A stretch of DNA of 64,000 bases from Bryoerythrophyllum caledonicum (lineage: Eukaryota > Streptophyta > Bryopsida > Pottiales > Pottiaceae), in assembly GCA_963971425.1 (NCBI GenBank), contig OZ020523.1:11962867-12026866 (forward strand), read 5' to 3'. The position numbers and the translations under genes were made by a program. The notes under the pieces were generated by a model, which saw only the letters and a list, made by a program, of their open reading frames with translations, ran no database searches and was not told the origin of the DNA. Shown here in pieces: positions 1-64,000 of this stretch. How positions within the stretch are numbered: position 1 is the first letter of the stretch; each line of letters starts with the position of its first letter.

Positions 1-309
1 CATCGGAATGGCTACGCCGCAAGACTCTCGTATCCTCCTTATCCTGTTCATGATCGTAGCAGCGTACACCAGGAACATCATCAAGATCCGTAACCCTGAG
101 ATTCTTAGAAAACTCTCTAGTAGGACATGCAAATCGTCCACTCAATGAAGAAACATTACAACGATGTATTTTCGAACTTCTAGAGGACAGTACGTCCTGT
201 CGTACCCCAAAGAATTTAGGCAATATACGTGAACAGGAAGTAATGAAATATGACAATACATGTAATTTATGAGCATAGCTAAGCTGGCATTCTCAGAGAA
301 AATGTGCAC

Positions 310-1485
310 CTTTTCGTCAGTATCAGGCTCCGAGAGCCACTTTCGAGGAGGGGAGAGAGTAAGCTTCGGAGCCGACAGCCGCGAGGACATGGATTCTTTC
401 TTCGAAAAATTCGGAGTCTTGCTTCCATTCTCCGACAGTTTCGTGGCCTTGGTTTCGTTCTCCTGCTGATCTACCTGTAAAATATTCATACACGGCATGG
501 CGTTTAGTACATGTGAAGGGCCCATGGAAGACTTGTGATATCTGACCCCAGACGATGAACTGTACAGGCGAAGGAAAAAAGAAATGGATTTTGAAGGAGA
601 AGTTGCATTTACATGTCTCACCAGACCAGACTCTGTGCTGAGTCTGAGCTGAGCTAAGCCCTCCAATGAGGCACGATATGGAACCCAACCTACGGCACCC
701 TCCTCGTCGTCGTCATCATCTAGTTCCACATCGCTGGTTTCGTCGTCGGAAAGTTCTGTGCCAGACGAGAGCTCTCCATCATTAATGTTTACCCGCGAAG
801 TACCAAGACAACTTTTCTTCGCCGGTGCATCTCCTCGTTTATTCTCAGACAAGGTCCTTCCATTCCCGTTGACATCACACTGACGAACCCCACTTAAAGC
901 GAAGCTATCTCTTCGGTCAAGGTTCTCCTTTCCTTCTAGGCTATTTCTACGGCTCTTCTCTTCCTTGCGATCAAAGCTATCCATGCGCCCAGTACTGTCG
1001 TGTTTCCCAAAGCTCTCCCTTCGAGACAAGGGTAGGTGCCGATCGTAGAAATCTCCCAGTTCGAGTTGCTCGCCTTTGATGGAATTACCATTGCTTTTAG
1101 CTTCGCGTAAAACATTACCATTCATGTGGCTAGCAGCATTGCGGGAATGGCCAAGGTTGTTCGGTGATAGGCCAGATGATGACAGAGGTGAATAGTGACC
1201 AGAGTCTTGTTCATCTCCCGATTCACAATCATCCTGATTGGGATCACCAGCAGAAATGGACCCCACGCTCTCTTCCAGATCGTCTGAAGTATTAGTTGTG
1301 CACTCCGAAGGGGACTGTTGCTTCAGCAGATCGGAATGAATGTGTACATGTGACAACTGAGGAGGAGGCAACCCCCGACCTTTCACCGGATTCAGGCGGA
1401 CCGAGTAATTGCGGTCACGCCGAGTGATATCAGGGCTAGCGACTGCAGAAGGTGGAGCGCTCATATTTCTTGCCTGCTCCTGCAA
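310..1485 (-). CDS. Unrecognised host gene, two exons (622-1485 and 310-474)
   Basis: The long frame starts at the ATG ending at 1485 and stays open through an acidic, Ser-rich, low-complexity protein. It has repeated RRxSF/RRNSL-type motifs that look like basophilic kinase sites, then an Asp/Glu run, then a more ordered segment with GWVPYRASLEGLAQLRL. A strong donor (GTGAGA) at 621-616 and an acceptor (TTTTACAG) ending at 475 suggest an intron at 475-621. That removes a less protein-like stretch. A second exon (474-310) ends at a possible AAG|GTGC donor. Because the frame also reads through the intron, the gene model is an inference. I do not recognise the family. The composition and clean splice signals look like a host gene and not a transposon. 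The 3' part lies left of the window. Confidence 0.5.
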
Positions 1486-1489
1486 TGCA

Positions 1490-3160
1490 ACTCTCTGTCA
1501 GTTTTGTCGAAAACAAAGGATTATTTCACTCTTCCCTAGTCATACATGAAATTTGATTAAACTGGACATAAAATTTAGCTTCTTTGACTCCGGAAGTCTC
1601 ATTGACAGCTTGATACTCCTGTGAAATGAGGACCGATCCAAGCAACATCACTCATCGCCAAAAATCATGGACAAGACAAAACCGATGAAGATCAGAAAAT
1701 TCGAAGATCTGCAAATGTGCATAAGTCGTCTTCTGAGGATGCCATTTCACAGGAAAGTCCTACCGGCTGTTGAGCTCAACGTACCTACTAATGCTCAGAA
1801 ACAGAATTTTCGAACATGTAAGGCTTACATACAATCATGCACGACGCACTCGCAAATTACAAAAACTAGGCTTCTGAAATACCTTGCGAACCCATTGAAG
1901 AGCACTTTTGTCGAGACCATCGGTAAACATCGTTACTGCTTGTTCACAATGCGCATTCCCCGTGGAACTCTCAAGTCCTCAGGCTTGTATGTAAGCTCAA
2001 AACTGTGCCGACGTGGGATAAACTGGCTCACATCCCTACTCAAGCCACTGAGCTTACTGTTGTGTAGTCTTCCTAATCTGGTCTTCCGTGGTCTCAAATT
2101 CTTGCCCGTCAGGATAGTGACGCTCCGATAAGCAACGGCTAGGACCTTCCCTGCACCACCTCATGTGAAGTGTTATTCAGTAAACCTCGAATCAAAGGCA
2201 CTTAGGCACCTGCCGCTCAAAAAACAGAACGAAATCTTGACCTTAATATCGACGAAAATTCCTGTACTTCCCGAACATCAGCTCTCCTCCGACAACATCA
2301 AGAAAATTATCAAATCGTCAGTCTCAATCCACTTCGTCAAGACATCAAACATTGACGCACTTCTCTTCTAAAACTCCGAACATTCAGAACGCCTTCATGT
2401 CACTGCCAAGAACTGCCATTAAATTCAAAGATCACCTACATTGACTCTCCACTCGTGTATACCAAGAAGCAATCACCGCATTAGAGCCAGAAAATCACTC
2501 GAAAACTACCACCCCCGGACCACCAATCTTGCAGCCAGCACTCCTTCAATCCAAGACAACAGTTCACTCGCAGCCAAGAAAAAATGCGTCGACTCACGAA
2601 TCTGTTCCTGCTACCTCCAAATAACTAAATCTCACTCTGAACTCAAACTACAAACATTTCTCCTAAAGCTCTCAAATCAAAAACTCCTCGATTACAACAC
2701 CTCGCCTTCCAAGAGACTCGCAAAAATTCACTCTCCACTCATCCACACCAAGAAGCGCAAGCGAGCAACGAAACCAGAGAAAGAAAACATAAGAAATCGT
2801 AAGAAAACCGTCCAGACACCAAAATGCATCCAATCCAAAGCGCTCGACATCAACGAATTCTCACAAACACCTTAACAACCGCGCTCTGAACACCGAATAC
2901 TCCTCACTCGCGAAAATTAACTCGGTTTTTGAAGCCAACGTAAACACGCTTCGTCCTCAAGAATCCATCAAACAGTGCATCGACGCAGTACCTTGTGACT
3001 GATTCGTAATCCAACAACCTCCGTTCAATCAATGCTGCCCAACAAGCTCCGTGGCGCACACCAAGAAGCAACGCCAACGCGCAAGAAAGCTACTCCAAAC
3101 CCTCGCTAACTGCGCTGCTGCAATGTTCACGTCTGCGCTCTTCTACACACATGAAGGCAA
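1490..3160. other. No clear gene; degenerate ~300-bp periodic sequence
   Basis: Short plus-strand frames here (for example 1667-2131 and 2441-2875) match nothing I know and are basic, Ser/Thr/Lys-rich and repetitive. A phrase like ACCAAGAAGC with similar flanks recurs near 2460, 2748 and 3060. The spacing is about 290-315 bp, so this may be an old tandem repeat. I call no gene. Confidence 0.3.
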
Positions 3161-3168
3161 TCAATTTC

Positions 3169-3640
3169 CTAACTTACAATGCTTGTCTTGAGAATTCCCC
3201 TGCCTTCGCAAATCGCTGGACCGGGTCGGGGATGGGGCGTTGGGGGGGTTGGGCCCCCAAAACCAGCTCTTTGTACCGGTTGCGAAGATTTATGGGAGTG
3301 CGTGGTAGATGATGAGGGTACCGGTTTTGGGGGTGTGATGGTTCGGAGCGGGTGGGACGGGTGCCAGGCTATGTGGGGCTCAACGGAAACCTGAGACTCG
3401 GGGCGACTCGGTGAAAGGTGACCCGCGATGTGAGTGGGGCCCACCGATGACCGTTGGTGCTCTGCTTGGTTTTCCCACGAAACGGACACTCGCGGGGAAG
3501 GGGACGCGTCCACACTGCGGGTTGGGGAAGTCAGCTTTGTCAGTTGTATTGTTAGGAGTCCTTGGGCGGTGGGGTGCCAGTTTTGATGAGTATCTTTTGT
3601 TGTTTGAATCGCTTGAATTTGCTGTGATTCTTCCATAAAA
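3169..3640. other. GC-rich segment with overlapping frames on both strands
   Basis: GC-rich DNA with runs of G, flanked by AT-rich DNA. A Pro/Ser-rich minus frame (3169-3636) and two plus frames (3179-3394, 3411-3638) are open. None resembles a known domain, so I cannot decide whether any is coded. It could be an exon of a proline-rich protein or a relic. Confidence 0.2.
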
Positions 3641-3714
3641 TAATGAAAATGTCTTGTGAAATTAGAGTTTGTTTGTAAGGTGATTAAAGTTTCAACAAGG
3701 TACGGGTCTTTTTA

Positions 3715-4430
3715 TTAACCCCTAAAGGACCAAACGTCCCCCGGGGTCAAATTGGATTTTGGGCATGTACCTACAATTTAGAAAAAAATCCTTTTTATTT
3801 GAAAATTTTATACAAGATAGCCTTTGATAAGAGCTTTGTGGAGATATTTTTATTTTATTTTTTGGATTTGTGGTTTGAACGTTAGTACCACTCATAGTAT
3901 AAAATGGGGACTCCGGGCACCTCCAAAATTTTTGACAAAAGTTTCTATTGACATTGAGATTTTTCACACATATAAATAATATTTCCTTCTATGAAAATTT
4001 TCCAAAAAAAATCTTGTCTTTAGTGTAGAAAGGCATTTTATTCCAAGTCAAACATTTTCACACATTGTCGGGCAATGGGGGAAAATAAATTCATCTTTTC
4101 TACATAAAGATTTTTTCCTCAATCCAACATTTTATTAAAAAGTTATAGGGTTTTGAAGTTCAAATGGGCAGAGCGGGCACGTCAGGCAACTCCAAAAACT
4201 TTTTCTAGGACACTCTATTGAATGTGAGATTTTCAGTACTAGCAAATAATAATATTTCCTTTTACATTGTCAAGAAAAATCTATTGTCTTTAGTAAAAAA
4301 AAAGCATATAAATCCAAGTCAAGCATTTTCACACATAGTCACACATTGTCGAGCAAGGTACCAAAAACTTCTTCGTTTCCAGATTAAACTTAGAGATCTT
4401 CTTATTTTTCACTTTTTATTTTCTCCCTAG
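3715..4430. mobile_element. piggyBac-like MITE end plus internal tandem duplication
   Basis: At 3715-3718 a TTAA is followed by CCCCTAAAGGACCAA. This is the same end as the complete element at 14398-15202. The matching right end was not found, so this copy is truncated or rearranged. Downstream, about 3890-4130 and 4150-4370 are diverged copies of one ~270-bp unit. Both contain a GGGCAC phrase, a run near AATAATATTTCCTT, a TTGTCTTTAGT phrase and a CAAGTCAARCATTTTCACACAT phrase. Nothing is coded. Confidence 0.45.
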
Positions 4431-4439
4431 CATTATGTG

Positions 4440-5100
4440 GTGTGAACCTTCACATTGACCATTCGGATTCTCAATCTAAAACATATTAAGTTCACAAAAA
4501 GATATAACATGAATAAACATTATTTTGAACCTCCACTACTTGCACATTTTTTTTGAATATGCTACACCCCACCTTTACCTCTAAAAGTTGGTGTACAAGG
4601 AAGTAGTGTCATCCTTAACATGATGGAAATGAATTTAGACCTTGTATAGTGCAAATATTTGACACCAAGTGAAGTCAAAGTCTGTAGATCTGTCGTGTAA
4701 AGAAAGATAGATAACTACAACAGATTGAGATTCCTAACCAACATCAAACAAACAAAAACCATACACTAAAACAAGTATACATAATACACCCTTAAGTGCC
4801 TTCCCTAGCAGATAAAGAGACCCTCTATCCAGTTAGGACCATACAATACTAACAAAGCTAAACGCCACAATGATGTTGCTGCAACAATTGTACGCATCCA
4901 GTCGAAGATGTCGCCCGTAGCCAAATCAATAAGCATATGGAAAAGTAATAAAAAGAGGGTAGATCGGGTGCAATGTGAGCCCCATCTTTAGTTGCCTTAA
5001 ACAACTTTGTTGCCAATCCCTTGGTCAATCTTCACGTTGCCTATCCCTGAATCAAAACCAAGAACTCTAACTGGATGGCAACCCACCACACAGTAACAAG
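4440..5100. other. No gene seen
   Basis: AT-rich DNA without an open frame, repeat or RNA signature that I can support. Confidence 0.4.
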
Positions 5101-5112
5101 TCCACGAGGAAT

Positions 5113-5529
5113 TCAAGCGGTTTCATCGGGTGAAACGTGGCTCGAAGACCTCCGACAACAAAGGCAAGTCCAATCCCTAGACAATAGAGTAGAAAGAGGC
5201 TGCGTCAAGTAAGCCATATGCCAACCACGCTGGCAATGGTCACAAAGCAACATGGTAGCCCCAACCTTCTTCTCACCACTCACGAAACACGGAAGGTCGT
5301 AGGGCATAACCGCCAACTCTTGATGAACGGAGCCACCAATGGATAAATGGCAATGAACACAATTTCTAGAGTGCTTCCAATAGTCCCGGCCATCATTGCA
5401 TTCCAACAACAAGATGCCACTGGGCAACACATCCTTCACGCAAAGAATGGTGTGCCTAGCCTTGACGTCCAACGTCGCGGATGCCTCACACTGCAGATAA
5501 ACGTAATCCCTCGTGGATAAACATCGCAA
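5113..5529 (-). pseudogene. PHD-finger-like protein fragment
   Basis: The 138-residue frame ends with a PHD-type zinc finger C-terminal half. It has LLCDHCQRGWHMAYL followed by W-TCLCC, i.e. Cys-x2-Cys, the W-H pair and a final Cys-x2-Cys. PHD fingers bind histone tails in host chromatin proteins and also occur in some retroelements. The upstream Cys pairs of a full PHD are only partly visible (an N-C-V-H-C-H stretch). The frame has no clear start context and no recognisable partner domain. It sits 1.3 kb from gypsy integrase remains on the same strand, so a retroelement origin is possible. Probably a fragment. Confidence 0.4.
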
Positions 5530-5539
5530 CTGTAGTCGC

Positions 5540-6555
5540 TAGGCACCGCTGTCGTGGAAAGAGAATTTGCCTTGGGAAAACATTGGGTTCTTGGCTGCTA
5601 CCAACTTTAGTAAAAAGAGAAGGGAGATCTTACAAATATAAACTTCTTTAGTAGATAATGATTGGTAAAGCCTTGATCCTCATCAAAAATTCAAAATCTT
5701 AGCTCAACTTGATAAACTCTTGTAAGTAGTCAACAAAAAAGTTGTGTAAACTTGGGGCAACAGAACTCCACTTCACTAAATCGGGCACTTCTATTTCATA
5801 AATAATTCTATACAAGCATGCAATAGCTTTCTAGAAAGCCTATACAGTAAGGCTCATACGTGCAAAGTTTCAATACGAAAAAAACCTTACACATATTTCT
5901 ACAAAGAGTCAAAGTTACTGCTCTAAATTGTTCAAGGCAACCAACCCTTTTCCACTCAAACTAGCATAACTCTTGCAATACAACTTGAAATCAAGCTTGT
6001 AATAGCTTCCTATAAAGCTAAAAATAAGATAAATAAATGGTAAAAATTTCAACTCTTCTGGCTCTAATCATATTGAACTATGGTTGCTCAAAGCCACTGC
6101 TTAAAACTTGTGGAATAAAAACCGCTCCTCTAAAAATACCCCTTCAATAGATCAAGTTCCACAGCTCCATAACAACTCGGATTTGAACTAGTGATAGCTT
6201 ATTAAAAAGATAATGCAATCATCTTCATACACTCAAAGATTCACTACATCACTTTTTATATACAAGTTTCTACATGGAATCAAGGATACTGCTCTTGAAA
6301 ATTCATGACATCAATACCCTCTTTTATTCAAGTCCATACCACAACTTTTACATAACTCCGATTGGAGTGTGTAATAGCTTGTTGAAAAGCTATTAACAAG
6401 TTCTACAATTCTCTCAAAATTGACATCAAAACTAATCCCCAACTTTACATTGCTTATTTCTACTACAAATTATAATATCATAGCACTTTGTTTAAATTTT
6501 TTGATCTTAGAAGAGTTAGAGAATGGCTTAAATATCATTAGAGCCCACATACTGC
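5540..6555. other. No gene seen
   Basis: AT-rich sequence with recurring phrases such as AATAGCTTNNTAWAAAGCTA (near 5825, 6000, 6190 and 6370). This suggests an old ~180-bp degenerate tandem repeat. No coding signal. Confidence 0.3.
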
Positions 6556-6561
6556 CATTGA

Positions 6562-6830
6562 CCGCGGCTTAGTTCAGTTGGCTAAACATTTTGTTGCACC
6601 TCGCCGGTCCGAGTTCGATTCCTTCGCTTATCAGAGCGGCTGGCGCTCGCGTGGTCAGGGGTACTGCTGAAGTCAGCAGAAAAACCAGCTGGTAGACACT
6701 CCTAAGTCCTGAGCTAGTGACAAGATGCACTAAAGATCGTCTAAGATAAGTTTCTGACCTGGTAAGGAAGTTGAGGATAAAATCGTTTATTCTCCACATT
6801 TATCTTAACCAACTGAATTCCCCCTTTTTC
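6562..6830 (+). mobile_element. tRNA-derived SINE
   Basis: The head contains a pol III A box (TTAGTTCAGTTGG, 6569-6581) and a B box (GGTCCGAGTTCGATTCC, 6606-6622) at tRNA spacing. No acceptor or anticodon stem can be folded, so it is a tRNA-derived head and not a tRNA gene. A non-tRNA body follows, and a pyrimidine-rich tail with a T run lies near 6825. The right border is approximate and I did not find target duplications. Confidence 0.6.
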
Positions 6831-6866
6831 TTCTCAGTCTTATTTTATAATACTAACTGTATCACA

Positions 6867-7600
6867 TCACGACACCGCTACGAATATGAGCATACCGTAA
6901 GATGTCACGGTCTTGAGCGATGGACAAGTTCTCCATGGCCATGGGCATAGCTTGCTTGAAGAACTCTGCTCGATTCCATAAACACTAGACCCTACCTCCA
7001 GATTGTCCAAATCCACAACCGGAGCCAACTTTTCCTGAACGGAACTCGGTAAAATTTGTTCCTGCCCGTACAACAATTGATACGGACTGAAAGCTGTCAA
7101 TGAAGCCTACCGACTAAACCGGTACGCCATGGCAATCCATGGTATCATCAGATCCCAATCACGATGGCCGCCCTTAAATAATCCATACTTTCATAGGCCT
7201 CGCTTCACGATCTGAACCATACGCTCCGCCAAACCGTCCGCTTTCGGGTGATCCCGGGAAGTGGTACGATGGTCAATCAAAGCCTTGGTAGACAAAGCTT
7301 TAAAAGCCCCAAGAAACTCACATCCCTAGTTAGTCAAAACCTCAATTAGAGCTCCAAAACGAGCCAATACCTGATCAAGGAATGCCATCGCCGCTAACTT
7401 TGAAGAGTTCTGTGGGAGAGCCACGAATTCAATCCACTTGCTGAAATGCTCCACCATCACCGAGACATACTTGGCTCTGCGTAGAGTCACAACAAGTGGA
7501 CCAACAAAGTCCAAAGACCACCAATATCCTATCCCCATATTGGGCAAAGGCTGCAACTGGGGTAATAAGGTGTTGAAGCTGGATCAAACCTGTAGTAGTA
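6867..7600 (-). pseudogene. Ty3/gypsy integrase fragment
   Basis: Read on the minus strand, 7556-7326 encodes the retroviral integrase core: WSLDFVGPL with the first catalytic Asp, then YVSVMVEHFSKWIEFVAL. It runs into VLTN, where the second Asp of the usual TDxG is lost. Between 7325 and 7100 the reading continues as a broken frame with the catalytic-Glu region HPKADGLAERMVQIVKRGL. The frame 7100-6867 holds SPYQLLYGQEQILPSS, the segment after the core in gypsy polyproteins. Stops and shifts break the domain at least twice. No LTRs, RT or protease were found nearby, so it is an isolated relic. Confidence 0.75.
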
Positions 7601-7619
7601 ACTTTCTCAAATTGATGTA

Positions 7620-8850
7620 GTTTTTGTTGTTTTGGTGTGAATAGAGTCTCTTAATCCACATGAAATAGGTTCGGATATGTGAATACAATTCAAATGGTAA
7701 TGTAAAGTAGTTTTGGTAGTTAGGATGTGAAACGACTCAATTGTATAACCACCTAGAATTATAAGAGAAAGAGAGGAGGGCCAAGGAAACACTACACACG
7801 CAGTTTTGAGCAATTATATTTTACAGTGTTAGTCATTATCTTAGCTTGGATCTACTTGATCATGTTTCATCATCGATTAGAGAGCTTCGTGACGGTATAG
7901 TGATAGTGGTTATGTTTTGATCATATCAATTGGATTACTATACACATATATATACTATCAAATCGATGTGTGATCAAATGGATATGAGTCGGATTATTGG
8001 AGTTGTTTGGTTCTGCCTGTAACATATCAAGTGGATTTACTAACTTGTATACACCCTAATTGCAGCTATCTATTTGATCTTTAAGTCAGGGATTGGAGAT
8101 TACGTTGAGTCACAATTGGGAATGTTCGGGGAAAACAATGTTTAAGCTATCAACTGGATGAGAGAGAAATCGAGTTGATTAGTGGGAGACCAAGCGAGGT
8201 CCAACGTTGCGTGAGAGTTACAACCGTGACTATCTACTGGATATTAAGAGTTATCGACATTGGTAGAGCCATGTTGTCCGGGGTGGACAAAAATCCGCGA
8301 AATGCCTGTACTTCCATCAATCTCTCTATTGACATATCACAAATTCCAGTCCGGCCCGGAAAACACAAATCTACCGGTCAACCGGTGTACTACTCCGGAA
8401 CACTTTGCTAGAATACGTGGATGTAGGTGTCTCACATATCTAACAACACACTAACGACACAAGGTCATATAAAATCATTACAAGGAGAGAACTTATGAGA
8501 CAAAGACTTAGAAAGAGATTTTTCCGGTTGACCGATTGACTGGTAAAATGATAGAAAATTTGGGCAAGACCTATAGAGGGTAGGAGGATGGAGAAAACTT
8601 TAAACAAAGACTTGCCACAAGGCTAAGACAATAGAAAACAAATAATATGATATCAACGTAGACTCACATGTATTAGAAGTCACAATATGGTCTAGATAGA
8701 GTCCACCGGGGGACTTTTTCTCTAGACCGGAGAGGATGTCCCCGGAGGTCACCCGGTAGGTCTCTAAATAATCTAGCTCCCAATCCAAAGGCAGACAAGG
8801 CATGAGTTGGTGAAGAGACCAGAATTGGAGTTGGAACAAAAAGCAACCAC
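7620..8850. other. No gene; intron-like DNA with ACCGGT-rich patch
   Basis: This probably lies in the intron downstream of the host exon ending at 8855. 7850-8160 is AT-rich with repeated GATCAAATGGATATG-like phrases. 8340-8770 has repeated (T/A)CCGGT words (ACCGGTCAACCGGTG, CCGGTTGACCG) like those at 60350-61080. I see no coding frame that continues the host protein here. Confidence 0.3.
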
Positions 8851-8854
8851 CTAC

Positions 8855-9060
8855 AATACCGCTACCAGCAGTGTAGTCGCCATAAGTTGCATTTTTGTTG
8901 CCACTTCCACTACCAAACTCACATGGAAGCTTGCTACTGCCGTAGGTTGGGTCTGCTTTAGCGCAACTGCCCTTATAACATTCCTCGTGCCGCCTTTCCC
9001 ACCACGGCCGCTACCACCTCCCTCAAATCCTCCTTTGTCAAGCCCTCCCTTACACCGTGA
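8855..9060 (-). CDS. At5g11700-like host gene, exon 5 (frameshifted)
   Basis: On the minus strand the exon reads CKGGLDKGGFEGGGSGRGGKGG and then, after a one-base shift, EECYKGSCAKADPTYGSS followed by KLPCEFGSGSGN...TAGSGI. It ends at ATT|GTAGGT. From memory, this order (Gly-rich loop, CYxxSC, LPCELGSGSG, SSAGGGI) matches the segment after the SGMGCRGG motif of plant At5g11700/At4g32920-type proteins. These are large secreted or membrane glycine-rich proteins of unknown function. The shift lies between GGKGG and EECY. It is either an assembly error or decay. The 5' splice site of this exon is not resolved, and an expected short exon may lie in the N gap. Confidence 0.7.
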
Positions 9061-9294
9061 AAATTTCATCCACAACGTGAGTCAACGAAAACTTACTAGG
9101 AAACAATGTCACAAATCGGGCAGGATTCAGAAAAAGAGTACATGAAGTTAATCTTTGGCAATTTGGTGAGATTGAATCTTAAGAGCATAAAGACCTTAGA
9201 TTTTGAGACAAGTGTGAGACATTACAACAAAAGGTCCAAACGCAAATCTTAAAAGAGTATACCTAATGCTGAGGCCGAAAGAATGCCTCTGATT

Positions 9295-9650
9295 CAGGGT
9301 TGTCTACATAGACGGACAGGGGCCCAAAGACAGCGGACGGACGGACAGTAGGACGGACGGACAGGACGGACAGCACTTTTTGGCGGACAGTTGCATGTAA
9401 AAAAAAATTACGAACCCTAAATCAAATTTTCAACTTACCCCCTGGTAAAACACGTGTGCACGACACGTCAGACGGCTTTCCACGTCACATCAAGGGGCGG
9501 GCGCGTGCCTTCGGACCGCGCGCGCAGCATTTGGGGTCGGGCGCGTACCAATCTGGACCGGGCGCGTTCATGAAGGGCCGGGCGCGTTCCAATTAGGGCC
9601 GGGCGCGTACAATTTAAGACCGGGCGCGTACCCCTAAGGCCGGGCGCGTG
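9295..9650 (+). mobile_element. Left end of a second hAT-like element with GC-rich subterminal arrays
   Basis: CAGGGTTGTCTA at 9295 equals the first 12 bases of the ends of the 23.8-kb element. It is followed by a GGACGGACAG-type array (9315-9400). Then about seven units of GGGCGCGT at ~20-bp spacing (9499-9650) run into the N gap. The right end is not visible before the intact host exon at 9900, so it probably lies in the gap. The 8 bases before the end are CTCTGATT, but no partner could be checked. Confidence 0.65.
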
Positions 9651-9850
9651 NNNNNNNNNNNNNNNNNNNNNNNNNNNNNNNNNNNNNNNNNNNNNNNNNN
9701 NNNNNNNNNNNNNNNNNNNNNNNNNNNNNNNNNNNNNNNNNNNNNNNNNNNNNNNNNNNNNNNNNNNNNNNNNNNNNNNNNNNNNNNNNNNNNNNNNNNN
9801 NNNNNNNNNNNNNNNNNNNNNNNNNNNNNNNNNNNNNNNNNNNNNNNNNN
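9651..9850. other. Assembly gap (200 N)
   Basis: A run of exactly 200 N directly after a 20-bp GC-rich tandem array. The round length suggests a placeholder size. The gap likely hides the rest of the array, the right hAT end and possibly a host exon. Confidence 0.95.
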
Positions 9851-9899
9851 AAACCAGACGTGAGGTGAATACTTATTCTTCTTTGATTGTGGAGTCTAC

Positions 9900-9935
9900 C
9901 TCAAGTGGCGCTTGCATTATTGCTCCTTGAGCAAC
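9900..9935 (-). CDS. At5g11700-like host gene, exon 4 (36 bp micro-exon)
   Basis: Acceptor TTTAG ends at 9936 and donor GTAGAC starts at 9899. The 12 codons read VAQGAIMQAPLE, phase 0 at both ends. They fit the segment VGPGSILRAPLE that I recall directly after the LSLFY motif in the Arabidopsis family. The short exon is too small for ORF finders and is supported only by splice sites and family fit. Confidence 0.7.
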
Positions 9936-10021
9936 CTAAAGCAACCAGATTCATACGTCTTACATAAAGAGTTGATGCAAAAGGAAATCTTTCAGCAACA
10001 ATATCTCCCACTCATATATAC

Positions 10022-10141
10022 AGTGTAGAATAGTGAAACATAAAGCCGTTGGGCTCTTAACGAGTCACCAGGACCAGAGAGCTTCAACAAGCCTTGCCCA
10101 TCCAATCCCATGTTTGCACTTGATTCGATCACTGATCCTTG
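10022..10141 (-). CDS. At5g11700-like host gene, exon 3
   Basis: The exon lies between acceptor GTGGCAG (ends 10142) and donor GTATAT (starts 10021). It is 120 bp, exactly 40 codons, phase 0. It reads QGSVIESSANMGLDGQGLLK followed by LSGPGDSLRAQRLYVSLFYT. This matches my memory of the plant family motif SSNxNLGVHGQGLLxLxGPGD...AQRLxLSLFY. It continues the protein from the exon ending at 34085, so the 23.8-kb insertion lies in the intron between them. This is the strongest host-gene evidence in the window. Confidence 0.85.
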
Positions 10142-10283
10142 CTGCCACAAACATTAAAAAAATGCGATTCAATAGGCACTAAACATAACGAACGTCATGA
10201 AAGAATCTCTTTCAGTTTCTAGAGATGGCCACACCACATGAAATAACTGATGCAATTATCATATCCCTTTAAACCGAAATGAG

Positions 10284-10370
10284 CAGGGTTGTCTATCGTG
10301 ACATTGTGACAGTGATGTGTCGTCATGATGTGACATGTCGTGACGGATCCTCTCGTCACAATACAATAGA
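10284..10370 (+). repeat. Left terminal inverted and subterminal repeats of the giant hAT element
   Basis: CAGGGTTGTCTATCGTGAC begins the element. It is followed by GTGACA/TGTGACA words (about six in 60 bp), the same words found in inverse order at 33970-34066. In hAT elements, short subterminal motifs bind transposase; that role is inferred here. Confidence 0.75.
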
Positions 10371-10541
10371 GTCAACCTAGGGTCAAAGATGAACTTTACC
10401 CCTATGTATGGTACATAAGTTACCTCGGCGTCGACGTAGCTGTCCTATGTGGCAGTGACATCCTACGTGTATTTCACCACTTTTACCTTGTGTTGTGTAG
10501 TATTAACCTTTGAGTGAAAATCAATTTAATGGGGGGATTTT

Positions 10542-11440
10542 GGGAGGAGCGGTTTAGGAGCGGACTGCACGCGGACATGCGATGACCGTCCCGGGACATG
10601 GCGCGGACTACGTGCGGACACTGCCTCGGACTGGCTGTGGATACGAAGCGGATTAACTTGGACCCGCGAACTGAGTGCAGACCCGCAGACTAGCTGCGGA
10701 TACGTCGCGGAATGAACTTGGTCTCGCGGACTGAGTGCGGACATGCGGACTGGCTGCGGATATGCAACGGACTGGATGTGGACCTGCGGATTGAGTGCAA
10801 ACACGCGGACTGGCTGCGGACGCTACTACGGACTGGCTACGGACACTGTCGCAGACTGGCTGCGGATACGTAGCGGATTGGATGTGGACCCACGGACTAG
10901 CTACGGATACGCAGCGGACTGGATAGGAACCCGCGGGCTGGCTGCGGATTGATCGCGGACTGGCCGCGGACACTACCGCGGACTGGCTGCGGATACGCAG
11001 CGGACAGGATGGGACCCGCGGACCGATCGCTAACTCGCTGCGGACCGATCGCGGACTGGCTGCGGACACTGCCGCGGATACGTAGCGGACTGGATGTAGA
11101 CCCGCGGACTGGCTGAGGATACGCAGCGGACTGGATGGGGACCCGCGGATTGAGTGCAGACTCGTGGACTAGCTGCGGACGTTGCTGCAGACTAGTCGCG
11201 GATAGTACCGCGGACTGGCTGTGGATACGTAGCGGACTGGATGTGGACTCGCGGACTGGATGTGGACTCGCGGACTGGCTGCAGATACGTATTGGACTGG
11301 ATGTGGACCCGCGGTTTGAGTGCAGACCCGCGGACTGGCTGCGGATACACCGCAGACTGGCTGCGGACACTTCTGCGAACTGATCGCAGACACTGTCGCG
11401 GACTGGCTGCGAACTGATCGCGGACTCGCCGCGGACTCGC
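10542..11440. repeat. Distal GC-rich array of CGGACTGG/GCGGATAC motifs
   Basis: About 900 bp built of GCGGACTGGCTGCGGATACG, GCGGACTGGATGTGGACC and variants, with a loose higher-order period of ~40-45 bp. Dozens of GCGGAC cores are present. It sits ~260 bp inside the left terminus with no gene downstream. It therefore resembles an enlarged subterminal array, built of the same motif as the five promoter arrays. Long open frames on both strands here are repeat artefacts. Confidence 0.85.
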
Positions 11441-11746
11441 ATCCGCCTAGGTGTGGGGGCGCCAATGCAACGCGGATTGGGAGTGGGGGAGCGCGGATAG
11501 GTAGTTAGGATATTTTTGAATTTCGTTATTCCATTTTTATTTCTGAAGATACAAAGGGCGGGATTGGGAGACCAAATCAAAACGATTTGTACAAAGTTGT
11601 TCTTCATTCAAAATTACAAAGAAGTCCAAAAAGACATTCTCTTCTTACAAATAACCGAATACAAGTTAGACAACATTTCACATCATAGAGAAGATGCTAC
11701 ATACCCTACAGTATCTAAGGACTATGAAATCACAATATACTATATA

Positions 11747-13694
11747 CTACTCATTGCGGAAGAAATCCCATGGTGTAACTAGGTTGTAGGGCAGTCCTTT
11801 CAACAAGTCTACTACATGCGTGACGGTTGATCTCTCTAGTGGATCGGGTTTCAACAACTCGTCCATGGCTTGCTCAAATCGCTTGGACAATGAACTCGGA
11901 TCTTTGTTCTTTTGGAACAAGCTTGAAGAGCAATCGCGGTTGTAAATCCTCCTTGCCAAGTATCCCACCGCATACGCCTCAGATCTATGGTTGTGCTTAT
12001 GCTTTATTTCCATTCTCCTCGGTGATGTTGGCGTTCCGGGCTTCCCATACACATGGAATAGCTCTGGGGCAGCATGACGATACTTAACTCGGTAAGCGCC
12101 TATCTCCGTACTAGCAGGTCGGCCGTAGTTTGATATCTTGTCTTCGCCGTCCCATGATGCCATTCCCCAATCACACACCCTGATGTATGCAACATCTTTT
12201 TTTTCTGGCGGAAAATAAAACATAACATTGTTGGAGCTCAAGTCGTTGTGCAATAGACGTTGGGAATGTATCACATCCATGATGCACATTAGTGCCCATG
12301 CTAAATAGGCCCGATTTTTACAATACACATAGTTCCATACGAGCCTCAAGGTCGATTCCAGGTGTTTTTAGAATATCATCCTCGTGTTCCCCGTCATATT
12401 ATGAATCGATCCTCCAAATGGATGCTAGTGAGCCACCGTTCCACCAAAGAGTATACGACTCGTATGTTCTTCTATCCACGTACTGAATTTTGATAACCCC
12501 TGCATGGTCCACTGGACACACTAACGCCTCAATTGAACGTTTCTCCCGATTTTTTTCACGACTACCCTCCTTTAATGTTTCCCCGCAAAGTCCATGTGTA
12601 CTGGAATGAAACTTACACCCTCAATACTCACACGGCGGACAACTCCAAAGCCTCCTTCATAATTTCTAGTATCCAATGCCTTTACCTCCACATGCATTGG
12701 AAGCCACACTACACCTTTGCGACCTCTACTCGCAACCCGCGCAACCAAATCTTGATCAATTCGAGGAATAGGGAGGGTAGATCTCCTTTTTGGCTTGATT
12801 GCTTCTACCCCATCTTTGAGTCTCTCAAACAATACCTTCACATCCATTGCCTGTTCGCTTACATCTTCCTTATAATAGACATCCCAAATAATCTTCACGG
12901 GGTTGTAAACAACTTGTTTGGCAAACAATATGGGCCATGTGTCCATTGAATGCCTCATTTTAACTTCGCAAAATTCTTCTTCATTGGCAATCTTTTGGAT
13001 AATGAGTACCAATCTTGCCTCCATAGCTTCTAGCCATGTAGCGTCGTTACACAAGTACCGTTTCTCCAACCTCGATAGACCTTTCTCTATCATCTAATAT
13101 AATATATCTGCTACAACCCTGGCCTTAAATTCCTTGCTCATTGCATCCAAATGGCTTGTCCTTGTTCTTTTCTTGTAGGGCTCTGAGTCTTCAAAAAAAG
13201 CTGGCTGTTTATCCCGCCCTCCTCCCGCTCCAACTGAAGGTTCGCTTGGACCAAAGAACTTGTTGTAGATGGTACCGCACCATGTTGAACGGCCCTCAAC
13301 GATGGCTCTCCTGCTGCGGGCTCACCACTTGATCCGCCTGAACTGCGAGCTCCCGGGTTTCGAAATCCACTCAAACTTTGTGATCCTCGTGACCACCCAG
13401 CTTCACTGGTCCCCCGCGCTGATCCTTGTAGAACCCCTCGAGATCCTACTGTGCCTCGTGAATTGATTGCGATCCACGAGAATTATTTCGTCCAAGTGCA
13501 TGAAATTTTTGGTGCAGTTGTTCCATGCCGTGCCTGCGACCCCTGTCACTTCGCCCACTTCCACTACCTTGTCCTCTTGCCAACATACCACCGCTCACAC
13601 CGTCGACTGCAACAGTGGTTGATTGAATTTCCACCTGATAAGCCTCCTGGAGTTGTCTGTCTGCATCTTGATAATGCACCCTCCTATCGGCCAT
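11747..13694 (-). pseudogene. Protein kinase cargo gene of the giant hAT element (broken)
   Basis: The start is chosen at ATG 13694 (MADRRVHYQ), ~210 bp downstream of a TATA box. The N-terminal Ser/Gly/Gln-rich region (13694-13138) is followed by a helical region (13093-12660). Then comes a Gly-rich loop (NYEGGFGVVRRVSIEGV, near 12640). Between 12570 and 12350 a shifted frame gives a hinge-like LWWNGGSLASIW with a stop. The frame 12349-11747 has the catalytic loop HNDLSSNNVMF, a DWG in place of DFG (VCDWGMA), APELF and the C-lobe. At least two shifts and two stops break it. All main kinase motifs are present, so it was once a full kinase. Its substrate is unknown. It is the last gene of the element. 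Confidence 0.75.
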
Positions 13695-13902
13695 TTTTGT
13701 AAAATAATTAACCGGGCACTTAAAGTGTAGTGCGAAAGTGAGTGAGTCTAGAAAAAATGACAAGGGTTCCCCCCGCATTCGTCTCTCCCAACTCCTATAC
13801 CCTCAAAACCCGTGCAATGGTGCTCGCACAACAAAGTCTCGGGTTCCTATTGGGCAAGGAAATGGAGGGAAAAAAATGAGGACGTCAATGGCCTATCTGC
13901 CT

Positions 13903-14085
13903 TTATATAGGCTGCAAGGGATCGGGAACATTGTGGATAGGGTTGGGAACCTGGAGAACGGCGCGGTCGGGGATTGGACTGGTCGCGGACTGCCCGCGGA
14001 CTTGCCCGTGGATTACCTACAGACTGGCAGCGGACTCGCCCCCACAGACCGCGGACTGTCCGCGGCCTGTCCGCTGAATGGGCGT
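13903..14085 (-). promoter_or_regulatory. TATA box and CCGCGGAC array upstream of the kinase gene
   Basis: The minus strand reads CTATATAAAGG at about 13903-13911. An array of GCGGACTG/CCGCGGAC motifs occupies 13966-14085, about 57 bp upstream of the TATA. Transcription toward lower coordinates would reach the kinase start at 13694. It has the same layout as the four other genes of the element. Confidence 0.6.
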
Positions 14086-14393
14086 CGTTTTTCTCCTTTG
14101 AATTCCTCTTTCCAATTGCCGTTGTTGTAGAGATGGGGGTTGGGGGAGACAACAAGGTTGCCGTGTAACTACAAGTTTTGGCAATGTGAGAACGGGAATG
14201 TCCAAATTTGCTTTGAACCTTGATATAAATGCATTCAAAATGGGCAAAAAATATCGCGTTGTGTACAACTCACTGTGAATTCTATGTTTGTAATGTCAAA
14301 GATAAGAACATAAGAGCTTTGGTTACACTAATTCAAGCAGGAAATTAGACCTGGACATAGTTTACTGAATTTTTAATCCTTTACTTCCGCAAA

Positions 14394-15206
14394 TTAACCC
14401 TTAAAGGACCAAGGCAATTTTTCCTCAAAAACACTCGAAACTGCCATTTTCAGCACATTCGATACAAAATGATACAAAATCATTTTTTTGATAATTTAAC
14501 CATAGGGTCTTGTACTAGACTTATATGAGAGTGTGGTAAAATTTTTGGTAAGTTTGACCGCACCAATTGAAAGATATTAGCCTTTGAAGTGCGACAAAAT
14601 CTTTTTTTCATGTCATACTATACACCTTCAACAAACTTCGACCACCTTCTATGGCAACTTTTTGCACTACGGGCCATGAATTTATTGTGTTAATTTGAAA
14701 AGGATCATGTTAGGCACATGAGCACCAAGTTTTAGGAGTAGAAGAGGTGTAGAAGATGTCCTAAAAAATCCTGCAATGCAACTATGTGCCGAGAATCAAC
14801 AATACACTTTATATTTTGCATATATCATATCCTTCTCAAAATTTTGAAATTCACAAATCCGTACGATAGATGCAAAGATCTCAATTTCCTTTCCAAGAAG
14901 ACATTTTCTTTCTTTTAAATGGACAAAAACTCGAATTTCTATTGAATTTAGAAGTTATTAATGTTTGGTGACAGTATTTGTGATATGTCACACTAAATTG
15001 CTGCACTATTTGTATATGTAAGTGAAAATAAATTGTAACTTTTGAACCGTAAGTTGGAATTCTACAAAATTTGTGTCTATGCAAAGCTAATCAAAAGTTG
15101 TCTGTTCAATAAAAAATCTTAGAAAATAATGCCTAGAATTGAGAACGTGGTACCTCACCCAAACTCAAATTGTCCCCCGAGGGGACATTGGTCCTTTAGG
15201 GGTTAA
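14394..15206. mobile_element. piggyBac-like MITE, 805 bp, TTAA target
   Basis: TTAA at 14394-14397 and 15203-15206 flank inverted ends CCCTTAAAGGACCAA and TTGGTCCTTTAGGGG. Target TTAA with CCC...GGG ends is the piggyBac signature. The interior is AT-rich and noncoding, so it is non-autonomous. It was inserted just downstream of RING gene C. A related end lies at 3715 and a possible relative at 39098-39668. Confidence 0.8.
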
Positions 15207-15215
15207 TGTGGTGCT

Positions 15216-17447
15216 CTAAGCTCTTGCAGCGTCTTTTGCACGAACATTACTCCGCGTTCGATATCCATGACGTCCATGACCTTGCCGATATCGAGGTATC
15301 TCCCCACCATTAAGCCATTCCTTCACCTCTTGGGCGACGTCTTCCAAAATGGCATCGAGCGCCGCCACCAGTAGTCGTTTTTGATGGTAGCGTTCTTCCC
15401 AATATAATTCCTCCGTTCCAGTTGTTGCATCTAGTATTGTATCATGATAAGCCCTTCGTAGTTGTAGATCCCGCACTGCTCGCTCGCCAGATGAGTTGTA
15501 ATATGGTGGCGGTCCTAAGCCGTGCACCAATTCGTTTCATTGACGATTCCAATGCCACCCTAGGGTCTGGTTAAAAAACATCTTCATGCCGTAATCTGCC
15601 GGTTTGTCAGGATACATCTCATTTGCTGCATGTACTAGTTTGTCCGGATCATCTAACAATTCTTCCCCTTGAAAGGTATGCCATTGTTGTGCCTTTGACA
15701 TATTATGTCTCCAACTCCACTCAACAGGGTTCCCATTGAAGTTTTCAAGTGCAAAGTCATAATCATCTTGACGATACACCCAGTGACTTGGCATGATATC
15801 CCGTAGGCCAAATTGAAGATACAAACGTGGATGTAATGGCGCCCTTCATACACCGCAAGTACGCAAACGAATCATACTCTTGACTAGACAATGCGGATGG
15901 AACGAATGGCCACAAGATCCAATCATATAACACCCTTCAGGACCCCAAGGATTATCGCAGATAGGACATGATGATCCGTCGGATGTCATGGGGTGTGGTC
16001 TTTGCCACAACAGCTTTCCAATCATTTCAGTTGGATAATCATGCACTTCTCCAATGTCCCAACAGTGATCCTCTTCTGTCACAAGCCTCCAATCAATATT
16101 GTTGTTGTTCAATAGTAGCGGCGGATCACTATCGTCCCAGCTGATTGGATACATGGTTTCATCACGAGGCCATGATGTGAGCAAAAGGGTCCTTAATTTC
16201 TTCTCCGATGTCCATTCAGCGCATATACTCTAGAATTCCGCCTCGTATTGCCGTGTCCATACCACAGAAAATACCGTTGTGAGCATCATCTCTTCGCGCT
16301 CATCGATTATTTTTGAAACCAATAATTTAAGATTATTTCGGGCCGATTCTTTGTTCTCCCAATATGCTTTTAATTCATCCAACTCTTGCTGCAAACCTGC
16401 ATGCGTCATCTCCGCTACTACATGTTGTGCCTTGATTTCTTGTAGCTCCCTCTTTAAGTCTGCAACTTCAATCATGTAATTTTCATTGCTATTGTTGACT
16501 TGATTGAGTTGATTGCGTAGATGGGTCACTTCAGCAAGCGAGTTCTTCTTCTCTGTCTCTAGCGCACATACTTTTGACACCGTTTCCACATCATTGTCTC
16601 GTCCATGTTGCAACCTTTTTATTTCCACACTAAGCACTTCCAATTGTGCCTATAACTCACCATACTTATCTTCATCAAACTTCATCAGGGCGTCACCGGC
16701 TTTCCTTTGAATAGCATTGGCCATCTCCATAGTTGTTGAAAGTGGGTTTGACCCCTCCCCAATCTTGTTTGGGGCATGCTTGTCCAATTCTTTGCAATGT
16801 GTGGCCTCAACCTTCCTTTCTCTAGGCTTTCGACCGCTACTCTTCCTTGGTGAAACAATTTCTCGATTGAATGGCATTTCATCATTTGGATCGTCGTACA
16901 AGGTAGGGTTCTCAAGGAACCATTGAGGGGCATTGTTTCTTGGAATCTCTCGAGGTTTCTTTGCTGAAAGATGGTGTCCAAGTCTCCGACCGCTTGAAAA
17001 GGGGTCGTGAATCGTTGACCAATCCACTTGCTTTCCTAATTGATATTCTGCATACATCAATGCTCCAATGGATCTAGGAATATTATTTTGCGGCCATTTC
17101 TCCAAATTAGAAAGGGCACGTAGGATCTTGAGGAACCTCTACTTTACATGCACGTCATTGATCTGTCTGTACGTGGCTGCTTTCGCTGCACAATGTTTAG
17201 GGTGGAGCTCCGCAGGCCACCATCTGCCGAGATGTGCATACTTGATGTACTCCAATGCATTGTCGGTTGTCCATGGCTCACGCACTGATTCTCAACCCTC
17301 CTTTGCTTGAAGATCATAGTTTGTTTATACCTCGAGCTCCAAATCTGCGGAATTCCTCTTTGTCCTTTTCACTGGAAAATCCTCCTCGCTTGGTTTATCC
17401 ACCATCATCCTCCGTGCTCCTTGAACGCCACCTCCGCTTTCCATCAT
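15216..17447 (-). pseudogene. RING/coiled-coil cargo gene, copy C (diverged, broken)
   Basis: The start is placed at the ATG pair near 17447 (MMESGGG, then a basic KRTKRNSADLELEV stretch as in copy A). Recognisable blocks in order: DWSTI near 17020; a basic linker; a coiled coil (16643-16230); LLTSWPRDETMYPISWDDSD (16184 on); a RING-type zinc finger CPICDNPWGPEGCYMIGSCG then HSFHPHC (about 15970-15880). The LYLQFGLRD and GWHW-HGLG blocks follow down to 15216. The last CxxC pair is broken because the final Cys codon is TGA. Stops and shifts split it into about five frames. It is homologous to copy A along its length. It was probably an E3-ligase-like or structural protein; the function is unknown. 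Confidence 0.7.
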
Positions 17448-17790
17448 GTAATTCTTCTAAAGTCTTCTACAGATTTCCGAATCACAAAAGTTACTTACAA
17501 TAATATATATTTACTTTTCCACATTATCTATTATCATACAAGAATTCTAGAACAACTGCTCTATTCCAAAGATTGGAAGACTACATGCACTGCAAAATAG
17601 TGTTGCCTTGGCTACAAATTAAAGCATGCACTTCAAAATATTGTTGCCATGCTTGGGTAGAGTGCTAAAACCCCACCGTTGGCATAACCATCGCCTATAA
17701 TAGTGAAAAATCAGATGCTTCTGAGGACAAATATCTTCCCTTGGGAAGATGAAGGTCCTCCAAAGGAGTACTTTCCCCCTTGGAAGCCCC

Positions 17791-17826
17791 GCACACCACC
17801 GTCAACGTGGAGGCAAGTGCGTCAAG
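17791..17826 (-). promoter_or_regulatory. Conserved 36-bp leader box, copy C
   Basis: GCACACCACCGTCAACGTGG plus AGGCAAGTGCGTCAAG (plus strand). It is shared with copies B (21442-21477) and A (30078-30113) at about 32 of 36 positions. It lies between the TATA-like box and the start codon, so it is in the 5' leader on the minus strand. Its role is unknown; it could be an upstream regulatory or splice element. Confidence 0.5.
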
Positions 17827-17872
17827 GCTTTCTAGGACTAAGATAGTGTCAAGCCATGGGGACCCCTTCCAC

Positions 17873-18097
17873 TTTCTATAACATATGTACCTCGTCCGCA
17901 CCCTGTCAGCGGACTGCCCGCATCCAGCCCTCGTCCCGTCCGTGGGCTGTCCGCTCCCAGTCCGATCCCCATCCGCTCCTAGTTTGTCTAAACCATCCGC
18001 TCCCAGTTCGCGCCCAGTCCGCAAACTGTCCTCGCTCAGTCCGCAACCCATCAGCGCGCCCAGTCCGAGCCCACTAACCCCTAGTCCGCGCGCCCAG
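17873..18097 (-). promoter_or_regulatory. TATA-like box and GTCCGC array upstream of RING gene C
   Basis: On the minus strand TTATAGAAAG (17873-17882) is a weak TATA. CAGTCCGC/GTCCGCTCCC motifs fill 17887-18097 directly upstream. The layout is the same as in copies A and B. Confidence 0.55.
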
Positions 18098-18213
18098 TCC
18101 AATAGTCTTCAAGGGAATAAATACATAAAAAAAAACTAAAAAAAAAGGCGGATAATGAATACAAGAAAGTAAGCCTTTAAAACAATACTTGCACATCAAA
18201 TTTCCTTTTTTAT

Positions 18214-20213
18214 ATGGTTGTGTGCTGTAGAGTGGTTTTTCACCACTCTAATAAAACACCCAAGTGTATCCACACCTCATAGGATTCGTTACGGGGATGA
18301 TCATACGCCTAGTTTTAAGTAATTGGAGATTAATTGTATCGTTAAAGCTATCTTTTTGGTTAATTCTTAAGGTTATCTATCTATTTTTAGGAAATTAGGG
18401 TTGTTAGCATCACTCTTAAGGGATCCACAAACAAAGTCTAAACCCCAAGGATCTCTCGTGCCTTAAGACGGAACATTAGTCCTTTTAAGATTGTGCTTAT
18501 GCCACTAATCCTTAAACACTTGCCACACTGGGCTAATGGAAGTTTCCATTAAGTCTCATTGCATTGGTTCTTTAATTACAATCTTTAAGAATTCAAATTC
18601 TTACCTCATGCAAAAACGCTCCACTTTTCACGTCCGTCCACTCGGTCCACGTGATCACGTTTTTAAGACAATGGTTAGTCTCAAAAATCCCATACACAAG
18701 TTAACTTAAGTCTTAAAGAGTTCACCTCTTAAGTCTCCACTTAAGTTCACTTACCCACAATTATCCCTTAAAGACCACGGTCTTCCACACTTACTCGTAC
18801 CACTTAGTCTTTAAGATGTCTGAATTTTACTTAAGACTTCTCTCTCGGTCGGGTCCATGTTCTTAAGAACACAGTTTCTGTCCTTGAGTTCTTAAGCACT
18901 CACTTTCTCACTTAGGACTGATTCTTAAGAACCTGCATTGTCTAGACCAATTCGGTCCTACAATGTTCTTAAGTTTCTGTCTTTAAGACTTCCAGAACCG
19001 GGAATGCATCTCACTGAATGCAAATGTTGTCCCGTATTCTCACTCATACGAACCTTTAAGTCCAAGCCCTTAAACTTAAGGATCTCATGGTACTTAAGGT
19101 CTCACTCTTCATAAGCTTATGTATCCAAACTTGGACTTAAGATTCTTAAGTTTCTATGTTTTCTTCTTAAGTCTTTCTTTGGGATTTGTTCCTTATTTTC
19201 TCTCTTATGATAGATTCTTAAATACTCACAACTTAGCCTGCCTTAGAGAATCCCTTCTATTAAGGTTAGACTTAATGCTAATTTTTTGTATGCATAATAT
19301 GACACTCTTGCCATGCATCAAGGTATGCCACTCTTGATGTTTATTGTATAAATTGCATTAACATGAATAAGAACTCCACTCTTATTCTTATGATACTCAA
19401 GTTATGCTCACTCACACTTGAGATCTTATTAAGTACTTATGCATCACACATCTCATGCACTAAGTCACTTAATTTCACATTATCTCCATTAATCTTCACA
19501 CTCATGATTAATGCTCCAACATACACACACACAAGGTCACACCCACGACCTTAGTAGTTAGGGTATTTCCCTATCTTATTCCATGAAGAATAAATATACA
19601 ATGCATTCATGCATAAGAATTTTATCCGCAATTAATACCTAATGCATGCAATTGCATTTACAACACACAATGTCAAATTTATTCAATAAAGTTCACATAT
19701 TATTGCAATTGTACATATGACTCAAGTCACACACAAGACTCTACACATGCAAATTCAATAACAATTATATATTCATATATAAAATTAAATACTCTTACAA
19801 CATTAAGAGTCATCAACTAGCTCTTTCACCTAAAGCTAGGGCTCACTCCAATCTTCCTCCAAGAAATTTCTATGGTGATGGCCAAGAATACTAAAAATTC
19901 AAGCTAGTCATTCTACTCAACATCCAAGAGGTACAACTCTTGGAAAGAGGTTTTCCCTAGTATTAACCATTAAGATTAATTCCACTAAATCTTCACATCT
20001 CTTCATATCCATTCATGAAAAGATACACCCTACCCAAAGGGTGTGAGTTCAACCCTTTTCCCATTATTTCCTACTTCTTGGATATGAATAGGTACTTTCC
20101 AATTAATTAAGTACTTAGTGTAAACTTAATCATTAATTTTTTAATTCTCCATATATCTACAACCCTTTTTACACTTAATTTTCGGAAAAAATCTATTTTT
20201 GTAATTTTGGCTC
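18214..20213. mobile_element. CTTAAG-rich ~2-kb repeat, copy 1
   Basis: An AT-rich segment packed with CTTAAG/TCTTAAG words and with no coding frame. It interrupts duplicate B: the sequence before 18213 and after 20214 is adjacent in copy A near 27380. A diverged copy in reverse orientation lies at about 39990-41230. Shared landmarks include AAAACACCCAAG, GTTGTTAGCATCACTCTTAAG, CCTTGATGCATG and ACTCCAATCTTC. It also contains the hairpin ACACCCTACCCAAAGGGTGT near 20025. The class is unknown; it could be a non-autonomous LTR or other element. Borders are to within ~10 bp. Confidence 0.6.
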
Positions 20214-20491
20214 TACATGTGCTCTAGAAGAACTTAGAAGGTTTTTTGAAGAACACGTAGAGAGGGTTGGAAAATGTGCCTCCTGTAGATGGAAGTTCTC
20301 TATATTTGTTTTCTCAAAATCAAGTAGAAATTTGTACACATGTACACAACATCATTCTTTTCTACTAAATATTTAATTGATTTTGTGACTCTAGGCACCT
20401 AAACTATTTGATATCGGCCTCATGAAACACATACGGCGAATTAGTACGCACTATTTACATTCCATATCCGGAGCGCGACAAGGAGGCACCT

Positions 20492-21127
20492 TCACCTCCT
20501 TCGATTACGGAGCTTTGGTTTTGCTTGATCCGCTGGCAACTCTTCGTTAGGTGGGTCAACCAAAGTACTGTCGCCCATAAACCACTCCGGCACAAGATTT
20601 CTAGGAATCGATAGCACATGTAGCTTTGAAGAAAGTGCTTCGCCTAGATGCACGCCAAGGTTACCAATAGTGTACAAAGGTTGATCAAACGTCGATCAAT
20701 CAACCTGCTTGTCCAACTGACATTCGGCGTATATCATTGCTCTAATTCTTCTCGGAATGTTATTTGATCAATAACGTGTTTCGTGGGAGATGGCTCGTAA
20801 AACCTCTAAACACCTCCATTTTATCTCAATGGAATTAATATTCAAATACGTCAATTGCTTTGATCGGCAATGGTCCTCGTGTGCTTCTGGAGTATACCAT
20901 CAGTCGAGGTGAGCAAAACCAATGTGTTCATACGCCTATTGACAAGTCTATGGCTCCGATAAATCCTCCTGGCATCCTCTATATGCCAAAAGATTAAGGT
21001 CCCCGTAAATATCTAGCTCCAAATCTGCAGCCTTCTCGGCTCTTTTTGAAGGACCCGCGCCCAAATGTGGCATATTTAAATTCCTCCTCCCTCCACCATC
21101 TCCACCACCTCCACCACCGCTATGCAT
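20492..21127 (-). pseudogene. RING/coiled-coil cargo gene, copy B (internally deleted)
   Basis: The start ATG at 21127 begins MHSGGGGGGDGGGRRNLNMP, aligned with copy A (MATMHGDGGGGGGRRNLNAP). The N-terminal block (ELDIYGDLNLLAY, YEHIGFAHLD, WYTPE-H-D-C) follows with stops. The frame from 20677 to 20492 (MYTIGNLGVHLGEALSSKLH...PADQAKPKLRNRRR) ends abruptly. It joins directly to the 3' flank that in copy A follows the stop codon. The coiled coil, RING and C-terminal blocks are missing, so this is a ~1.5-kb internal deletion derivative. Confidence 0.7.
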
Positions 21128-21441
21128 GGTGAAAATGTTTTAAACAAACCTAAACCAGTACGAAATACTTCTAATTGCTATTCTAATACTAGCTAACTAT
21201 TCTAATATGATTATGCCGCCTATAACTAATTGCACTTCAAAATAGTGCTACAATAAATCCCATGCAAGCACTTCAAAATAGTGTTGTTGAGAGATTGTTA
21301 AAAAGTATTAAATACACGGCTTCGTCAATTCTCTGACAACTTCAACAGCTTCTGTACCTGTTCTGATGCTTGTGAGGACTAAAAATTCCCCTTTCAGGTA
21401 ATCTCCGTCCTCAAGAGAACCACTTTCCTACCTGAAAATCG

Positions 21442-21735
21442 TGCACACCGCCGTCAACGTGGAGGCAAGTGCGTCAGGCTGCCCAGGATTCGTGGAAAAG
21501 TGTGTCTACAAAATTTCCTCCCTCCCCCTTTATAGCACTCTGTCCGACCATGTCCACCCATGTCCGTGGCCGTAGGAACGCAACTGTCCGCGGGCAGTCC
21601 GCGTCTCCTCCGCACGTTGTCTGCGGGCAGTCCCGCGTCTCGTCCGCGCCCTGTCCACGGGCAGTCCGCGATCAGTTCGCGACCAGTCCGACGCAGATTC
21701 GGCGTCCACTCAAATACTTGTCCGCACGCCTCTAA
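21442..21735 (-). promoter_or_regulatory. Leader box, TATA box and GTCCGC array upstream of RING gene B
   Basis: The 36-bp leader box is at 21442-21477. Minus-strand GCTATAAAGGGG lies at 21525-21536. GTCCGCGGGCAGTCCGC-type motifs fill 21541-21735, about 7 bp upstream of the TATA. The array is cut off from its upstream DNA by the pogo-like insertion at 21757. Confidence 0.6.
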
Positions 21736-21808
21736 ATATTTTCCACGTTCCCTTTACAGTCAGACCTCGAGAAGTGTTAGGGGTTGGGAGCATTCTTTTA
21801 GTTAACAC

Positions 21809-23208
21809 TTAGGCCCGCTGTACACTATGGTGGAGAACTCCACCTGCCAAGAATTCAAGGGAAATAGAGCAATAAGATCGAAGTACAAATTGTTCTTCAT
21901 TGGATTGGTTTTACACTATGGCTAAGACTTGACCGGTGAAGAACTTCAAGCATGGATGAAAAGATGACATGGATGCCTATGTGGCAACACTTTATTGAAG
22001 AGTTCCTCTCCTCTAGATTAGTTTCTTGTCCGACCTCAACCCCCGGACAAGAAACCAAACCACTTGAAGATAACAACTTACTTAAAATATATTTTCCCCC
22101 TAAATTTGCTGAATTTAACTGTAGTTCAAGTTCATGCTTTTTCTTCCACGAGTGTCTATCTTTTGAAAAAAAATCTTGAGTAAGTTGCGCATTTTTTTCT
22201 AGTTTGAGTGGTACAAATTTAAAGTCAGTTTGATTAGTATTGAGTGAGTTACGTGCATTTTAGTGGAATGGGGTTCTACATTCGGGGCAAATTTTTATTG
22301 CTATTGATTTTCAATTGTACTTTAATTGTAATGAAGAAGAAGAACGCCGGTCTCCGAAGGAGACGTGAATAAAGTGTCTGTTCGTTCCACTACTAAGACC
22401 ATGCCCACAGGACAAGGAATTAGTGAGCTGGAAAAATAATTGTAATGACATGATTGTGGGGTTTGTGTTTAGAGTAGGAGTTTACTACTTGTTACTCTTT
22501 CTTAGATTTTCAAAGTTGACAGTAGCCCAAAAACTCTATGCTAGATTATGTTTTCTATACAAGAAGTAGAGTTAACCCGGTGTAATAAATGGCTCTCAAT
22601 ATTGCATTGTATGTTGAATTCATGTGAGCTTTTTACCACACAAACTAGACAAGTAGAAACATTTTTTCCAACAAGTTTTTCTACATTTTTACACTTGATA
22701 TAAAACGCATAGATTTTGAAAGGTGATTGCGGCCCAAAATGCATGTTGGACCTTACAACATTAAGTAGATGGGAGATATCCATCCTTTGTTCAAAGAAAT
22801 TAAAAACTATTCTGGAAAATGATTTTTCATCTATAAAGAGTTGGCGAATTGAAGAAATTAGAAGGAAAAGACAAGATGACATGGCAAAAAGCAGGAAGGA
22901 AATTAAAAAAACAATTTATATTGATGATACATAATTTATTTAGAATATTTTTGTCCTAGTTTGACCTTATATTTGGACATCAATCTTTGTCAAGATATAT
23001 CTAATCTTTATTTTTATTTTTATACTGACATCTTTTGAAATTTCTTTTACACACTCGTCTAATGTGCAAATATCATTTCATTTCTATTAGTTGGATCAAT
23101 TATTGTCCACATAAACAAACATTGTCCTAAAGATTTATACTAATATTTTTGGCTAAGACTTCTTTACCGGCCGGTGGAGTTCCCCACCGTAGTGTAAAAC
23201 CCCTCTTA
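21809..23208. mobile_element. PIF/Harbinger-like MITE, 1394 bp, TTA target
   Basis: TTA at 21809-21811 and 23206-23208 flank inverted ends GGCCCGCTGTACACTATGGTGG and its partner ending CCACCGTAGTGTAAAACCCCTC. The inner parts of the ends form GGTGGAG-TTCTCCACC-type hairpins. A second copy of TACACTATGG-CTAAGACTT near 21912 is matched by GGCTAAGACTTC at 23150. There is no transposase, so it is non-autonomous; the class is inferred from the TTA target. Confidence 0.55.
22335..22436 (-). mobile_element. 5'-truncated LINE 3' tail with 12-bp target duplication
   Basis: About 100 bp matching the 3' end of the LINE at 45.4-59.3 kb in reverse: GAAGAAGAACGCCGG...GTGTCTGTTCGTTCCAC. Both sides carry TAATTGTAATGA (22323-22334 and 22437-22448). 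The (GAA)n on this strand is the LINE 3' simple repeat. This is the hallmark of target-primed reverse transcription. Confidence 0.85.
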
Positions 23209-23641
23209 GGCACTGGTAACTCATAACATTTATAAGTTGTGATGTCGATGATTTGTAAAACTTATAACAAAAAAACACTTAGCAGAATTTAAAAGGTAAA
23301 TACATTACATTTATAGAAATAATGGATGTAATTACGAAACTTTGATTCATTATTCATCTATTCGTGTCACCCTCAATCTTGAACCTCCATTAGGCACTTG
23401 ATGTCTAGAAAAACTATTAACCAACAAAAGTACTTTATCTTTCTGGGCACTTACCATCATACTACTAAAATCATAATCCGCGCAGTGAACCACGCACCGA
23501 CCAATCGCGCTGTCAACCTTGGAGTAAACTATAGAAACGGTGCAGCCAACCACGCAGGAAATCATGTTATTTTTTTAAAAATATAGTTTGTAACATAAAA
23601 ACTTCATGAAAATGGTTGGACTAATGCGTTGCAAAGCATTA

Positions 23642-23804
23642 AACACCATATTCATTATATTGGGAGATTGTGAGCTTCCCAATTTAATACGTATGTTGCT
23701 CTTGAGCTCTAAAATGTACCCACTATGCACATTCAGCTCGAGTCGAGCTGAATGTGCACTAGATCAAAATCATGGAAATCTCCCAATATAATGAATATGG
23801 TGTT
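23642..23804. repeat. Nested foldback (palindromes)
   Basis: AACACCATATTCATTATATTGGGAGATT (first 20: AACACCATATTCATTATATT; 23642-23669) is repeated inverted at 23777-23804. Between them a shorter near-perfect palindrome GCACATTCAGCTCGA...TCGAGCTGAATGTGC spans 23727-23757. A direct phrase AATGGTTGRACTAATGCGTTGCAAAGCA precedes it (23612) and recurs at 24401. Confidence 0.7.
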
Positions 23805-24501
23805 ATTAGCTTGAGTTTTTGGGTGTGACAAATATGCATTTGTGTGTTGCAATTTGAGCTTTTGATTAGAAATTGGACGTTCAAAATGTTTTTTGAGTTA
23901 AGCACTAAAAGATTGAATTGTAAATTATGAGTTGTAAACTTGGAGTGAAAAAGTTGTAAAGTTGGAGTTGTGAGCTTGGAGGTTGGCATACAAAGTTGGA
24001 GTTGCAAAATTGCATATTCGAGTTGTGGAGATTGAAATTACAAGTTTTGAGGTGAGATTGCAAGTTTTGAGATTGTAATTGCAAATTGAGTTTGTGGGTG
24101 TGTGAATTTGAGATTGTAATTGCAAGTTGAGTTTGTGGGTGTGTAAAATTTGCATTTGTGTGTTGCAATTTGTGCTTATCCAAAATAAGATTGAAACTCT
24201 TGATTAAAAATTTGACATTCATAACATTTTTTAAATTCCATGTTAAAATGCAAAAAATCTAAAACTTAATTAATTTTTTTCTATTCTATTCTGTTACATT
24301 ATAAAAATTCATACATAGGTTTCAAAGATATATATATATTTTATGTAGATTGTTGTTATCTTTCTTTTTTATATTTTGTGATATTAAGACTAAATTAAAA
24401 TGGTTGAACTAATGCGTTGCAAAGCAAGCGCCAACTACTAGTCCTGTTCTAAAAATATAACATAAATTGTTAAAAAATTTGTGTTGTCATCCATGTTTTT
24501 T

Positions 24502-24826
24502 TTAGCATGGCATTGTATACCTAGATTTTCCGGGTTTAGAAAGTGCCTGTACTGAGATACCAAGTGTTTTGATGTATTCCTTTTTTTTAAAAACCTCTTC
24601 AGAAATGTCCCCTGAGCGCGTCTTCTCCATGACGGGTATAGCCCTTGATATTATATCTCTTCTTGAAATTTTGCACGCATCGATGAGAAAATAGAAGCTC
24701 CTTCTTGTTGGCACCTCTTAGAAGTAATGCGCAAAATCTCTTTGCAGCAGCCACCACAAGGTCATCAAATAGAACTACATTATTTTCCTGCATTGTCGTA
24801 AACCAAGTAAAAGTGGCTTCCTCCAC
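24502..24826 (-). pseudogene. CENP-B/Tc5-type HTH fragment of the pogo-like transposase
   Basis: FTWFTTMQENNVVLFDDLVV and then AAAKRFCALL...FSHRCVQNFKKRYNI fit the second (Tc5) half of the CENP-B-like DNA-binding domain of pogo-group transposases, including the KKRYNI signature. A frame ends at 24502. No DDE core is visible in the remaining element, part of which was lost or replaced by the MITE and foldback region. Confidence 0.6.
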
Positions 24827-25268
24827 TTCAGGGCATTGAGACTCTTGTAAGCGCTTGGAATCATCGAGGTGCCCAACATCAAGTCAACTGAAGTGTTCTT
24901 TTTGCTCTATTGTTCTTCCAATATTAATCTCAGTCACGTTTACTTGAAAGTGTGCATTGGCCCACGCAGTTAATGCTCTATTGGTAATCTTTCCACCAGT
25001 AGCTAATAGTCTCACGATACTGAATAATCTCTTGTTTATGTATAACACTTAACACATAACACTTACTAGTCTTAATTTGAAGGGATCGGAAATCTCCATA
25101 ACACATATAGAGTGTTAACACTTATCAAGGTAACCCTTATCGAGGTCTGACTGTACTAGGTACCTTATCGTGTGTTACAATGTCTAGAAATAAAAATAAA
25201 ACATATGGTAAACATACAGAAAGGGTATAAAATAACACTTAAAAGTAAGAGTATTTTAGGAAACATAT

Positions 25269-25957
25269 GGAAAGCATAATTACCATGCATCTGTCATACT
25301 CAAAGATGCCACTGTAATGCAAAATTCAAACCGGACCTACTATGTGTTAGAGGACTTTCATACAAAGACCCCCCACCAAACCACATAGACCCTAGTCTTA
25401 CCATCCAATTTATTGAATTCACATATTGCAATGATAGATTCTCTCCGGACACTATTGCAAACAAAACAACTAAATACCAACCACTACTTAACGATATTCA
25501 AGCACTAGGATGGAAAGTAGACCCCCTCATTGTCATCACCGCGGGTGCTAGAGCCACCACCTTCATTCCCTGAATGACAACCCTGGAAGATACATTTAAA
25601 ATCCCCATCACTTCAATCAAAACCACTTTTTCTAACATTAACATTATTGCAATTCAACATGCTATGTCGATACTCCTACATAAACGTAAACTTGAAAACA
25701 ACCAACCCTTACCCGACGCTTCGAACCCCCCTTTATAGATCTACACCCGCATTTGCATTTTCACCGCACTCGCCCTCCTTCTTATACTGGTTACTTGTTA
25801 CTGGGTACATAGTGTCCACCCTCGAAAGGGGGAAGTAGTTTCATACTGCTAACCCATGCCCGGTGGGCATGGACCTAGTGGTGGAATGAACGGACACTTC
25901 ACTCACGCCGGCCTCCTCCAGGGACTGGCGTTCTTCTTCTTCTTCTGGAAAGCATAA
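25269..25957 (+). mobile_element. 5'-truncated LINE copy, 667 bp, with 11-bp target duplication
   Basis: It matches the LINE 3' region (58330-59290): the C-terminal coding remnant (DPLIVITAGAR, TFKIP, IAIQHAMSILLHKRK) and the 3' UTR phrases TGTCCACCCTCGAAAGGGGG and GGTGGAATGAACGGACACTT. It ends in (TTC)n. GGAAAGCATAA flanks it at 25269-25279 and 25947-25957. Copy A near 30515-30530 is the empty site. TGA replaces a Ser codon within the remnant. Confidence 0.9.
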
Positions 25958-25979
25958 AGAATGGATATCAATATAATTA

Positions 25980-27290
25980 TTTACCTGGGTTTAGGGTTTA
26001 GGGTTCAAGTTTTGGATTCATACAGAAGTATATTTCAAGACCTTACGATTGAGAATCCAAAATTTCACTTCAAATATGATTTTAATGCCTCTTTATGGGA
26101 GTGGTTGATTGAACTAGTCTTTGAGTGAATTTGGCCGTGGTCCCTTCGAGCCTTTTCCCATCGTCCCATGTGATAACCAACCCAACCAAATTCGTGTAGC
26201 TTTTCCTCCATATGAATATAGAGCATACCAAATTTAGGCCCTCCCATGACTCCTTCTAGCATTCTATTCGAGAAATCACAAAATCAATTTGCAACAGTCA
26301 AACCGTTTATGAGACTAGAAAGTGAATAATCAGCCACCCAATATGGCAAGAACTAAAGCCCACCGACACAATATCATTTTGGTTTTGAGTTAATAAGATG
26401 GGAGCTACATTTATTTTGCGGGCCTTCCTCGTTGACTTGTGAAGCCTGTCCAATACTCAAATACCCGTCAGAGTGTAAAGCGGGTTGGGGAATTATTTTG
26501 GTCATGGGAGTGATCCGCCCTTGTCAAAGATAGCAGGACGGGCCACGAAAGGGATCTCGCCTTTAGGGGTAATAGATCCCAATTAAATTGGAAGGAGAAT
26601 GAACATGGAACGAAGGACCAAGGGATAATAATGAATAATATTTGAATAAAATTAGAAGGGGAGGGAATGGAAGAGGGTTAATCGCAGATGACTATCTAAA
26701 CTAAATTAGAATGAGAGGGAGGAGGAGATTTATCACTAAAGCATTCAATTAAAATAGAATGAGAGGGAACCAAAGGAACAAGGTTCTCATTTCAAAAAAA
26801 ATTAATTTCTTCTCATTTTGGTTTAATGAAGGTCTTCATTTGCAACGATACATTTTCAGGTGTGTCATTTCCAACATCGAAAATCAATTATTGTCTATAC
26901 AAAAGAAGAGCAATTTATGTAAAGTCATGGAAATAGGAAAAATGGCACACATTGTTAACCAAAGAATTAGTAGAAGGGTTTCATTTCTTGAAAATGGTAA
27001 ATCTGAATTCGTAATTTGCCAGCCCTCCACTGCTTCCACAAATTTATGAGATATGCGTTGCCTTTTCTTTACCTCGTCTAATTCGTTACAACACCTTGGA
27101 AATGATGATAATGATGTTACATAGAAAAGTCTTACTTGAATGTTAAACATACTACCTAAGTTATAGGGAAAGGAATCCAAGCCGAACAAAGATAAAGAAA
27201 AAATGATGAAATATTCGAAGAATTGTCTACAATAAACAAAAAATATTATCTTTATTGGAATTATTTTACATCCATTTCAAGTCTTACCTT
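25980..27290. other. No recognisable gene
   Basis: Between the duplicates. The short frame 26065-26262 (minus) and the overlapping frames at 26759-27189 match nothing I know. 26560-26790 has AGGGAGG-rich purine DNA. Some of this may be additional cargo or intergenic DNA of the giant element. Confidence 0.3.
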
Positions 27291-27635
27291 CCAGGATTTT
27301 TTTAAAATAATAAGCAGATAAATAATACAAGAAAATATGATTTTGTTGTGCAACTTGCACATCAATATTCTTTTTTTACAAATGTCTACTCCAAAAGAAA
27401 TTAGAACGTTTCTAGAAGAACATGTAGCGAGAATTGGAAAATGTGCTTCCGGTAGATGGAAGTTTTCTAAATTTGTTTTCTCAAAATCAAGAAGGAATTT
27501 GTACACATGTACATTACATCTCTCTTTTCCACTAAATATATAATAGATTATGCGATTCTAGGAACCTAAACGATTCGATATCTGCCTCAAGAAAAAATAC
27601 GCTGAATTAGTACGCACTATTTATCTTCGATACCC

Positions 27636-29770
27636 TTAGCGCGGCGAGGAGGCACCATCATTACGGCACGTTTGAGGTCTACAAGAAGCTCGCGGCACCT
27701 CTGTTTCCAGTCTCTGTCTATTTCGTAGACCATCGAGGATAGCCTTGACTTCTGGGGAAACATCGTTCAAGATAAAGTCAAGGGCCAAACTATATAGCCG
27801 GGGTTGATGATACGTTCTTTCCGCAACCAAGTCCACCATTGCATTGCGTAGCTTTGAGACTTCTTCCACCTCGCGATATAGCCGCCTGAATTCCGCACAA
27901 GTGAGCGCCAGCTCTCCGGATGAGTTGTAATGTGGTGCAAGCCCAAGGCCATGCAATATTGTATGTGTCTCACGATCAAAATGCCACCCCATTACATTGT
28001 AGAAAAACATCTTCAGATCGTAAGCTGGTGGTTGGTTAGGAAACAATCCCTTCGCCGCCCGCATTATGTTCGTTGGATCTTTTAAGGTGCCATATGCCTC
28101 GTTTGCTGCAACCAGCTCTGCTTGTGATACGTTGAATCTCCAATTTCATTTAACGGGTTTCCCTTCATCAGTGCCCACGTCAAAATTTAGAAAGTATTCT
28201 TGACGATACTCCCAATGTGTCCGCATGAGATCTCTCAAGCCAAATTGCAAATATAGACGGGCATGATACGGCGAATGACAGATGATGCATGGGCGACTTT
28301 GGATCATATGCTCAATGAGACATTGTGGATGGAATGAATGTCCACATGCTCCGAGCGTATAACACCCTTCCGGGCCCCATGGATATTGACAAATGGGACA
28401 AGTTTGACCCTTTGTGGTCATTGTCCCCACATTTGCCCATATTTTATGTTGCCCATCTCTACCCTTCTCATGGATATCAAAACGGTGATATTCTTCTTGA
28501 ATGCGCGCCCAATCGATGCTACCATTGGCAGTAGTCACTTCTGGGTCCATGTCATCCCATTCACTTGGATACATTTTTCCCAACGTCGGCCAAGATGTAA
28601 GTAAGAAGGCTCTCAGCTTGTGGTTGGATGTCCACTCTTCAACAATCTTTGTTATCTCAGCCTCACATTGTCTCGCCTGTGATGCCGCCAACACCGTGCC
28701 CAACATCATGGTTTCCCGTTCGGTGTGGAATTGGAGTATGTCGTTGTGCATTGCAGAAATACTTGCTTCATATTTCGTATTACAATTGCGGGCTTCTTCT
28801 AATTCAATCCGCAATTGGGCCATGCCAGCAACCATCTCGTTCTTCTCCGCTTCCAAGCATTCTGTTCTTAGAGCTGCTTCTTTCGCACGTTCTTCTGCTT
28901 CAACCTTGTACGCATGATACTCCTCGCGTAACTGATCGTGTTGTTGCGCCTTCACATGTCCGATATTAAGATCCCCCAATCTCGGACTACATTGATTCCA
29001 TATCTTCTCAACGATTGGTAGATCCACGTCTTGTTGAACGAGGGCGACCTCCGGAGAATGTTGAACGAGGGCCACATTCTGAAGGCCTTGTTGGGATCCA
29101 CCATCATGAGGCGCTTCACGAACCGGCACATGATTATCTCTATTTCTTCGATTTTGGGGCTTTGGTATCGCTCGATCCGCTGGCAACTGTTGGCCAAGTG
29201 GATCAACCAAACTATTCTTTTTGCTAAACCACTTCGACACGGAATTTCTAAGAATTGATAGAATAGGCAACCTCGATGTAGGTGCGTCGCCTAAATGCTT
29301 CCAAACATTGTCAGGGAGGTCCAAAGCTTGATTAAGCGTCGACCAATCAACCCGCTTGTCCAACACACACTCCGCGTATACCATCGCAACTATTCTTCTA
29401 GGAATGGTATTCTTCGGCCAATGTGTTTCGTGGAAGATGGCTCATAAAATCTCCAAAAATCTCCAAAAATCTCTACGGAAGTAATGTTGGCATACGTCAA
29501 TTGCTTTGTTTGGCAACGATCCTTGTGAACTTCCGGAGTATACCATCGATCGAGGTGAGCAAAACCAATGTGCTCATACGCCTGCTGACATGTCCATGGC
29601 TCCGGTAGACTTTCCCATCCGAAGTATGCTAAGAGATTAAGGTCTCCGTAAATATCTAGCTCCATATCCGCAGCCTTCTTGGCTCTTTTTTTAGGACCCG
29701 CGCCCAAATCTGGCGCATTTAAATTCCTCCTCCCTCCACCACCTCCACCATCGCCATGCATGGTTGCCAT
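27636..29770 (-). pseudogene. RING/coiled-coil cargo gene, copy A
   Basis: Start ATG 29770, then a Gly run and basic motif (GPKKRAKKAADMELDIYGDLNLL), and a conserved block ending YEHIGFAHLDRWYTPEVHKD. A shift near 29450, within a GGAGATTTTT duplication, is followed by the frame 29384-28146. That frame has AECVLDKRVDWSTL, a basic linker, a coiled coil (about 28960-28640) and TSWPTLGKMYPSEWDDMDPE. A RING-type finger follows: CPIC-QYPWGPEGCYTLGACGHSFHPQCLIEHM-CIICH (about 28410-28270), with all eight ligand positions present. LYLQFGLRD comes next. One TGA (aligned with Trp in copy C) separates the frame 28064-27636. The C-terminal block has GWHFDRETHT and HGLGLAPHYNSSGE. It needs one frame correction and one stop change to be complete. 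I know no family with this order. Confidence 0.75.
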
Positions 29771-30077
29771 GCTTTAAACAACCCTAATCCACTACAAAAT
29801 ACTTCTAATTGCTATTCTAATACTAGCTAACTATTCTAATATGATTATGCCGCCTATAACTAATTGCACTTCAAAATAGTGCTACAATAAATCCCATGCA
29901 AGCACTTCAAAATAGTGCTGATGAGAGATTGTTAAAAATTATCACATACACGGCTTCTTCAAATCTCTGACAACTTCAATAGCTTCTGTACTTGTGTTGA
30001 TGCTTTTGAGGACTAAAAATTCCCCTTTCGAGTAATCTCCGTCCTCAAAAGGACCACATTTCCACCCTGAAAACCTC

Positions 30078-30417
30078 GCACACTGCCGTCAACGTGGAGG
30101 CAACTGCGTCAGGGCATCCAGGATTTGCGGGAAGGTGTGCAAAAAATATTTCCTCCCTCCCCTTTTATATCCCCCTGTCCGCTCTTGTCCGCCCTTGTCC
30201 GCCCTTGTCCGCCCATGTCCGCGGCCATAGGGTCGCACCTGTCCGTGTCATATCCACGTCTCGTCCGTGTCCTGCCCGTGCCTCGTCCGCGCCCTATCCG
30301 CGGGAAGTCCGCTCCCTCTCTGTGGGCAGTCCGCTCCATGTCCGCGGGCATTCCGCAACCTGTCGGTGCCAGTTCGATGCAATATCAGCGGGCACTTCAC
30401 TCCATGTCCGCGAACTC
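30078..30417 (-). promoter_or_regulatory. Leader box, TATA box and GTCCGC array upstream of RING gene A
   Basis: The leader box is at 30078-30113. Minus-strand GGATATAAAAGGGG lies at 30158-30171. GTCCGCGGGCA/TTGTCCGCCC motifs fill 30175-30417, a few bp upstream of the TATA. It is the clearest of the five promoter modules. Confidence 0.65.
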
Positions 30418-30589
30418 CTAAATATTTTTTGCATTCCGTTTACTGGGTACCTTATTGTGCGAGATGAATGTCTTGAAATAAAAATGACATTAAAAAGTAA
30501 GAGTATATTATGAAACATATGGAAAACATACACAAAGAATATCAATTGACCCCGTAGTATGCATAATGGGAAATTTAATAGACATCCAC

Positions 30590-33468
30590 TCAAGATCGCA
30601 CTCGAACTGTTGGGTCATTCTCTTCTATGCACCGTGGATCCACATCAGATTCATCCGTGCTCTCTTCATTGTCGGACTGCGGAGTAGCACTTCTCAATTG
30701 CAAGTTGTCATCTCGACCAATAACCAACCTCCTTGTTGGACGAGAGCCGTCGATGTCACGTATTCCATTGTCATCCATATTGGATCTTCCGTCAGATGGG
30801 TCATAAGCTTCACCGACAAATGGCATTAGTATTCCTTGATATCTTCGACGTCTCTTCCTCCCTCGTGTAGTCCTTCGTCGACCACTAGTACTTGTGGTGC
30901 TTGTAGAAGCCTCCCCGCAATGTGGAAGCGTTGTACCTACATCAACAATTGCGTTGATGTCTACATCTATGGATGAAACTATCCTCTTCCACTTGTTACA
31001 AGCACCCTTCCACCCCTGCGTACAGAACGTCCTCGCTCACTTGCTGAAGTGAGAGGTTGCCTTCGAACGGTTGGACTATGAACATTATTCGACCAAATGG
31101 ATTGCCGATGATTTTGTCCTTGTCCAATGTTTGGGCGATTGTTTTGAAGTGCTACCAATGAAGCACCGACCCCCCGTGTGGTCGCTTCACCGAATCTCCC
31201 CGCAACTACATGACTACAAGTGATCGGCCGATTTTGTATTCCAACTTGGGGAGGTACATCAACCTCCGTGGTTGACACATTGACTACAATGTCTTCAATA
31301 GGCGTGGATAACCCTTGAACATTTGAAGTCGTAATACATGGCGGATTGGAATTGCCATTGCAAACCACCCTCGATGGCACAAGAGACGTATCACCCGCCG
31401 GTGTAGTGGCCTCCTCATCCCTGTAATCCGGGATATGTTGCCTTTCCCCACCAAATGATAACGAATCACTTTCACGCTGGGATGGTAGGTCAACGTTTGC
31501 GTGGATGGCCTGGTGGTGAACGCCCCCTTCCTGTTCACGCCGGAGTCCTTGTCCTGCACAAAGTTGTCCAAATGACGGCCTATCATCATCCCCGCAAAGG
31601 TTAGATGGCAGTTGAACATGTTGTGGTTCTTTGCCTTTCGTAAACTTAAAAACACCAATATCTCTAGTTCTACGATCACCATCAAAGTAAAGACCGTCAT
31701 AATCCGAACTGTTATCCCTATCACGGTGACCCTCACCACCGTCACCATCTGAATCTTCATTGTCCGAATAAAAAGTACTAGCGTCCATGTCAAAATCACC
31801 AAGTCCATCATGATCGACATGATAGCCATCATCATTTGCATCATCAGAATTGTCTCCATTGCTTTCATCATCGGAATGCACGCCGTTCAACTCAAGCCAC
31901 TAAGCAATCCTCGTTCCTCTTCGATGCCTAAGGAGCCTAGAATTGGTGTAAATGTAAACGAGGTCCTCCGCCCGACTATGTTGTAGGCGATTGCGGGATT
32001 TGTAGTGAACGTAAGAGTACATGCTCCAATTGCGTTCGCATGCCGAAGCAGAACATACTTGAGCAAGGATGCGTCTTGCTATAATCTGCAATTGCTTTGC
32101 CCACCTCCCATGGCATCCTACTATTCATGGGGCGGTACATTCAAGACATTTGGTTGTATGGAATTTGCAAATGTCCCTCTGTTCTCAATGAAATCTTGGT
32201 ACTGATTGAGGACCAAACCTAGATCATCCTCCTTCGTAACTAGGTTCCGAAGAACAACATTCAAGATTGGTCTTGCAAGCTCGTGCTCGTGCAACGGGGC
32301 CCATCCACGCAAAGAAGGATTCAACATAGCCCCTGCCCAATGAAGGTCAGTAATCATGAGCCTCCACCTTGCGTTGAAGGCATCTAATGCCCTTGTTGCC
32401 AAATCTTGTTCCAAGCAGAACGGGGCATCGCGGAATCCTTGAACATGGATCCCCAATTCATGCATGACCTTCCATGCATGACACATAGCGGGAGCATTGC
32501 CGTCAAACACACGAAGAGCATGTACCACCAGCAACACCATGTACTCAAAATTCACACAAACGTCCCAAAATCCATCCGAGCGTGTAACACATCGTGCATA
32601 AAGGCCTTTTGCATGTGCTCTTGGTTTTTGAGTCCGCAATCCCACTAGAAAAGCATGCCATTCTTCATCAACCACCATTTGCTCCAATGCTCGGCGAACT
32701 TCGAGGAGGCGTTGTATTGTGAGAAAGTTTGTTGCAAACCGTGTTTCATTGGGCAAACGAATAGAAAGATCAGGTGATAACCTTCGAAAGATTGCTTGTG
32801 GGGCATGGTGGATCTTGATGAATAAACAAACAACCCTTGCCTTCTTAACAATCCTTTGTACCCACGCTTCTTTGCCCCAATCTTCCAGTAAAAGATCCAA
32901 GCAATGGGCAGCGCACCCTTGAACATAGAGATGTGGAATTTCTTCCATAATGTCATGACATGCGGCCGCCATGACCGGAGCATTGTCCGTGCATACTTGG
33001 ACAACATTTGCATGTCCAACCATTTGCAAAAACGGTCGGGCTTGACGTAGCTCTCGAGGTTCCCTATCTAAGTGTACGAATTCCACGCCACGACTTGTTT
33101 GGGAGTTCTGAATCTGCTCCACGTCGTCCTCCACGGATTGTGTCAACAAATGTTCCACTCCAATCCCATTCTCGTCATCGACACGTTGTTTGGAGCAGGG
33201 TACATCGTTAGCAGCATCAGGACAATTAGAAAATAATCCCATCACAACCTTGAAATAATACACGCACATGTGGAGGCACTGTCCTACACAGTTGGACGTC
33301 ACGACCTAGATTACTAGGATGATGGTACCCCATGTGCGACAACATCCTGTCAGCTCTGTAAACCGTGGAGTGAGAACAAAATCGACACTTCACTTATCGT
33401 GTTGCTCTTGAAGGAGCGTTGCCCATGTCTTCGTACCATAGATCCCATACAGAATTCCGACGCGGCAT
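30590..33468 (-). pseudogene. hAT transposase of the giant element (defective)
   Basis: The start is taken at ATG 33468 (MPRRNSVWDLWYEDMG). A BED zinc finger follows: VKCRFCSHSTVYRADRMLSH with HMGYHH, interrupted by TAA at 33396-33394. The frame 33302-32121 holds a DUF659-like region with NVVQVCTDNAPVMAAA (second catalytic Asp), GCAAHCLDLLLED and ETRFATNFLTIQRLL. The segment with the first catalytic Asp (DGWT-type) seems deleted between about 33240 and 33060. After a shift, 32140-31900 is the hATC dimerisation domain: ILAQVCSASACERNWSMYSY with NRLQHSRAEDLVY. A long acidic tail (31890-30590, one shift) follows. Plant-type hAT; not functional as read. Confidence 0.85.
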
Positions 33469-33611
33469 GGCGACGCACGGAATTCAGAGTCAACTAGGGG
33501 TCAACAATTTCCTCCTCAACAATGGGATTTCGAGCAATGCATTTTTGTATAAAGAATCCAAGGTCTTCAAAGCCACTATGCAGGATTAAGCACCATCACC
33601 TTGGAACAACA

Positions 33612-33815
33612 CTATTTTATACTGAAATTCAAATGGAGCAGGCGTGGTTGGGGCGCGGTTGCAGCGGACGTAGCCGCGGACAGCCCCGGACAACCCACGG
33701 ACTACAGGCGACACTAGTTCGGACTGGCCGCGGACTGAGCACGGAATGGCCGCGGAATGGCCGCGAACAGCCTTCGATAACGGAGTGAGGCGCGGATTGG
33801 CACGGACACTCCTTC
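33612..33815 (-). promoter_or_regulatory. TATA box and CCGCGGAC array upstream of the transposase
   Basis: Minus-strand AGTATAAAATAG lies at 33612-33623. GCGGACGTAGCCGCGGACAG and similar motifs fill 33654-33815, ~30 bp upstream of the TATA and ~250 bp inside the right terminus. It is both promoter-proximal and subterminal, as expected if transposase binds it. Confidence 0.6.
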
Positions 33816-33969
33816 AACCCATGCTGAAAATTACTGCGACATGAATTTACCGCAGTTGATGACATGTCTGCACATGTGGCATGCAGATTCCTTTCTAAAC
33901 CCAACGTGTCTCTCTCGAGGTAAATGTGAAAATTGTGTTTTTTGCCGTCAAAATGGCCCCATCACAGTA

Positions 33970-34066
33970 AAGTCATGATCTGTCACAATGTCATGCCGTC
34001 ATTGTGTCGTGACATCGTGACATTGTGACGGAAATTGTCCCCGTCACGACACAATAGACAACCCTG
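33970..34066 (-). repeat. Right terminal inverted and subterminal repeats of the giant hAT element
   Basis: Read on the minus strand it begins CAGGGTTGTCTATTGTG and continues with GTCACGAC/GTGACG words. It mirrors the left end and ends immediately before the GATATGAG duplication and the host intron. Confidence 0.75.
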
Positions 34067-34084
34067 GATATGAGAGACACACAC

Positions 34085-34336
34085 CCGCAAGATAACCAAG
34101 TTGCTTGTTTCTATAGTGGACGCAACCAACATAAAGTCATCAGGAGTGCCATCGATTGTGATGGTGGAGTTCCACATGAGTAGCATCTTCACGGTTAACT
34201 TGAGAGCGCCGTAGACCTTGATAGTGGAATCACTCATGAGCACCTCCTCCGCCACCAACTCAAACACGGAGGTCAAAAACCAAGCGAGCCCAAAGCTTAG
34301 AAGACCTCCTCATTGCACGGTAATCATAGATTGAAC
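34085..34336 (-). CDS. At5g11700-like host gene, exon 2 (one in-frame stop)
   Basis: Acceptor GATGTAG ends at 34337 and donor GTGTGT starts at 34084. The exon is 252 bp, phase 0. It reads GGLLSFGLAWFLTSVFELVA, then EEVLMSDSTIKVYGALKLTV with KMLLMWNSTITIDG and SNLVILR. From memory, this is the SLSFGLA...FEL.AEELLMSDSVIKVYGALRM.VKM.LMWNS segment of the plant family. A TGA at 34312-34310 interrupts the less conserved N-terminal part. The giant hAT inserted 11 bases into the following intron (its target duplication starts at 34074). Confidence 0.85.
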
Positions 34337-34524
34337 CTACATCAAAAGTAAACAACCACCTCCTTTACAACAGAAAATGAAGCCCCTTCAAGTGCACATC
34401 AAGAAAACATCGAAGGTTGATATTGACCAGATAAAACCTGATGCCTACTACAAATTTGATATCGATAGTTTCTGTTATTTTTTTGATATGACGAAAAGGA
34501 TCAACTATAAGGATTATTATGTAC

Positions 34525-34733
34525 CTGCACTCGGCTCCACAGAAGAGGAACCAAAACACTGGCATTATTCTCCACAACAACCTCCGACCACAAGGGATGA
34601 TTGGAAAACTCAATCAGGAGCGTATTAGTCGTCGTTTCTTTGTTGCCGTTTGAAACACGCAAGGACGACGAGAAAATACCGTAGCGTGTGCCGGATGCTC
34701 CCTTGTTGTGAGGACATACTAAACTATCACCAC
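34525..34733 (-). CDS. At5g11700-like host gene, exon 1 of those visible
   Basis: Acceptor TTTTTGCAG ends at 34734 and donor GTACAT starts at 34524. The exon reads GGDSLVCPHNKGASGTRYGI, then FSSSLRVSNGNKETTTNTLL with EFSNHPLWSEVVVENNASVL and VPLLWSRVQ. The order LRVSN-N-T-TNTLLLEF..PLW..V-VPLLWSRVQ is characteristic of the same plant family as I recall it. Upstream exons were not found before 35000, where a foreign plus-strand gene begins. Confidence 0.85.
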
Positions 34734-35007
34734 CTGCAAAAACATAAGCCACATTTCAAAAACAAGATCATAATTTCCAGATTCAACGCTTTACAAGCCT
34801 TCCATAGGAAATTCATAGACTCCATAATCTGTAACAGTGATAATTATTATTGTGAGGTAAAATTTATGAGAAATGTAAGACTCCATAGTATAAGCAACGA
34901 TGACTATTGTAGTGAAGTATTGTAGAGCTAATTCCTCTTGACACCATTATTCTGTTATGCAGCTGTAATTCCTGAAACTTGATCTGATTGATTGCAGGCT
35001 TCTAACC

Positions 35008-36233
35008 ATGATATCGGGCTGTCACACCGTCAATCCTCATCAAACTGATGGCAATTCGTCCCCCGGAAGCGCCTCCTCTTCCAGAGCCTTCAATGGATTC
35101 TCCAAGTTGTTCGTCCGCAGCCCGCCGCTGTGCCCAGGCATCGAGACGGTGGCATACTTCCGCCACATGGCGGGCGAGTTGATGGCGATCGAAAGATCGT
35201 GCAAGCGCAACCTGCGCAACCACGACCAGTGCACGCTGTGCGTCAATGACATGCACACTGCGATCAAATACCTAACCAAGATGAATGTCTCCGCGAGCTC
35301 GGACTGCTTCGACTTTGTGCTCATGTATGCCGCGGGAGTGGTGAACATGAACGGCCCGTTGGACGTGGGAACATATTAGAGGTTGCAGGAGTGGCCAAAC
35401 TTCACAGAAGATGCAAACGCAATCCTTCTTAGGTTGGACGACGGAATAGCGAGATATGTCTCACTATCCAACATGTATCCTCTGGCACCTTGTGCTAACG
35501 AGGTGGGGGTGAGGAGTGCATTAAAAACCATCCTTTTTCCCGCAGTGGATTTGTTAGCTAGGGACTTGAACATCTCCGTGAGTTTCAGATCAGGTGGTAG
35601 TGGCCGTAGTTATAGTAACACGGATTTATTGGGTGATATGGTACTCAATGAAACAAAGTATGGTTTCATTTCTTACTACAATGAAACTGTATTCTTTAGG
35701 AGAAGTGATGATGTCTTGGATAAGACATTGGAGTTTTCACGAACTATTTTAGTTGGTGAGTCTCCATTGCTTGCTTTTCTTTTGGTGTTATCTCGGGCGT
35801 ATGCAAATCGTGGCATTAAATGATTGCTTCCTAGAGCATTAGTTTCCATCACCCCAGATGTGGGCTACCGGATGTCGCTTCCCCTAGTGATGGTTACAAG
35901 TGCCAGAGGACAAGTAAGGAGGCTTTTGGAGAGCACCATCACGTTGCAAAGTGGTGGAAAGCGGGGGAGAATGGGTCAGAGGAGATACTTGGCAGTTGAC
36001 CTATTAGAGTTTGCTGTCGAATTTTACCACCTAGATGATCTCAATAGCATGCCTCAATATGATCTCATGTTGTTTGGCTTCCCTCGGCGAATTACTGACC
36101 TAGGCACATATGGAAATGTACTAGAAGGTATACTTGGAGGATGTCTGTCATGTGCAATGAAACTCTTTGATTTTAAAAAGTCGGGGGCTGGAGAGGTGTT
36201 CGTAGCAGAACAAGAAGCATACAAACATTTAAA
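35008..36233 (+). pseudogene. Crinkler/kinase-type multidomain protein remnant, truncated by a hAT-like end
   Basis: Three consecutive frames (35008-35379, 35383-35823, 35824-36233) are separated only by single stops (TAG at 35377, TGA at 35821), so they look like one decayed coding sequence. ETKYGFISYYNETVFFRRSD with LLAFLLVLSRA resembles the YGxLTTYxxTxFxxR motif before the kinase domain of many fungal/oomycete Crinkler-type proteins; that is a memory-based inference. An acceptor-like TTGATTGCAG ends at 34998. The frame's natural sequence stops at 36234, where CAGAGTTGTC and a GC-rich array begin. No kinase core is visible. Confidence 0.35.
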
Positions 36234-37740
36234 CAGAGTTGTCAGGACGCTCAACGTCCATGACGTCCGGTCGTCCGAACGGAGGACGTCCAGTGGCATA
36301 ACGACTTTGGTCAGATTATCCAGGGATAAATAGCCGTTTGCTACCCCGAAAGAACGCCCGGCAGACGGCACCGGGCGTCCATTGCTAGAGGCGACGGCGT
36401 TGCGGACGACCATTCCGTCTGCACGGGCGACTGCACGGCCATCCGCCGTCCGCCCCCAAACCACTCCCCCGACCGCCCCCTCGACCTCCTCCGTTGATAG
36501 ATTGACATCCTCCGGTCTCCTAACGGTCATGATCATCGTGAGTATAAAGAAAACAGTACATGGAACCTCACTTCACATCCGCACGGCGGTCAGTCCTCAC
36601 CCGTCTGCACGGCTAACTGCCCGGCCGTCCGCACGGCGGTCGGTCATTGGCGTTTGAGTGTCTTCCTACACTAATACAAACATAGAAAAAATAACCGCAC
36701 TCGATTTGGAGTTGCGGTTCATTTGACCACGCTGTCGGAATAGTCAGCATTGTACCTAAACCGGGTTGTCCCGAGTTTTTTGGCCATAACTCCCTCATTT
36801 TGGGGAGTTTATGAATATGTAATATACAGTTGAAAGCATCTTAGAAACGCGCTTTCAATGATATAAAGCGTGCAGCAGACGCCCAAGGGCCGCCTGCACG
36901 ACGGTCGGCCAGGCCGTCGGTAGGACGGACGCTTAAGGGCCGACCGAACGGCGGTCGGCTTTGCAATCAGCGAAGGGAATGCCTAAGGACCGAACGATGT
37001 GCGATTGGCGAGGTGGACGCCAGGGGAGACGCCCAAATGGCAAAAATCGACCGCCAAGCGGACGGCGGGTGGCCGACTGCCGTGGAGACGGCCTGGCGGT
37101 CAGCCATTCTAATATGCTTGTGATTAGGAAAGGAAGAAAATGAATCAATGTTTCTTATGTAGTCTATTTTAAATAGAACAACTGTTCACAAGTTCTATTC
37201 TTCATATGTTTCCTAGCGCATAGGATATTTGAAATGGAATATTCAACTGTATTCGCATAACATCTTCCAAACATTCCTCAGACTACTAATACATATGACT
37301 CTTTCTCCTTATATAGACTGCACGTGCAATGTCAAACTACCCGGAAAAAAAATGTTCTAAACCACCTTTGTGTTGCCAAAGAGTACAGAGAAGTGGAGGA
37401 GAAGGGAGGGAGTTGCTGAAATTTGAGGCTTGGTGGCGTGGTGGCCGTCTGCAAAGCTCTAGGTGCGGACGGCATGGCGGTCGACCACCAAGTGCCGACC
37501 AACTGATCTCAAGTTGATTGATCAAGGATGTTCGATCAACATCAGGTGGAGTGAGACCGTCCGTTTAGGCAGGCGCAGTCGAGTGCGTCCGCAATCGAAT
37601 GGCCACGGATGGATGAGAGCGATCAAACGGCTACGATTGATGGTGCCGATCGCCCTGCCGTCTAATCGAGCATTATGGCCAAGTCCGTCCGCCATCGGAC
37701 AGCCTGAGCGATCTCAAGTGAGGCTGGGCAAAGTTGAAGA
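36234..37740 (+). mobile_element. Third hAT-like end with GC-rich GGACGTCC/GCACGGCGGTC arrays
   Basis: CAGAGTTGTCAGGACG at 36234 resembles the CAGGGTTGTC ends. It is followed at once by ACGTCC/GGACGTCC words (36250-36300). GC-rich arrays of CCGTCCGCACGGCGGTC type follow at 36360-36660, 36880-37110 and 37430-37720. The arrays are interleaved with AT-rich DNA containing TATA-like TATATAGACTG (37313). The 8 bases before the end are CATTTAAA, but no right end with a matching duplication was found. The layout parallels the giant element. Confidence 0.4.
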
Positions 37741-37744
37741 CATG

Positions 37745-39095
37745 ATACTGACTTAGATGAAGATTAATTGTACTATACATGGGCATGTTGTTATGTAGTC
37801 TATGTGGATAATGTCTTGATGCATGAACACTATTCTGTAAATTTAGAAGGTCGTTTTTTAAAATCTTCTACTGGATGTTCATTTCTACATTGCGGCCATG
37901 TCAATGAAAACAAAGAATATACATTGTATGTTACCCGTTTTTAAATAAGCTTGATTGGATATTTTTTTGTATAAGTGGATGTGTGGAATGAGAAAATTTT
38001 ATACATTCCAACGTCTCCAACATTACATTTGAAAGGAGTAATTATTTTTGCAAGGATGAATATAGAGAATTTGGAACTTCGAGAAAGGTGCAAGTGTTTA
38101 ACGATACTTTCCAAAATCATAATGTCGATAATGTTCTACAAACAATGTGATTACCTTAGTAATGTCTTCAAATATTTCCAAACTCTACACCATTTTGGGG
38201 TGGCAATGTTTGTGTTTCAGATAGAATTGGAAGTTGGGGGTTTGAATCAAGGTTGAACTTTCTAAACACACTTGGAATAAAAAAAAAAAAACGCAGAAGT
38301 TAAAAGATGAAGTGTTGGACCGGTAGAATCAGACTTCCTCGTTCATACGAAAATCCATATTTCTAATACACAATGCTCTAAAGATTATATTGCCAATTTC
38401 AAAATGGTATGGCATGTGAGAATCCAACAAAGAACCAACGACTCCTAAATGGATGAAGTACTCCATTAGAAGACTTCATCCGCATTTAACCCATCCATTA
38501 GTTATCCAATGGGCTATTGCCATACCATCTTGGAATGAGCATGTAAAAAACAAGAGCGTGAAAGCCCTCAAAAACACTTATTATTGAGATTTCAAAATTT
38601 AGAAATACACTACAAGGTCAAGCTCATAAGCTTAAATCATTGGATGTGGACCACTTTTTTATTTTTAGAATGCCACGATAGAATTATGGAATAGCCCAAT
38701 AGTGCCGCATTTTAATAAAAGGTACGAGTACAGTCCTAGTGGCAAAAGGTAATGGCTAGATCTTCCATAGTTAGGTTTGGCAATGGCATGTATTCCAAAA
38801 TTTACGTATTAAGCGAGATATATTAGGAAAACCAACCACCATCAAAATTTGTATATATCCATGCATGAATTTCATATCAATAAACATGTTATATAGAATA
38901 TCACTCTTGCACCTATCATGCTACTACTATTGATAGAAATTGATTATGCGTTCAAGGAAAAAACAATGATTATTTAGAATAATTATTTTTATTGTTTTCA
39001 TCAGAAAGACCACACTACTACTTATCGTTGGAAACACTATTGGCAAAAAATTTGTAACAAGAATCTGAACTCATTTTACTCTTGAGCCATATAAG
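37745..39095. other. No gene seen
   Basis: AT-rich DNA. The frame 37975-38256 is basic and unrecognised. No repeats with clear ends were found. Confidence 0.35.
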
Positions 39096-39097
39096 TT

Positions 39098-39668
39098 TAA
39101 CCCCAGTCCCCTATGGACCTAAGTGCACTTTATGGGATTTATTATGTTTACCTTGACTGCGATCATCTTTCAATTCAAGTGGTTAAATTTCACAAAATTT
39201 TGACCACATCATCTCATATAAGTTGGAAAAACATTTTCTATCGTTATATTTTCAACAAGATTCTTTTTGCAAGCTGAACCCCTAAAACTCTTTGAGTATT
39301 TCTCATCAAAATATACGTTTACTTTGTGCAAAAAGAAATGAGGGGAAAAAAAGCTTGAAGCTCTACTTTAACTGTGACATCCTCAACAATACATTTAGAA
39401 TAATATGCTTTCAAAATTTCATGAAAGTTGACGATACGGATTGAGAGATTATACAGTTTGAAGCAAAAAACAAGGTTTTTTGTTTCTCTTCCATGTGTTT
39501 TGTAGATCATCATGTGTTTTGTGGATGTCAATTTCAAGCATTAGTTTAGGATCAAATTTTTTGCAAAAATTTGATATACTGTGATAGTTCCTTGCAAGAA
39601 AAATCAATGAGTAATATGAAGGGTGCAAAATATTCAAAAACATTGTGGAAGGGATTGGGGTTCAAATA
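39098..39668. mobile_element. Possible piggyBac-like MITE
   Basis: TTTAACCCCAGTCCCC (39098) and its near-inverse GGGATTGGGGTTCAAA (39653-39668) match at most positions and start at a TTAA-like target (TTCA on the right). The interior is AT-rich and noncoding. This is weaker than the element at 14398. Confidence 0.3.
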
Positions 39669-39989
39669 CTATCATGGTATACTTTTTTTTTTGTGGTGAA
39701 CCTAATTTTTCATAAAATGAGAATCCCAATAGTAAAAAGGATGTCATATATCGCATCATATAGTAAAATAAAACTGTTGAGCAGAAACATTAAAAAAAGC
39801 TTTTTCCAAAATTTTAAGTGTAAAAAGGGTTGTGTATATATTCAAAAATTAGTTATAAGTGTTAAAAGTTCATATCAATTAGTTTAAATAGCTAAAAGAC
39901 ATACTAAGCGAAGATTTCATTAAAAGTTAGTTAAGATCTGAAGAGGCGCATCCATTTAATGAACGGTTGTGGAAGTTAAAGAAGTTATA

Positions 39990-41230
39990 ATACACACCTC
40001 TTCCCAAGAGGTGTCTTCCTCAAAATTTAGATTATAAATAGCATTAGAATTACAATAATTCCACCACTACCACGTTGAAGATTGGAGTGTGTTTTAGCTT
40101 TGGAAGCTAGTTTTTTGGTTGCTATATGTATTTGATTTATGATTAATATATGTGATTATTCATTGTGTAATTATTGTCTTAATTTTGTGAATTTAGTCAT
40201 TTGTAATACACTGAATATTAGTACTTCATTATAAATTAGAGAAATACTCTAATTTATCTAACTAATACAATTTTCTGTGTATGAAGATTAATTATAAACA
40301 TTGTGATGAGATGTGAGTGTGATTGAATTAAATTAATGTAAAACTTGAGTGCAAGTAAGAGTATGATTTGATTGAAGCTTTGAGTGGTATTGTAGATGTT
40401 TAAGGGTGATTTCATGAATGAGATGCATGCGTGTGTTAATGTGTAATCAGTGACGTAATGCAATATTCCCAGGAATGCATGGGCACTTGCCACTTGATAA
40501 GGATTTAAGTTTGAGTGTTGAAAATTAAAGAGGCATAAGAGTATGAGTAACTTTTAATGCTAATGATATAAAGAATCATCAAGAGAGATGCATTCCTTGA
40601 TGCATAGCATGTTAAGAGTGTTATGTGCACATTAATAAGTTGAATTAAGTCTAATTTAGAAAAGAGATATTCCGTAAGGTGGATTAATTGCATTTGTGTT
40701 TTATGTGACGAAGACAATTGAGAATTAAGTGTAATGGAAATTGAGATAATTTCCTAGATTTAAACCAATTTTGTGTTATTCTTTGAGACAAACTTGAATA
40801 TAAGAGGATCGTAATGATTAAGCGAAATTGGAGAAAACTTTATTGCATGAGGTAAGGTTTGAATTCTAAAGAGAACATAATTAATGATTTGTATTGAAAT
40901 TTGATGGAATCTTCCATCGGCCTATCTAGGCATGGATTGAGAGCCCTCACGGTTGACCACATGCAGAATTGATAAAGGAATAATGTTCCTACTAGGCACT
41001 TAGTCCTTGGGTTCAATTAATACCTTGTTCCTTAAGAGTGATGCATAACAACCTTAAATTCTTAAGCGTTTCGGTTAAAACTTAAGTTTTGTTAATGGAA
41101 GAGAGTTTTTATATAGAAATTAGAGTCAAATTACAATACAATAGACGTTAGACCATACAAGGAATGGGTTTGGAATTAGAAGGAGAATATGTGTGAGTCT
41201 TGGGTGTTTTGTGAGTTGACCCGTTTTAAC
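39990..41230. mobile_element. CTTAAG-rich repeat, copy 2 (reverse orientation)
   Basis: Diverged reverse complement of 18230-20050. The hairpin ACACCTCTTCCCAAGAGGTGT is near 39997. GATTGGAGTGTG, CATCAAGAGAGATGCATTCC, TTAAGAGTGATGCATAACAA and CTTGGGTGTTTT are shared landmarks. No coding frame. The borders are approximate. Confidence 0.5.
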
Positions 41231-41529
41231 TTTTAAACCTTACAAAAACCTAGACCCAAAGATGTGAAAATGTCCAAAATTATTAGTGGTTGTCATTACA
41301 CTACCTAGAAATGTGTGAACATTTTTGACTTTGCTTGGAAATTAGATCTTTCATTGAAGACATGAAATATTTATTGACGTTTTTAAGAAACCTAGGTACG
41401 ATCTAGTATTACAAAGACTCTTAAAATCAATAGAGGCTTCTAGCAAAACGTTTGGAGTTGCGCGGAGTCAAACTATGTGTGATTAGAAAAGCATTGTTTT
41501 TTTTCTAGAGATCCAAGTGGGACAAAATT

Positions 41530-41590
41530 AATGTTCCCGCTAGGCTTGCATTATGGAAATCTATGTTAATGCAAGCCTAGTGGGAACATT
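41530..41590. repeat. Hairpin with 24-bp arms
   Basis: Arms AATGTTCCCGCTAGGCTTGC (41530-41553 with TTCA-less end ATTA) and its inverse at 41567-41590 differ at one base, with a 13-nt loop. It may be a collapsed or minimal foldback element; a similar AATGTTCCTACTAGGC occurs at 40983. Confidence 0.6.
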
Positions 41591-41599
41591 ATGGAAGTC

Positions 41600-42960
41600 A
41601 CAAAATTCCAATTAAAATCACAATCATAGGAACGTGCACCCGAGAATCCGAGAATCCATAGTCCCACCAAACTAGCAAGCAGTGACCGCAACACTTGTGC
41701 ACAAACATTAGAATAGAGATCCTTACACACACAGTAGGCTTTAACGACCACCACAGCTCCCACAACCGACATCAGTGAGATACACTGACCCAGACAACAT
41801 GCACGGAATGAAGAAATCGGGACTTTAAGGGACAACCTCACACACAACAAGCACGAACAAGATGAAGCAACCAGGCCCTTGGAAAGCAACCACGCATAAG
41901 GAGAAGAGGTCACATCGCCCCTGTACGAAGCCGACGACATCAAACTATGGCCTCAGAAAGTCAGCATTGCGCGAGCAGCTCAACCGGAACTGCCTTGGTA
42001 CCACAAGATCGTAGAACACCCCAACGCGCATCACCTTAGAGGAAAGCATCGCGATATCAATGAAGACATTGAAGACATGATCAACACTGAAGAACCACAA
42101 CGGACAGGCGCAGCTGCGCACTGCAAAACTCAAAGCAACAGACTCCACTCGCTCACCAGCCAATGAAAGTGCCACAACGAGGAAGGACGCGACTTCTCCA
42201 ACACCCAAGCGAACTTATACAGATACTCACATCTCTAACCTCAACTCATCTACTTATATATTATTGTCACACAATCCCTTGCACCTTAAAAATTTATTTA
42301 GTATGCCGTGTTTACATATCAATGCTCACAGCGCCTAGATACGACACATCACCTAGACACAATATCAGCAACTACAAGAACTGTGTAAACACTAAAGCAA
42401 AGAAAAACATAGTAACTGTAAACGCCTCCAAAACACATGAATCTGCTGATTTGATGTGGGAAAGCTGCTGGAGGTTGGAAAGTTGCCGAAGGTGGTGCAG
42501 ATTGACCTTCAATACAGATGTAGCAACCTACGTACAGAAGCAAAAAATTAGAACAACACAACGGTCAAGAAACACGCAACAACTTATGCAAGGATGAAGC
42601 TCCAAATACAGAAGCGCCAAACGAAGGGCAGCTCGGAACTCACCTTTCAACTACACCGAACCCAAGGCGATATACCCGAATGCAGCAGTAGAAGGTGCGA
42701 ACCTGTGTGCAGGAGGAATTGCTACCAAGAACTCCAACTGAACCGAATCCAAGGCAAAACACCCAAATGCAGCAGCAGGACGTGTGTTCCTAGACGTAGG
42801 AGAAACCGATACCAAGAACCTCTGCAGCATACAACAAGAAAGCTGAAAAGATGTCACATAAAATATCGGCAAGAGGGATACCAAGAACCACAGCAACACC
42901 TCCGGAAGCAAGCAACATCAACTAGGGGACGAAGACAAGAAGCAACGAACAACACCATCA
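41600..42960. other. No gene recognised; moderately GC-rich DNA
   Basis: Frames on both strands (for example 41566-41943 minus and 42163-42597 plus) are unremarkable. The sequence could be part of the 5' UTR of the downstream LINE, or another repeat. Confidence 0.25.
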
Positions 42961-42962
42961 CC

Positions 42963-43550
42963 AACAAGGTAAGCTCTCTAACCCTCCTAGACTCTCACTT
43001 ACGCAATGCAATGTTATCAAGAAGGGTGTGTGCAGAAAAAACCAAGCTAAATCACAAAGATAGGAACTCCAACGTCCATCTACGAGGAAGCATCCAAGCG
43101 CAAACGACCAACAAGGTAAGTTCTCTAACCCTCCCAAATTTTCACTTCCGCACTACAATGGTATCATAAAGAATATGTGCAGAAAAAACCAAGCCAAATC
43201 ACAAGGAAAGGAACTACAACGTCCACACACGAATAAACAGCCAAGCGCAAACGGCCAACAAGGTAAATCCTCTAACCCTCCCAAAGTTTCACGTCCGCAA
43301 TACAATATTACCAGGCAGAATATGTGCAGAAAGAGCCAAGCTGAACTGCAAATAAAAGGAACTCCAAGGTCCACTCAAGAAGAAGCAGCCAAGTGCAAAC
43401 GGCCAACAAGGAAGTTCCCTAACCCTCCTAAATTTTCACTTCCGCAATACAATATTACCATGAAGAATATGTGCAGAAAGAGCGAAGCTGAATTACAAAA
43501 AAAGGAATTCCAACGTCCACACACAAAGAAACAACCAAGCACAAAAAGCC
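42963..43550 (+). repeat. Tandem repeat, four ~147-bp units
   Basis: Units begin AACAAGG at 42963, 43110, 43257 and 43405, with a boundary at 43551. Each carries CTAACCCTCC, CACTTCCGCA, ATGTGCAGAAA and CCAAGCGCAAACG-like words. Units are roughly 80-85 percent alike. It lies ~1.9 kb upstream of LINE ORF1 on the same strand, so it could be LINE 5' promoter monomers; that link is unproven. Confidence 0.85.
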
Positions 43551-44683
43551 AACTGTAAATCAAGCGGCATCTCAGCCAGCCACGACCCCAAGACGCTCCG
43601 CTCCAAGCAGTCCCACTCAACGGACAATCCTTCACAAGACGCCACCCCTGCAAGGACCCAAAATTGGCACAAATCAGCCTGGCAGCAGAGATGCCTCCTA
43701 ATCTCAAGCAAAGGCACCAGAACAACATACACCTCACCAAACCCTAGATCGACAGAGGAAGAGGAGCGGCGCCTTAATGGATTGCACGACTCTTTCAACC
43801 AAACCCTACGCTGAGCAGGCGAGCATAAACACCCTCACTACTAATCTCACCGCTCATCCTCTTCCCTTGTCCCTCATTGTTTAGACCCTCAGTGTTGTTA
43901 CTGCAATAATCAAGTTGAGTACCTAGAGGAAGGGAGTTTTTATGAGAGTAAGCAAGAAGATGCGCACCGTAGCCGGCCATGCGCCACATTGCAACAAAGC
44001 TGCCGGCGCCGCATACTGCCCCGCACCGCAATATTGAGGAGCTGCTCTTGGACACCACGACGATGAAATCAAGCCATCTTGCGCTACGCCGAGCCACCTC
44101 GCACCAACTCCTCGACGCGCCACCAACGACACCACACCGCACTTCACTACATCAACATTAGGAGAAGCCCGTGAATAAGACATCGCCGCCGATTGAGGAA
44201 GATGTCACGCCGAAGGCCCAACTACGCAAGTCCACCAAGCCCCTGTGTGGAGCTAAAGTGGAAAGGAAGGTGATATCGCGGCGAACCTACACACTACAGC
44301 CCTTGAGCGGAGTTGCAGTATAGAAGAAGGAGGTTTCGAGAAGAGGAGCTACAGCACCGAGTAAGAGGATCGCACGGAGCGGAGCTGCATTACAACGTTA
44401 AGTAGACCTGCGGAGAGAAGTCAGAGAGCAGCGCAAGGAGGACTCGCGGAGCAGAGCTGCAAGGCAAGGCAAGGCGGTCCCACGGAAAGGAGCCGTAGTC
44501 CAGCGAAGGAGAGTATTGCGGAGTGAAGCTGCAGTACAAAGATAGGCAATTCGGACGCGAGCACCGGGTGTGTGCTTGAAGGAAGTGGACGAGAAAGAGT
44601 GAAACGAGGCCAAACTTGAGTAGCGGAGGACTGCGTCAGAAGACTGCAAACACCGAGGGTCTGCGCTCGAGCGTTGGAGGGCT

Positions 44684-44893
44684 GTGGACAAGCCTTAGAG
44701 ACGTCGTATGAGAAAAGATAGCAGCAGAGAGAGAACCCAAAAATCCGAGCAAGAGCACTGGGGGTTTGCTTGCGAGGGTTGGAGGTTTGTGGACAAGCCT
44801 TAGAGACGTCGTATGAGAAAAGACAGCAACAGAAAGAGAACCCAAAAATCCGAGTGGAAGCACTGGGGGTTTGCTTGCGAGGGTTGGAGGTCT
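44684..44893 (+). repeat. Tandem repeat, two 105-bp units
   Basis: GTGGACAAGCCTTAGAGACG begins units at 44684 and 44789. The two units differ at only about ten positions. It lies 540 bp upstream of the LINE ORF1 start. Confidence 0.85.
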
Positions 44894-45435
44894 AGAGGCG
44901 ACTGCGGGAGGTCTGAATGCGAGCAACGGACACTGAGAAAGAATAGACATCAGAAGACGTCACAAGGTGATTCAACTAACTACCTGAAGACACGAGTTGA
45001 AACCATACAACGAGGTCAAAACCTTTTCTCACTTCCCCCACTATTTGTTAGTCTCTATCATCAATGGGTTTATTTTGCATATCCATGGACATTCGCACAA
45101 TTCTTATATAAATATTCATTTACTTGGGGAGGTGACCTCTTTTCAGGCACCTCCCATGTGTGTGTATATGTGCTGAAAATATTAGGCTACACTATATCTC
45201 TCCATTTAACACCTTCTTCTTCCATAAGATGGTGCAAATGGTCAGGAATGTATGGTGTATATTGTATGCAAGATATGTTGCCAAAGATGTTGTAAGTAAA
45301 TACTTCTTCTTAACTACAAACTCTCAAACAGTCCAACTTAATTTGTGGAATGAGGTTTTAGTTGAGATGATAAGAAGTCATTTGAATGGCAAAAACAAAT
45401 ACAAACTCCAATACCTTTTTCTTCTTATGTACAAA

Positions 45436-47067
45436 ATGGCGCCATCCCCAAGTGTTGCATCTGCCTCCAAAAAGCTTTTTTCTGATAGTCAAATGATTGA
45501 AGTAGAAGTTTTGAGTCAAAAAAGGTCTAGTGGCGCCCAAATCCTTTCTAGCCAAAAGAAGGTTAAGGGCAAAGAAATTCACGAATTTCAACGTCCTCCC
45601 TTTTGGCTAGGATTTCATGCACAAAATCTACTTGCCAAGGACCAAAACCTCCCTATGGAACCAAAACATTCAGTGAGCCAAATGGTTAGAATGGGTATGA
45701 GTCATGAGGAAGCATTGGAATGTAATGTGTCCAACCCCGCCTTCCCATATGTCGTTTTGGAAGAATGGCCTTCCAAAAGAAATGATAGCGATGGTGGAAA
45801 TCATTACAATCTAACACAACTCCCCCATGAACTTGAAATTGATGAAAACGGGTTTGCACTTGATTATCATGTTGCCATCTTCTTTGAGCTAGGGCAACTT
45901 GTGATATTAAAAGATGATGTTATGGCCATGGTTGTTGCAAGATTGAAACACATGAACATTCAAGTAGAGGGTATACTCGGTGAACCCATTGCAATCATGT
46001 GTTACCATGGGTCGAAAAGATGGAGTGGAGCAATCAAATACACCCAAAACGGATGAGACGGGGCTCTTACAAGGTCTCCGTCCGTTCATCCTTAAGTTGG
46101 ATGAACATCAAATTTGTAGGGGGAAAGTGTGTAAGTCCTTTGACTCCATTGCCATCGCTAGTCTACTCTCTACAAGAGTGAATAGTGCAAATTTGAAAGG
46201 AAAGAAGTGGTATAATATGTTTGAGGGAGTTGTCATGGATAGTTTTTCTAGAGGCCTAGATTTTGAAGTAACCAATATCCAGAAAAATGAAGGGGCGGAC
46301 TTTGCTTGGATCAAAGCACCGTCACCGGATGAAGCAAAAATGATAAGGTCACTCAAAATCTCCTTTTCCAATGAGCTTATGGAAGCATCATTTGCAAGCA
46401 AGGAAAAGATGTCAGAAGATGACAAGGCTAAGAAAAACGCCGTTGTCTTGATTGTCAAAAATTGAAACAAAACCAAATCCATTTCATCACTAGAAGAGGG
46501 CATCAAAGCATATATGGGTGAAAGAAATGTGGTGGGTGTCTTCTTTCGGTTGGAGAATAGTAAGCATGTGGGATCTTACAATATCCAATGTCTAATGCGG
46601 CCCTATACAAAAATTTTGTCAAACAAAATGCAAAAATATTAGGAAAATATGTCGAGTTTTGCCCCCATCCAAAAGGTTTGGATGGAATAAACGCACCAAC
46701 ATCCGAGGAGCTTGCACGGCTTGGCTTCACTGATGTGAATACTGTCCTAGCCAACACCGTCCAAGCTTTGAAAAATGCACCATCACAATACTTCACTAAA
46801 TCAGACGTCAACCGAATGGTTGAGGAAGCCGTAAACAAGGGTGCAGTAACAACATTAGGGGAAATAAGGAAAGAAATGAGTTTGCTCAAAGAGGAGATTG
46901 TGGAGGAAGCAAGGGTATATGCGGACAAGGTCCAAGCCGAATCGAATAGAAACTCAAGAGTCCAAATAGCCTTCCTTCAAAAACAAATGAGAATTACCTT
47001 GGAAACCCTTCAAGCCGACCACCCCGATACACTCAAAATTGAAGGCAATATGGACATGTCAAACTAG
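45436..47067 (+). pseudogene. LINE ORF1 (nucleic-acid-binding protein, broken)
   Basis: The start is chosen at ATG 45436 (MAPSPSVASASKKLF). First part: a basic linker, then FELGQLVILKDDV with EPIAIMCYHGSKRWSGAIK. A shift near 46030 leads to LLQGLRPFILKLDEHQ and LKGKKWYNMFEGVVMDSFSR. One TGA (46463) precedes NVVGVFFRLENSKHVGSYNI. After another shift (46590), ALYKNFVKQNAKILGKYVEF and a C-terminal helical, charged, coiled-coil-like segment (46800-47060) follow. Alternating beta-like and helix segments suggest RRM-type folds as in other LINE ORF1 proteins, which bind element RNA. The fold is inferred, not shown. Confidence 0.6.
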
Positions 47068-47510
47068 CATTGATCAATGTAGTAGCGGAAAAAACATCAC
47101 TTAAAGTATATATATAAACAAAAAACAAAAAACAAAAAACAAAAATAAATAAAGTATCTCTAGATACTATAATACTAAAATCTACAATTAAAAATAAAAC
47201 ATTAAGTAAAAATCACAAAACCAAAATAGTTGTATTTATAAATATAAACAGAAAAACAAAACAACGCACCAAAAACCAAATACACCCCTACACCCTAATA
47301 AAATACATAATAAAAACAACAAACCTTAAATACCTTAAACAATTAAAACCTACAAACAAATACCAATATAAAACCTACAAAACACACCCCTTCGTCGCCC
47401 ACTCATCAAATCCGTACAACCACCGTAAATTATTTTGCCTAATCACTCTTTTTCTAAAAAACAGACCCTAGACAATTACATCTAACAAAGGACTAACCAA
47501 ACAAACGACA

Positions 47511-47780
47511 TTGGCCTACCAGCCAAGGCAACATATTAAAACATCAAACAAAACTCAAATGATGATGATACATATAACCAAAGCCAAGCCGACAACTATT
47601 AAACACTCAACAAATGAAACAGAAAAAAAAAGTCAGAAACAACACCAATACTATATAATAGTTAATATATTCAAAAACACATCTATACCAAACATTCTAT
47701 TTCTATTATTAGGAGGTGATATCGAAACAAACCCGGGACCTATGCCAAACATATTAAAAACTCACCCCCCCCGCTCATAG
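47511..47780 (+). CDS. N-terminus of LINE ORF2 with 2A-like ribosome-skipping motif
   Basis: The frame encodes NILFLLLGGDIETNPGPMPN. GDIETNPGP at 47715-47741 fits the 2A consensus D-(V/I)-E-x-N-P-G-P, preceded by a Leu-rich stretch as usual for 2A. In 2A, the ribosome skips the Gly-Pro bond and releases the upstream peptide. Such motifs are known in some animal and trypanosome non-LTR elements. It lies ~70 residues from the first Met. A C run at 47766-47773 shifts the frame; in the next frame the protein continues as AHRRKAKTYFIRNTIKFHPE. Confidence 0.75.
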   Translation: MAYQPRQHIKTSNKTQMMMIHITKAKPTTIKHSTNETEKKSQKQHQYYIIVNIFKNTSIPNILFLLLGGDIETNPGPMPNILKTHPPRS

Positions 47781-48055
47781 AAGGAAAGCAAAAACATACT
47801 TCATTAGAAACACAATAAAATTCCATCCAGAATACCAACATCTAGCTAAAACATTTACACCTCTACTAAAACCCCACCACCCACTATATAATACTAATAG
47901 TACAACATTTCCACACCTACATATATTCATACAAAATAAAATAGCTAATCATCCAACCTCTCACATATTATATGCAATAATCACTACAATACATCCGGAC
48001 ATAAACACATGTAACACTATGCTCGCAGACTCTAATATGCAAACAAACTAGACCG

Positions 48056-49295
48056 ACACTCTTCTATTACAACTAGCCAACTTGAGCAGCCCACCGGAAA
48101 GACACATCTCCACACTACATCTATACACAAAGTTCCTTGCAACAAACCAAGAAATAATAAAAGAAAAAAAATCCATACACGACGACCTCTATAACTATAT
48201 ACACCTAGAAAACGAACCCCCATCTTTTACTAAAATTCAAGATAAATTCCCATTTTTACATGCACAATTAATTACCGAATCATTACGATGTCTTGAACAA
48301 ATCCCAGAATACTCACATCCACCACCGTTGCCTGACATACCAAATCCCCCAGCCCGAATCTTACCAAACACAAATAACAAAACACATATTATTACGTGGA
48401 ATGTTTCATCACTAAATACAGCTCTACCAAGTCTACAAAGTCTAATAACTCAACTCCAGACCCCTCCAGCACTCATCCACATTCAAGAAACCAAATTAAC
48501 CGCCAAAAAATCAACAAAATATATACAAAACCTCTTCCCTCAATACAAACTAATTTTTAACAATACACATACACTTACTAGATGCATACGACAAAGAATG
48601 CCACATACACCAGCTAGAGGTGGTTTATTAACACTCATACACAATAAATATGCTTACCCGGGTAACATCACTAAAATCCCTACACCTGCCAAGTGCCAAC
48701 ATATCACCATACCTACAAATAATAAAAATTAACAACCAACCATTACAACCATGGTTAAACATACATATATACATGCCTTTCCATCCAAAAGACCTACATC
48801 AAATCCCTATCATACAACAAAATATCTGTGACCATATCTCAGCATACCCAAACCACACTTACATCCTATGCGGAGACTTTAACCGAGACATTGCCCTTAT
48901 TGGAAGACTTAACTATAATAACATTACCCCACCACAACAAGAAGACATACAATGGCGTAACTTTACTGACAACATCAACATGACATATATACAGGTCAAT
49001 ACACCATTCTCTAGACAAGGAGGCTACAACTACACAAGCACCAGCCTAATCTATGGTTTCTACATTAACTCACCAAATAACAATAGATACACATTCACAA
49101 CCATCACTTGAATGAACCTCAACTCGGACCACTTCCCCATACACCTACACATCCCACAAAATACTTTACTAGCTAGACCCATTACACCGTCACGAGTGAC
49201 ACAAATCCGCATTCTTAATCCCATTCCCCAAGAAAACCTAGAAAATTTAACACTAAATTCTTTGAGGAAAACTCCCTTGAACTAGACAACCTAAC
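48056..49295 (+). pseudogene. LINE ORF2 APE-type endonuclease domain
   Basis: ITWNVSSLN (about 48391), IHIQETKL (Glu ligand), TPARGGLLTLIH, a shift near 48700, then YILCGDFNRDIALIGR (Asp-Asn) and NLNSDHFPIHL (Ser-Asp-His) follow in the order of AP-endonuclease-like LINE nucleases. This enzyme nicks target DNA to prime reverse transcription. All expected catalytic motifs are visible, but a frameshift and a TGA (49109) inactivate it. The frame is then cut by the TA transposon at 49298. Confidence 0.8.
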
Positions 49296-52200
49296 TACAC
49301 TAAATAGGTAGATTAGTGTTGGAAACAGTAATAGCCGACGGAAACGCTAAATGTCAATTGTCTTCATAGTGTTAGAACACTAAATGTCAACTCTAACATT
49401 ATTTGTACTAATTTGTAACTTTGAAAATTTACATAAGCGCATTAAGTGTTAGATGAATTTTTTTGTAAATACCCAAATGAAACATTGAAAGAAGATTATG
49501 AGAACCGCACAAGAAATACAGTATGTTAAAATTTGGTATCACAAAATTGAATTTCATGGAACTTAACTTTGAAAATGCAAAATACATACATAGGAAATTT
49601 TCTTTGATAAATGTCACAAAAAATTACAATTCAACATGCTAAAAGAAAGATCATTTAAATTTCATCTTACCAAAAATAAAACCAAAAAAAATATAGAGCA
49701 CTCAACATCATGATAAGCATTAAATAAATATAAAATAGAGCATATTTAACATAGAATATACATAACATAGAGCTTACATAGCACAAAGCTTACATCAAAT
49801 GGAATAAAATACAAAACAAAGCTTTACTTATATCTCAACATCTTAGATATAAAAACAAATAGATCTTACAATTCATGGTGCCCTAACAAATGATGGCACT
49901 TCTTGCCCTTGGAAGTATTGCAAGTGTTTTGCAATAATTTCCTGTAAATGGGAGAATAATTGAGCAGCACTCCAAGAACCATCAAGCCCCAATGCTAAGC
50001 CACAACGTATCATAGCTTTTCTAGCATACGATATGTTATCATGGTCTACCTCCCTATTAACATCATCAACAGAAAGAACAGCTAATTTGAGGAAAAAACG
50101 TTTGCCAGGGTGGATTAACTTCCCTGACCATTGACCATCTATACGGGCTTGATCTTGCCATGTATTGGCTTCGATCAATTGGGTCGTTTTAGCTTCCCAT
50201 CTCCTAGTCCATGAGTTCTTAATTTTTGAAATTATAAATGTATCCGCCGGTTGACACAAATGAGTTGAACAAGGAGGGAGATAACATAATTTAGTATTTT
50301 TGGAAGTTAGAAGTGCTTCTAATCTAGGTGTTAGTGTATGACTGCTACAATTATCTAACCAAACAATTTTTTGCTGCCCATTAGGATCACCTTGATATGC
50401 ACGGGGATCTAGAAAAAACTTTGGGAGAATAGATTGATCCATCCAACCTTTAGGACCAGACCTATAGGTGACCCCTGGAACATTGTCAATTAAACCCCGA
50501 ATAGGATAGCTCCTATTTTCATTTGTGAAAATGATCATAGGAGCTTCTATGGTGGGACGACGGCCCCCTGAAATTCTAACAACTAAAGTCATAGACTCTC
50601 CTCCTGAGACAACATCTGCATATTTAACAGATATGTCACCACGAAATCCGAGAGTCCTACCATTATCTAAATTAACAACAAAGTGAGTTTCATCTAGGTT
50701 CTCCATAAGATGTTCATGAAAAATTCCTAACAAAAAACCTCTATGTAAGACTCCCATATGGTAAGCAGTTTGCATTTCTATATGCAATTCTTTTGATGCA
50801 CTGCACATCAATCTACCACGTTGGGATAAAATAACTATGTTTTGTGAATCCATGAACTGTTGGATCCATCTATTAGTAATTTTAGTGACAAGCAGAATAC
50901 CATCTTTAGGATCAGTAGAATGAATGTTATATTCAGAATCGGGTGCTGTTAGAATTGACAATGCTAACTCACGAAGAAGTTTAGCTGAAAACTTGACACC
51001 TGAATTTCTATACTGCTCAAAAGTGGAAAGGACCTTTGGATACAAGTATTGGAGCCATGGACTTCGTTTTTGACCCCGACCTGATTTGGCTCTAGGATAG
51101 AGACGCCTTCTTTTTTTAACAAGACCACGAGAGCACGATATCGATCCAATAGTACCTTCTTCATTGGTGAAATCATGGCGCTGCTGCCACCAACGGTTGG
51201 CTTTCACCAAATTTGCAGAACGTTGTCCTCGAAAGTGCTCCGGGAATTGCTGAATTGTTCTAGCGTTGAGGCCCTCTCTTCCTCTTAGTGCTTCATCTTC
51301 AATCATCCAGAGTATAATAGATTTTCTCACACTCAAGGTGGAGACTTGCTGTAAATGATGGATGTTTTCTGGAATTTCAACCAGTGGGAGACGTGGAGCG
51401 GCCATTTCTGCAAGACAGTCAAAGTCACAAGTTATTAGTACATGGGAATGGACCGGCCTTAATGAGGACAATATCTCAACTGCAAATTGAAGACATCAGT
51501 GACACATTAAGAACACATTGCAATCATCAATGGACATATGGAAACAATACATCGATGGAATGGGAGAATGATTCTATTATGTTCATGCTTAGCGAGCTGG
51601 GCAGGATGTGAGGAGAAAAACAACAGATGGATCAAAGAGGTCAACGGAAACAAATAAAGGAAACAGATAAAACCAAAGCAAACCGTTGGTGGAATTGTTA
51701 ATCGGACTCTTGAGATATATATTTTGAATTCTTAAAATGCATGTTCGTGTTGTTTCAAATAAGCTTGAAAAGGGACATTGAAGATTGAAGATCTCATGAA
51801 AAGTCATGAACCGTGGAACAAACAGCATTGAAACAACATACTACAGCAACAATAAATTTCTGTTCAGCTACATATAATGTTCCTATTCCCACATTGTTCC
51901 TATTTGCATGCGATATCAGGAAGGAAAGCTCTGGCTTTCAGTGCGTGGTCGTGCCCGATCATTTCGCTCGATTCCTGCCCTGAATTTCATTCAACGTAAT
52001 CACGATAACGATCATCATTGTTGTGAGAGTGTGAAGGGACATAAAATATTTTGATACCGACTGCCCAATCTGCGCAGATAATTTCATCGAGCGCGATATA
52101 TTCCTAAGCAACAGAACCAAACGAAGACAGCATACACACGTACTCTGGGGGTGCTGCGAGTACAATGACAAACAGTACCAAGACCATTTCATCAGAAGGC

Positions 52201-52738
52201 AACTGAGCCGCCACAGATTCAAAAGAACTTACTTCAGGAGGGAGATATGCGGCCTCGAAATTGAGTTGTTTTGGATCCCTCCACGGTAGGCAACTTTCGA
52301 TCCACGGGAAACTTTTGATCCACGATTCAGCAATTGGGATGGCACAGAGTGGTTGCACGTACGGTCGCGAGCAGTGACTGAGGTACAGCGACGCAGGTAC
52401 AGTACGAAATAGTGGACAAAAGCGTTGTTACAAGACACCAACTATTAGAGTTTCAATCAACAGAGCTTCTTAGTTTCTATAACATTGTACAACCCTAGGA
52501 ATCAAGCTATGGAGATTAGAGTACAGAATTCACTTACAATCAGTTAGTAGAGACAAGCACACAGAAGCGATACAACAAAGCAGGCAAGAAGGACTGCACA
52601 GGCGGCGGCTGTGACCTTTTAGGAGGCAGCGGCTGTGACCTCTAACACTATTCGTAATAATATTTGACAATTAGTGTTAGGGTAACAAGTGCATCTAACA
52701 CTAATCTTCATCTAACACTAATCTACCTATTTAGTGTA
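49296..52738 (-). mobile_element. TA-target DDE transposon, 3439 bp, inside the LINE
   Basis: Inverted ends CACTAAATAGGTAGATTAGTGTT at both sides (first 20: CACTAAATAGGTAGATTAGT) start at 49298 and end at 52736. TA is duplicated at 49296-49297 and 52737-52738. Removing the element and one TA joins LINE codons LDNLT and TLRTT in frame, an internal proof of the borders. TCTAACACTAAT repeats occur subterminally (52695-52730). It encodes one transposase. Confidence 0.9.
49873..51471 (-). CDS. pogo/jerky-like DDE transposase (intact frame)
   Basis: 532 codons without interruption. The start may be the second Met (MAAPRLPLVEIPENIHHL, about 51405), which removes a less typical leader. The N-terminal half is helical with a VRKSIILWMI region, then ARTIQQFPEHFRGQRSANLV (HTH-like). 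The catalytic core follows: MENLDETHFVVNLDNGRTLG (first Asp), KIVWLDNCSSHTLTPRLEAL (second Asp), and YLPPCSTHLCQPADTFIISK (third Asp). There are 36 residues between the second and third Asp, longer than typical pogo spacing. The family resembles DDE-1/CENP-B-like transposases. The frame is the only intact long one in the LINE region, so this insertion is young. The fixed TA target fits the Tc1/mariner-pogo group. Confidence 0.8.
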   Translation of the reverse strand: MSSLRPVHSHVLITCDFDCLAEMAAPRLPLVEIPENIHHLQQVSTLSVRKSIILWMIEDEALRGREGLNARTIQQFPEHFRGQRSANLVKANRWWQQRHDFTNEEGTIGSISCSRGLVKKRRRLYPRAKSGRGQKRSPWLQYLYPKVLSTFEQYRNSGVKFSAKLLRELALSILTAPDSEYNIHSTDPKDGILLVTKITNRWIQQFMDSQNIVILSQRGRLMCSASKELHIEMQTAYHMGVLHRGFLLGIFHEHLMENLDETHFVVNLDNGRTLGFRGDISVKYADVVSGGESMTLVVRISGGRRPTIEAPMIIFTNENRSYPIRGLIDNVPGVTYRSGPKGWMDQSILPKFFLDPRAYQGDPNGQQKIVWLDNCSSHTLTPRLEALLTSKNTKLCYLPPCSTHLCQPADTFIISKIKNSWTRRWEAKTTQLIEANTWQDQARIDGQWSGKLIHPGKRFFLKLAVLSVDDVNREVDHDNISYARKAMIRCGLALGLDGSWSAAQLFSHLQEIIAKHLQYFQGQEVPSFVRAP

Positions 52739-54409
52739 CTACTCTAAGAACAACTAACCATCTCAACTCAGCACAATGGCAAGACGCATGCACAAAATTA
52801 GACAAACTCATACAAAAAATCTCTAATACCCTTGAAGAAACATGCAAAGCCAACCCTCTGCCTACATTGACAAATAGAACCGCACAACAAAGAGGATTCC
52901 TACCACGAAAATTATCTAAACCCTGGAAAAAAACATCTTGAAACTTACCATCTCATCCAAAAAGCCATATATATTGCTAAAAACCGACCAAATTGGCTCT
53001 TACATCCAATCATAAACAAAATCCGCAATCACCAAAACACTCAAATACCGGCCCCACCACCCCCTAACGACTGAAGCGATGAATGGATCAACCAAATATC
53101 TGACATTGCCAAAAATGCAAATAAACAAGCCCGGGATATCACAACAGAATACACCATGGAAAACATTCAAAAAGGCATCTCAAACTATAGGAAACTATAT
53201 GAAACAAGCCCCAAGAAAGTAAATAGAAAAGTCTTCAAAAATAGTGAAAATGCACCCCTTGGTTGTATTTTAGACAGAAATAACAACATCCTCACTAGCC
53301 CAGAAGATATAGCCAACGAAATCCATACTCAACAATCAATAAGCAATAGATCTACGGTTCCGACATGTTACTATCAGCCCCATCATATACTCCAATGCAC
53401 GTGTGGTGTTTGACAATATCCATGGCATGACCTCGATGGATTCACAATTGATATACGAGGAGAACCACGAATTCCAATACACACATATATAGACCAAGAG
53501 ACTTATGATTTGTGACTTAAAAACCTTGGAAATAACAAAGCCCCTAGCCCAGACAAAATCCCAAACTCAATTCTAAAAAACATGCCACCGAGATTCCAAA
53601 ATATGATATCTTTATTCTTTAAACATTGTTACAAACAAAAACAAATACTTGCATCATGGAAAACCAGTCTCACAGTATTGCTATATATAAAAGGTGACCC
53701 ATCACAACTAACTAACCATAGACCTATTGCCCTGGCAAACACAATATACAAACTATTTACAAGTACCTTAACATCTATCCTCTCATCATATGGTGAAAAA
53801 CACCAAATACTACATGACAGCCAAGAAGGTTTTAGAGTGGAAAGAGGGACATCAAGACAACTACAAACACTTATAGCTGCACTAGAAGATGCAAAACTCA
53901 CAAATCAGGACATTTATATACTATATATTGACTTCAAAAACGCCTTTGGATCTATTGACCATGCTAAACTGTTAGCAATAATGAAAGATCTTGGTTATCC
54001 AACGGATGCCATTGCACTAATAGGAAACATTTACTCACAATCTACCACCACATTCACTAGAGAACATTTTGGAAAAATCAGGCCCATCTCCATTCAAAGA
54101 GGAACCATCCAAGGTGACACAGGTAGCCCCTACCTGTTTATCATCTTCTTAGAACCGCTCTTAATATGGTTACAACAAGGTAACAAAGGATACATATTTG
54201 ATACATCTAAATCTCCTCAGCAGCATATGCGGATGATTTAGCCGCGATTGCCAATAAAATAAAATCACTTCAAATACAACTAAACAAACTAGACAAATTC
54301 TGTGAATGGGCAGGGATGGACCTAGGAATATCTAAATGTGCAATTACTGGATGCCCAAATAAATCCAAAATGAATCCATTGACATTCAAAGCTTAGATAC
54401 AAGCCACTA
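52739..54409 (+). pseudogene. LINE ORF2 reverse transcriptase, first part
   Basis: After the transposon, the linker continues (SAQWQDACTKLDKLIQKI, KNANKQARDITTEYTMENIQ). LGNNKAPSPDKIPNSILKNM (RT-0/1 region) follows, then HRPIALANTIYKLFTS and QEGFRVERGTSRQLQTLIAA. The finger-palm motif is ILYIDFKNAFGSIDH (catalytic Asp, codon 53930). IQRGTIQGDTGSPYLFIIFL comes next, and after a one-base shift YADD (54226-54237). The motif order is that of LINE RTs. Stops at about 52940, 53413 and 53513, plus the shift at 54215, disable it. Confidence 0.85.
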
Positions 54410-54981
54410 GGGTTAAATTCTACTACCCCCTATACACTTTTTGGCAAAAACGAAGAATTTGATCAAAATTTGAAAAAAAACATTTTTACATTTTGATTGA
54501 TTGGTGGTAGAAGTCAACTTGATTCTACATGAAGACCTAATTTTTTTGTTGTTTGATCCCTTGTACAAGGAATTTTTTAGAAATGCTGAATTTGAAAGGA
54601 GGGATATTATGACACTAAAAAATCCTAATTTTGAGTTTACAGTTAATTCAACAACGAACTAATTAAACAAAAATTAGACCTACATGTAAAATCTTGTTGA
54701 TTTAATCTTCCAATCAACAAAAGTGCAAAGAAAATTATTTTTGATTTTTAAAAGAATTCTTTGTTTTTAAGTGATTTTAGTGAATAAAACCAAATATTGA
54801 TTACAAATGGCAAATTTCCCTTAGACCCTAGGATCCATTAGTAATGTCAATCATTCCTCCATATTCAATAATGTAATTTTCTACATTTATGTACCCTTAA
54901 AATAAATAAGTAGTGTTTTTTTCCGATTTTTTGACACTGTGACACCAAAAATGGGGTAGCCTAGTAGATTTGTACCCACTA
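54405..54981. mobile_element. 567-bp MITE inside the LINE RT
   Basis: CACTA at 54405-54409 and 54977-54981 flanks a 567-bp AT-rich segment. Its ends, GGGTTAAATTCTACTA and TAGTAGATTTGTACC, are imperfect inverted repeats. Removing the segment and one CACTA restores the LINE reading IQATNINYRNQPIPVL. There is no coding capacity. The class is not assigned. Confidence 0.75.
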
Positions 54982-56027
54982 ACATCAACTATAGGAATCA
55001 ACCAATACCAGTATTACATCAAAACAAATCATACACATACCTAGGTATAAACTTAGTCCCATCCTTGAAATGGAAAATACAAATACATACCACTACCACC
55101 AAAGTTATAAAACAATGTAAAGAACTAGCAGCTTGCCTAGCAACAATGAAACAAAAAATTAACATGGCCGACACAATTATAAGAGCAGGTATCGCATACA
55201 GCTTCTATGTAGTACCATACTCCTTGCCTGCCATCAAAAAGTTGGACAAAAAGATAATAGCCCTCCACAAAACAATATGTGGCCTCACTAAAAGTACCTC
55301 AAACATAGCTACCCAACTACCACATGACCTATTTGGCATGGGAGCCTTCTCACTTTAAAATGCCTACCTTAGATGTATTCGAGAACAACTTCAAAATGCC
55401 CTTAATGACACAGGAAGACTAGGAAAAATTTACACCGGTTTACTACAATTCATATTAGCTAAATCCGGAGGGTCCAAAGACATCCCACGTATCAAATACC
55501 ACTACTATGTCCGATCGCCTATCACAAGAACACTATTCCTACTAAAGAAAGAAGCTGGTGTACATCTAAAAAGTACAATAGGAAATTTCCTACTAGACAC
55601 CTCACCACTTGAAAATGTATGGATGAAAGAATCTGGAAACATCCCCGGCTTGATCCTAAAACATCTCTTAAACTACTTCAAAAATTACTACTACACAACA
55701 TAATAGACATCAAACAAATCATACTACCTAATGGATATAACATGATGAGCTCATATGACTTCAAAAATTACCACTCTACACCCACCAAACTAATAAAAAG
55801 CGCACTACACATTGCCGAACAACTATTCTGTCACCCAAAATGTACACCAAGATGTCAAATACCATGCCCATACCACCAACCACCGAGAACCTTAAAAGAC
55901 AACTACATCATCGAAAACCACATCATACAACCTAGACAAATCGAACCACCAACCCACCCTCCCCCTCCATCATATCCATACCAACCCCCCCACCCAAAAT
56001 TATTCTCAAAAATCCCCAACAATTCCC
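54982..56027 (+). pseudogene. LINE ORF2, RT thumb and connection region
   Basis: SYTYLGINLVPSLKWKIQIH matches the post-catalytic YLG motif of LINE RTs. KVIKQCKELAACLATMKQKI and CGLTKSTSNIATQLPHDLFG follow as helical thumb-like sequence. A TAA (55356) and shifts break it near 55360 and 55615. The frame 55619-56032 holds a Cys/His cluster (FCHPKCTPRCQIPCPYHQPP, about 55825-55890) and a Pro-rich linker before the chromodomain-like segment. Confidence 0.65.
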
Positions 56028-57933
56028 TATGAATGTAATATTGGATCATAAAAAACAACACAATATAGACTGTAACGGTATAGTAAAAAATGACACATCA
56101 TATCTATGCCAATGGAGACTACCAAATCATACCACATATAATAAATGGCATCCTCAAAGAGAACTATTTCCTTGGAATGACCCTAACACTTGTAATCATC
56201 ATACCAAACTCCTCAACCAACATTACACCAAAATACAACACCGACACTTCTTAAACTCAATAAAAGCATATTTTTCCACGCACCAACAAAGAGACACAAG
56301 ATTTGTTACACCTGCATTAAACATTCCACTTACCCACATATCCATTAATGAATGCAACCCCGAAAGCGACATAGAAACAAATGTAAACACCATACAAACA
56401 CAACATGATGTGGCCCACATATATGAAGACAATGGCAGACACCTTATCACCATTCCAAAAAATAGACTCCACTGGCTATGGAACCAATATCATAAAGCGA
56501 AAAACAATCCACACGGACTAGAACCACCTACACAACCATTTGAAATTGAAATTGTCTGGTTATATCAAAGATACAAATACCGAATCCCCAAAAATGACCC
56601 ATTAAAACTTACGCAAAACACACTACCAACACCAATATTAGACTATCTCACATCAGCATTTAATATCAACAACTCATACTTCTCATCACCAGTTACATGC
56701 GCCATACAACTCGCCCAATTTTTCTCACCATTCCCACGAGATGTAATATTTGGGTCTCTTGGTAAAGCCTTTGAACACAACTGGAAGGGAATTGGATATG
56801 GCCATCCACATAAGGAAACAGACACACAACAAGCTATATATTGGGCCCGATTAGCTGCCAAGTATAATCCAAATACTGTCACAATATTAATCTCCCCTGA
56901 CACCAATTGGTACCAAAACTTTACCCCCCACATTGGCCCCTTTCTAGATACACACATCATAGCCCACTTTGCCGTAGATACCATTACATATGACAAACCT
57001 ACAGTGCCTCCAGAACTTAACGTGCCACGAAAAGAACTCTCAACACTACGAATTATGTGTATACATCATCAAAATAACAACAGTGGAACTTATGAACAAC
57101 TAAACCAACTTACATACATAGCTAACAACCTCTCGATACAAAAAATACACATGCAAATTGCCACAGCTACCCCTCCTAACTGCCCTATTAACCACAACAA
57201 GAAATGGTCCAAACTCACCTACCCCAATACTTCTACACACAATAATACACCCACTCCCCAACTCCCAAACTACCACACTAACCTTCCATTAAAATTCTAC
57301 CCAAAATTCAGTTGTTACACCGATGGCTCGTTCAAAAAACACAAAGAAACAAGCCCTGGAATATGGAAAAGAGAAAGAGCAGGATATGGCATTTATAGCC
57401 CAAAGGGACTTAATATTGCCAAAAGGGTACACGGCCATCACAATATCCTACGAGCAGAGATGATAGCCATACACAAAACTTTGAGAATCATCAACATCCA
57501 ATATCCAAATAAACCTGCACATATATTCACAGATAGTCTAAACGTTCTTTACCTACTAAACACACAAATAAAACATCCTACACTACATACTAGTCACCCA
57601 GACCAAATCACACTTTCTTCTATGGTACAATTACTCCAAAACCGCACACAACCAATCACATTACATAAGGTAAGAGCCCATGTCAATATTGATGGAAATG
57701 AACAAGCCGATAAACTAGCAAAAGATGGTATTCACCTTGCACACAGAAACGCCACACACCCATACAAACACGCCCATGCTACTCCATATTATTATCAAAA
57801 AGACGACTGGCCTTCCATGTTTGACACACCAGACAAAGGCCCCGTTCGATTTCTGGAAAAACAAATCACTAAACATGACAAAAATTACAACCTCGAAATC
57901 ATGGCCGGACAAACTACTAATATTTGTAAATAG
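56017..57933 (+). CDS. LINE ORF2: chromodomain-like, possible MTase-like fold and RNase H
   Basis: One open frame of over 630 codons. Residues 1-70 (FPMNVILDHKKQ...SYLCQWRLPN...YNKWHPQREL...LLNQHYTKI) fit a chromodomain: ILDH start, Y-L-x-x-W, W-x-P and a final helix, with F/W/W as possible aromatic cage. Residues 200-330 (SSPVTCAIQLAQFFSPF, HNWKGIGYGHPHKETDTQQA, IYWARLAAK, TILISPDTNWYQ) recall Dam-like adenine methyltransferases, but the catalytic N/D-PP-Y is replaced by GHPH; this is a guess. Residues 425-575 are RNase H with all acidic residues: CYTDGSF, LRAEMIAIHK, HIFTDSLNVL, VRAHVNIDGNEQADKLAK. RNase H removes template RNA. The frame is open, unlike its neighbours. Confidence 0.7.
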   Translation, partial: QQFPMNVILDHKKQHNIDCNGIVKNDTSYLCQWRLPNHTTYNKWHPQRELFPWNDPNTCNHHTKLLNQHYTKIQHRHFLNSIKAYFSTHQQRDTRFVTPALNIPLTHISINECNPESDIETNVNTIQTQHDVAHIYEDNGRHLITIPKNRLHWLWNQYHKAKNNPHGLEPPTQPFEIEIVWLYQRYKYRIPKNDPLKLTQNTLPTPILDYLTSAFNINNSYFSSPVTCAIQLAQFFSPFPRDVIFGSLGKAFEHNWKGIGYGHPHKETDTQQAIYWARLAAKYNPNTVTILISPDTNWYQNFTPHIGPFLDTHIIAHFAVDTITYDKPTVPPELNVPRKELSTLRIMCIHHQNNNSGTYEQLNQLTYIANNLSIQKIHMQIATATPPNCPINHNKKWSKLTYPNTSTHNNTPTPQLPNYHTNLPLKFYPKFSCYTDGSFKKHKETSPGIWKRERAGYGIYSPKGLNIAKRVHGHHNILRAEMIAIHKTLRIINIQYPNKPAHIFTDSLNVLYLLNTQIKHPTLHTSHPDQITLSSMVQLLQNRTQPITLHKVRAHVNIDGNEQADKLAKDGIHLAHRNATHPYKHAHATPYYYQKDDWPSMFDTPDKGPVRFLEKQITKHDKNYNLEIMAGQTTNICK

Positions 57934-58745
57934 ACATATAATACAGCTATTGATAATGAAATCTCTTATGAATTTTGGAACAACCCCACTATATCTAATG
58001 AATAAAAAACGTGCCTCATCAAATTCCGCACGGGAACATATATGGGCCAAGCCCGAAAACAACTTTGTTTTGGAAGAGAAAGATATCCCTCCATTACTTG
58101 CCCCATTTGCAATTCATTAGATCCTGATACATGGCTACACGTATTACTCACTTGTGGACAACAACACATACATTCACTTCGTGTTAAAAGGCACAATAAA
58201 GTAGTATGGGAAATTAGAAAAGTGTTAGTCTCTTCCAAAAAATCCAGATGCTATATCCTCATGAATGTAGGCACTTTCAACAACAATCCCCAAGAAAATA
58301 CTGTCCCTAACTGGTAACTGCCTTGTACATGTGGTATCCATAGATGCCAATGTAACGCTAGATTCAGATCTGATATACTCTGTGTCAAAGGCCTACCCTA
58401 CCAAAATGAGCCCCCTGAAAATGTCGAACAAAATCTCACCATACAATTTATTGAATTCACATACTGTAATGATATTCTCTCCAGAAACCTTAGAAGCAAA
58501 AATCAACAAATACAGACCACTAACTGAAAATATTGCTGCTAGAGGTTAGAAAATTGACCCCCTTATTGTCATCACAGTTGGTGCTAGAGGAGCTACGCAC
58601 ACTCCATCAATGAAATTGCTCAAAGACGAATTTAAAATACCACCATTCAAAATACCTTCAAAAACATCAACACCATTGCTATACAATATGCTATGCATAT
58701 CCTCCTCCACAAAAGAAAAAAAGAAAATCATCAACCCCTGCCCTA
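57934..58745 (+). pseudogene. LINE ORF2 C-terminus: CCHC knuckle and terminal domain
   Basis: In a shifted frame FRTGTYMGQARKQLCFGRER precedes CPICNSLDPDTWLHVLLTC (58099-58155), a Cys-x2-Cys-x9-His-x4-Cys knuckle common after LINE RT/RNase H domains. The terminal part (PLIVITVGARGATHTPSMKL, then EFKIPP) is shared with the truncated copy at 25280. Stops at 58316 and 58546, plus shifts, break it. Confidence 0.65.
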
Positions 58746-59297
58746 ATTACAAGGCCCACCCTAATTGTAAAATTAAAAGATTTTAATAAGCTAAAACTAC
58801 CTTACCTTGATGACAAGTCAAAAGATTTTAATAGCTAAAGCTACTTTACTTTGATAGCAAATGATTGTACTGTCTCAAATCGCGCATAAAGTGGGCTGTT
58901 GGTTGACACAACTCTTTTTTACTGCCTATGATCAATCATTGAACAGTGCCAAGTCATTACATACCCCACACCTGATCAAATGAGTCCATCAAGGTTAGAA
59001 CCCAGACTAGTTATAGGAGACAAACACTCTCCCCAACCAACAAAGAGCTCGCGACTCGGCGATCACCATTCTATAAAATACGCTAATGTATTGCCCCAAT
59101 ACCTAACATTATCCTGACTTTGACCATTCGTGGTCTTTGTTATTAGTTACTAGAAACTAAAGTGTCTACCCTCGAAAGGGGGTAGTAGTTCTATCCCTCT
59201 ATTCATGTATCCCATGGACTTAGGTCTAGAGGTGGAACGAACAGACACTTTATTCACGCCGGTCCCCTAAGGCCGGCCTTACTCTTCTTCTTTAAAC
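58746..59297 (+). other. LINE 3' UTR
   Basis: Noncoding. Shared with the truncated copies: GTGTCTACCCTCGAAAGGGGG and GGTGGAACGAACAGACACTT, a stem-loop GCCGGTCCCCTAAGGCCGGC (59259-59278), and a short TTC tail. The inverted CTCGAAAGGGGG/GCCGG structures could be the RT recognition signal; that is inference. Confidence 0.75.
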
Positions 59298-59299
59298 CA

Positions 59300-61100
59300 T
59301 GTAATTACAAGGACGTGTAAAGATTGCGACAACATATATTATCTTTAGAGCATAGTGTAGATGAGAGTAGTTTGAGTTTTTACACAAATTGGAAGTTGAC
59401 ATGCAATTGTTAAGTGACACACACATGCTTGAGGTGCATACGCAATCAAAAACTTGACACATGACATGCATGTGCTTGATGTAAATTAGTGTAGGTGATT
59501 CATGCAACGATAAATGAATGCACACTGTACACAATGAGCAGTGTAGTTTGGCTTGAGCTATTCAACCTTTACATGCTTCAAATAATCTCATACCACATCA
59601 AAAATAGTGGATGATAATATCTTCAATTGGGTTCGAGCTGATTTCCACCAAATCAAATGAAAGTGTAGATGATGAGATAGATGATTTCCGTTGAGTGTAA
59701 TGAACAGGTAGGTGTTGATACGGTTGAGTGCTATTAATGGAATGGATCATGCAATTTGGGGTTTGAAGCGGGGTCACCTCCGCAGCCGCGGGGTAGAGCC
59801 AGTTGTTTTTCATTGCACGTGGGTTAACTATTGCATGGATCTTGCGCGGGTATGGAGCACGTATGAAGCACGTATGGAACAGGTATGGAGCAAGTATCTC
59901 CTCGACGTTTTTTTAAGAATCGCGAGCGAGCCAGTCCTTTCAGAGTTCCACTTCATGTAAAATTGCATCCTCCAGACCACGAGATAGCAAGCTCAACACA
60001 TGCACTTTATCGTGCATATTTGTCGTAGTCTAGTAGTTCGTAATTCTCAAAGTTAATCAAAATTAACCTTAAGCAAGCCCACCTTACCAGATCGTTTCCA
60101 GGGATTTTTATCGTGCATCAAATTCTTTAAATCTTAACAATAACTCACATTTAATACCTCAGCACATCCCGGAGAATGGCTTCCCCGGTACCTTAGTAAC
60201 AGGTAACAAATAACCGCATGTGTTTCAGTTAAACTCTGTTGAGCGTCAGAGTAGTTTTCCAGTAAGTTTTTACAGTGCCCGGAAAGTCATTGCCCTCCGT
60301 TCTCGCAGTCCAGAGGCCACAATATCCACAATCTAACCCTACACCTTGAAAGAGTTAAAAAGGCCGCAGCCGGTTCACTGGTCTTCACAATCTACTCGAA
60401 ACTTGTCCCGGTAAACCGGTCACGCAAGCCCGGATTCCAACACAACCACACCTAATGAATCAAACGTAGAAGAAAAAAGATTCTCAACAAGTTAGTACTA
60501 ATCAAATCATATGAGCAAGACAACCTTCCACGGGAATCGTCGGAACTCGTCCACTACAAGGATAACAACCCCGGAATTCTCCAGATTCAGGCTTAGCCGG
60601 GATCTCTCCCGGTGTCCCGAAAGGGGGGATATCACCCCTCCTCCCCACCAATCCAAACACTTCCCATTTCCTTAAGTATATAAAGGTTACTAGCTACCCT
60701 CCAAAACTAGATCCCCAAAAGGTGAAAATGGCATCTAGAGCGTGCACTAAAGTCAATAGCTATCCTCCAAATTAGATCCACTAAAGGACAAAACAGCATC
60801 TAGATCCTAAAATCAATGGTAACCTAGTCACCGGTGGATTATCGGTAGACCGGTAAACCGGAAGACTCCTGGTCCCGGGACCAGTGAACCTTTCCCTAAC
60901 AAAAGTAAGTAGCCAAAGAAACCATTCAAGTGGTTGTAACGAGGTGCGCAATGGGCCCCATCGACATCACTACTCTCACCCTAGTATTTAAATCTAGCAA
61001 CTTAAAACAACATCCCACCAACCGGTGAGATAAATCAACAATAACACATAACATATAACAAAGGCTCAACCGGAAGACTCTTCCAACTGATACATATAGG
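59300..61100. other. No gene; short local repeats
   Basis: 59845-59895 repeats GTATGGAGCACGTATGAAGC-like units. 60340-61080 is rich in ACCGG/CCGGT words (CCGGTAAACCGGTCACG, GGTAGACCGGTAAACCGG), resembling 8340-8770. No coding frame is supported. Confidence 0.35.
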
Positions 61101-61103
61101 GAT

Positions 61104-62044
61104 TGTTACTATGTGTTAACCAGAGATTTAGGCTTAGTATAAGCTCCAGGTAGTAATTTTTTGAGTTACTAAGTAGTTTTATTGGAAAAACGTAACCAGT
61201 GGATGAATCTGGACAGTGGATGAGACTGTCCGGACTGACAGTGGATGAGACTGTCCGGACTGACAGTGGATGAAATTGTTCAGTCGGGACTTTGGATGAA
61301 CTGTCCAGATTTTGGATGAAACTGTCCAGACATGGATGTCATCCATCCGGACACCTTTCATCCATTAGGGCAGATTAGGGTTTGGAGGGGTTAGGAGAGC
61401 CGCCTCTTGGATTTTGGAGGCGTCTTCTCCTCTCTTCCCTTCTTCTCTCTTGGAGTGTGTGGAGCTCTTGGTGTGTTAGACTAGATTGTAGAAGTGAAGT
61501 TAGAGAGCTAGGAAGTGGACGTACTGTATGGATCTTGAGTTGTATGGAGTATGGAAGAGGTTTATGAAGGTTTGAGGAAGTAAAGCAATACTTGGATACT
61601 ATCAATTGTGTGTTTTTGTTAGTATTGTGAAGGTGTGAGTAGATTTTGTGGTTAGAAGATCATTTGGAGTTGCATTTGGTTGTGGGTATTAGAGATTCGG
61701 CTTGAATACACCAGATCTAGTATAGATCTATGCCGATTTATTAAACCCAACATCATTTCTGTACTTAAGAGTTAGAATCAAGTCCCGAATTGTTGTGGGT
61801 TGTCTGATTTGCTGAAATTGAGTGCGGAAACTTTAGATCTGTGAGTTAAACTTAAGCAAAACAACAGAAACGCAATTCTAACTAACTCTAGACTCAGATC
61901 TAGATTCAGATCTAGATCAATTCTGGAGTTTTAGACTCAGTAAAGGTCTGGATCGGGACTTTTGTCTTATTGCCCTGAACTGCAGTTTGAATGAGCGTAG
62001 AGAAGATTGTACATTTAACTTTGAGATGAATTCTCCCTTTAACA
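61104..62044 (+). mobile_element. Candidate 5' LTR of an LTR retrotransposon
   Basis: The segment begins TGTTA and ends TAACA, the inverted terminal pattern of LTRs. It is followed immediately by TTGGCGACCATGC, a primer-binding-site-like sequence. It contains a 25-bp repeat array (61213-61290; ACAGTGGATGAGACTGTCC units) with CTGTCC/GGACAG inverted words. The 3' LTR lies outside or is lost, so the call is tentative. Confidence 0.4.
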
Positions 62045-62141
62045 TTGGCGACCATGCATAAGTTCGGATCAAGTGGCTCTTGTTGACCCGGAGCGCAAGA
62101 CCGCCGTCTTCAGGAGGGTCGCAAGCGGTGGTTCATTAAGC

Positions 62142-62545
62142 TGCAGACAGACACAGACATCCACAGACAGACTCAGACAGACAGCTGCAGGAAGACACAG
62201 ACAGCCACAGACAGAGGAAGTCCGGCATATACCCGCGTCATACCCTGCTGGAGTGAAGTCTGGAGAATACCCTGTCGATACCCTACTGCAGTGAAGTCTT
62301 AAAAATTCCCTGTCGATACCCTATTGGAGTAAAGTCTGGAGAATACCCTGTCGATACCCTACTGGAGTAAAGTCTGGAGAATACCCTGTCGATACCCTGC
62401 TGGAGTGAAGTCTGGAGAATATCCTGTCGATACCCTGCTGCAGTGAAGTCTGAAGAACTCCCTGTCGATACCCTACTGGAGTAAAGTCTGGAGAATACCT
62501 TGTCGATACTCAGCTGGAGTGACGTCCGGCGGATACCCTGAGGAA
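62142..62545 (+). repeat. Leader tandem repeats: CAGACAG run and eight ~39-bp units
   Basis: CACAGACAG-type repeats fill 62142-62215. From 62238 to 62545 about eight units of ATACCCTGTCGATACCCTAC plus TGGAGTAAAGTCTGGAGA follow with a ~39-bp period and few changes. They lie between the PBS-like site and the ORF at 62633. The frames 62073-62294 (plus) and 62283-62705 (minus) are repeat artefacts. Confidence 0.85.
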
Positions 62546-62632
62546 ATCCTGCACTACAGTTCAGTCCAGTGATGGATAGTACTTCCCAACACTGGTGACG
62601 CTCACTGCAGTGTCTATAGCAGCCCCAAACAA

Positions 62633-63181
62633 TTGACCAACTCAAGGTGGATGGGGTCAAGGAAGAACGAAGAGCCCAACAGTGAGGCGCAGCTCCCATT
62701 GGCACAATCCATTGCGGCCTTTGACCAATACGTCGGTAATCAACACTATCGGGGCTTTAAAGAGGAGGAGGACTTCTACACCGCCCCAAACAGCCCTTCC
62801 GGCTGTGACCATTTCACACCTGAAGAATTACAGAGGGGCATCTTGCGACATCTGGAGTGTCCAGACTCCTATCACCCTAATCAGAGTCTTCCCCGACCTA
62901 CTCCACAATACAAGGAGACGTCCAGGATTACAATCCAGGAACTGGAGTTGCACAACTCCCAAAGACTACCTTTGAACTCTCTACCAGCAGATCCCGTGAC
63001 TACATCTCGACCCCAGCAACAGACGAACAGTGGCGCACCCAACACCTTTACATACGACATCCGGACACCTGCAGTGACTCGGGTACTCGCATTGGAACCT
63101 TGGAGCAGTGGTCTGGGAGACGATACACTGGAGGAGACAGCGTGCAGCCAAGACTTGTCCAGATCAGGATCAGAGGACTGA
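62633..63181 (+). CDS. Hypothetical acidic protein, possible gag-like ORF
   Basis: 182 codons. The better start may be ATG 62651 (MGSRKNEEPNSEAQLPLAQS). The protein is hydrophilic, Pro/Gln/Ser-rich, ends SQDLSRSGSED, and has no zinc knuckle. Its position after a probable LTR and leader repeats suggests gag, but no capsid motif is seen. A purine tract AAAAGGGGGATAG follows the stop at 63190. Confidence 0.35.
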   Translation: MTNSRWMGSRKNEEPNSEAQLPLAQSIAAFDQYVGNQHYRGFKEEEDFYTAPNSPSGCDHFTPEELQRGILRHLECPDSYHPNQSLPRPTPQYKETSRITIQELELHNSQRLPLNSLPADPVTTSRPQQQTNSGAPNTFTYDIRTPAVTRVLALEPWSSGLGDDTLEETACSQDLSRSGSED

Positions 63182-64000
63182 TCCTACGTTAAAAGGGGGA
63201 TAGTCCGGTGTTATTGAAGTAAGTTCCAAATCCAAAACATTTCACAGTTCTGCAACAATTAGATGGAATGGAAATGTGTTTGACTGATTGTCATCAAAGT
63301 ATGTTAAACGAAAATCAGTAATGGAACACAGAACCAGTGAAACATCTGGAAAAAACTATATATAAATCTAGACATGAATCAAGAATCTGGACATTTACTG
63401 GATATATCAGTGAAGAATCTGGGCAAAACTAGACATGAACTGGATATAACCCTAGATATTCATTAGACATCTGGATATTCACTAAAAATTACGATGAAAA
63501 CATAAAAACCATAAAAACCAGAAAAAGGAAGAGCAAACAACATATGCAACAAATGTGTAGGGACGAAAGAAAAACAAAAGAAGAAAATTTGAACCAGTTG
63601 AGAACAGTTAGGGCGGAATTGAGACCTAAGACTCAAAGGGATACGGTAAGGAGAAAGGGTGTTGCTGGAAATTAGATCTGGACATCCAGTGGGAAATGAA
63701 CAAAAAAGGAAGCAGTGGCTGGACCAGTGTTATCCTGGGGAGAATGTTGGCAGAGAATATTTGACGGCGAAAGAAATGATCTAGAACCGAGAAAGGACCT
63801 AACTTGAATGACGAGCATGTACTACTGACTGCTGGAATGAGTGGGGTGATCTGGGTGTAGAAACATGACAGTGGCAAAGACCAGAACAGGCGTAGGTGAC
63901 AAGAGCAGTACCGAAGGAGGTAACTGACTGGAGGACCACACACTGGATTACTGGAGAAGCACACTACTGGAGTGATACAACAGAGAAATCGCAACATACA
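63182..64000. other. No gene recognised; CTGGACAT-rich DNA
   Basis: 63330-63480 repeats CTGGACATTTACTGGATAT and CTAGACATGAA-like words with a loose period. The minus frame 63626-63997 is Cys/Phe/Ser-rich and unrecognised. Confidence 0.3.

Follow-up and report, generated by a model that had tools for sequence, protein, structure and literature searches.

Transposons of the hAT superfamily, such as Ac and Tol2, are by textbook description one-gene elements of a few kilobases. Fungal Starships have a tyrosine recombinase captain and variable cargo, and the transposase of VANDAL elements belongs to the MULE superfamily. In the portion of PMC5735166 drawn on here, VANDAL elements are described with an accessory gene set that includes VANC anti-silencing proteins, and their non-coding parts with short motifs densely repeated in tandem and in the same orientation. 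The fungal element ToxhAT (ToxTA) is, in the relevant portion of PMC12506042, a 14-kb non-autonomous Starship passenger with a TA duplication, assigned by its authors to Tc1/Mariner. Our searches of open-access literature gave no earlier description of a cargo-bearing hAT of the kind reported here.

The DNA analysed here, referred to as the window, is a stretch of 64,000 nt from Bryoerythrophyllum caledonicum (contig OZ020523.1, positions 11,962,867 to 12,026,866 of the forward strand, GCA_963971425.1). It contains a 23.8-kb hAT-type insertion, a decayed copy belonging to a family of giant hAT transposons of about 19 kb.

Results

A hAT-type insertion in the intron of a plant gene

The features of the insertion, in window coordinates, are the following.

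10276..10283, unstranded: left target-site duplication GAAATGAG, 7 of 8 letters equal to 34067..34074
10284..10296, + strand: left terminal inverted repeat CAGGGTTGTCTAT, 13-bp perfect repeat
10560..11436, unstranded: left subterminal array, 31 GCGGAC copies in a single orientation
11750..13694, - strand: protein-kinase gene, decayed; relatives with open frames have 651-657 codons
13976..14074, unstranded: 11-bp repeat array upstream of the kinase gene
15219..17444, - strand: RING/coiled-coil gene R3, decayed; 82.6% to P0003
17884..18089, unstranded: 11-bp repeat array upstream of R3
about 20513..21088, - strand: R2, truncated R1 paralogue without a RING match
21586..21725, unstranded: repeat array upstream of R2
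24441..24883, - strand: fragment of a Tc5-type HTH transposase, lying between R1 and R2; copy E8 also holds a relative
27639..29773, - strand: RING/coiled-coil gene R1, interrupted; its open relative P0013 has 715 aa
30172..30411, unstranded: repeat array upstream of R1, 10 GTCCGC copies
30593..33468, - strand: broken hAT transposase gene, with DUF659, the hAT dimerisation domain and a C-terminal tail that includes an acidic stretch; its 5' end is an estimate from alignment to copy E6
33720..33765, unstranded: short 11-bp repeat with unit CGGAATGGCCG rather than GTCCGC, close to the right end on the upstream side of the transposase
34054..34066, - strand: right terminal inverted repeat, 13-bp perfect match to left CAGGGTTGTCTAT
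34067..34074, unstranded: right target-site duplication GATATGAG, 7 of 8 letters equal to left GAAATGAG

An earlier note on this DNA had described perfect 13-bp inverted ends, 8-bp flanks equal at seven positions and subterminal GTGAC repeats, and each of these is present. Both ends were located, with no further exact copy of the 13-mer in the window, and the two flanks agree at 7/8. GTGAC/GTCAC occurs six times in the left 200 bp and five times in the right 200 bp, counts reached in 1/500 and 0/500 shuffles, respectively.

The insertion interrupts a plant gene within an intron. When the element and one flank copy are removed in silico, the two host exons form one open frame with a 152-bp GT..AG intron. 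Paralogues of the host gene on C15 (87.9%, 494 columns) and C8 (86.4%, 492 columns) align unbroken over the empty site, each in one alignment, in agreement with the note's placement of host exons on either side. These empty sites support a past insertion only; cutting and pasting of the whole unit by the transposase is predicted.

The assignment to hAT, also made in the note, is upheld by the transposase domains along with the ends and the duplication. The open relative of the window transposase, in L036 (1,101 codons), carries DUF659 (121 bits) and Dimer_Tnp_hAT (42.2 bits) in Pfam, which shows hAT domains only and no VANDAL (MULE)-type transposase. The C-terminal tail of the family transposase is about 450 residues long; the N-terminus displays a C-x2-C...H pattern by eye, with no Pfam BED match.

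In the window copy, R1 holds one frameshift and one stop, and R3 seven stops. The kinase reading frame is broken by several shifts and stops, and the transposase is split across frames. R2 matches just the N-terminal part of R1. Two of the three RING/coiled-coil genes of the note therefore stand (R1 and R3), whereas the third is a RING-less truncated paralogue of R1.

A family of giant elements with a constant gene order

The end 13-mer occurs exactly 392 times (183+209) in the 437-Mb genome, against 1+0 for a reversed-pattern control. In the genome search for further end-bounded copies, which the note had proposed, 30 other end pairs were checked, with target duplications of 8/8 in 23 and 7/8 in four. 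With the window included (n=31), 23 pairs agree at 8/8, five at 7/8 and three at 6/8 or less; the flanks of E4 agree at 6/8. Mispaired flanks reached 6/8 in 3/380 and never more. Twenty elements of at least 16 kb, the window's included, have a 7/8 or 8/8 duplication. A 1.6-kb pair at C1:4619034, for which seven flank letters were compared and all were equal, stands outside all counts. The note had proposed a length of about 17 kb for the window's element before anything inserted into it; exact-end pairs on C1-C11 measure 18.0-20.2 kb in 12/52 cases, and R1 lies inside all 12 of these.

Genome searches returned at least 101 matches to R1, 69 to the kinase, 107 to the transposase and 73 to R3, several with full-length open frames. 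After extra pieces of listed copies were dropped, 95/101, 68/69, 105/107 and 62/73 were kept for counts, respectively. Each gene search scored a share of its first-look candidates (for the kinase 68/2292, where the window's own kinase was missed), so the linkage figures are partial. The short contigs C5 and C13 (87 and 68 kb) gave no match in any search.

Three or all four of these genes occur together in 29 clusters, the window's among them, and the order is constant: right end, transposase, R1, R3, kinase, left end. This single order speaks for the note's cargo-bearing giant hAT element and against a random cluster. The contrary pattern that the note had named, RING and kinase genes always outside hAT ends, is not what the genome holds, as both exact ends flank the genes in at least 12 of the 29 clusters.

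Gene-to-end linkage was assessed on C1-C11 with the window copy among the matches counted, using the first 100 end positions out of 143 and out of 135, respectively, which stop within C12. An exact inward-facing right end lies upstream within 20 kb in 35/72 R1 matches (random mean 0.22), and an exact left end lies downstream in 31/47 kinase matches (random mean 0.15), at 0.79-1.47 kb in 27 of the 31. No exact end is nearby for 37/72 R1 and 16/47 kinase matches. Where copies have an exact right end, the transposase match is 1.43-1.87 kb from it in 39/42. Among the matches kept, a listed R1 is missing downstream of 36/105 for the transposase and from the surrounding 25 kb of 40/68 for the kinase, and a listed transposase is missing from the 12 kb upstream of 25/95 for R1.

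The family comprises at least two lineages, A and B, whose proteins differ by about 25-50% and which have the gene set and order in common. R3 is inverted in lineage B, so the note's statement that all original genes point the same way holds in the window but is not universal. R2 is present in two lineage-A copies, the window's and E6; window stretches outside the coverage of E6, E8 and E9 include the R3 gene itself.

Short-motif arrays are dense and of the same orientation in the non-coding DNA of lineage-A copies and the window, with orientation counted in the window only. In the window, E6, E8 and E9 (lineage A), GTCCGC clusters are found at the ends as well as upstream of genes; the gene-less E7 has them at both ends only. 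The lineage-B copies E1 and E2 each yielded only one GTCCGC cluster, upstream of R1; the array words of lineage B, each repeated 3-5 times, are known from E1 alone.

RING-like proteins and a kinase

Judged by their sequences, R1 and R3 are paralogous coiled-coil/RING-like proteins. The RING match scores 25.8 bits, just below the Pfam cut-off of 27.3 bits. Seven zinc ligands (C462, C465, C480, H485, C488, C499 and C502) are invariant across 13 RING relatives, and one RING-H2 histidine varies. The predicted structure of R1 has a pLDDT of 54, too low to support a fold comparison.

The Pkinase domain is above its Pfam cut-off (37.7 against 31.7 bits). Across 20 relatives of the kinase, K374 is invariant, and HND487 and DWG511-513 are at least 90% conserved. 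The best structural matches of the kinase model (pLDDT 65) are kinases (E 1.6e-7, TM about 0.5 at most); by sequence, the kinase had no match in the PDB.

Elsewhere, kinase P0016 (74%) and transposase P0062 (75%) both point to a 15,563-bp ENA contig, and RING-like P0007 and kinase P0040 both to a 476,656-bp ENA contig; in both cases equal size does not prove identity. A viral-contig scan with P0003 returned no relative, and NCBIfam matches were weak and far below cut-off.

Probable selection on the cargo genes

Between open copies of lineages A and B, dN/dS is 0.24 for the kinase (0.23 with a second B copy), 0.26 for R1 and 0.31 for the transposase (core 0.23, tail 0.44); these values for the three genes covered come from single pairs with high dS (0.6-1.3). 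Because the kinase and R1 values resemble that of the transposase core, the cargo was probably under selection during spread. Taken jointly, a giant hAT structure and cargo kept for the element are very likely.

The cargo might instead consist of passengers, host genes captured by chance and copied along unused. The four broken genes of the window fit such an origin, as do the copies with the same ends but internal deletions or no genes, which are common, and the dN/dS within lineages (kinase 0.98, transposase 0.78, with one copy per pair holding a stop). Unused genes, however, sit poorly with cargo dN/dS values between lineages as low as the transposase core, and with a gene set and order retained across proteins so far diverged, which leaves this account improbable.

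We give similarly little credence to a Starship-like arrangement, in which the RING proteins and kinase help the plant and the element is their vehicle. The large unit and its several full-length cargo frames would suit it, but the same set recurs rather than a variable cargo, copies decay once inserted, and none of the 25 proteins put through Pfam is a tyrosine recombinase captain. That independent mobile elements were nested or stacked side by side by chance between two hAT ends is scarcely credible given the order of the 29 clusters and the tight spacing of kinase and transposase from their respective ends, even though nesting does occur on C7, where an A element sits inside a terminal repeat of a B element, and E5 has long ORFs that look Helitron-like in our own reading.

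Discussion

Besides the transposase, the conserved genes of the family (R1, R3 and the kinase) can each be read as a single open frame. The transposase would cut and paste the whole unit. It is quite possible, if short of probable, that the RING proteins act as ubiquitin ligases and with the kinase serve the element, in the likeliest case by maintaining its expression or its freedom from silencing or by tuning the transposase, perhaps via the short-motif arrays at ends and promoters. Only tentatively can we propose a hAT lineage with its own ubiquitin-and-phosphorylation module, in which array-bound element proteins would counter host silencing or set transposase dosage. Arrays and proteins would have co-diverged between lineage A, with GTCCGC-type arrays, and lineage B, with other array words, and this solution would be independent of VANDAL/VANC.

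If the main reading is true, a cut-and-paste hAT can reach about 19 kb with accessory genes under selection, and a long-diverged hAT family that keeps a kinase gene along with two RING-type genes bears on how large a hAT can be and still transpose. It also makes testable the ideas that plant transposons counter host control through ubiquitination and phosphorylation, and that co-evolution of motif arrays and element proteins is not confined to VANDALs.

Among known systems, fungal Starships are likewise giant elements with many genes, as the part of PMC11623301 consulted describes them, but hAT ends and an 8-bp duplication belong to the present family and not to Starships. ToxhAT (ToxTA) resembles it as a large element with terminal inverted repeats and an extra gene, yet is not a hAT in the portion of PMC12506042 cited above. 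With VANDAL elements, as partly described in PMC5735166, the family shares an accessory gene set and dense same-orientation motif arrays in non-coding DNA; the transposase superfamilies differ. The family falls within the hAT superfamily itself, with which it shares the 8-bp duplication, short terminal inverted repeats starting CAGGG, the DUF659 and hAT dimerisation domains, and subterminal repeats, and from which it differs in its size of about 19 kb, its three further conserved genes and the long transposase tail that follows the dimerisation region.

Insertion site and recurrence of the element

The window (C11:11962867-12026866 of a 437-Mb genome) carries an element whose genes all lie on the minus strand.

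Ends and genes of the window element
10284-10296 and 34054-34066: terminal inverted repeats, perfect over 13 bp
11750-13694, minus strand: kinase, Pkinase domain
15219-17444, minus strand: R3, RING-like motif, with a long helix predicted or a coiled-coil-type match
~20513-21088, minus strand: R2, matching the N-terminal part of R1 only
27639-29773, minus strand: R1, RING-like motif, with a long helix predicted or a coiled-coil-type match
~30593-33468, minus strand: hAT transposase, DUF659 and hAT dimerisation domains

The hAT hallmarks claimed in the earlier note are present: besides the perfect ends, the flanks (GAAATGAG and GATATGAG) are equal at 7 of 8 positions, and GTGAC/GTCAC is overrepresented within 200 bp of each end. 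The note's proposal that the element splits one host gene was also borne out; this gene presumably resembles an Arabidopsis glycine-rich protein. Excising the element and one flank copy restores a 152-bp GT..AG intron, and the exons on both sides join in one frame as a continuous protein. Searching with this protein identified two close paralogues, on contigs C15 and C8, both uninterrupted, with gaps of 154 and 151 bp between the two exon matches. Against each of them the joined 480-bp site gives a single continuous alignment (C15, 87.9% across 494 columns; C8, 86.4% across 492), and these are paralogous empty sites. A further possible hAT end, a 12/13 match to the terminal 13-mer, lies at window 9295-9307 (plus strand), ~1 kb beyond the element and close to a gap of 200 N (9651-9850).

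Genome-wide, the end 13-mer occurs 183+209 times, and its reversed control 1+0 times. On contigs C1-C11, nearest exact ends less than 100 kb apart (from 98 right and 99 left ends) formed 52 pairs; a listed R1 match lies inside 23 of these, including 12/12 in the 18.0-20.2 kb size class. Among 31 pairs examined for target duplications, the window's included, 23 have 8/8 and five have 7/8 (the window among these), with no convincing duplication in three (6/8, 3/8, 2/8); mispaired flanks reached 6/8 in 3/380. Twenty elements, window included, combine a length of at least 16 kb with a 7/8 or 8/8 duplication, the longest being 48 kb. At C7:5226139-5242383 (L037/L038), a copy of lineage A, the window's branch of the family, is nested in a terminal repeat of a lineage-B copy, and its duplication GGGTTGTC equals bases 3-10 of that repeat. 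The duplications and empty sites show that the element inserted through hAT-type integration, and the many full-length pairs strongly support its movement as a whole unit.

Ten end pairs (E1-E10) were retrieved whole and scored by tblastn (matches above 40 bits). E1-E4 contain transposase, R1, R3 and kinase; E6 gave no R3 match and has an R2-like piece besides transposase, R1 and kinase; the transposase is accompanied by R1 in E8 and by the kinase in E9. E5, E7 and E10 gave no transposase, R1, R3 or kinase match at this threshold. These three (L018-L020, L023, L027-L028) have family ends and no window-gene homology, and hold ~9 kb in common; E5 has grown to 27.5 kb through long ORFs that, in our reading, resemble Helitron sequences. 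A second family element, of 13.4 kb (C11:11928206-11941643), has an 8/8 duplication and R1, ~31 kb from the window copy. At C3:22803123-22810245, two same-strand R1 copies with equal search scores, 5.8 kb apart, adjoin a right end. Elsewhere in the window, LINE-like frames at 53516-54241 and 55936-57933 (plus strand) match reverse transcriptase and RNase H, one combining RNase H with a PCIF1_WW match (38.3 bits, cut-off 31.1), and an open frame of 540 residues at 49876-51495 (minus strand) has a DDE_1 transposase domain (52 bits, cut-off 22).

Linkage and order of the genes

On C1-C11, an exact inward right end lies at most 20 kb upstream of 35/72 listed R1 matches (random mean 0.22, maximum 4 in 2,000 trials), and an exact left end downstream of 31/47 listed kinase matches (random mean 0.15, maximum 2). 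Among the matches listed, 69/105 transposases have a same-strand R1 downstream, 32/105 a kinase and 24/105 both; a transposase lies upstream of 70/95 R1 and 32/68 kinase matches, and R1 lies within 25 kb of 28/68 kinases, 26 sharing its strand. These fractions, for which the window's own kinase is outside the listed matches, are lowered because the gene lists are lower bounds and some copies are internally deleted.

Clusters of three or more among transposase, R1, R3 and kinase occur at 29 places, the window's included, with all four at 11. Among those present, gene order is identical in 29/29, reading C11:19132056 and C7:5226139 as two neighbouring elements each, and both exact ends surround the genes in 12. 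The kinase of cluster C14:13396473 is on the opposite strand. The same-strand cassette previously claimed stands for lineage A and fails as a family trait: since R3 is inverted in E1-E4, and opposite to a nearby kinase in 6 cases (same strand in 32; 62 R3 matches), this layout is not family-defining.

Other public data hold 12 R1-like, 47 kinase and 69 transposase relatives. Kinase P0016 and transposase P0062 both report a 15,563-bp contig, and RING protein P0007 and kinase P0040 a 476,656-bp contig. Although equal sizes are not proof of one shared contig, this is consistent with linkage of the paired genes elsewhere too.

Selection on the cargo

Transposase, R1, R3 and kinase are each interrupted in the window copy, which is therefore a decayed family member; an open kinase relative scores 37.7 bits for Pkinase (cut-off 31.7). 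A separate acidic ORF was rejected, as an open 1,101-codon copy places this stretch in the transposase C-terminal tail.

Single-pair Nei-Gojobori dN/dS values between lineages A and B were 0.24 and 0.23 for the kinase, 0.26 for R1 and 0.31 for the whole transposase (0.23 over its first 650 codons, 0.44 in the tail), so kinase and R1 look constrained about like the transposase core while lineages persist. Within lineages, values rise to 0.98 (kinase) and 0.78 (transposase), with a stop in one copy of each pair, so copies appear to drift once landed; the low dS there (~0.02) points to a fairly recent amplification. The kinase and R1 pairs support the view that the element would need its cargo (R1, R3 and kinase). 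Judging by conserved residues, the RING proteins are likely ubiquitin ligases and the kinase likely active. Tentatively, the cargo might counter silencing by the host or adjust the dosage of the transposase.

By the features tested, the element is a hAT superfamily member of a giant multi-gene kind, of which we found no description in the open-access literature searched.

Motif arrays

Inside the element lie 64 of the window's 79 GTCCGC/GCGGAC copies, most commonly spaced at 11 and 22 bp. Clusters of at least four sit at the left end and precede kinase, R3, R2 and R1; beside the right end, a short repeat of 11 bp uses a different unit. GTCCGC clusters mark both ends of E6, E8 and E9, and lie upstream of R1, R2 and kinase in E6 and of R1 or kinase in E8 and E9; gene-less E7 has them near its ends only. 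The shared promoter design suggested earlier is thus real in lineage A, where clusters precede the genes. The lineage-B copies E1 and E2 show a single GTCCGC cluster apiece, upstream of R1, and GCGGAT, TCCGCT and ATCCGC recur at 11 bp in E1, 3-5 times each (positions unmapped), which only hints that the arrays diverged together with lineage B.

One element-coded array binder would fit. The lineage-A arrays resemble those of VANDAL elements, in which VANC proteins bind dense same-orientation motif arrays (PMC5735166).
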